In this document: positions 1 to 45,032 of the stretch, piece after piece
Position numbering within the stretch: the first letter of the stretch is position 1
Layout: the number at the start of each line of letters is the position of its first letter
Source of the DNA: Gyrodactylus bullatarudis
Taxonomy: Eukaryota; Platyhelminthes; Monogenea; Gyrodactylidea; Gyrodactylidae
Length of the DNA stretch: 45,032 nt
Assembly (NCBI GenBank): GCA_012064415.1
Contig: SSNU01000024.1
Coordinates: 399,995-445,026 of the forward strand
Direction: 5' to 3'
Notes under the pieces: generated by a model
The model's input: only the letters and a program-made list of their open reading frames with translations
Told to the model about the DNA's origin: nothing
Database searches by the model: none
Translations under genes and position numbers: made by a program

Positions 1-731
1 CATTCTTATATTTGTAATTTTATTATTTCAATGATTATATTTATAATTTCCATTTTTAAAGTAACACTGCTGATGAAGCTTTAAGAAATACGTATTCAGT
101 GTAAATAAAACTCTTGTTTTTTTAATACATCAAATAATTTCTAATTGAGAGATGAAAAAAAGTTATTTCCAAACCATTCCTCACCAGTCTTCCAATCTTG
201 TGGGAAAATTTGAATAAAGTTTCTATCGTTCTTTCTTACACTTTAGCATTCCTACAATAAATGAGATTAATTTATATATTCAAAATGAAGTCTAGAGAAG
301 GCTGAAAAATTAGAAGTCGACGTACTCTGTACTGTCTTTATAGGTGGAGTTACTGTTGAAAGATAATGAGGTAAGATGAATTAAGCATTAACTTTTAACT
401 CACACATAGAGAAGTGAATAGACCTTTATTCCTTTTCTCCTAATAAAGAAAGAGATTAATATAATTTTTATTAAAATTCAGTTTAAGTAGTTACAAAACT
501 CGATAGTTTCAAGCTTACTTGAAATTTTCGCTTTGGTAAAGTTTATTGTATTTCCTGAAAAAAAATATCATGAGATTATTATTCATTAGAGATGTAATGA
601 ATTTTTACCATTCATTAAATCAAAGTTTTCCATGAAAATTCTGCATATAATTTTGATAACAATGATGTGCGAGATCTAAAATAAATGAAAATTCGTTTGC
701 AATCCCATAGATAGTCGTGCATTGCCTATTT
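1..731. other. AT-rich non-coding sequence with a possible element relic and two weak micro-exon candidates
   Basis: No ORF of note. At 64-112 the plus strand carries a hammerhead-like core (CTGATGA ... GAAA) flanked by ACACTG and CAGTGT, followed by AATAAA; a Penelope-like 3' end is the likeliest source. Minus-strand units at 519-530 (CGAAAATTTCAA, donor GTAAGC) and 240-251 (GAATGCTAAAGT, donor GTAAG) fit phase 2 and could continue the micro-exon gene. Confidence 0.35.
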
Positions 732-2634
732 GGTAGGACTGGAGTAAACCTCACACTTCGGCGATAGCATCTACCGTATATACATGCTATGTGCGTGGGT
801 ATATATGTGCGTATTTCTATTATGTAAACATTATGAAGTATTTATAAATGACCAACTTTAAAACGACATAAAATCGGTTCTATAAACGCTAGAGATACAA
901 ACGATACATCAAATTGAAGCTCTAAATCTCAAAAATCTTATGAGAATGGTTAGAAATGCTTTATAAGTTTCTCTATTTAAATAATAAGAAAATAATGACA
1001 ATCTGGAAATGATTATAATGGCTAATTACAATGGAGAGAGTTAATTAAAGCATTCGCTTTAGAAAGTTGGGTTCTAAGTTTAAGATTATAAAATCTAACA
1101 AAAATTTGGAGTCTTTCAGGAAGACGACCTGGTTTGACGTAACACCGAATTGATCGTCGGAGTTCTCGCCAGGCTCTCTCAATTGTATTTGTGTGAGCCC
1201 CAGTGATACGATCTTTGAAGCCCTGTTTGTGATTAACAGTTAAATGGTTAAAAGGGATTCCTCGATATGCTCTCCATTCATCTGTGATCACTGTTGTCCC
1301 TTGTGCAACATTTTCGATGATGAATCTTTGCAGGTTATCCTTTGTACGTCTGAAAATAACTTTGAAACGTATTTGCCTTGTTTCCCTGCAAATGGCACCC
1401 ACAATCCAAAAACGCTGATAACCAAGAATTCTTCCGCGGTTATACTTTCTTTTAAAAAGGTGACATTCATCAATCTCAACTGTAGTACTAGGGCCACCTA
1501 ATTTTCCTTGGTAACCATTGAATCCCAACAATCGACTTTCGAATATTTGATTGTACCTCAGGACAGTATGGATATCAACAGCAACGTTGTTGGCAGTTTC
1601 TCGTTTCAATTAATTATATGCTAGGTCATGACCTGTTTTATCGAAATCTTCGATCCTAAAATTGAGTCAGGTTATTAATATAACTTACTATAGAAGATAG
1701 AATTGAAGTAGAGAGACTGGCGGGCTCTACATCTAGTAATCTTACATTCATGCACCCATGAACGAGAACGAAGCTTAGGTACCATGATCGAATCACATTT
1801 TATACATGGGATGGGGACAAACTTTACAAGAGAATATCGCTTTGCGAATTCAAAAGCTTCTTCATCTGATTGTATCTTGAAACTGATCAATATTACTGAG
1901 GGGTAAATGCATTGGGAAATATAATTTTTTGGGAATCAGACTTTAATGATTTTTTTTCAGAAAATGGATTTTGATTGGACGAAAAGAATGATAAAAGGGT
2001 TTCCATGAGTTGAATTCTAGAGATTTTCATTGGTTCTTTTCTGGAATAGATCCATGTATTCTTTGACATTGCAGCTTGTATATATCATAATGCTCATTTT
2101 AGAGTGCGAAATGAGATGAATAAGTGGGTGCGAGTAATAGAAAAAACCAAAAATATTTTAAGAGTGAAAATTGAGATCAAAATTAGTGAAAAAAACAGCA
2201 TTTATTAACAAGTGGGTGAAAAATACCGAAAAATATTACACCATTTTTTAAAGGGGATAACTTTCAGCCATTTGGCGAGAAAAATGAACGAGTTATTCTT
2301 AAGTGGGTGTTAAATATCAAAGAATGGCTGGAACGAGAAACATTAGAAGGAAACGGCAAACAACGTTACTGTTGATATCCATACAGTCCTAAAAAGAATT
2401 TCTAACCATTTTCATAAGAATTTTGAGATTTGGAGCTTCAATTTGATGCATCGTTTGTATCTCTAGCGTTTATAGAACCGATTTTATGTCGTTTTAAAGT
2501 TGGTCATTTATAAATACTTCATAATGTTTACATAATAGAAAGGGGTAGGAAATACGCACATATATACCCACGCACATACCATGTATACAAGGTATATGCT
2601 ATCGCCGAAGTGTGAGGTTTACTCCAGTCCTACC
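732..2634 (-). mobile_element. Merlin-family DNA transposon, about 1.9 kb, with 8-bp target duplication
   Basis: Near-identical terminal inverted repeats of about 230 bp run from 732 to about 960 and from about 2394 to 2634, both starting GGTAGGACTGGAGTAAACC. They are flanked by the perfect direct repeat GCCTATTT (724-731 and 2635-2642); 8-9 bp duplications are typical of Merlin (established). A broken ISXO2-like transposase lies inside on the minus strand. The right inner part (about 2348-2390) holds a short inverted copy of transposase coding sequence (ETANNVTVDIHTVL), and 2100-2340 has three AAGTGGGTG-centred repeats, so the element appears chimeric. Confidence 0.85.
1022..1890 (-). pseudogene. 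Merlin (ISXO2-like) transposase, disrupted
   Basis: The upstream part (1890-1675) has a zinc-ribbon-like N terminus with C-x2-C (PCIKCD) and W-x2-EC. The downstream part (1609-1022) is the DDE catalytic domain: IDECHLFKRKYNRGR, then FWIVGAICRETR, then VITDEWRAYRGI, then a C-terminal NHKQGFKDRITGAHTNTIER. This order is characteristic of the ISXO2-like/Merlin family. Between the parts, a 33-nt GTAAGT...TTTTAG stretch behaves as a tiny intron: removing it yields FYRSKISIKQ, as expected for the family. A TAG and then a frameshift follow before the catalytic part, so the gene is dead as it stands. Confidence 0.82.
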
Positions 2635-3154
2635 GCCTATTTTCCCAAAATTCTGATCTCATTTCTCATACGAAATCAACTCAGTTACCCTATTACTATT
2701 GATCAGAATTTGTAGGCCTAGGGTCCAATGATCATAGGAACTTTTTATTTGACACCAATATTATTGGATAATAGTTCTCGGACCAATCAGAGTACTTGAT
2801 TTTCATTTGTATTTTTCGGATTGTTATCGTATGAGTCGGTACATATTGTTCAGGATCCTTTTCTCAATAAGATAAAATAATAGTTTCACCATGCATTCCA
2901 AGTTATATATATCAAAGAATATATAGTTTTTTAGGAAGTGACTTTGAAAAGCCGTAATGCTTTTTTTGCTATTTTTAAGTATATAAATACTATTTTCTAA
3001 AAAAATTATTGCTATTTGTTTTACCGCCCTATTCACAATTAATAATGATAATTTTATCTCTCACTCGTAGCTTCATTTAAGAAATATTTACGTCAATTGT
3101 AGATTAATTTTACATAGATTAAATGAAATAACGGTTCTTGAAAAGCTTGCTTAC
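2635..3154. other. AT-rich stretch downstream of the Merlin element
   Basis: It holds the right copy of the Merlin target duplication and then plain AT-rich sequence. The 70-codon minus-strand reading at 2824-3036 has no recognisable features. No micro-exon unit was accepted here. Confidence 0.4.
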
Positions 3155-6100
3155 GCGCTACTATGAAGTAAATATAATTGAGACCATTATTAATCATACA
3201 TTGAATAGTTAAATATTAATTAAGATCGATTGTTGTCAAATTTAATCTGGCTCATTTTATAGAACGTACTCGTATTTCCTACGGAATTTAATTCAATGCA
3301 ATCTTCTACATGTTTTTTCATGTTGACTAACTTCTCTTCTTTCTTTTTACTAAATTAAATTGAGATAAAAACCTGTCATAGAAAGAAATCGTTACAACAA
3401 ACTCTTTCTTCAGACTAGATCATACATATAATAACCAGTTTTAATCCGATTTACTCAATAACAGTTCTTTAAGAATATGTTATGATGAGTATAGGATAAG
3501 AGACATACTCTTTCTTAACTCTGAAAACAATTGAATATGAATTCATGTGTTCTAATAAAGGTAATCAAGTATAATCTGTTCAAACATTCGCTTTCAGTTA
3601 TTCTCAATTTGTTTGTTCCGCATCAAATAAAAGTTGTTTAAAAATGAGTTTTCACTAACGCAGGTGATGTATCTCTAATGAGAAAGTTATCAATTAATAA
3701 AAAAATTCTTATTTATCAACCGGCTTTAAGGCGTAAAGAATGATTCTTACTGTTTGTATTTTTTTCGTAAACTAAAGAAAAATAATTACGTTATAATTAA
3801 TTGAATACGACTTGTATCATATTTGCATATACATCGAGTTTATATCGAAAAATTACTTACTCTATGATTTCTTCAACAACACTTTTTGGCAAAATTACAA
3901 TAAATCTATTCTTTCTTACACAACCGAATTATTGCTATAATAAGAATATTTATCAGAGAAATTATAATAAATAATAACATTTCTAAAATAAAAAAACTTC
4001 ATTCTCACAATTGAACATCATTTGTACTGTAAGAAAGATTTTGGTAAACGACAAGTATGGTAACAAACTGGCAAAATTAAATTAGAAGACAAAATTTTTT
4101 TTTCACTCACGGATTCAGATTAAAACTTTATACAAAGAATATGATATAAATATGTAGAGAATGTAGGTATTAGAAAAAAATAAAGCTCAAAATATCTGCT
4201 TACTCGTTGAGACTATATGAATATTTCAGTCAATTTGAATTTGAGAAGTTTTTGACTTACTTAATTTCTTTAACCCTTTTATATATAATATAGTTTTATC
4301 GATGAAAAGATATTATAACCGAAATATATTGAATATTTCAAAGAACATACTCTGGTGCCCTTAAATGGTCGGAATTATGGTTATAGAAGAATCGAAATCA
4401 CTAACTTGTATCCTTCTGTGTTGCTATACGAGCAGAGTTATTTTAGATCAAGAGAATTACAGTATCATTAAGAAGTGATTGGGAAAATGATTATCAGGAA
4501 ATTTCTTACATGGAAATGATTGTTGCAAAACCACTAAAATATTCAATATGAGTACATATTCTTGAAATTCAACAGTATATTTCTTACTCATTTTGAAAGC
4601 TGTCATCACTATATCTGTAAAAAAAATTAAAAATATATTTCTAGTTTAATTCAAATACACTATTCCTCACATTTTATTCCTTTAAAAGATAGTAATTTAT
4701 AGTATGTAAATTCTGATGTTTTTAAAAATATTACAAGGAAATTAACAGCTTACACACCTTTTTGGGGCTTCGATTCTTTATTAATAGGGATTAGTTTCAA
4801 ATGAAATAGAATTTTGAATATTTAGTTACGTAGAAGTGTGATCTTCCCTATAATAAATGAATGATGAGCTCATGAAAATATATACTGGAGGACAAAACTT
4901 GCTTTCTATGGCTGAATATTGACCATTAGAGAATTTATCGTCGTACGAACACAAAGTTTTTGAGTCTTGACATCAAAATCCTATAATTTTCTACCAAAAC
5001 AAACTTATTTTTCAGGGATCGTCTATTTGTTGGTCAAAATTTCGAAAACATGAATTACTGGGGTATATTGCTAAACATTTATGAGAATAATCTTCAAATA
5101 ATTAACATACATATTTTCCTCGAATATGATACCACTATAGGGAGATAAGTTAATTATTTAAACTAATTATTAAAAATGATAATTATGGTTAAAAGCTATA
5201 ATAATTATATCCTAAGAGATCAAAATAAAACAAAGAGTAAAACTAACCCTCCTTTCCTAGAATTTTCAGTTAGTGGGAATAGACTGAAAATATTTCAACA
5301 TACATTATCATTTCAGCATCTTGCCTGAAAAATGAAAATTTTTGAGTATGTGATTTTCAAACCAAAATTAGTGATTCGAATTTATAAAACAACTTACACA
5401 GGTATACTGGATATGTGAATTAGCTCATTTTATCATCTCAAATGTATCTTACTTTTCTTGGCTGTTGAAGAATTCATTAACCTCTGAATTATTTGATACA
5501 GAATCATAGAAAGATAGGTCAATTACAGTTGTATATCAATTTAATTTAAATTTTGTGAACTTTTGGCTTGGTATTGCACATAAAATATAAAGGTCCCATT
5601 TGTGTAATATATACTCTTAGATTTTCAGAATCTTACAAAATACTCTTCCTTCTGAATTAATTAGGATTAATTAATTACTAGCTGTTCTTGCAGTAAACCT
5701 TTCAAATCTTACATGTCTCTATTTTGTCTGTTTTGATTTTTAATATAATCGTTATATAAAATTTCACATACACTATACGGCTGAAAAAAAGAAAAATATA
5801 ATTTCGAAAAATACAGTAACTCAAAATGAGTAAATAAACTAATATCATGAAGATCTTACTCAGAGCTTAAAAATATCAAGTATTTATTCCTGCGTTAACA
5901 TATCCAATACATAGTATGTATAGTATATTGAGAATTTAGTATGACTTTTAGTCAATTTACTTACTCAGGATATTTCCTAGGTTTAAGTTTATGTTAAAAA
6001 ATGATTTAATTTAATTTTATTCATCAGAAGAAAAATTCGTTGGATGATGTATCTTACAGTGTTGTTTCAACTCTTCAAGACAAAAATCTCAGATTTGAGA

Positions 6101-6664
6101 AAATATTCAGGTACATATAATAAATATTAAAACACCACCATCATGAAATCTCACGTATTATGAACTGTTCTGAAAGAAGATATGAGTATTAAATATCCTG
6201 TTTATCTGCTCTAACATCAATTGAATATTGCTCTAGGGAAAGCAAACTTACTGAGTTACAGTACTATACACATTTTCTACATAAATACTAATTTTTAAAG
6301 GGAAACGAACACAGCATTGCTAAAGATTTCGTATTACATTTCATTTTTTATCTTACGGATCATTTGGAATTTGAGGACTTTTCCTACAAAAATAAATTTG
6401 AACATCGCATAGAAACTATTCCTTACAATGTCTCTCTTCCATCCCTTTCAATATTGAAAAATTACATTAGAATCATAGATTTTAGAAAATGGAGAAGAAA
6501 GGATTTATTAGTTAATCTTATCATTGATAATTTTATTCAGCCATTAATGTCTTACATGCTCTTCAACGAACTTTAATAATTGAGCAATGTCATGGATATA
6601 ATTTTAAAATAATTTTATTGATAATAATAGTTAATGATATATCGCTCACTAATCTATCAGATTT
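3155..6664 (-). CDS. Tail part B: acidic then Lys-rich segment (32 micro-exons), 3' end not seen
   Basis: Exons: 6650-6664 AAATCTGATAGATTA; 6556-6570 TTCGTTGAAGAGCAT; 6427-6444 GGATGGAAGAGAGACATT (or 9 nt); 6357-6377 (21); 6252-6263 TACTGTAACTCA; 6155-6169 AACAGTTCATAATAC; 6058-6072 AGTTGAAACAACACT; 5965-5976 GAAATATCCTGA; 5860-5865 CTCTGA; 5772-5780 CCGTATAGT; 5713-5718 AGACAT (or 15 nt); 5637-5651 AAGGAAGAGTATTTT; 5453-5461 CCAAGAAAA; 5398-5406 TATACCTGT; 5248-5256 GAAAGGAGG; 5111-5134 (24); 4830-4847 GGAAGATCACACTTCTAC; 4758-4775 AATCGAAGCCCCAAAAAG; 4671-4679 GAATAAAAT; 4588-4599 CTTTCAAAATGA; 4510-4533 (24); 4406-4423 CAACACAGAAGGATACAA; 4351-4359 GGCACCAGA; 4261-4275 GGTTAAAGAAATTAA; 4204-4212 TCTCAACGA; 4111-4125 TTTTAATCTGAATCC; 3920-3934 CAATAATTCGGTTGT; 3861-3881 (21); 3660-3674 AGATACATCACCTGC; 3509-3520 AGTTAAGAAAGA; 3332-3349 TAAAAAGAAAGAAGAGAA; 3155-3160 TAGCGC. 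The reading passes through NLNDFNLNPNNS, VVVEEIIEDTSPAVKKD and KKKEENSA with no stop. Further possible exons lie at 519-530 and 240-251, beyond the Merlin element. Confidence 0.68.
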
Positions 6665-9600
6665 CTGAAAAAATTGAGTTTTCAGTCATGGTACCAAGTT
6701 AGTCTTCATCAGTAAATTTCATAAATGAATCATGAGGCTTACTGAGGTACATTGCTATGAAATATATTTATTATTCACAATTATATATAAACGATTTTAA
6801 GAAATAATCTTACCTGTCATAGCTGAAATTTAATAAGTTGATTTAATAAGTTTAATTTAAGTTGATTAAATATTGACAATTGAATATTTATTATGAAAGA
6901 AACTTACAAATTGACTTGTCTCCTAGAATATTGAAAAGGATTTTAGACTCAAGGAATAAATATCAAGAGAAAATCTCAAAACAATGAATATTACATACGT
7001 ATGAATAGATTCTCTATAGAAATCATAAATACTTGTTAGATAGAAAAAACTCACCCATGATCTCCACTAAAATGACCGAAATTTAGACTGAAATCAAGTT
7101 TAACTTACAAATCTCGTCTTTCCCTAAAAAATAATGGAATATTCCTCTATTCCCGGAGAAGGATAACAAGAACTCACGTAATAACATTAACACTAAAAGG
7201 GTTTTCTATTGGATCATTGTTGAATTAAACAAACCCCAAATTATCCGTGCTAGGAGGAGTATCATTAGTTGAAACAATGATATTCAATTGAAAACTTACT
7301 GGCATCTATGATTTACAAAAGAGTTAGATGCATCAAAGAATTTTTCTAACCTGCATCTAGTGGAAATATTGAATTAGAAAGTTGAAAATATTTCCGAAAA
7401 TAAGGATAAAACATAGAATAAAACTCACCCACAACTAATCCAAACCAGAAAATACCATTTATTTGCTCAAATAGATGTAAGTTTAATTTTTAAAATATGA
7501 TTATAAAACTGTTAAATTACCCATTCAGAGGTCTAAAAATTTTAATAACATCAAGTACTCAACAGATTGAACATGATCAATGAAATATTGCAATAAATTT
7601 TATACTATGAAAAAATTACTTGTTACGGAAGCTAGGAATGAAGTTTTAATTATTTTAAAAGATGTATGTAATTTATTTATCGGTTTCTGAACAGTCGAGC
7701 ATAAAAATAATAGACGTATATTTTAGTTATAAACGTGTCTCTTTGGACTACCCCCGTAATGATATAAATACTTTTACAATGAATTAATTTCAGGCCTTAA
7801 TTACATTTAGACCGTCAAACCTCGAAAACCGATAAGAATAATAAAGTTATAATAATCGTTATAATATCATCGTAAAAATGTATACATAACCTAAAATGTC
7901 GTACTTTTCTTGGGATCTGAAAATAAATTTATGAAGTTAATAATGGATCTCATCTGAAGGATAAATATAAATAACTTACAAGCAGCTTTAATATTGGAAG
8001 GAAATGTATAATTTTGTCAAAATAATGAAGATATGGGAAGTAACAGGAAATGATTAAGCTCACTTGCAACTGAATTAGGTTTTGAAGAAATATCAGTTGA
8101 TTTTTTATCAAGAGATTTCATGAAAATTCAAAATTATTTCAGCTTACCCGCATCTAATGAGATATCATTAACTCGATTATCTTCATTTTTTCACAGTGCA
8201 GACGTACGCAGCCGGTGGCCTATTAGAAAATCTTCATGAAAAGTTGAAAGAGAGGATGAATATGTAGGCCTATGTGTTGGGAGGTATTTTTTTGCTTGCC
8301 TTTCGAGTAAAAATGATAAATAGAATATCCAGTGTAAAAGATGAAATTGGTAATCATCTCAAAAATCAGATTTACTTTTCTAACTTACATATTTAAACTA
8401 TTTGGATAAAATGAATACCTTTTCAATGTTATTAATACCATGATATTTTAATAGATGAATACGGAGAATCAGATTCGTCAATATATTCCACTTACTCTCC
8501 ATCACCGTAGCTTGAAATTGAACATTAACGCTCAAAACACTTAGACTTACCTGTTTATCTCAGTTCTTTGCATTACATAAAGTAATATATAAAATAAATA
8601 ACTTACCGAGTAGATGAACTGGTCTGCCCAGTTCTGCTGTAACAAAATAATATTTGAGTAAACGTTGTATCGTGTAGTAAATACGAGAAAAGTTTAGTTT
8701 ATATGAAAATAGCAGATCGAATATTTGTAGTTATAGAAGAAAAAGTTTTATTCACCAGATGTACATTTCTTTATGGTTCATCAGTAGTGACACATAAATA
8801 ATGATAAAAGTTTTAAATTCAATGAAAATAATATTTTACAAATTTTGAAAGAAGTATAGTAAAAGTTGAAAATATAAGAATATAATGTGAGCTGAAAAAA
8901 CACCAAAACTCTTCAATAAATAGTAACAGTGAAGAGAAAAGTGAAAAAGCTCACATAGGCCAGTACAATTGAAGATTATAAGAGTAATTTTTCTGAACAC
9001 ACAGGTTTGGTTTAAAGTAATTGATGAAGAATTTCTCCCTCACCCACAAATCTGTGCTGTCATCACCCGCATTTTTATACAAAATTGAGAAATTTAAACC
9101 AAACCTGTGTGTTCAGAAAAATAGTCTTCGCCTCAGATTTGACACTGACGCAAAATATGTGTATTTTCAGCTTAAAGTTTTTTTGCGAACCAATCAAAAA
9201 ATACCCTTAAGAACTGCGAAAGACAAGGATCAATTTTGAAAGAAAAAAAATTTTATTTGATCGTGATCAGACCTCAAAATACGGATCAAAAACAGGGTTT
9301 GAAAACTAATTTTTCTCGATTTCGAAATAAAAAGTTTATTTGACATTTTTGACGTCTAAAAACCAAAAAATTAGAATTTTCGCAAAAATTTGCTACTTGG
9401 TCGTGTGATCGACCTTAAAAATCCGATCGGATCATGGAGAAAAAATTTTTTTTTGGAATCTTGATCTGTTGTTTGTTGGTCGTTTGAGTTAATTAGCCGA
9501 TAAGAATCGATAAATAATTTTATTTTTCGAAGTTAAATTTTATTTGCAAGTATTCTGACAATTTTTCAGCATAAACATTTTTTATACATTCATAGTTTTA

Positions 9601-12600
9601 TAAATTTAATTCTGAAAAATTTGCTAAAAACATAAGATTCCAACGATATTTTTTTAATAAAAAAATATGTAATGAAACACCTACTTTTGAGTAAAAATAA
9701 AAACAATTTTTAAAATCATAGCTAATTGGTTTCTGAAAAAATAATTTCTGTCTAATGATAATGTTTAGGCTCAAAAATAACTTATTTTTTCATTCAAAAG
9801 AATTACAATGCATGAGACCTTTCGTGTCTCAAAGTCCCAGTTTTTTCTTGAACTACTTCATCAATATTCGAGATTTTTATCGAATTTATGATTTTCCAAG
9901 ATATCAAACTCAATGGTAATTTTACTAAAGAAGGAAATCAAGTTCTCATTTAGAATTTAGTAATGTTTATTGAGGAAGAGTCTTAATTTTGTCAATATTT
10001 AGTATGTTGGCCTTTAGCATCGAGACAGTTTCTCAATCTGTTCGGCATTGACAGAACAAGGGAGTTAACTTTTCGAACCGTTATAAACCTCTCATTAAGC
10101 TCGTTTACCTTGGCGATAATGTCATTAGAACTCTGCAAGCCAGAAACTTTGTACCAATGCTTCTTCAGAATTGCGAATAGGTTCTCTATCGGATTTAGAT
10201 CTGGGCTATTAGCTGGATAGCCTTGTAAAGTTGTTAGGCGATTATTTCTAAAGAAGCGTACAGTCTAAAAAAATAAAAAGGAAAAATTACAGAGGCTGCT
10301 GTTTGTGGACTTGCATTGTCCATCAAGATTCTTAGAGTTCTGTTGCCAAAACCAGGATAATGGCTCAAGTTGTCAGCTATGAGTTCCTGAAAGGTGATTT
10401 GGTTGACTCTTTCAGCAACTGGCGTGAAAACTGGCATCCTATCATACATCATGGTGACCAGGAACATTTGTTTCTTGCAAAATTTTGTTTTTTGCATAGC
10501 TTTAGTATGCTTTCTTTTGAAAACTTTGGAAACAAGTACTTTCCCATTTCCATTAATCTTGTCATTTTGAAAGGTTACCTCATCAGCGAAGATAATCCTT
10601 TTCCAAAATGACTCAGGGTGATTTAAGTAAATATTACAAAAGTCTTTTCTACTTTGGATATTATTCTTCGTCAGAATTTGTCTAACGAGACCATTAACCA
10701 AATGGAAGCCAATTTTTCGAACATTGCTGAAAAGATTACATAAATGTATTCTTACTCATAAAAAGTTGTATATCTGACCTGGGAATAAAAAGACTCTTGT
10801 ATTTCTTTGATACTATTATAATGGTATCTTTTAAGTACCATTCCAAGGCGTACTTTCTCTCTTACTGAGAAAATAGGTCTACGGCCAGATGATTTGAAAC
10901 CTCCTGTTACCTTTCCTCTTAGAACATTTTGAATAGTCCGTACAGATCGGTTGAAACTCTCAGCTATAATCTCTATCTTCACTCCTCTATCGTGAAGTTG
11001 CTTGATATTCTCGTGCTGTGTAACAGTTAACCAAGGCATGCTCATACAATTATCAGTCAATTTATATTTCATAATTGTCAAAAATAATTAACTTAAACAA
11101 TTATTATAATTATCTTAGCTTTTGTTTAAATATGACTCATTAAATTTTATGAATTCGGATTAATTATGTAATTAAGAAAAGTTGGCATAAGAAGAGAAAA
11201 AACTCATTTTCCTGAACAATTTATCAATCAATTTACCAAACTTCTTATGCTCTCTGTGTTTTTTCCATTAGAACTTTTTGTTATTGTCCTTGTCCCCAGA
11301 TCGATTTTTCTCCCAATTTTAACGGTCTCCAAAATTTTTAATATTGGATCATAAGATCTCAAAATTTTATAATCTTAAATTTAATTCCTTATTTTTAAAT
11401 TTTTGTCTTCAATTCTGCTGAAAAATGCATAGTTTCTTGGTTTCGGCATATGCGAAGACTATTTCCAGAACAACTTTAATCTTCAATTGTACTGGCCTAT
11501 GTGAGCTTTTTCACTTTTCTCTTCACTGTTACTATTTATTGAAGAGTTTTGGTGTTTTTTCAGCTCACATTATATTCTTATATTTTCAACTTTTACTATA
11601 CTTCTTTCAAAATTTGTAAAATATTATTTTCATTGAATTTAAAACTTTTATCATTATTTATGTGTCACTACTGATGAACCATAAAGAAATGTACATCTGG
11701 TGAATAAAACTTTTTCTTCTATAACTACAAATATGATTTTAAGCGGATTTTCGGACGTTTTTGATAAATTACGTGAATCATATCAACGCCAAGATCGAAT
11801 ATAATAAAAAATCAACTTACTTGGTGCTATTGTAACTGAAACAAAGAGGAAATAAATCAAAAGCCAAAAATCTGGTATTAACAAAATTACTTTGTTTCCG
11901 ATCTTGAAGGGGAATATTATAAATAATTTCAATTGGTAAATTAGATCTATTATAGAGTCAGATTTTTGCAATAAAACAGTCGTATACTCACGTGTTACCC
12001 CTTGAAAATAATTTTATAGAACTCTTATTTGCTCCGGGGTAGAGTCTATGGATCCATTTGGAGAACAAGTTAATAAAGGGATTTTTAAAATTAATTTTTT
12101 ATATTCCATAATTACTCTAACATCTAAATAAATTAGCAAGTTTCATTATCACCATATGAGTGTTTATTATTGAGAATATAATTAGGTTTAATTCAACTTA
12201 CGCCATTCTACAAAACAAAATACACTTTTTTATTACATATAATATTAAACAATATATTTAATGAGCTATTAAAATAATGTTCAACTTACCTGTCTGAATT
12301 TATAAAAATTATAATGATCAATAAAATTAGCAACCATGTTATGAAAATAATTATTCCATATTGATGCATGGACTTACGTGAGTAGATCATACCTGTAAAA
12401 TAGTTAAAGATCCATTTCGAAAAGTAAATTTCAATATTAAATGTGACATACATTGTAGGTGGTCTGGAATAAAAGTATTATTAGATTTTCGTTATTAATA
12501 TCTCATTAGAAAATCAGTATTGTCAGGATTTCAAGATATAAAACTTGCCTGTTTTCACTAAATTGAAAAAAAGCATATTTTAAAATTTAATTCCATGAAA

Positions 12601-15600
12601 CGTTTTTCAATAAATTTGTATCGCTTTCACTCACCTAGAGCTGTTTGAGGAGAAAAATGCTTACAGTTAAATGAAGATATTAAATTGGGTCTCAGTTTGC
12701 GAGAAATTTTTCAGTCTTACTATTTCTGAGAGGTCCTAAAACCCAAAAAGATTTTTAAATGGTTATCAAAATCACAGGTCCATCATTCAACTCACGATGA
12801 TTTATAGCTGCTGTGGCTAAAATAAATTATCTCATTTATTTTCTGTTCAACATTTGAGTGTTTAAAAAATTTGGATTAAAGAAATTTAGTAAAAATACTC
12901 ACATTACATTTCTGATTTGAGATTTATATGTAAATGATTTCTATATAAATTATGGAAATTTGATGAGTCGACATAATTATAGGATAACTCACTGAGGTGG
13001 GACACTAATTTTTGATGATCGATCAATGTTCAAAATAGTTCGAATAAGTAACTCACCCATGGCTATTTTCAAATATGAAAAATGAAATTTTTTTAAATTT
13101 TATATTTTTTATAAAGTCATCAGATCTTATTCGTTATTTTCTATTTACCCATTTGAACCTCTGAAATAAATAATTGGTTGCTCAATAATGGTATTTAATT
13201 ACTCATCGTCTAACAATTAAAGCCAGAAATCTCACGGTTGAATTCTAATCCAAGAATATGAGATAATTAAAAAACTTTGACTTTAAAAAAGTTTTAAATC
13301 ATATATAAAAATATATATTCGACTTGCATTTTCGATGATCTTTTAAGAACCATTATTTCTAGGATATATGTTTTTCTCACGTAACAGTTTCATTTATCCT
13401 GCGGGTTTAAGTACATATTGATTATCATTCTCACTCAACATGTGAACTACTGTTTATTTCACTAATATTAACATTTTTCTAAATGAACCAACTTTCGATC
13501 GTTTTGTTCGCTAAAACACATTAATTTTAATCTATTTGTCAAACATACTGTTTCTTGTGTCTATCATCGTATTTTCGAAATATTCTAATAACCCTCGATT
13601 AACTCACGATTTAAATGTACTAATTCAATAATATTTTCATCATTAGTGGATTGCTAATGATAATTAATGCAAAGTCTAAACAGATCCAGTGAAGAATATA
13701 TTTTGTAACTCAAATAATTACTTTTTGTTTTCTATTCTAGCCACCGAATTTAGAATATTTTTTTCTAATCATGGATTTGTATTTATCAAACCGGAATTGA
13801 TTTTCTAATTCATATCCTTTCATTAAAAGTGTGAGCTTTATATTTAGACACCAAAAATTTAATTTCCGACAATAGAATATATTGAATAGAACCGTTACTT
13901 GAATCATTTAACAGATTCTATCATAACTTGCGATCCATAATATGTAGCAGGACTTTTGACATTCACAGAATATACGAGCAAATTCTAATATTTTCTGATT
14001 TTGAATTTCTTCTTAAAATAGAAAATTGTATGAGACATAGTAAACTAACTTTTTGAAGTTATGCTTGCTGAAATCATTATTTTTCAATATCATTTAAGTT
14101 TGTTATTAGTTGAGAAAAAAATAAAATATCTAAAGTGTGTTTGCCATAAGGACTAACGTAAGTGAAAAATATGATACTTTCAGTTTTAAAAATTCTATTA
14201 CTCACCGACCATGGCTACAGATATTTAGACTATCAACCGAATTTCAAACAATATGAAGGATTATGATTATATTAATTGCTATCATAATTGCAGTAACTGT
14301 GAATTAAATTTTCCTACTAACTCGTTAGTATAGCTGTAATTAGTTATTTGTGAAAAAATACATGTTATATATAATGAATAATAAAGTTAATTTTCTCACT
14401 CTCTATTTTCGCTTAAGTTTAAAATTCGTTCAAATATTCGCTAGATTTACAATTCAAAGGTTATATTCAATGAAGATAAATCTTACATATTGAGACTAGA
14501 TTGTGTATCAAATATGTTTTAGAAAATATTAATAATCGTTAAATCTTGATATTATTTATCAGATCATGATAGAAGAGATAATCATGTCATTTTATATATT
14601 AAATCGAGGCTTACCCTTGCATTCCACTGTCCCTACAGATATTAACATTCTCGTTGACTTAACCGAAAAAAATTTATATTGATTTTGAATTTTTAATTTT
14701 TTCTATGTTGTATTTTGCTTTTGAGAAATAATAAAATCTAAGTTGTATTTAGCCATATTGATGATAAATATAACTGGAAATTTTTCTAATTTCAAACCTG
14801 TTTGGATTGTATCTGTAAAGAAAAATAAGAACAAAAAAAGTAATATACCAAGAAGATTTAGGGTCATTTGAACGTACTGACATCTTGATTGAATGTTAAA
14901 TAAATTACGTCTGTTAAAATTCAACTTACCGGCATCTTATGGATATGCAATTATTGACCCCATATTTTATTTAAGATGTTATCATTAATAACTTTTTGAA
15001 TTTTCGAATGTATATTTATATATATTCTCGTACTCTCTCTTGCTATTAAAAGTATTTATGTCTAAGAATTTATGTTTGAAATGAATAAATTGGTTTATTA
15101 TTGAGATAAATGTTCAGAGACATTGGTTTTAAGCTGAGCTACCGATGTTATTGGTTGAAATTTCAACTCAAAATGTACAATTGGTTAATACCTGTTACCA
15201 GGTAAGAAATGTTGAATTTATAATTGAAACTGTACAAAATTATAAATTCAACATTTCTTACCTGGTAACAGGTATTAACCAATTGTACATTTTGAGTTGA
15301 AATTTCAACCAATAACATCATCTCTATTCTCTCTTGTAAAACCAGTATTTATATGGCATGTATCACACTGATGAGTATGCCCGAAATAGAGATCTGTATT
15401 TGTGAAATAATCTGGCATCTTCTTATTTCTGATTTATTATGTTTCGGTGAATGGACAAACAAAAAAAATAAAATGTAAAGCTTACCTTTTACAGCTGAAT
15501 AAAATATATAATGCATTATTACGGAATTGTAATAGCTATCAAAAGAAAATATTATAATTCAAAAAGAACGATGATATCATTATCAGAAAAATTAAAAATA

Positions 15601-18600
15601 TCATGAGAAGGACTGCTGAAACGATTCGTCTTGGCAATCTGGAACCCTAAAAGAAATATAATAGCCAGGAAAATAAAAACTGCATGCAATATTTTTGTAT
15701 GCCAATTATCGAAATATCAAAACATGAATAAATTTCATCGTTTTGATAACTGATTACTTATCATTTCGAGCTCTACTTCAAACACGTAGATATTTTCTCA
15801 ATAATAGAACTCCAGAGATTCAACCTTTCCAAAAAAGTATCAACTTTTTCCTCGAGTATAAGCAAAAAATATTGCAAATGTGTAAAACTCACATGCATCT
15901 GGAGTAGGAATTGATATCATTATCGGAATATTTATATATTTGAAATAAATATTTATTTAAGATGCTCACAATTGTTGTCTGATTAAGATTTTCTCTAAAT
16001 ATTCATATAATGTTCAACTTACATGAAACTTCTGTTGTTGGCGTATTCAAATTAGATAACAGCCAATTTAATCGATTGAGTAACGAATATAATATTTTCA
16101 TTCTTCATATTGAGGTTACACCTTATGACATACTCATGTGATCTTAAGTGGGTGATAAAAATCATAGATTCTCATAAATATAAAATATCCAATATAGATA
16201 CAGCGAAAAATATGAAATATATATACATACATGTTTAAGTCAGTACTGTGAAAAATTTTAAGGGAATATTTTTTTCGAATGGGATTCCATTTACCAGAAA
16301 TAATTATACAAACTTACTGACTAGACAGCCTTCAGATAAAAAATTTTTTCAAAGTTCATTATAATCTCAAAATATTATATGGCAACTCGTGATAACTCTG
16401 TTCCTTCAATTTACTGTTGTTTACAACAGCATTCACCTATTTCTTAAATAAGTAGAAAAGTTTGAGGGAACAGAGTTTTCTAAGGTGTTATCTGATACAT
16501 AGCCACTGTATTTATATGATTTAATGACTTTATATCTCACATATTTCTCCTATTCGAAAATAAATTAAATTCATGACTTATTCATGAATATTTATTGTAA
16601 ATTCGCGATTAAAAACTTTAAAAAGATATTCAAAAGCTTACGCATAGTCTCTTCTACGGAAAAAATAATGATTCAAAACTATACAAATTCTCATTATAAT
16701 GTATCAGCTCGATTTATTCGTTGAAACTTGATGTTTTATAATATTTACTGCAAGAAATCTCTGAAATAAAATAGATAATATTGAAAAATACGAAATTTCA
16801 AAAATATTCTGATCAAAATTTGAAATGAAAATATAAGACTCACCTAAGGACTCTTTTAATAATAAAATCCTAATAACTAGCTTCAATAAAAATAGTGGAA
16901 AAATTATTCAGCCCTGAATAACTTGACCTTGATAATATTTTATAATTTAATAGTTCCAACTTACAGTTCGAGTCTTGAAAAGAATTTTGAAATAACTTAT
17001 ACTCTATCATAGGAGCTCACTTTTTACTATTGGATACAATTGGTTTAAAAAATTTGATATCAATCACATACAAGCAGCATCTTGATTTGATTAACAAATG
17101 CGTAAATTATTTAATTTCATTTTATAAGACAAGATCAACTGATCCTTATAAGAAGATTTTAACTCACCCAGAATTACTAAGAAAGTTATTCATTTAAAAA
17201 AATGAAGCCAACCTGTAATTAATAAAAAAATAATTTATGATAATAGCTCACTTATCACAGCTGAATAAAAAGAAAGACTATATTTCCCTTAAAATAACTT
17301 CATCGAGTATAAAGCAATCAATTTTCAAAATTTATTTTTGAATTTCAATTAAAAATCTCACTTATTACAACTGAAATAATATTTTTCAGATTATTAATAT
17401 ATTGGATTTCTAATTAATTTTTTCGTATAATTTATTAAGATCGTGCAACATCGATGAATAAAATTCTAAGCAGCTCACGCGTTATGAGGAGAGTTTCTAA
17501 GGGGTTATTAGTTGATTTCAATTTGATTTTATTTACTTTTTCATATTGCAAGCATAACTGAATAAAAAAACTAGAGGAGATTCAGATTAATATAACTCAC
17601 TGACAACAGCTGTTTATGTGATTCAAACAGTAATTTTGATCATTCATTTAGTTGGATAAAGATTTTTCAACTTCATTTCTTACTTGGAGCATTGCTTATT
17701 TGTTTTCCTGAAATATATTTAAAACATATTATGCTTCACAATAATAAAGTTGAATATACTAGTTATCAACCTATTCAGAAATTATTATTAATGTAATCAC
17801 CTAGTGAAAACATGAAAGTGATTGGAAGCAAGACTGAAATTTGGATTTAACAAGTTTTCCGTTGATTTTATTGATGGGGTTTTTACTAAAAATCGATAAT
17901 TGTTTCTCTATAAACTCTAAAGTTGATTTGCCAATAACAGGATCAAAATTTTTCGGTTGATTTGAAAAAAAAAAATTTAACACTATCCATCCCCTCATCT
18001 TCTAATCCTCATAAAATAAAATAATTTAATTTTGAGTCTATCTCACCTTACACATCTTTGAAGAAATAATAAGTTATTTCAAACTATTCACACATTGAAT
18101 AGAGAGCATCAAATTTTAAAAAATACTCACAAACAGCATCTATATTATTGTGAATAATTGAATACTTAAAACTACAATTCTAGTTCATACAAGTTAAGAG
18201 AGATATTCCATCAATAACTCACCCATTGCAACTTATATTTTCATTTATCGATTACTAAAGATGAATTGAACTTACGAGAGTGAACTATCCTTAAAACTGG
18301 AAAAAAATCTAGATATCAGTTTACAATGAAGAAGGATTTGTGAAATTAAAAGTATACACTGAATTATAGATCTTGTTTTTTCATAATTTTCATCAACTAG
18401 CTTTACACAGGGGAAAAACTTATACATTCTATTCAAACTCACTTATAATGCCTATATTTCAATACAGATTTTAAATATTATTCGGATTTCCTTTATAGTA
18501 TATACTAAAAATTGATGATTGGAATGCATCACTTACTGATGAACACTCAGCCTACATAGAAAATGGAGTTTGACAAGCTTCAAATTGATCACCAAAAGTT

Positions 18601-21600
18601 AAGAAGATATGAATTCCGTTGAAATAGAAGAATAAATAATGCTTACATAAAATATCTAAAGAAAAATTCAGGATGATTTTTCCCCAGTATATACAAAATA
18701 ATAGGTCTTATAATAGTTGTAATTACTCCATTTTATTCGTCCTATAAAAAGTGAAATGAAATAAAAATACCGGGTTTTTAAATTAATTTAAATTATTTGA
18801 ATTAACAATTCACATTTCATCAAGCTTGCTGTAAGGAAGAAGATTGAATTTAATATTTCATTGAAGCTAAATATTCGGTTGTGACTTACTTGCTAGAAAA
18901 GAAAAAGCTGATTAAGACTATCATGATAGCCTGTATTATCGTATTTTTCGATATTTTCGAAATAATTTGAAATTTCTTTGAATTGACAACTTACTATTTA
19001 TTTCTTGATCGAATGAACAAATTTTCATCTTCAATGTATCAGTATAAATTTTATGTTTAATCTTATTCATCAATCTACTTACTCGCACAACCTTTGTTTG
19101 ATTAATTTTTTCAATAAGAAAGTAATTAAGATGTAGCCTCACCATTTTAAGCTGAAGTATTTTAAACAAGAAATCCTATTTTGTTCACAATTGTCAACTT
19201 ACAGAGATTCTCTGTGATTCAATCACAGAAAATTAAAAAAATATTGAATTCAAACAAACAGATCTTGGCTGTAAATAATAATTAAAATATAATTTTGCAA
19301 AACTAACAGAGTACGACTGAAGGTGTTCAGTTAAAGAAATTTTGACTCTGATTTACTTATCAATGACGCTACACAATGAAGTTATAGTAAAAATTTTTCC
19401 TACTTACTATGTATTTTGAAAAGATCCCTTAAGAGATATCATAAGTTATTTGTATTTCGTAGTATCCATTAAAAATTTACATAAATTAAACGGAAATACT
19501 CACGCTACCATAACTAACATAATCAATGAAACGATGATCAATCTACAGCTTACCTTGTTTGATGACTTTAGAAAAAAAAAATCTATGAACATTCACTAAT
19601 CTAACTAATTCCAAACTATTGCCAGTATTTATAATTAATTACAGATATTTTTTCAGTGGGGAAAAGTGTAAGAGAAGACGTGGTCATTGGTAGAGCCATT
19701 TATCAAAGTTGTAAAAAGATCAGACAAAAATAACGTTCAAAGTAATAAGACACTACCGCGAGGGTTTCACAATAAAGTATGAATAAAGCAGAAATTCTAT
19801 TATCAAGGCATCAAGTGCTTTATATCAAAAGGTTAAATCTAGTAGAAATTATGGTTTTAATTTTTTTTAAGTTTAGATCTATTCTCACCCTTGAATTCTA
19901 CCATTTCTAAAAGAATAAAGATATATTATTTTTATCACTGCTGATTAACAGTTTTTATGATGATTTTAAAATGAATTATTTGATATAATGTACCTGAAAT
20001 ATGAAGAAAAGAATTTCTTTCGTGGCGCAACAGTCCTAAATTAAAACTTTGAGGGTATTCTAATATTCCAGTCGATATCAGAATATCCCTCTATTTATAA
20101 TAAAATTATTTCATCTGACATACATACTCGTAAATGGTGCTTTATGAAAATCAGTCTATGAAAAACTAGAAAATTTATCAGGCAAATTCTTTCATCATAA
20201 TAAAATTTTCTTCTCACGTGGTGATAGTCCTGGTTCTGAAATTATTTCGAGAGTTAATTACGCTTTTATTACATTTCTATACTTGTATCATTATTAAGAG
20301 GCATAACTTCTATAACTATATGTATATGATATTTTCGACCGAATCTTACCCTTGCATACCACCATTACTAGAATAAAAATAAAATTAATTGAAAATAAAG
20401 ATTATGATTTGTTATAGGCTGGCCATTGGATCTCAGAAAATAACCATGGGGAGCGAATGAATCTTCTAAAAGCTAAACTCTTGAAACTCAGAGGGAATAT
20501 TATTCTATACTAATCGTTTTTTGAAGAAACTTCTGTTTCATTCAGTATTCTTTTATGGAAATTTATATTTGCTTTATGATGAAACTCACCCATGCATACC
20601 TCCATGTCTAGAGAATTTTTAATTACATTCGGAAATCTTTCAATCTTTGGGAAATATTATGGAAAATTTTTACAATTAATTCATCAAAATACCCTTGCAT
20701 GCCGCCATGTCTAGATAAATAAGAACTAGAAAAATCTGTGTACAGAAAGAAAATATTTACAGAACATCATCTAAATTTAACTCTCTCACACCCTATATTA
20801 ACTCATCAACGATAGACCCTCAAAACTGTATACGCAGAGGAAAAAGCCAAATGCGATGAACTTATTCCTTGCATGCCGCCATTTCTAGATAATTTAGAGA
20901 TAAGAAATTTTCTAGGTAATAATTTATATCAGTATAGTATATCTAAATGAGAAAATAGATTTTCTACAATTAAATTATTATAATCTTATTTAAAATTGAA
21001 TTTTGTCTAAACCAAATGTAAGAACTCTTACCCGTGCATAATTCTGTTTTGAGGAATTTTCATCACGAATTTCTATAGAATCTTGGATTGAACATTCTTG
21101 AATTTTTATTTGTATTCAATAATGTTTTGTATTTTTCTTTTGTCTTTTTTCAATATGAGGACTTACGTTGTGTAAGTTGTTGATCTAAAATCGCATCAGT
21201 GGAATTAATGTAACTCAGTTGGTATTTCAATAGGCCTTTGTATCACTTTTATACTTTTAAATTAACAGTGATATTTAGAATACCAATAATCTAGAAAGTT
21301 CTTTCAATTCAAGAGATATTTCTAATGGAAACAATTTTTTGGGTAAGAGTAAAGTTGACCGGACCTGAATATACCAATCTGTGCGTGGGTATATTACATA
21401 ATATTGCGTGTCAATTTTAATGTAAATTAAAAGTGGGTCAGTGTACGTATTATTTATCCTACAGACAAACACGTTACAAATTGCTCAATATCTCAGGTTC
21501 TACAAAAGATCTAAAAATTAAAAAAAGCAAGATATGATCTTAGCTTCTCTGCGAATATAGTCATTTATTTGGTATTGTTAATTATCCCAGTTTGAAGAAC

Positions 21601-24600
21601 TGTCTTATCAGACGTGGTTTTATTGATATTATATAACATTAATTGAAATATAATGTGCAAAGGAATTTTGGCATGTATTGAAAGAAAGAAATTCACTAGT
21701 TATCAATTTAAATTCTTTGTCGAACTTACTATAGAATATCGATCCGATAGCGTTTTTAATTTTTAGATTATCTCTTGTAGAACCTGAGATATTGAGCAAT
21801 CTGTAACGTGTTTTTCTGTAGGATAAATAATGCGTAGGCTGAACCGCTTTTAATTCACATAAAAATTGACACGCAATATTATGTAATGTATACACACCCA
21901 CGCACAGATCGGTATATTCGGGTCGATGTCCGGTCAACTTCACTCCCAACGATTTTTGTTCACCTAAGGAAAATATCGGCTAACAGTTGTAAGCGATTTT
22001 AAAAGCACTTATTCTAAAGCATTAACATCTTTGTTATTAACTTTCATAACCCTTTTGATTGAAACTAGAATAAACTACAAAGATAGAATTCGAAATGCTT
22101 TATTGTCATTATTAATCATTCAAATAAATTGAAAATTTTTTAGAAATTACTTTTTTATATCATCGTAGCTTGAAAACAGTATTGCTTTGAAAATGAAAAA
22201 AAAATGGAAATTTATATGAGGGCCATATGGGTTAGTGCTCAATATTTCATGACATAAATTCAATTAGATCATAATTTCGAGTTCAATGCTAAAAGATGAC
22301 ATACCCATTTGGATCGAAGCTAAAATAGAAAATAAAGATCAGATAAATGAAGTCGTGATTTTATTTCTCATGAAGCTCTACTAACCTGCAGCTAAGGAAA
22401 TATAATAATAATTATATTATTTTCAGTAGTTGAACTTACTGGCAGCTTTAAAAAAATGTTTTAAAAATGCAAAGTGTATTTTTATAGATGTTTTTTAATA
22501 TTTTTAAATTCTCACTTCATTTTGCTAAAAATAAAATGATATTTTGATTTTTTTACAATATATCAAGGATGGGCGCCTTATTTTAGATATAACTCACTTA
22601 GAACATCTAAAATTATTTTTTTTAAATCTGAACTGATACGAATAATTCCTATTTTTATATAATGAATTTATTTCTGTACTCACATACACCTTCATATGTA
22701 AATTTTAGTTAGTTAAATAAATTTTTTAATACATATTTCGAAATTTCTTAATGATGACTCACAAGAATGATCTTATTATATTTCATGATACAAGAGCTAT
22801 TGTAGACTAACTTACATGAATTTACTAATATTTTAAAATAGTTGTCAATTGTATGATCTTAGATTCATTTCAAAAAATGTAAACTTACTTGTGAAACCTT
22901 TAATGGTTTTTTGAAAACATTTTAGTTTACATAATTTGGTTTTTTTAATCATTTAACTGAATAAATGCATTTACATACACGGAAACATATTTTCTGAAAT
23001 TAAAAATTCATATAAATCAGATAATTCTAATTTTCTAGATTCCCGATTCTCACTCATCATATAGACTAAATTAAATTTATTGAATTAAACGATCAAGAAT
23101 GTGATGAGGTATTGGCGAAATTTTCAGAATTAAAATTATCTACAGTTAGAATGGAATGAATGAATTACTTCTCTAATAACCTTAGATAAGAGAAAAGTCT
23201 ATCAATCATCTGTCAATCCTCATTTTTTTTACAAAATGAATAAATATTTTTCTTCTTACTTTTCGTGACTGAAATTTGTCGTTTGAGTTTATTTAATTTA
23301 TATGAGTAAATGATTGATTTTCGAATAGTTCTGAATTAGTAAGAACTCACATATCTTCTTGTCTTGAAAATTAAGAAAAAAGTCAATATATTTATTAAGC
23401 TCTTATAAATTGGACTTTGAAGGATTACGAATTAGGTAAATATTTACTGGAAGTATTCACTGTAATATAGAAGAAAATTTTAATTAAAATTTTTTTTTGA
23501 ACTTGTGTAAAACTAACCAAAAGTTTAAAAAATCTCAGTCTTTAGAAGTGTATTTCCGTGAAGTTTATTGACTAGAATCATTAATATATAATAATAATCG
23601 TAATTTATTAATTATTTCATACATTAAATTGAAGAAATTTTATGAAATAAACCAAATGCTCTTGAAATCTACTGAAAAAATCTGGGAGATCAATAGCTTA
23701 GAATTCTGATATTTATAAGTTCCAATAAATCTTAACATAAAAAATAATTTGAATTAATATCAGTCTTACCTTAAAACTCTTTTGAAAATTAATAAGGTTA
23801 TATTTTTTGTCTTGAGGGATATCTTCAAATGCTTTGGAAATATTTTCATAACTCACATAGACAATCTGAATTTTATTATTTTTGTTGTAATGTTTGTGTA
23901 AGTAGTAACATACTTTGTACTTTTAAAATAAATGATAAATTTTTCCCCGTAAAAACTTACTAGCAACATCTGTTTTATTGGATGTAAAAAATAAAATTAT
24001 TTTTAGCAAAGTCCATATTAATAAAAACTGTCTTTATAAAATTAGCTTGAACCTACGCTGATTGACTTGAATAAATTTAATGGATGAAATATGTATGGTG
24101 AGGATTTTGTTCAAAACATTCTAAAAAATAGAGTTGCGTTATTAGTAATAACTTATTACTCACCTATCACAGCTATGAATGTATTCAATAACTATATTTT
24201 CTTTGCATTTCTTTTTTTTCTGAGATTTTAGTGGAATATATCAGTATAGCTTAAAGTTATTCAAGAGAAGGATGAAAATGAGAAAATATTAAATTAAATG
24301 AAATCAATCGGATCAAACATACGAGAGACATCTATGAAGTAATCCAGTTATCAATATTGGAAAAGTTTATTAGCAATGTATTTTTGAATAAATCACAACT
24401 CCCCAGACTTTGAATGACTTTTGTCAATACTCACCCTTCTCTAAATAAAGTAAAATCACATTACGATCAAAATCAAAAAATAAATTTATATTGTCTAATA
24501 ACCAAGTATTCACTCACCTAAATTGTCCACTTAAACATACGAGTTTAGCTTTGTATAAATAATTATTTTTTTTTTAAAAACTATATATATCTCTTGATTT

Positions 24601-27600
24601 ACAGTTTCTTCCAACATGAAAAACTAAAATTGAAATTAATTTTGTGTTCAACAAGTCTTTAAATATAACTCACTGGCAACAGCTGATGAGAAATTAAAAT
24701 TTGATAGAACTATTTCATTTTGAAATTAGATTAAAACTTTTTATACGTATCATTAATTTTTAATTAACCTAAGTTATGTTCTCATATATCTCACCTTTCA
24801 CATTGGGTTTCTACATCCCTAAAATACGATTTAATTAAGTTCCCTTATATAATGTATTAGTTAACAAATTGATGTCGCTATTATTCAGTTTTCTAATAAA
24901 TTATGTAAATTAACTGTGGGATTCAATTCTAAACTATAATCTTTGGATACTTACCTAAGACAACTTAAAAATTATTATTATCATGAATAATTTAAACTTT
25001 TGATATTTTTTCAGGTTTTATTCAAAAATATGGTTCTATATGCTTACATGCAGCAACTGTTTACGTTTAAAACGTATTAGCGTGTGGTAGTAACAATATA
25101 GTACGTAAAAAACTCACCCTTGGCATCTGATGGTATTCGTGGTTAAGATTGTAAATGACGAGTAATAGAAAATACTTACCTATGAATACCGCCACTATTG
25201 TGGAAAAGATTTAGACACCGAATATATGTGTTAAGTCGGAGCCAGTCCTATTCTCATTATTTTTTTCTTCTTAGAATAAGTTTCTATGAACTCATCTGCC
25301 ATAATTAGTAGAGATTTAGCACGCTTATAACTATTATAACCTCATAATAATTCTGATTTATTTACAAACATTCTATTTTTCAGGAATATGAGCAGATAAG
25401 ATGACAACTTACTTATATTGACTTTTCAATAAATATTCAGGTCAGAATATTTGCTGCATATTCTAGTAAGGAAGTATCATGTTTATTTTTTAATACTCAC
25501 TTGTAATGTCTTAATTATTAAAAATTTTATTAAATTTGTTTAAATGTATTTAATAAACTATTTCTTACTCAGTTACATCATTCCTTGATTATTTTTCAAT
25601 TAATTTCTCCAAAAAATTATTATTGTACTGTCATGAATAAAATGTATTCAATTCTTACATAAAGTCTCTGTAATAAAGAGTTGATTTAATTTAGAACTAT
25701 AAAAATATCACAATCGAGATACTTGAAGAATTTAATCTTGAAAACTCACATCATATATCCCTTCCTAAGTATAAATAAAGAGTATTAGATGCTTTTAGTA
25801 TTATTCGGATAAGTCAAATGAAAAAAGGCTTTTATCATTACATTCTCTCATTATTTCTGGAAAAAAATAAATATAATGAGCTGATGTTTGGCAAACTATA
25901 CCTTGTTTTAAACTTTTTTGAATATCTATGAATAAGGATTTACTCTATATTATCCGAGCTAAAAATATTAAAAGAATCAAATTCTTCTGAAAGATAACAA
26001 TTAATTTTCAAATATAATAAGCTGTAGAAATCTCACTCCTTAACTCTAAAGTGTATTTATTAAATGAAATAACGATTATCGACCTATCGATTTGAATACC
26101 AGAGTCTCAATTCTATATGGTAGGATACGAAATACTCACTCGAATAATCTATATTAATATTTTACTGTCAGGAATAATAATGGAAACATAAAATAAGTGT
26201 TTTCGTGTTATTTTCAGCCCAAGATTTTTGAATTGCAGATTTCTTACATTTGCAGGCTTGAAGAAATTTCAATTTTGAGGGGAATGCAATTAAAAAGTTA
26301 AAAACTAATTAATTAATCTCATTTTTCAACTTACATTGAGCCTCTTTCAAAAAGAAGATTAGTGATAATTCAAATAATCGAGATTCAATTGACTCACAAT
26401 TTTTCTCTATTCAAAAGATATATAGCGTTAAACGAAGAATTTGATAAAACTGACGAAGATCCACTAGAATGATCGAAATAAAAGAAAAATAGGCTTGGTT
26501 TTTACTATGTAAGCTGACTGAATAAGGGTTAGAAAATCATTCTTTCAAATCTTACAAAGTATTTTGAAACATAGTGATAAAAGAAATTAATTCACTTGGG
26601 AAGTGAATTACTATTTAACATTAAAATATAATGTAAATTTCTAATTGCGTTGTTATCGATTTTTAATTCAAAATTTTAAAATTCAACTGCGTCTTTTTTA
26701 ATAATAACCATGATTTGAAATAAACCTTTAGAGTCTACATTCATGGTGAAGAAAATATTTTGCAATAATATCGATTTGTATTAGTCAACATTCATAAATT
26801 CATTAGGTTATTACGATCAAAATAATTAACTGGCAGGTATGCAAGGTAAAACATTCAAAAATGCAAACAGCTGATCAACAAGAAAGTTATGTACCAATAC
26901 TGAAACAAGATTTAGGAAGATATATAATAATTTCCTTTTTTAACGGGAAGGAGCAGAGAGTCAGTATTCAAAAAGGAAGAAGCATGCAGCCTTCCGAAGA
27001 AACTTTAGATTTTTCATCTTCCAAAGAGGTATCACAAATAAAAATAGTGTCACCAAAGTTGGAAGAAATTGAATCAGACATATATGGTCTTCTTTAAAAA
27101 AATAAATTAGTGTTGATCTTAAACATATTTCAGTTTTTTTTGATTCCAAGAAAAAAAGAATTCAGGATCAGAAAATAATCTATATAAGTTTAATCAAAAG
27201 GTTTGATATCAACAATGTGTATTTATTTAATCCTAGAAAATTTTTCAGAGATTAGTTTATCGTAATTTAAAACCTTTAAAAAAATTCTTGACAGGAATAT
27301 TTGACAATTTTGATATTTTATTATGAATATTTTTTAATCTAAAATCGGTGTTTGGTCTGAAGAGAACCGACGAAAATAAAGCTTTATTCATTAATAATAT
27401 TTCGTTCGTTCTTAACACTAGCTTGACTCCGAGACAGCAAGCTCAGAGTATTTAATAATTGGAAGCATCAATGATAAGAAGATTGAAGAGACTTTTTCCA
27501 GTTCCGTAATCATTAGCTGTCTCCTGAATACGGCGTACTACATCTATGCATAGTGACCGATTGACTTAATTGACCACAAAGAATGTTGAAATACTTGTTC

Positions 27601-30600
27601 CCATTGAGTTCATCATAAAAGCATTCTTCTTTGCAAGCTTTTCAGTAATTTGGTTTCTCCTCTCAAGATGTATTCTAAATCATTTTTCGATAAAGTCTCA
27701 TGGGAAAGTAATGAAAAATTTAAATTCTCTCTGGAAAAGCCTTCAAATGATTCGTTCTGCAATATCCATGTTGGACCATTTTAGTAATATATTAATAATA
27801 CTCTTATGTTTATTGAAGTCAAGAATATTAAGTTTAGCCTGGGGAAGTTTAGAATTTTCTGTTCTTTGATGCTTACTTAATTTACTGTACTGGTTTACGT
27901 TTAATTCTCAGTCACAATTTACACAGATCTTACATCTGAAAGTTCCTTCAATTGTAACAAACTCATCTGGGTACCTGATTTTGTACTTCAGGGCTCTTTC
28001 AGAGCTAAGCTCATGTTAGATTGGCAGATAAGAATGGCGTGAATCTTTTCGCAATTACTAATCACTGAAATCGACCAATCAAGATAGTAGTGTTTGTACA
28101 CATGCTAAAGTATATTGATAAAGAGATTAACGCAATCATGACTGTTGACATTTGCCAGATTAAAAATGTTTTGGAAACCCTACTTATAATTTCCTTTCCT
28201 GATAAATATACAGTCAATTTCTCTAAAAAAGAAATCTTTATAAATAAATAAAATTTTCACATGCAATATTATTGAGACGTACGAATTTTTTAAATAATTA
28301 CTAATTATAATTTTCTGTAAATGAGTTGCCTCATTAGATTTATTTCCCATAATGAAAACATAAAAATCTGTACTTCTCAAAGTAAAACTTTACATAGGTA
28401 TATGTAGGGCTCTAAATTTACATTATAGACCGAAGGATACATCAAACCATTCCACTATCCATGAAACTCTCTTGAAGATTTTCTATTCCACCATACGTGA
28501 AGGCCCTTTGCTAATTGACTGTATGTCTTTTTGTAATTTTGAAACTTTACTAATTTATTCATATTCTATATTTAGCTAGATCACTTGAAGCCTATTAACC
28601 CATATGAGAGAATATGTCTACTATTTTAGATTAAAAAAATTAAATCTCAAGTCTAAGCTCACCTATTAGATCTAACTTATCACAACAGGGAGTGATTACT
28701 GATAACATAATTACTTTTTTGAATTTTCAACAAAATATTTCACCAAATAAACATTGATTTCTAAACTAGAAAATGTCCCTGCTAAGACTTGGTCCAATAA
28801 GTGATCAACTGGTTGAAAAAATGATTTGAAGATAGTAAAATACTTGTAGACCTAGAGAAAAATATTATTTCGCTTTATTGATGCTCTATATTCCTTTTGA
28901 ATAAACATATTTTGAATTTATCTCACTAATTTTCAGGGATTTGATAGTGAAAAGTCTTTTTGTATGCAGAAACCCCTCTTTTCACATGGAGAGTGATGAC
29001 GACTAATTGTTCAGGATAACTGAATAATTCAGACAAATATACTGTTTTCGAAACAGACATAACCAAAGGCATCTTTTAAATCTTAATTAATAGGAGAACG
29101 GTATTCATTCTCTTAATAATTAATCGAGAAATCAAGCAAATACCGAAAAACGAAAGATGGAACCCCCTTGTGATTTAGACAATGCATTTGTTGATCTAAG
29201 AATTGATTTTATTCAAATTTATTTAAAGTTTAGCATTAGTGACAAATAATGATTAAGATTGAAAATAATAATTTCCACGTGTAAACTAAAAAAACACCAA
29301 CAACTCTTCAATAACTAGCAACAGTAAAAAACGCTGGAAATGCCAGGTGAAGACCAAATTATTCAAATTTATTGAAAGATTAATTTCTGAATGCACAGAT
29401 TGGGTTTATCACATAAATTGATGAGGAATTTCTCCTTGAACTCCATTTGCGTGAAAATGTCGAAAAATTAAACCTGATCTTAATCTCTGAAAATTATAAA
29501 TATTTTATGGGTTATTCACCAAGTTAGTATCAATTTTTTTATTCTGGGGGCGCTGACTAATGGTCATGCTGGTAGTTAGAACGACGAAAGAGGTTAGGTG
29601 AATAAAAGCTTTTATTTTCGTCGGCCCTCTTCAGACCTTTCACCGACTTGAGCAGTTATATATATATATTACAAGAACATGAATAGGCTGTCTTGACCAA
29701 TAGCAATTATTCATTTTTTTCGGACCAATGGTGATTCTGTTCGTGTTGTTGACTAATGGGATCGGCTTCTTCACTGTTTGTTTGCTGTGAAGAATTTGTG
29801 GATTTGCTGGGTACCCGTTGCTGCCTTCGTCCCCCGTTTTCTCCTCGCTTTGGGTTGTTGGGGTGATGTCGATGCGTTTCGTTTTCGAGTGGGAGTAGAG
29901 GCTTGCATTTCCGGTTGAGAAAAGAATCTTTTTCGATCATTGGATGTTACTGGGGGAGGGGCTTGTGTGACGTGGCAGCCTGTCGAGGGAAGGTTATCAA
30001 CTAATGTTGAGGTTTGAGTTTCGAGGAAATAAGGCAATTAATGTCTCAAATTTTTTTTATTATTTTCACCAATAGTATAATAGACCGGTATTATTTTCCA
30101 AAGTAGTATCACATTTTTAAAATTTTCTATTATAGTATCAATACTTTAAAATATTTCAAAAACAGTATAATATATCAATATATATTTTCAGACTTAGTAT
30201 TAGTTTGTGGTAAAATAACTATAATCAGATCAATTTAAAAAATTTATTTAAAGATTCTTTTTGGAGAGCTTTTTCAGTTGAAGCACATTGCAAAATCCTG
30301 GAACTTTTACTGACATACTGAAATCGAGAGATGAACAAGATTTGGCATTCATAAAGGCATTCTTTGCTTGTCAATAATTGCTCTAGATGGCTGTTATTTT
30401 CATTATTTGACAAAAACTTTTTTTAAAGTCTAGACCCTTGAATATTCATGAATATCTATCAAAAATAGATGCTAAATTTTGGGTCGAGTGCTACTTCCCC
30501 ACCTACAGATTCGGTAATCTCATGACCAATATTGCTGAATCAAGCAAATCATCCTTAATGGAACTTCGCCAAAAGTACCCCAAGAGTACCTTCCGAATTT

Positions 30601-33600
30601 TTACAAAGTAACAGAATTGAAAAGAAATGTATAGTTCTGAATTTAATTTCTGTGATTTGGATGGTCTAAAATCATCAAATCCTAAACCAAAGTCTGATTC
30701 ATGTAAAAGAGGAAAACCTAAGAAGAAAATACTTCGTTCATTAGCCGAAAAGATCTTATCCTGATATCTATCAACGTGACTTATTTAATTTTCATAGAAT
30801 AAATTTTTTTTTGATTTCAAATTAAAAAAAAATTTGTTTGAGTTATTTTTCCACAAAATAATACTAAGTCTGAAAATATATATTGGTATATTATACTGTT
30901 TTTGAAATATTTTAAAGTATTGATACTATAATAGAAAATTTTAAAAATGTGATACTACTTTGGAAAATAATACCGGTCTATTATACTATTGGTGAAAATA
31001 ATAAAAAAATTGATACTAACTTGGTTAATAACCCATATTTTAAAAATTGTATTAAGAAGACGAATTCATCCAAGCACATTTATTTATTTATCATCTACTC
31101 TGAAAGTAATATTAAAACATATTTATATTTTACTCACAGTAAAATGTTCATCTTTCATAAATGAATTCCAAATTATCCAAAGCTCAGAAACAAATATCAT
31201 GTTAGAATAATTCCGGAACTTACTTTCTCCTCCTTCTGCTAAAGATGTTTTTACTGGTTAACACAAAAATTCGAAATCGCAGCCCAACAATAAGAAATTA
31301 TGCTTAAATATTTCTCACGTTATAACCCTAAAAAATTATATTACTTTTATATTTTAGTCATCAATCAAACTAAATGGAAGAAACTCAAGAACACTTTTAA
31401 TCAAAAATTTTTTTCAATCGTGAATTTGTTGTTTATTTGAAAATATAATAATTTTTGTTATATCAGAAATGTTTTAACATTACTCCTCAGAAACACTATG
31501 GAAGAGCAATTATAAATTTTTTGACTGAGAAAATATTCCGATGTTACAGTAATTTGATTTATAAATCCACATTAAACTGAGTATTTCATGTCTTACACTT
31601 CACTGTTCCTTAGAAATGAATAAAATGTCTTTCAAAAGGCTAACGAGAAATCATCGATTAAAACAGGATATGGAGATGAAATATATCTTTCACTCGCGCG
31701 TACTTTTAAGTATGTAATAATTAGAGCACCAAATATGCTACTTTTGCTACTTTTTGGAACTTGATTTGATACTTATGCTAGTCGATACTACTATTAAGAG
31801 AAAAATGCTACTTTTTAATTGAAAATCAATCAATTTTTGGTCGATAACACAAAGAAAATTACACATGAATTTACTATGAATTCATTGGTCAATACACTGT
31901 CTATGGGGAGTGTATATTTACCATGTCCATATATGGATGTAAAACCAAGGGTGTGTTACTCGAATCAATTACATGGTTACTTAACGCGTGCGTGTGTATT
32001 GTATTTTTTCAAATCAGCCTAGTTTGATTGCATTTATTGGCAGTTAATAATTCTAAATAGATAATACTATTCATACTATATCTGTTATCAATCAAATTCG
32101 CTCATCTTTTTGGAAAATTTGAATTAGCTACTTTTTGCTTCTTTTTTTGGTTAGATTTGCTACTTTTTAGCTACTTTTAGCCATTTTGGTGCTACTTTAT
32201 GCCAAAAAATTAGCTACTTTTTTGATGCTCTATTGATAATAAAAAATATTATTCTATTTATTCATATTTTATGATAAAATTAACCTTACCTAAATAAATC
32301 TCTACAAAAAAAATATAATCTTTTAGTTGTCTGCTGACATTATTTCAACGCTGAATCGCACAAAAACTATCCTATTTTCCTATCTCTAATTAACAGAGCA
32401 TGATAGAAGTTATAAATCTAAAGTATATCACACAAATAAACTATTTTGGTGATCAGAAGGAATATGATGTTTTATGTATAAAATTTACAGCTATTTTAAT
32501 ATATATTTTTAAAATGTATATCTTTTGGTCATAGTTATGTATACTTTCCATAGAATATCCCCGTATATAATCTAATTGACTAATCAGAATCATTCTTTAT
32601 TTTCCATTATTGACATTTCGAGTCAGGCAGCATGCTTCACTCTAAATTCTTCAGACCATGTCAAAAATTGCACCAACAAGATGACTGATTTGAAAGCTTT
32701 ACCTGATGAATATGCTTGAAGTAAACGCAAGAATCATTTTATAATTTTGATGACCATTAATAATTCTATCACAACTTTTTCTTGGAGTTTTTTCTCATTT
32801 GGAAATGAATGTTATTCTGACACGAGCAGTTCTAAGAATTTCAAAGCTATTCATTGTTTTCATTAAGTAATGTTTTTTTTGAAAACATTATGATCAAATA
32901 TTTAGACAATTTAGCTATTTATAAAATCAAAATATTAAAGTAAATCTTACTGGCTGTCGCTTAAAAACAAAAAAGATTTATTTTATGATTTATAATTCAT
33001 TGAATTGTAAAATTTATTTGTTTCCAATGAAGAATTCATTGTATGGATTTAGAAGACAAGTGAATATTTAGTGATAAAGCTTATATTTCACCGGATCTCA
33101 TCAGACTCTTACACCGGCTAGATATATATACAATTTTAAAACAGATAAAATGTTTAATAAAATCCTCTGATTGGTTCAATCGGATTTGAGCACAATAGAG
33201 CACAAGGGGAAGGAGGGATTTCAATTCAATTGGTTGTTTGTCTCCAGGATCATTGTTTCCTCCTAACGTATCTATCCATCGTTGGTTGCCCACTTAGACT
33301 TTTACGTTTTCTGCCCTTCTTAGTGATTGCAGGTGCAGGTTTCTTACCATTTCTATTTCCGCTAATTACAGGTTGAGAGATGATTAGATTATCAACTTTC
33401 GTTGACTTTTCTGAGTTTTCACTTTTTCTCTCATTTGTACTTGTTACTAGGGAAGAGGACTGTAGATTATTGCATTGAGACGCAGATTAAACTACTTGCT
33501 CATTTTGTTCACTAATTGGATTGACCACATTATTCTCTGCAATTTGGGTTGAGCTAGCAACATGACTCTCTGCTAATAACTTTGCAACCTTTGATAACTT

Positions 33601-36600
33601 TTTCTTGTTCGTAAACCGCTTCTTACCTGTGAAACCCAATTGTGTAGCTAATTCTTTTTACTTGCACAAATCAGGCTTAAGTACCTAGATATAATGGGTT
33701 TCGGCCTTTCCCAGGACTTGTTCTCTCTCAATACGACATTCACTTGGATTGACTTGGAACAAGATGCTGAAACTGCTCACATCAGCAGTGTGATTTGATG
33801 CCATCAGATGTTCTTGTACCGCCGACCCAATGTTTCCCGTTCTCAGATGCTCCTTTATTCGCGCCTTCACAGGTCTCACTGTTTGGCCGACGTAGGCAGA
33901 TCCACATTTACATTTGAAAAAATAAATTACTCCCTTCTTTTCCAACCAGGGTACTGGATCTTTGTTAAGGTCGGAAATTAACTTAGTTGATTTTGGTAAA
34001 ATCCTGAGTTTGTGGCCAGGGAACGTCTTTTTTGTAATCTCGAACAGCTTGTTATTCAAGATCTGATGTGCTCCTTTGAAAGGCAACTTCAAATAAATTG
34101 GAGTCAATTCATCAACTTCTTTTTCAGCTTTTGATCTAGGTTCGAGTGCTTATCGACAAAAGCTTCAGGATAACCATCTGACATTAGAAGTTCTTTCAGA
34201 ATCAATCTGTCTTTACTTTTGTTGGCTTCCGAAGATAATCTTTCGATTTTCGAAAATTCGTTTCTTACTAGACTTTTCTTCTGGCAAGCTGGACTGAAAC
34301 TCAGGAAAGGCATAAAATGAGAAGGAACTGACCTTTTCCTCTATATATACTCGTCTGTGCAATTTCGCTACTTTTTGTGACCAGAACATCTAGGAAATTT
34401 AGTGACATATTTTTCTCATCTTCCTTAGTAAATTCAATATTTGGATGCATTGAATTTAGATTTGAAAGGATTGAATTAACGTCTTTGCTCTGATCCAGGA
34501 CTAAAAATGTATCATCTAGATACCGTGCGTACAATCGGGCTTCTACAATGAGAGTGTTCATTTCACGAGATTCTAGAGAGGCAAAAAATATGTCAGCCAA
34601 AAGAGGTCAAATTGGACTTCCCATTGCGACTCCGTTTATCTGCTTGAAGAAAAAACCACTGAATCTGAAGTCGATATTTTGCACTGTCATCATGATAAGT
34701 TCACAGACTATTTGGGAAGGAACACTACAAATGGAGGGAAAATAATCAAGCTTTTCACCGATAAACTTAACAGCTTCCCCCAGAGGGACATTGGTGAATA
34801 AGGAGCTAACATCAAATGATACCATTTTTGTTGATTCAAAATTCACATCTCTGAGCTTTGATACGAATTCCATTGAATTTTTCACTGAATGCTTTCATAA
34901 TTCGTTTCGCAATGGAGTTAGAGTTTCTGTTAGTCACTTTACAACCTTGTGCTGTGGGATGGCAGACATATCAAGGATGAGTCTGTATTTTAAACCTTTC
35001 GAGACATCTTTGTGTACCTTGAGAAGTAGATATAGTCGTCCGATTTCATTAGAAACTGGTTTAATTTCTCGAGCTGTGTCCTCGTTGGTATATCCTTTCT
35101 CCAAAAGATTTTCGACTTTCTTAGATATTGAAAATTTATTTAATGATTGCTATAATCTCACCTATCTCTTCTGGAAAAATTAATAATATTTTATTCAATA
35201 TCAGGTAATTAAAGATTGATAATATTAATAATTATTGCATATCAGGTAGACTCGGCTCACTTATGATAACTTTAACGAAAATAATCGATTCAACAGTATG
35301 ACAAACTTTTGTCTTCCCAGCATATTCAAAATGCATTCGAAACTTGAATTAATCGACTCACTCCATCATCTACACAATTTGAACATGAAACGACACAATT
35401 TAAGAATTTTTGTACTTACACGATGCTTTTATACAATTTATATTTTTAATTAATTTTTATTTCATATTTCATGCATGATAATTATTAAATAGAGTATTAA
35501 AGCGTATGGAATGTTGTAAATGGTGTCTTCTTCATAGTTTTGAATTCGTTTTTGAATCTTTAATACAGCCTTTCAAAATAAATTTTATTGAACAATTACA
35601 ACTGAATCATTTTAAGTAGTAATTATTATTAATTAGTAATTAATAATTACTAATAGAAATAGCAAGTAAAGACTTATGGATTATATTTTGAATAAAATTC
35701 AAAAAGAGATGATGCCAATATATAATATACCACAGGAAAAATCCACTAAAATTGAATTAAACAGCCAGTACTCACTTCTCTAAAGATGTTGAAATAAATT
35801 TCATTTGTCGGTTTTTAAGTATTTTTAACTTACTGCAAGCGATCATATCTAAGAAACATAATTCATTAGAATAAATTTTTTTTCATTCAAAATATAAAAA
35901 ATACAGTGTTAAGGGTCTGAAAAGAGAAAAATATCATCAGCGTTGCTATAGTATTTATGTTTTAGCATTTATTGTTTGTAATTAAAAATAAAATTTTCAG
36001 ATCTTACTTGGTTATAGTTCTGATAAAAAGTATTGGATAATAACAGTGTATAGATTGCATAATCAATATAGAAATTTAATCTAATAGCAAAGTGGTTATT
36101 ACTATATCCATCTAACTTGATAGAGACTGTCTTCTCACCCCTAGATGTTAGAATTTCGGATAAACAAGTAAATTCCATATGAGAATCAAATGGAGAACTC
36201 ATTAGGTCTAGTCAGTACATCATAGCAAGTACTCGGATCTTCAACGTTGTGAGGCAACGCTTATAACCAATAGGCCAGAACTTTGTTTATCTCCTATTAC
36301 TCAACACTAATAATAGTGATTAGTAGCGTTGCCTGGCTATGGTAATGGTAATATGAGGAGAAAACGCTTCTAGATCTGTTATCTTGAGTTGAATATTATT
36401 TGACTCTCTTATCCGAATTTTAACCTTTTGGTGTGAAAAGACAATCTAACTCAAGTTGAATTTCATACTGATATTGTAACACCAGTGATCACACTTTGTT
36501 AGTAGGTTAGTTGTCTAAAAAGTATTAAAGTTATTTATTCAATTATCTATTTTATGACTAACCTGCCATTTGTACTTTTTAAAAAGCGTAACCTCATGTT

Positions 36601-39600
36601 TAATAACACTCTTACTTCATACTAAAACTTTATTATTGAAACAAAATTAACATTATGTATAATCGACTCTTTAAATTTATATAGAAAACTCTTGTAAACT
36701 TACTCAAATATCTTTATCAAATAGGAATGTATTTCAATGGAAAAATTGTTTTGTCTCATTTAATGAATCCTCTATAAATATGAGTAAACGTAGACGTAAA
36801 CGTTTTCAAATAAATTGACTCATACTAATATTTATTAAAGTAAGGATTTAATTGAGAGTTATATTTACTCACATGATTCTTAAGAAAAATCCGTTTTAAA
36901 TAAAATAAAAATAGAATAATATTATCCTGATTAGCAGATTTTTAAAACTCACATCACTGATTTTTTCGAAGATTAATTAATTTTTAATTTCGAAATAGAG
37001 TAAGTTATATTTATATAGATAACTAAGTAGCCAGACTAGAACTTACACCAGTATATCTTGCCTAAGTTGAATAAATTAACCAGTTATTATTATAATTAAA
37101 TAATAATAATTTAAATATTGAGCAAATATTTAGAAATACATGAATGAAAACGTGATCAAATTTTTATAAAATTCATTAAGCTTGATCTGATTTGAATCAA
37201 ATGAATTGACTATATTAAAGAGTAAATTTGAAGGTTTACTCTAAAAATATGGTCAAAATCAACTTTTATAGTTACTATGATTAGATAATTGAGTCTGAAT
37301 AGATACCAGCTAAGTGATTAGTAAACTAGCGATTGTTATATTATTTAAGAAAAAATTTAATTTATTACTGTTGCTTGGATTTTCTTCTGAAAAATAATTC
37401 ATCAAGATTACATTTTCTAAAACAAATATGCATGAATAACTTACTTGGTTAATGTACTGAAATAATTTCACATTAATTTATAGGTAAAACTTAATATAGC
37501 AAAAATCGAATGAATTTGAGAATTTTCATACATACTCCTTGAGATGAGATATTCTAAAGTATAAATTTTTATGTATCCAATTTTTAAATTCACCCGTTCT
37601 ATTTTTATCATCATATTTGCTTACATAGAGCTTGTTGAAAGAAATTAAATTCTTGTGTATTGTTTAGGAATTGACGTACTTATTCTTGTGTTTAATACTA
37701 TGTACAATTTCGATCATCAAGGATATATAGTTGTTGAAAAGTTAAATCTCACAATTCAAATCTAGAGAATAAAGTAATGATTTTGAGATTGATGGTTATA
37801 TTGGTTAAAGCTTGATATACGATTGTTTTTTCAGATGTACTCAACACTTTCTCAAGCGATAATTTGAATTTAAAAATACTTAAAGAAAACTTATACAAGA
37901 TCTGACAAAAGTTACTCAGATAAGTTTAATATTTTTGAAATGGGTTCATTCCAAAAACCACCCCAACAATTTTCAAAAGAAACTTCTTAAAAAGAATTTT
38001 ATTTAACACTAAATTTCATAAAACTCTATTTCAGCTCTGATTTTATACAGCTAATGCTAGTGTGGTGATACACGTTTTTATTTATTTTGTAATCTTCAAA
38101 AAATTTGTAGTGTTTTTTTGGAATTAACCCTTTTGAAATTCAAAATTATTTATAACATTATTATTAAAATAACCTATTTACTGAATTTGTTGGATAAGTG
38201 GTAAAAAATGTATGATAATCAATGGCTGTTGATGTCAAATATGCTATTGCCGGTTCAACCTCCACTTTCAGGAATCATTGTGATAATTTTTGACATAAAG
38301 GAATTTCTTACTTAGGTTCTTCTTCATCAAATCTAGAGTATAATAGTTTTAGAATATAGCTAAATCGTTCATTCATTTACCGACATTTAGAAGCGTGTAT
38401 TTTAGTTATTACGATGGGAATTAGTAATTGTCTCTTCTCCAGGCATACGTATTAATTTTGATCAACTGGTTGAAAAAAATGACTTGAAGATAGAAAAATA
38501 CTCAATAATAAGATTATTTTTATCTGAATATGTATGCATCATTGGTGACAGTTGCTTTTTTCGAAAATAATGAAGAAATCTAGAATTCTGAAGAAATTTT
38601 CCAAAGCTCTAATTCTATTGTGATAGAAAAATTCTTTAAGAATCAATACTGAAAACTATATATATATTTTCAAAGATTAGATTTAGATTCGAAAATATTC
38701 TTGCAAACTATTTTAATTATTTACTTGACGAGTAATTTTAAAACTGGAATATCTTCAAGCTTTGAAAATTTGATTGCAGCCTCATATTTCTAGTAATTGA
38801 TAGTATTTTAACGTAATCTAATAGAGGAATTCTTACGCATAAGAATTGGCTCTAGAAAATTAAATTCTTTATTTATTTTGAAAGTCCCTCTTGATTTCGA
38901 AATTCATCATTGATTGCAAATAATTTCACTTACTTGCAGCTGAAAAGATAGGGGAAAATAGTTTGTATTCGAAATAAATAATCTTACTTGCAACTAAATC
39001 AAATAATTAAATGCAGAATCAGTATTTCAAGTGCTCTGACTCCATAGATAAAAATGGATTATTAATTCGAAGAAAAACGTACTTTTTCTCGCTAAAATTG
39101 AAGATAGTTAAATCTCAGGTGTTTCAATGGATTGTTTGCTTTTGGTTTAAATTAAATCTCTAAAACTCTTACTCATCACATCTTTAATAAAAAGTAAGCG
39201 AAGTAAATGATTTAGTTACTCAAATTAACGGGAACAGGTAGCTTACATGCATCTTTGTTAAAAATAAATAATGAGATAGTGAATTAACAAGTTTCACGGG
39301 CAAAACATTTCAAATTTGATTCTTCAGTAATAGCTTACAACAGTAATCTGATAGTAAATTTCCAATATAACACTGATGTGTTTAGGCTTACATAAATTCA
39401 CTAAACAAGTTGGTTGAATGTGTTTTATCTTTGACTTCATTAACTAGACTCTTAGAAAATCTAAGTATGTGAAACTCACTTGTGTAATCTTTGAAGGTAT
39501 AATATCATCAAATATTCAGAATTGGAGGAAAATATTGCAAAAATGCATTTTCATAATGTAATAAGAAGAATATGAAAATGAACCTACGTAGAAACTGGAG

Positions 39601-42600
39601 TTCTAAAATAATTTGGTAATTTTAAGAAATATATAAAATAGCTTTTAAAATCTTTACTAATTTTTTTCAAATAACTCACTTTGTTCTAATATTAATAGTT
39701 ATTAATTTTGAAACGAAAGTGACTAAACAAAAAAGAAGAGGTTCCACTGGTTAGCTCATTAATTTGTTGATAGTAGTTGATATTTCTTAATTTATAATGT
39801 TTATGTTATAGGTTCCATCAAAATCAAAGACTATTTTAAAGTCGTAGGCATATTTTAAAATTTTAAATGAGGAAGGTTGAATATCAGCAAATACAATATT
39901 GAAAAGAAGTGGTCCAACTCTAGATCCTTGTCGGACTCCTAAATTGATTATTTGAATATTTGATCTTTGACCATTACATTCTACAAATTGATTCCTATTA
40001 ATGAGATAGTTTTCCAGATAGTTTAAAAGTCTACAGCAGATATCTTTCTTATGACAGACTTAAAGTATAGTTGGGGAGACTTTATCAAAGGCTTCAAGAT
40101 CAATGTATACAACAACAACTTTTTTCTTTTTGCTGTTTAAGTAAAAGATTTAGCTTAGAAATTGATAAAGATTAGTTTTACATGACTTACCCTTGCAGAA
40201 GCAATGTTGATTTGGGTTAATAATGTTGTTGTTTACAGTTTTCCTTATTTGAATAAACAGAAAGGAGTCAACGATGGAGTGTTGACTGTTGCGAAATAGG
40301 TCTGAATTCATTTGAGTCTTTTTTTGGAAGAGAAATAAGTTTTGTTGTAAGGAAATTTTTGGGGATAATATTTTCATCAAAGGATTTTTAAAATAGATTA
40401 TGTTATAATTTTGAACCAAGTAGTTCTTCAGGGAACCTTTCTCTCCCTTTCTTTTTCTACAGATAGACCAATACAAGCCAGAAGACAACATAGTTAGGTA
40501 GCAAGCAAATAACGTTATAGTCAAATTATATATGTTATTTAGGAATGTGCAGTGACCATTGAGCAAAATATTCATGCTAATATTGTAGATTTCTCGTCGA
40601 TTCTTGAAATTAAGCTTTGAAGCATATTAAAGAATTGAGTATATGACATGAAGTTATGATTGATCTCACCTCCATATCTCGAGTTGTGTCTTAGATTGTG
40701 AGGGTTGAACTGAGGTGATGTATCACTATAGTATACGTCTGTTTTCTCTAACCTTCCCCCATGAGTTAGGAACCCGATAATAGTAATATTTTTGATGAAG
40801 TTCGACAATATTATCGTTCAAATTTTAAGAATAATAATCTTAACTCCTTGGCAATAATGTTGAAACACTTACTGTCTAATTATTCTTGTTAGATATAGAA
40901 ATTTTAGAGTAGAAATTCAATTTAAATAAATAAAAGATGGAAAATTTATTTACACTACTCGACTTATTACTTACTTACGGTTGCTATCGATATTAAAAGT
41001 TTAATTTATTGGTGAGAAATCTATTCTACCTTAAGTTTATGTTTAAACTCATAAAACTCACATGTGATCCTGCCTAAATTTGAGTGAGGGTTAAATAGTT
41101 TTTTTAGTAAATTCGTGTATATTTTCGTGAGATGGAAAAATATTCCTATTTAGTTCTTATAAGTTTACTAGTTAAGTCTAAATTTTATTCACTCAAAGAA
41201 TTTTCTGGAAAAAAATCAGAAATATTACTTATTCTGTTTAGATATGCATAATATGTACATTGATGGTAAAAGATTTAACACTTTGTAAACTATGTATGTA
41301 TATTTCTTCCTTACTTCAAAACCCTATTAATTATGAATTGTTCCTATAAATTTTCTCATTGATAGGAAGATTTAAATATTATTGAATATTCGAATCTGAG
41401 ACTTACAGCAGCAATCTTGAATTAATGATCGATAAAATTCTGAATTACTTAACAGGAACTTACTTTTTACTTTAAAAGGTAGATAATATAAGTTTTTCAC
41501 TTTTATAACTTACTAGCAACATCTGAATTTCATAGAAAATTTATCAACATTATTCAAGATACAAATTGAAATCAAAATTGCATTTTATTATCAAACTTAC
41601 GCCGTTCCACTGGAAAAGCACGTGAATTGAAGAAGGAATAGTATTGAAATAACAAATTCTTAGATATCTTGAAATAAGTAATCCTGAGAGTATATTCAGA
41701 ATATAAAATTTAGAAGGATTCAATTTCACTTACATGTCACAACTAAATAGAAGATTTTTTTAAATATATTAAAAACTGTGGAGACATAATCAATTTCATT
41801 TTTATAAAATATGGTCAAATATGGACATACGAGGCACATCTAAATAAAAATTTGAAATGGATTATTACGATTATGGATATTTTAGAAGTTCTTAAATTTA
41901 TAAAAAAATTAATAAATTCAATATTTTTCCATAGTAATCTTTTTACTAAACTGAAGTTAGATTATTTTTGTATAAAAAACTTTTTTTTGATCTATTCAGA
42001 TGTAAAATCTTTTTAGATTTCTCTAACAACATATGCTTTGCTAGAAGTCAAATTATTTATAACTAACTTTAAGCTACATATTTCAATCCTGAATGAATTC
42101 TTTTCTTAATGTCAACCTTAGTTTCTATTTATCTGACTTAATTTAATTTTTTAATCTATTTGAGCACTTACGCTTTACTAAATTAAAGAAAGTAATCACT
42201 GATTACTAATCAGCTTGGTTTATAAACTTTAATATGCCGGAGAATTCAATATCATTATTTTTATTTAAATATTTATGCAAACAAATTTGAATCTCTGAAT
42301 TAAATATGCCAATCAGATATTAAAATTTTAATGGATATTTGGTATGTTTGTGTTTCAGACTACTCGGATAAAATTATCAAGAATTTTGTGAATTCTTATT
42401 ATTAACTTAAACTTTAAATAGAGTATAGCTCACCTCATTACTCCATCACTTCTATAATTTCACGATAAATTAAATTATCTCAATAATCATTGATGAAAAA
42501 TTACTTTTTTCTTCTACATGAAGTGCTAAAATTGGAAATTTAGTACTCAGTTATTTTTGTTCAAGTGGGACATACTGGCAGCAACTGTAAAAAAATTCAA

Positions 42601-44766
42601 AATTGAGGCGCACAGTTTTGAAAAAAATTTTTTTTTAAATCAAGTTATCTCAACTTACTTTGAACATCCATCTGAAGAACCTCTAAAATTTGAAATGAAT
42701 AATTTAATCATGGATATTCTTCACATGATAATAATTAGGACTTAAAAGATATGTTCTAATAAATGGATTCTTTAGCCCTAAAGAAAAATGAAAATATGCA
42801 TTTTTGGTTTTTGTGATGGCATATTTTAAGTATTTATGAAATTTTAGTAATAATTTCTTTACTTAAAAGTTGTACTTAACTTTTTACACAATTTACTTCT
42901 CAGCTGCAGATCTTTTCCATCGAAAAATTCATCAAGAAACTCTTTTTCTTATATCTTGAACTTTCCAAAAATAAGGATTCACCATATTTCTTGGATTTGA
43001 AAAAAGCCCATTGATATTTCGTACTTGAATCTGATTGATTAAAAAGGAATAAGAATATAAATTTCTCTATTTGTAACAAGCGATTTTTGATGAATCATGA
43101 TTGAATAAGAACAAGACATATTTTAAGCGTTAATGATTAGAAATAGGATCTAATATGAATTTAAAACTTTGAACCTTAGTGTCCTATTTTAGAGCTTTAA
43201 AGGGTTTAAACCCTGTAGATTCGCTAATTAAAATATAACTTTCATGACATCTGGAGGCTCTAATAATAATTCAGAAAATGGCTTACGCGAAGCATCTTTT
43301 GAAAAATAAGAAAAATTAAACAGTCTTGAATTATAAAACTCACATACAACACCTATTTAAAGAGTATAAATGTAAATTTATCCATGGCTAGAAGCTTTGA
43401 TCAAGTCAACTGTTTCATAAATCAAATCTACTTACCCAGGACATCTGTATTATAGAGAGAAGTTTTGTTTAAAAAACATATTTTTAAAAAATTGCCAGCC
43501 CACTTGAAAAACACCACCCTGGAAAAATTAAATCTTAGAGACTTATCAATTATTATTATTCCTATTTTTTGATTTGTGTATTATTATTTTCGATCAAATA
43601 TGTTAAATTTGTGACTCGCTCATGTTCACTTTAATAATTGAATAGCTTGTTAGTATAGAGCCTTCCTCAGTATTTTTTTTCTCATCTCACTCATAATGCC
43701 TTTAAAATGATTCATTTATCAATGTATGCAATTGATATCGCTTACCTGGTGATTTCTTGTCTATAATAAAAATGAGATGTTTTTTTTAATTGATTATAAT
43801 TAAAAATTATTTTTAGATATTTCGGAGTATGAAGTTTAATTCAATATATAATCGTAATGGATCTCTTACAAAATATTTCTGTAAATGAATCGAATATATT
43901 AGATATAAAAATATCCGAAGCTTACATCATGACATTTTTCCTATAAATCAAAAAATGAATAAATGGATGCAAAGTATCTCATTTGGCTAGACTTACATCC
44001 AGGGCTCATTTCTGAAATTAAATTATATATGGATTAGTATATCCAAAAGGTGCGATTTTATAAAAGTCACTTACCGACTAAGAAATAAAAGTTAACATTC
44101 AGAGTTATTACAAGAACATCGTGGTGATTAGAAAGCGTAAAAAAGCAAATAAAACCTGCCTTACTTCTTATTGCTGCACAAAAAGGGTTTTAGTAAGAAA
44201 TAAGCTAATTTATTAAGAATTGCACAAATTTTCAGGAATATATTAAGTCTTACCCAAAGATCCTAAATATACATGAGTTGATTAATGGAATTATATATAC
44301 GCGTAAATACATGTGAATAAATGATATTTAACAGGGCAATAATAACATTGTATGCAAGAATATCTCACATGTTCAAGCTTTAGAAGTTATTCAATTAGAG
44401 AATAGTTCAGAGAATTTGAGGATTTTCGAAATTTCGAAAATAACTTACAATTCCTCTCTTTACAGCAATAAGATATTAGGCATGATTTGAATTCGAAAAG
44501 ATATCTATCTAAAGATTAGTTATTTCACTTACAAGTCTTGACTGTGGTATTAAATTAAAACAAAGAATTTTGAGAACGAACTTTTGACGACTGTTTATGT
44601 TATGATTAAACAACATTTTGGATAAAGATTACTGTGTAAGAACGCTAACATTTTGTAAGAAAATAGGATATTTTTCTCTTACTATGAATTTTTGAAAACA
44701 TTCTTATGATGTAAATGTTCAATAATGAAACAAAAATGGAGATATTGAAAAATACATACTCTACTT
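3155..44766 (-). CDS. Giant micro-exon gene, about 240 candidate exons, Cys-rich modular protein of unknown function (partial at both ends)
   Basis: On the minus strand, short units recur every 50-400 nt: pyrimidine-rich tract, AG, 3-27 nt, then GTAAG or GTGAG (less often GTATGT, GTTAGT, GTAATT or GCAAGT). Almost every unit is a multiple of 3 in length. Read with one base completing the previous codon and two bases starting the next (phase 2), the units contain no stop, although many contain stops in another phase, for example CTGTGATAA and TTGTAATAA. Junction codons are also open: units ending in TA are followed by C or T. The conceptual protein has three homologous Cys-rich modules, a Gly-Met repeat, hydrophilic linkers and an acidic/Lys-rich tail. 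No start codon, signal peptide or terminal stop is visible, so the gene should extend past both ends. The architecture resembles schistosome micro-exon genes (established), but I know no gene of this exon number. Individual exon borders are predictions; the overall gene is well supported by repeat homology. Confidence 0.87.
6743..8633 (-). CDS. Tail part A: small Cys cluster and following segment (21 micro-exons)
   Basis: Exons: 8607-8633 (27 nt; 30 nt if the other AG of a CAGCAG acceptor is used); 8551-8565 AACTGAGATAAACAG; 8496-8510 CTACGGTGATGGAGA; 8389-8397 TTTAAATAT; 8208-8219 GCCACCGGCTGC (donor GTACGT, uncertain); 8158-8163 ATGCGG; 8064-8069 TTGCAA; 7980-7985 CTGCTT; 7905-7916 ATCCCAAGAAAA (donor GTACGA); 7620-7631 CTTCCGTAACAA; 7521-7532 ACCTCTGAATGG; 7429-7434 TTGTGG; 7351-7356 ATGCAG; 7300-7305 ATGCCA; 7178-7192 TGTTAATGTTATTAC; 7108-7122 GGAAAGACGAGATTT; 7055-7066 TGGAGATCATGG; 6999-7013 AGAATCTATTCATAC; 6908-6922 GAGACAAGTCAATTT; 6814-6822 CTATGACAG; 6743-6754 CAATGTACCTCA. 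The reading is SYGDGDL, then CGCNCLSQENF, then NGCGCRCH, so Cys reappears here in six 6-nt exons, one Cys per exon. Confidence 0.74.
8990..9122. repeat. Inverted repeat with arms of about 28 bp inside the left arm
   Basis: The sequence around TTCTGAACACACAGG...TTTAAA at 8990-9018 recurs as its reverse complement at 9094-9122, separated by about 75 bp. The right arm of the parent element lacks this piece. Confidence 0.65.
9123..9991. other. Non-coding part of the Tc1-containing element
   Basis: AT-rich sequence between the left inverted repeat and the transposase stop codon. The 9121-9190 stretch matches the inner right arm (about 11400-11460) in inverted orientation. Nothing else recognised. 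Confidence 0.4.
9992..11081 (-). CDS. Tc1-like transposase with two inferred ultra-short introns
   Basis: The first exon, to about 10755, holds the paired helix-turn-helix DNA-binding region (PWLTVTQHENIKQLHDRG, then RSVRTIQNVLRG). The reading stops, but removing 29 nt (GTAAGA...TTTTCAG, about 10727-10755) continues in frame as FYDNVRKIGFHLVNGLV. The catalytic domain follows: W-x-RIIFADEVTF, then MDNASPQ. A second removal of 26 nt (GTAATT...TTTTAG, about 10265-10290) leads in frame to TVRFFRNNRLTTLQGYPANS and then PDLNPIEN. D, D and E are present with 35 residues between the second D and the E. It ends LDAKGQHTKY at a stop at 9992-9994. The usual His of DNAxxH is Gln. With both introns removed I see no disabling lesion, so it may be intact. 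Confidence 0.78.
11821..14632 (-). CDS. Hydrophilic Ser/Thr/Asn/Lys block after module 3 (28 micro-exons)
   Basis: Exons: 14615-14632 GGACAGTGGAATGCAAGG; 14487-14495 TCTCAATAT; 14400-14411 CGAAAATAGAGA; 14322-14333 CTATACTAACGA; 14206-14214 CCATGGTCG; 14050-14067 CAAGCATAACTTCAAAAA; 13722-13736 AATAGAAAACAAAAA; 13608-13619 TACATTTAAATC; 13549-13560 ACACAAGAAACA; 13436-13450 TAGTTCACATGTTGA; 13381-13398 GATAAATGAAACTGTTAC; 13328-13339 ATCATCGAAAAT; 13236-13244 AATTCAACC; 13149-13160 AGGTTCAAATGG; 13057-13062 CCATGG; 12993-13004 TGTCCCACCTCA; 12903-12911 AAATGTAAT; 12796-12816 (21 nt); 12721-12735 GACCTCTCAGAAATA; 12635-12640 CTCTAG; 12549-12557 TGAAAACAG; 12452-12463 ACCACCTACAAT; 12378-12392 GTATGATCTACTCAC; 12290-12293 ACAG; 12202-12207 AATGGC; 12116-12123 ATGTTAGA; 11992-12000 GGGTAACAC; 11821-11835 TTACAATAGCACCAA. 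Two exons (13328, 12549) use a GCAAGT donor, i.e. GC-AG introns. The third 12-15-4-6-8 cassette lies at 12463-12116. No Cys is encoded. Confidence 0.72.
12116..12463 (-). repeat. 12-15-4-6-8 nt exon cassette, copy 3
   Basis: Exons 12452-12463 (12), 12378-12392 (15), 12290-12293 (4), 12202-12207 (6) and 12116-12123 (8). The reading is PPTMYDLLTQNGMLE, matching copies 1 and 2 at the D-x-L-x-[DEQ]-[NH]-x-[IM]-x-[DE] core. Confidence 0.7.
14798..16973 (-). CDS. Module 3, C-terminal part (about 13 micro-exons, partly diverged)
   Basis: Exons: 16965-16973 ACTCGAACT; 16844-16852 AGTCCTTAG; 16641-16652 AAGAGACTATGC; 16541-16549 GAGAAATAT; 16437-16442 AAATAG (weak); 16318-16329 GCTGTCTAGTCA; 16134-16142 ATCACATGA (donor GTATGT); 16023-16031 AAGTTTCAT; 15893-15898 ATGCAT; 15758-15772 AGCTCGAAATGATAA (donor GTAATC); 15486-15494 CTGTAAAAG; 14930-14935 ATGCCG; 14798-14812 ATACAATCCAAACAG (donor GTTTGA). 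The reading is LELVLRRDY, then SHESFICIARNDNCKRC, then RYNPN. It is the most diverged of the three module ends: several partner exons are merged or missing and donors are weaker. A palindromic insertion occupies the intron between 15486 and 14930. Confidence 0.66.
15144..15319. mobile_element. Near-perfect palindrome, hairpin MITE candidate
   Basis: Arms of about 82 bp (15144-15225 and 15238-15319, start GATGTTATTGGTTGAAAT) are almost exact reverse complements around a 12-bp centre. No clear target duplication. It lies in the intron between micro-exons 15486 and 14930. Confidence 0.75.
17021..18231 (-). CDS. Module 3, Cys core (13 micro-exons)
   Basis: Exons: 18223-18231 TTGCAATGG; 18131-18139 ATGCTGTTT; 18047-18055 ATGTGTAAG; 17801-17833 (33 nt, weak donor GTGATT, doubtful); 17684-17707 (24 nt); 17601-17609 CTGTTGTCA; 17537-17557 (21 nt); 17479-17496 AAACTCTCCTCATAACGC; 17362-17370 TTGTAATAA; 17252-17260 CTGTGATAA; 17168-17176 TAATTCTGG; 17072-17080 ATGCTGCTT (donor GTATGT); 17021-17026 TAAAAA. 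The reading is CNGCCLCV, then QCSNCCHYACNMKK, then ACNNCDNNSGCCFKKL. The last exon TAAAAA is identical to its module 1 partner at 41464-41469. The loop between the second and third Cys clusters is longer than in modules 1 and 2 and gains one extra Cys. Confidence 0.8.
18276..19513 (-). CDS. Module 3, first third (15 micro-exons, including 10-, 20- and 3-nt exons)
   Basis: Exons: 19504-19513 TTATGGTAGC (10 nt); 19408-19427 (20 nt); 19357-19368 CGTCATTGATAA; 19308-19316 TCGTACTCT (donor GTTAGT); 19203-19211 AGAATCTCT; 19143-19151 CTTAAAATG; 19083-19091 GTTGTGCGA; 18995-19003 AAATAAATA; 18890-18892 CAA; 18814-18828 CAAGCTTGATGAAAT (donor GTGAAT); 18727-18741 GACGAATAAAATGGA; 18647-18655 ATATTTTAT; 18537-18551 GCTGAGTGTTCATCA; 18443-18451 GCATTATAA; 18276-18296 (21 nt). 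The 10- and 20-nt exons together keep the frame. The reading is SYGSGSFQNTYVID, then LESLLKWLCENKYNKLDEM, then VHQHYNFKDSSLS. Exon 19143 ends in TG and 18995 ends in TA; the next exon starts with G or C, so no stop forms. Confidence 0.78.
18890..18892 (-). CDS. 3-nt micro-exon CAA (module 3)
   Basis: TTTTCTAG is followed by CAA and then GTAAGTCAC. The preceding exon ends in TA, so the C of CAA completes TAC (Tyr). It lies between a 9-nt and a 15-nt exon, as TCG does in module 1. Confidence 0.63.
19554..21184 (-). CDS. Gly-Met-Gln repeat block between modules 2 and 3 (about 10 micro-exons)
   Basis: Exons: 21167-21184 ATCAACAACTTACACAAC; 21032-21043 AATTATGCACGG; 20867-20884 (broken donor, see separate entry); 20693-20710 ACATGGCGGCATGCAAGG (donor GTATTT); 20590-20607 ACATGGAGGTATGCATGG; 20350-20367 TAATGGTGGTATGCAAGG; 20218-20235 AACCAGGACTATCACCAC; 20128-20139 CACCATTTACGA (donor GTATGT); 19889-19906 AAATGGTAGAATTCAAGG; 19554-19565 TCATCAAACAAG. 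A possible 3-nt exon GGT lies at 20790-20792. The 18-nt exons encode H/N-G-G-M-Q/H-G hexapeptides and are clearly repeated copies; 14615-14632 and 25180-25194 carry related sequence. The block reads as a low-complexity spacer. Confidence 0.77.
20867..20884 (-). pseudogene. Dead copy of the 18-nt Gly-Met micro-exon
   Basis: The minus-strand unit AAATGGCGGCATGCAAGG keeps a TATCTAG acceptor and differs by one base from the exon at 20693-20710. It is followed by AATAAG where GTAAG would be expected, so the donor GT is lost and the unit is probably skipped. Confidence 0.6.
21340..21948. mobile_element. Merlin-like MITE, 609 bp
   Basis: Inverted repeats of about 190 bp (21340-21525 and 21757-21948) share AAGTTGACCGGAC near the ends. 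They are flanked by ACAATTTTT (21331-21339) and ACGATTTTT (21949-21957), a 9-bp duplication with one mismatch. The ends contain GTGCGTGGGTATAT, also present near the Merlin ends (about 792-805). No transposase. It lies in the intron between 22305 and 21184. Confidence 0.7.
22305..23919 (-). CDS. Module 2, KL.IVL helix and C-terminal CIC...NC.C segment (17 micro-exons)
   Basis: Exons: 23914-23919 TACAAA; 23857-23865 ATTGTCTAT; 23770-23778 AGTTTTAAG; 23351-23362 ACAAGAAGATAT; 23260-23268 TCACGAAAA; 23169-23180 GTTATTAGAGAA; 23054-23065 TCTATATGATGA; 22979-22993 AAAATATGTTTCCGT; 22889-22897 GTTTCACAA; 22816-22824 TAAATTCAT; 22763-22771 ATCATTCTT; 22684-22689 GTGTAT; 22598-22606 ATGTTCTAA; 22516-22524 CAAAATGAA; 22440-22445 CTGCCA; 22386-22391 CTGCAG (donor GTTAGT); 22305-22319 CTTCGATCCAAATGG (donor GTATGT). 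The reading is KLSIVLRQEDIHEKLLENLY, then HNKFISFLCICSNKMNCHC, then SFDPNG. This is the cleanest uninterrupted run of the gene; donors and acceptors are nearly all canonical. Confidence 0.84.
23961..25126 (-). CDS. Module 2, Cys core (11 micro-exons)
   Basis: Exons: 25118-25126 ATGCCAAGG; 25048-25056 TTGCTGCAT; 24955-24963 TTGTCTTAG; 24795-24818 (24 nt); 24674-24682 CTGTTGCCA; 24518-24529 TGGACAATTTAG; 24435-24440 AGAAGG; 24323-24331 ATGTCTCTC (donor GTATGT); 24164-24172 CTGTGATAG; 24057-24065 TCAATCAGC (donor GTAGGT); 23961-23969 ATGTTGCTA. The reading is CQGCCICLRDVETQCESCCH, then GCLSCDSQSACCYTKL across the border into the next block. The last exon, ATGTTGCTA, is identical to its module 1 partner at 41514-41522. 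Acceptors are short pyrimidine tracts ending in TTTAG, TTCAG or TCAAG. Confidence 0.82.
25180..26406 (-). CDS. Module 2, first third (12 micro-exons)
   Basis: Exons: 26398-26406 AGAAAAATT; 26335-26343 AGGCTCAAT; 26248-26256 CCTGCAAAT; 26140-26148 ATTATTCGA; 26037-26045 AGTTAAGGA; 25944-25958 CTCGGATAATATAGA; 25750-25764 GAAGGGATATATGAT; 25659-25667 AGACTTTAT; 25569-25583 GAATGATGTAACTGA; 25501-25509 ACATTACAA; 25413-25421 TCAATATAA; 25180-25194 TGGCGGTATTCATAG. The reading is LGSILQILFEVKD, then VTEHYNQYNGGIHR. It parallels module 1 and module 3 closely but lacks the 3-nt exon those two share. The 20-nt exon that should start it, at 26556-26575, has lost its acceptor and is listed separately. 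Confidence 0.78.
26556..26575 (-). pseudogene. Dead copy of the 20-nt module-start exon (module 2)
   Basis: The minus-strand sequence reads T-M-F-Q-N-T, like S-F-Q-N-T in module 3 exon 19408-19427, and keeps a GTAAG donor. The two bases where AG should stand are TC. Modules 1 and 3 keep intact acceptors at the same point. Confidence 0.55.
26861..27097 (+). CDS. Small plus-strand ORF, 78 codons, weakly PC4-like
   Basis: It starts MQTADQQESY and continues LGRYIIISFFNGKEQRVSI, with a C-terminal half rich in Ser, Glu and Lys; AATAAA follows the stop within 10 nt. The order R-Y-[IV]-x-[IV]-x-x-F-N-G-K ... P ... L-x-x-[IE] resembles the PC4/p15 single-stranded-DNA-binding fold, but similarity is weak and judged by eye. 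It is the only compact plus-strand reading here not explained by a shadow frame. It could be a retrocopied fragment or an exon of a nested gene; chance is possible. Confidence 0.3.
   Translation: MQTADQQESYVPILKQDLGRYIIISFFNGKEQRVSIQKGRSMQPSEETLDFSSSKEVSQIKIVSPKLEEIESDIYGLL
27345..27400 (+). ncRNA. Hammerhead-ribozyme-like motif from a Penelope-type element
   Basis: GGTCTGAAGAGAACCGACGAAA matches the CUGANGA...GAAA core and is followed by a self-complementary AATAAAGCTTTATT. A close relative lies on the minus strand at 29595-29650. Stem II is reduced to about one pair, so activity is doubtful. Confidence 0.4.
27560..28010 (-). pseudogene. Possible hAT/BED-zinc-finger transposase relic
   Basis: One minus-strand frame reads KYKIRYPDEFVTIEGTFRCK and then ICVNCD; a nearby frame reads SKHQRTENSKLPQAKLNILD. 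A BED-type finger before many hAT transposases has the shape C-x2-C ... H-x4-H, and the T/S-KH-containing piece fits its second half. There are several frameshifts and stops. Assigned by eye with low confidence. Confidence 0.3.
28184..38332 (-). CDS. Linker 1: charged, Cys-free segment between modules 1 and 2 (about 28 micro-exons)
   Basis: Exons: 38312-38332 (21 nt); 37753-37761 ATTTGAATT; 37625-37630 CTCTAT; 37536-37553 AATATCTCATCTCAAGGA; 37445-37456 TACATTAACCAA; 37047-37061 GCAAGATATACTGGT; 36953-36956 TGAT; 36873-36878 AATCAT; 36704-36711 ATATTTGA; 36616-36621 TATGAA; 36563-36574 TACAAATGGCAG; 36301-36306 TGTTGA (weak); 36008-36019 AACTATAACCAA; 35834-35848 ATATGATCGCTTGCA; 35776-35779 AGAA; 35420-35425 CATCGT; 35362-35369 ATGATGGA; 35261-35269 TTATCATAA; 35162-35170 AAGAGATAG; 32951-32959 CGACAGCCA; 32290-32301 AGATTTATTTAG; 31597-31608 GAACAGTGAAGT; 31484-31495 TGTTTCTGAGGA; 31319-31327 GGTTATAAC; 31224-31238 CAGAAGGAGGAGAAA; 28663-28671 ATCTAATAG; 28394-28411 AGCCCTACATATACCTAT (weak); 28184-28198 GAAAGGAAATTATAA (donor GTAGGG). 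The reading starts FDEEEP, contains two copies of a 12-15-4-6-8-nt cassette, and ends in a basic RRRRK stretch. The introns hold the Penelope, MULE and TIR elements. Confidence 0.68.
28672..29500. other. AT-rich intron sequence with a diverged repeat
   Basis: About 29270-29440 resembles 8900-9060 of the Tc1-containing element (shared AACACCAA.AACTCTTCAATAA and GAGGAATTTCTCC-type stretches), so it is probably an old fragment of the same family. The rest shows nothing recognisable. Confidence 0.4.
29541..30050 (-). mobile_element. Penelope-related fragment nested in the left TIR of the MULE
   Basis: It interrupts a TIR that is continuous at the right end, and is bordered by AATTTTTTT-like runs on both sides. 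It is clearly richer in G+C than its surroundings. On the minus strand, 30037-29771 reads RKRNASTSPQQPKARRKR, ending TQQIHKFFTANKQ. A hammerhead-like motif (CTGAAGAGGGCCGACGAAA) follows at 29595-29650. The basic tail resembles that of the Penelope-like element at 33.26 kb, so this is probably a 3' end of a relative. The overlapping second frame (29940-29707) is a shadow. Confidence 0.5.
30258..30611 (+). pseudogene. MULE transposase C-terminal fragment
   Basis: The clean frame 30435-30611 reads HEYLSKIDAKFWVECYFP, then RFGNLMTNIAESSKSSLMEL, then RQKYP. The RxGxxTSNxAESxNSxL motif is typical of MULE transposases. Upstream, SRDEQDLAFIKAF in another frame belongs to the same domain, so at least one frameshift is present and the catalytic part is missing. 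Confidence 0.68.
31724..32230. mobile_element. Unclassified non-autonomous element with GAGCAYCAAA ends
   Basis: GAGCACCAAA at 31724 is matched by the complement of GAGCATCAAA at 32230. Both ends carry repeated GCTACTTTT motifs in opposite orientation, especially 32125-32220. No clear target duplication and no coding capacity. A hAT-like or similar cut-and-paste element is possible. The small plus-strand ORF 31819-32022 has no recognisable content. Confidence 0.45.
33066..33115 (-). ncRNA. Hammerhead-like motif at the 3' end of the Penelope-like element
   Basis: GAGTCTGATGAGATCCGGTGAAA on the minus strand carries the conserved CTGATGA and GAAA boxes. GGTG upstream can pair with CACT downstream as stem I, and ATAAGCTTTAT can fold as stem III. 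Stem II is short. Such ribozymes are known in Penelope-like elements. Confidence 0.45.
33258..33684 (-). pseudogene. Basic C-terminal extension of the Penelope-like element with a PIP-like end
   Basis: Downstream of the endonuclease one frame reads ELATQLGFTGKKRFTNKKKL, then, after a stop, KKGRKRKSLSGQPTMDRYV and a terminal RRKQ. QPTMDRYV fits Q-x-x-[ILM]-x-x-[FY]-[FYV], the PCNA-interacting (PIP) pattern. The nested fragment at 29.8 kb ends similarly with TQQIHKFF. Confidence 0.45.
33685..35125 (-). pseudogene. Penelope reverse transcriptase plus GIY-YIG endonuclease, broken
   Basis: Order on the minus strand: RT motifs 1-2 (RLYLLLKVHKD), RT3 (MVSFDVSSLFTNVPLGEAVK), RT4 (FFFKQINGVAMGSPI), a TGA at 34604-34606 where Ser is usual, then RT5 (LYARYLDDTFLVLD) and RT6 (NIEFTKEDEKN, LNFLDVLVTK). 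A frameshift near 34330 leads to the thumb region (FSPACQKKSLVRNEF), another near 34110 to the connector. Then comes the endonuclease: GVIYFFKCKCGSAYVGQT and VKARIKEHLR, the GIY-YIG signature of Penelope-like elements. An in-frame stop also lies near 34945. The N terminus is missing and the copy cannot make an intact protein. Confidence 0.85.
35362..36019 (-). repeat. 12-15-4-6-8 nt exon cassette, copy 2
   Basis: Exons 36008-36019 (12), 35834-35848 (15), 35776-35779 (4), 35420-35425 (6) and 35362-35369 (8). The reading is TITKYDRLQEHRMMD. The 12-nt exons of copies 1 and 2 share the ending TA.CCAA. Confidence 0.72.
36704..37456 (-). repeat. 12-15-4-6-8 nt exon cassette, copy 1
   Basis: Exons 37445-37456 (12), 37047-37061 (15), 36953-36956 (4), 36873-36878 (6) and 36704-36711 (8). 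The 4-nt exon moves the phase from 2 to 0 and the 8-nt exon moves it back. The reading is TLTKQDILVDNHIFD. Copies 2 and 3 (36019-35362, 12463-12116) have identical exon lengths. Confidence 0.72.
37762..38311. other. Intron sequence without recognised feature
   Basis: About 550 nt between micro-exons 38312 and 37753. Donor-like CTTAC/CTCAC complements are present, but no unit satisfies acceptor, length and frame together. The same holds for 38333-38836. Confidence 0.4.
38837..39685 (-). CDS. Module 1, C-terminal CIC...NC.C segment (11 micro-exons)
   Basis: Exons: 39680-39685 AACAAA; 39588-39602 AACTCCAGTTTCTAC (donor GTAGGT); 39480-39488 ATTACACAA; 39392-39400 TGAATTTAT; 39339-39347 ATTACTGTT; 39247-39252 ATGCAT; 39173-39181 ATGTGATGA; 39083-39091 CGAGAAAAA (donor GTACGT); 38988-38993 TTGCAA; 38934-38939 CTGCAA; 38837-38851 AGCCAATTCTTATGC. 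The reading is HNEFILLCICDDEKNCNC, against HNKFISFLCICSNKMNCHC in module 2. Ten consecutive exons have exactly the same lengths (15-9-9-9-6-9-9-6-6-15) as module 2 exons 22993-22305. A LINE relic lies in the intron separating this part from the Cys core. Confidence 0.82.
39800..40800 (-). pseudogene. LINE (non-LTR) reverse-transcriptase relic
   Basis: The minus-strand readings give IINPNQHCFCKGKSCKTNLY (family: QHGFRKGxSCxTNL), then KVVVVYIDLEAFDKVSPTIL, then LLNYLENYLINRNQFVECNG, then IINLGVRQGSRVGPLLFNIV, then YAYDFKIVFDF in place of YADD. This is the RT core of a LINE of the jockey/CR1/RTE group. There are stops (for example near 40150), and the catalytic YADD is altered. The reading 40808-40572 may be upstream sequence of the same element but is not recognisable. 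It occupies the intron between micro-exons 40873 and 39680. Confidence 0.75.
40873..43444 (-). CDS. Module 1, Cys core (18 micro-exons)
   Basis: Exons: 43436-43444 ATGTCCTGG; 43344-43352 GTGTTGTAT; 43287-43295 ATGCTTCGC; 42897-42911 ATCTGCAGCTGAGAA (less certain, donor GTAAAT, no match in module 2); 42659-42682 (24 nt); 42576-42584 TTGCTGCCA; 42434-42451 AAGTGATGGAGTAATGAG; 42172-42177 TAAAGC; 41831-41839 ATGTGCCTC; 41734-41742 TTGTGACAT; 41601-41609 TGGAACGGC; 41514-41522 ATGTTGCTA; 41464-41469 TAAAAA; 41407-41415 ATTGCTGCT; 41315-41323 GGTTTTGAA; 41062-41073 GCAGGATCACAT; 40975-40983 CAACCGTAA; 40873-40884 AATAATTAGACA. The reading gives CPGCCICFA, then DGCSNCCQSDG, then ACASCDIGTACCYKKLLVL. 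Most Cys codons lie in 9-nt exons carrying one or two TGT/TGC triplets. The exons match module 2 exons one for one except for the 15-nt exon and one length difference (18 versus 12 nt). Confidence 0.8.
41840..42171. other. Intron without recognised feature
   Basis: About 330 nt between micro-exons 42172 and 41831. One unit at 42068-42073 (CTTAAA, donor GTTAGT) fits the frame, but module 2 has no counterpart, so I did not accept it. Confidence 0.35.
43504..44766 (-). CDS. Module 1, first third: helical-looking segment before the Cys core (14 micro-exons)
   Basis: Exons (minus-strand sequence): 44760-44766 AAGTAGA; 44683-44702 (20 nt); 44533-44541 TCAAGACTT; 44449-44457 AGAGGAATT; 44369-44377 CTTGAACAT; 44254-44262 GATCTTTGG; 44165-44173 CAATAAGAA; 44075-44077 TCG; 43997-44011 AAATGAGCCCTGGAT; 43926-43940 GAAAAATGTCATGAT; 43870-43878 AAATATTTT; 43746-43760 ACAAGAAATCACCAG; 43691-43699 GCATTATGA; 43504-43518 GGTGGTGTTTTTCAA (donor GTGGGC). 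The 7- and 20-nt exons together restore the frame. The reading includes LEEFLNMIFGNKN and ends in ITRHYEVVFFK, just before the first Cys cluster. The same order recurs in module 2 (LGSILQILFEVKD ... VTEHYNQYNGGIHR) and module 3 (LESLLKWLCENKY ... VHQHYNFKDSSLS). The 43504 exon has a weak donor; I accept it because modules 2 and 3 have a 15- or 21-nt exon at the same place. Confidence 0.75.
44075..44077 (-). CDS. 3-nt micro-exon TCG (module 1)
   Basis: A strong acceptor (TTTATTTCTTAG) is followed by TCG and then GTAAGTGAC. It lies between the 9-nt exon 44165 and the 15-nt exon 43997. Module 3 has a 3-nt exon in the same place (18890-18892), which argues against chance. Confidence 0.65.
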
Positions 44767-45032
44767 CTATCGAGATTTAAAAAAATTGTACGTATGAGAT
44801 GAAGCTTGTATTTCATTATTCTTGTATATTGTTGCTCTTGCATAAATATTTTCAACAATTAATGCTGAGAACATATATTATAAATTATTATTAGTTAAAT
44901 ATTCACGTATACTTACATATACGTCCGAATGACCCATGGAGATATTCATCATTGGTTAATTTATAAAAAGAATTTTATAAGAGAAATATATATTTCGCCA
45001 GGTCTTATCAATCTCTAATCCTGGTTTGATTA

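What the first reader, a model, noticed from the sequence alone, without database searches (positions are those of the whole stretch)
3155..44766. A single gene made almost entirely of about 240 micro-exons
Seen: AG - 3 to 27 nt - GTRAG units recur throughout about 42 kb of one strand and join into one open frame. The protein would be roughly 900 residues encoded in well under a tenth of the DNA. Known: micro-exon genes exist in schistosomes and related flatworms, and bicycle genes in aphids, with far fewer exons as far as I know. ORF-based and most ab initio annotation would call this region empty.
Basis: partly seen in the sequence, partly recalled or inferred. Interest (0 to 1): 0.96.

Follow-up and report, generated by a model that had tools for sequence, protein, structure and literature searches.

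The report
Giant flatworm gene of micro-exons
One strand of this DNA, likely from a parasitic flatworm, carries hundreds of exon-like units, mostly 6 to 15 letters long and open in a single reading phase, that are predicted to be spliced in order into one very long cysteine-rich protein, likely with more exons than titin, the human gene cited as having the most.

Summary
Minus-strand GTRAG donors outnumber plus-strand ones 221 to 34, and acceptor AGs pile up 6, 9, 12, 15, 18 and 21 nt upstream. I exons of 3-36 nt in the window (10 on its plus strand by the same rule). One reading phase alone is open (phase-2 introns): 0 stops in 582 codons, against 96/791 and 31/582. Adjacent exons avoid junction stops (2/503, expected 13); skipped pairs do not (19/588, expected 14). 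The window is one third of the array: 653 called exons over 131 kb, about 5% expected false, cut off by the contig end. The spliced product holds six tandem ~145-residue Cys-rich domains, 30-58% identical, each cut by 42-47 introns at largely the same places (583 shared intron pairs, null 171), with a one-codon exon kept in five of six. Mitochondrial code and gene order (compared from recall) point to a parasitic flatworm. It fits a published structural definition of micro-exon genes but has over 30 times the 10-20 exons of schistosome MEGs, and more than titin's 363. The domain matched nothing in the searches. No transcript was available; single-gene status and function are inferred.

The parts
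185..44590 (-). 261 predicted symmetric micro-exons (3-36 nt, mean 12), all introns phase 2 in the model; transcription runs from high to low coordinates; array continues beyond both window ends
38332..44583 (-). Repeat domain R4 (159 residues, 46 exons in the final model) of the Cys-rich domain
22168..26456 (-). Repeat domain R5 (142 residues, 42 exons)
14632..19309 (-). Repeat domain R6 (146 residues, 42 exons)
44075..44077 (-). 3-nt (one-codon) exon in R4, at the position shared with R1, R2, R3 and R6
18890..18892 (-). 3-nt (one-codon) exon in R6, same homologous position
19889..20710 (-). Four similar 18-nt exons (20693-20710, 20590-20607, 20350-20367, 19889-19906) giving G-G-M-Q-like repeats, with two unlike exons between; small-scale exon duplication
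12735..13439 (-). Linker block (8 exons) resembling the linker found twice between R3 and R4 outside the window
3155..8636 (-). 61 exons of the C-terminal half: a Cys-rich CGC/CRC stretch, then an acidic region
185..530 (-). Further downstream exons (519-530, 404-439, 326-352, 240-251, 185-196), beyond a transposon-bearing intron; the array continues to a likely terminal exon outside the window
26611..31223 (-). Longest intron of the model in the window (4613 nt)

Best explanation
The minus strand carries about 250 exon-like units of 3-36 nt in the window, open in a single phase, which are predicted to be spliced in order, together with about 390 more called beyond the window ends, into one giant Cys-rich repeat protein of what is likely a parasitic flatworm. 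Shown from sequence: the splice-site pairs with three-divisible spacing, the single open phase, avoidance of stops only at adjacent junctions, and six diverged copies of a ~145-residue domain with about 42 introns at largely the same positions. Inferred: splicing works by intron definition across short AT-rich introns, with a near-consensus GTRAGT donor and an acceptor set as the first AG after an AG-free stretch, since exons of one to five codons are too small to be recognised across the exon. Inferred: splicing is essentially constitutive, because skipping an exon keeps the frame but makes stop codons at or above the chance rate, so skip products are not under selection. Inferred: the gene grew by duplication of exon groups, which costs no frame because every boundary is phase 2; units of 2 exons, 9 exons and whole ~42-exon domains are all found duplicated. 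Inferred with low confidence: the product is a soluble scaffold or secretory protein whose 16 conserved cysteines per domain are tied by disulfides or metal.
For: Donor excess and three-periodic acceptor distances. Zero stops in 582 codons in one offset only. Junction stops 2 of 503 adjacent pairs, shuffled mean 13.2, minimum 6 in 500 shuffles; by-two pairs 19 of 588 against 14.0, by-three 17 of 587 against 14.1; window alone 0 of 235 against 3.7, by-two 6 of 259 against 3.8. Six repeats 30-58% identical with 583 shared intron pairs, null mean 171, maximum 216 in 2000; 34 columns hold an intron in all six, 18 in one only. Codon position 3 is least conserved in 14 of 15 repeat pairs and tied for lowest in the other, while homologous introns under 200 nt (R2, R3, R4, R6) average 0.61 identity against 0.58 for random pairs. 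Distance to the previous AG is at least 20 nt for 413 of 469 model acceptors (median 34, control 11); since the site model itself disfavours G upstream, I repeated it without acceptor scoring: 324 of 434 acceptors at 6, 9, 12 or 15 nt, against 16 of 80 at neighbouring off-three distances. 3-nt exon at the same place in five of six repeats. Duplications: tandem two-exon units, pairs 83-94% identical, and a 1081-bp nine-exon block 99.8% identical. Contig 340-386 kb gives 11 calls and four 10-kb stretches of other contigs 0-4 per strand, against 15-70 per 10 kb in the array. Mitochondrial code and gene order.
Against: No transcript or peptide was available. About 5% of called exons are expected to be false. 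Phase, length and absence of internal stops are built into the final model. One junction stop remains in the 2652-residue conceptual product, in a probably miscalled stretch of R1; two adjacent-junction stops remain at the strict cut. The 5' end is beyond the contig and no start codon or signal peptide was seen. A 9.65-kb gap (contig 482,036-491,687) could hide a gene boundary; I read only about a third of it. No homologue of the domain was found in three protein searches, Pfam, NCBIfam or, beyond weak Cys-driven hits, PDB by sequence (41, 66, 83), so function is a guess.
Confidence: 0.87

Rival explanations
1. Two or more neighbouring micro-exon genes on one strand rather than one: for instance a 5' gene (contig about 491.7 kb to beyond 516.9 kb) and a downstream gene with the six repeats (482 to 386 kb).
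For: The largest gap (9.65 kb) lies at 482,036-491,687 and low density surrounds it; the 5' product has its own basic stretch and differs from the repeats.
Against: The same open phase continues across the gap; in the roughly 3.3 kb of it that I read there is a transposase-like open stretch and no evident first or last exon (by eye); other long introns hold transposon frames. Even so, the downstream part alone has 523 called exons, 481 at the strict cut, with about 5% expected false.
Confidence: 0.3
2. An alternative-splicing generator: exons are optional cassettes and skipping makes protein variants, as proposed for schistosome micro-exon genes.
For: All called exons are divisible by three and in one phase, so any skip keeps the frame; skipping is described for flatworm MEGs (PMC7653826, passages seen).
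Against: Junctions made by skipping contain stops at or above the chance rate (19 of 588 against 14.0; 17 of 587 against 14.1), while adjacent junctions avoid them. This does not exclude skipping of a few particular exons.
Confidence: 0.12
3. A decaying relic: a once functional micro-exon gene that is no longer used.
For: Transposon fragments in introns; one residual junction stop.
Against: Zero stops in 582 window codons, 0 of 235 window junction stops, and codon-position conservation between repeats; the last shows past, not present, selection.
Confidence: 0.03
4. Chance or a compositional artefact of AT-rich DNA.
For: Short AG...GT pairs are common in AT-rich DNA; a loose model over-calls on both strands.
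Against: Strand asymmetry, three-periodicity, phase-specific openness, junction test and repeat alignment all exceed controls.
Confidence: 0.01

Closest known systems
Micro-exon genes (MEGs) of parasitic flatworms (Schistosoma, Echinococcus, Hymenolepis)
   Same: Same structural class: runs of small exons divisible by three, hard for annotation; host is likely a parasitic flatworm (PMC7653826 passages; PMC10526429 passages and section 5 part 1).
   Different: S. [quoted passage not shown] here 653 called exons, mode 9 nt, down to 3 nt, and about 2,650 residues without the 5' end, with a tandem domain. Three published MEG motifs were not found. Skipping is not favoured.
Aphid megacycle gene (bicycle family)
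   Same: A huge gene of over 100 micro-exons with internal tandem protein repeats that share intron positions; internal exons of bicycle genes are almost all phase 2 (PMC9168663, abstract, passages and sections 11-12 seen).
   Different: The M. sacchari megacycle has 118 exons for 2092 residues in about 100 kb (about 53 nt per exon, my division); megacycle was found only in aphids. Here about 12 nt per exon in a likely flatworm, with another Cys pattern. Best read as convergence.
Human titin gene
   Same: Extreme exon number (tandem domains from recall).
   Different: 363 exons, called the largest number, with an exon of 17 kb (PMC12198301, passage seen); here more and far smaller exons.

Membership tests
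Micro-exon gene, structural definition of PMC7653826 | At least seven exons | tested here: met
   653 predicted exons, 261 in window
Micro-exon gene, structural definition of PMC7653826 | At least half of exons shorter than 70 nt and divisible by three | tested here: met
   The final model admits only such exons; without that constraint 577 of 694 calls in 385-517 kb are divisible by three
[quoted passage not shown]
   42 or more consecutive predicted exons per repeat domain
Schistosome MEG protein family | N-terminal signal peptide | not testable with these tools
   The array reaches the contig end, and that end matched no other contig
Schistosome MEG protein family | Conserved N-terminal and CGGL-type motifs | tested here: not met
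   Three of the published motifs tried as patterns, none present; the N-terminus is missing
Schistosome MEG protein family | Small protein (longest 189 residues) | tested here: not met
   2,652 residues in the conceptual product
Schistosome MEG protein family | Exon skipping makes variants | tested here: inconclusive
   Sequence argues against selected skipping; isoforms not observed
Aphid bicycle/megacycle | Symmetric phase-2 micro-exons | tested here: met
Aphid bicycle/megacycle | Occurs in an aphid or close relative | tested here: not met
   Flatworm-type mitochondrial code and gene order, compared from recall
Aphid bicycle/megacycle | Salivary-gland expression, secretion signal | not testable with these tools
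   No transcripts; 5' end missing

The most novel reading that the evidence does not exclude
This is the most exon-rich gene yet seen in any genome, some 600 coding exons averaging four codons, all in one phase and spliced constitutively: a protein domain cut into about 42 pieces was then multiplied six times, showing that a phase-locked micro-exon gene can keep growing by exon-block duplication.
Probability: 0.6. Interest if true: 0.95.

Novelty: new variant of a known kind. Interest (0 to 1): 0.9.

Why it matters
It pushes micro-exon genes from tens to hundreds of exons and from short peptides to a giant repeat protein. Exons of 3-9 nt in runs of forty make a natural test of intron definition and of how two splice sites a few bases apart are used in turn. 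The junction-stop test (adjacent against skipped) offers a way to ask from DNA alone whether micro-exons are constitutive or optional. The uniform phase plus duplications at three scales gives a testable route by which such genes arise, and annotation built on long open frames would leave this region empty of genes.

Tried and rejected
An iterative splice model without a penalty drifted and over-called (469 calls on minus, 371 on plus, 382-416 in shuffles); replaced by thresholded models with controls. Aphid or phylloxerid origin was my first idea from base composition and phase 2; dropped after the mitochondrial code. The exon set drops isolated low-scoring exons by a rule in the script; adjacent pairs were limited to introns under 250 nt (503 of 589); one search used 469 of 665 exons, those with both neighbours within 200 nt. 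The shortest intron (35 nt) is a limit set in the model. The repeat alignment still contains stretches of R1 and R2 that look miscalled. Weak hits were rejected as Cys-composition or chance matches: PsaC E 0.05, Pfam hits all below their cut-offs, NCBIfam best E 0.06. A search of the genome with one repeat as protein found nothing, as expected for 9-nt exons. The one-exon pattern gave 38 places against 45 for the reversed control, so it neither proves nor excludes further arrays; three of the 38 lie near the end of C252 and two led me to C389. Rfam and tRNA scans of part of the mitochondrial contig gave nothing.

Literature: the listings (one search listed 20 of 13,301, one search listed 10 of 62; two searches found none) showed no title on a flatworm gene of hundreds of micro-exons; only asked about Gyrodactylus or monogeneans, and the library is open-licence papers only. 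PMC13041983, PMC4398949 and PMC7923790: passages only; the micro-exon mention in the last concerns Tetracapsuloides bryosalmonae.

Full report
What was checked. On the minus strand GTRAG occurs 221 times, on the plus strand 34 times. Counting CAG, TAG and AAG upstream of those 221 donors, with no assumption about length, gives peaks at 6, 9, 12, 15, 18 and 21 nt, with 85 at 9 nt, and 1-7 at off-three distances from 7 to 17 nt where 9.5 is background. A splice model with a flat length prior finds 222/24/23 exons by length mod 3 on the minus strand against 26/18/22 on the plus strand. In 209 such exons one offset has no stop in 582 codons; the others have 96 in 791 and 31 in 582. That offset means that the introns lie between the second and third base of a codon (phase 2). 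Later models take this phase and three-divisible lengths as given.

In-order joining, from DNA alone. If neighbours are joined, the codon made across each junction must not be a stop; the model does not enforce this. At the strict cut (590 exons), 2 of 503 adjacent junctions (introns under 250 nt) are stops, where shuffled partners give a mean of 13.2 and never fewer than 6 in 500 shuffles. For partners two, three, five and ten exons on, the counts are 19, 17, 15 and 17, at or slightly above the shuffled means of about 14. In the window alone it is 0 of 235 against 3.7 for neighbours, and 6 of 259 against 3.8 for partners two on. So neighbours are joined, and skip products are not kept free of stops. 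The two remaining stop junctions lie at introns of 158 and 98 nt that could hide a missed exon.

Extent. The window is contig C252, 399,995-445,026, of a 77.3-Mb assembly. The array runs from about 386 kb to 516.9 kb, where the contig ends (516,994), all on one strand. The final model holds 653 exons: 70 below the window, 261 in it, 322 above it. Controls by the same rule: 29-37 in four Markov shuffles of the same length, 37 on the whole 177-kb plus strand (10 in the window), 11 on the minus strand of 340-386 kb. The conceptual product is 2,652 residues with one junction stop. A likely terminal exon follows: a pyrimidine-rich acceptor and, in phase, a stop as the ninth full codon (contig about 386,336-386,363, by eye; the model had placed two further weak exons past it). 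The last 2 kb of the contig matched no other place, so the 5' end is missing. Downstream of the largest gap there are 523 called exons, 481 at the strict cut.

The product. Six tandem domains of about 145 residues (R1-R6; R4-R6 in the window) share invariant C-x-G-C-C-x-C ... C-x-x-C-C-H ... C-x-x-C ... C-C-x-x-K-L ... C-I-C ... C-x-C (with two rows trimmed by hand); 16 columns have Cys in at least five of six. They are 30-58% identical. Aligned without using introns, they share 583 intron pairs against a null mean of 171, and 34 columns have an intron in all six. A one-codon exon sits at the same place in R1, R2, R3, R4 and R6. Codon position 3 is the least conserved, tied with position 1 in one of 15 pairs, and homologous introns have drifted close to random identity (0.61 against 0.58 on average, a few up to 0.85). 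So the domains likely duplicated long ago, after the introns were in place. No 19-residue stretch has a mean hydropathy above 1.3, which argues against a membrane span in the part seen. No homologue was found, but I do not know how many flatworms those libraries hold.

How it likely works. Introns are short with two length modes (about 35-60 and 70-90 nt; 35 is the model's floor), and the donor is near consensus. The acceptor's third-last base is almost free (T 205, C 147, A 116, G 1 of 469), but 413 of 469 acceptors are the first AG in at least 20 nt. Because the site model disfavours G upstream, I repeated this on acceptors picked only by their distance from a donor: 324 of 434 have no AG within 20 nt, against 16 of 80 AGs one base off the three-periodic distances. 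That fits scanning from the branch point to the first AG, and intron definition; both are inferences. Some homologous introns keep their length across repeats (46-48 nt in all six at one position); why is open.

How it likely arose. The 5' end holds tandem two-exon units about 320 bp apart, pairs 83-94% identical; a 1,081-bp block of nine exons is duplicated at 99.8% identity 4,338 bp away; and the ~42-exon domain exists six times. Since every boundary is phase 2 and every exon divisible by three, no such duplication costs the frame. A second, smaller micro-exon gene is suggested on C389: 27 of 32 plus-strand exons divisible by three, stops by offset 11/24/3 in 196/169/169 codons, so probably phase 1, with a 763-bp repeat. 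It is a weaker case: the region was chosen, three stops remain in the best offset, and the minus strand there also leans to three (9 of 13). Uniform phase within a gene but a different phase between genes is what growth from a seed exon would predict.

Host. The 14.9-kb contig C13 carries cox1 that reads conserved Asn and Ser only if AAA is Asn and AGR is Ser (the conserved motif is recalled), the code of flatworms and echinoderms. Eight of ten other frames matched mitochondrial families, one of them (nad6) below its cut-off; atp6 and nad2 did not and are named by place, nad4L was not scanned. The order nad4-atp6-nad2-nad1-nad3-cox1-(gap where the rRNAs would lie)-cox2-nad6-nad5-cox3-cob-nad4L on one strand is the one I recall for parasitic flatworms.

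Place among known things. By the structural definition in PMC7653826 this is a micro-exon gene. It differs from published MEGs in scale, domain structure and lack of selected skipping. The aphid megacycle gene is the nearest in layout but has about 53 nt per exon and lies in another phylum. Titin, cited as having the most exons (363), has fewer.

What is not shown. Transcription, the single-gene claim across the 9.65-kb gap, the true start, and the function.

Noticed in passing
L031 (C389:115001-125000), + strand, about 118.7-124.9 kb: Apparent second, smaller micro-exon gene with 6-51 nt exons, mostly divisible by three, probably phase 1, with a 763-bp tandem duplication of several exons.
   Followed up: partly
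L013 (C252 about 385.5-386.3 kb), + strand: Just past the giant gene's 3' end, convergent open stretches look like two small Cys-rich proteins of one family, one with a signal-peptide-like start (read by eye).
   Followed up: no
window 732-2634: DNA transposon with an IS1595-like (Merlin-type by recall) transposase frame (1022-1609, Pfam DDE_Tnp_IS1595) and inverted ends of about 235 bp, lying in an intron.
   Followed up: partly
window 9992-11087, 33685-34894, 39787-40059: Mobile-element frames inside introns: DDE_3/HTH transposase pieces (weak), a reverse-transcriptase-like stretch without a Pfam match (by eye), and a weak RVT_1 match.
   Followed up: partly
C252 395,001-400,000 and 445,001-450,000: Stretches withheld as N (3,835 and 1,056 bases) lie inside the array, so some exons may be uncounted.
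   Followed up: no
Homologous introns across R1-R6: Some introns keep nearly the same length in all or most repeats (46-48, 40-45, 61-63 nt) although most have drifted in sequence; the reason is unexplained.
   Followed up: no
C252 448,500-449,580 and 452,838-453,918: A nine-exon block is duplicated at 99.8% identity, so the gene has changed recently, unless this is an assembly error.
   Followed up: partly
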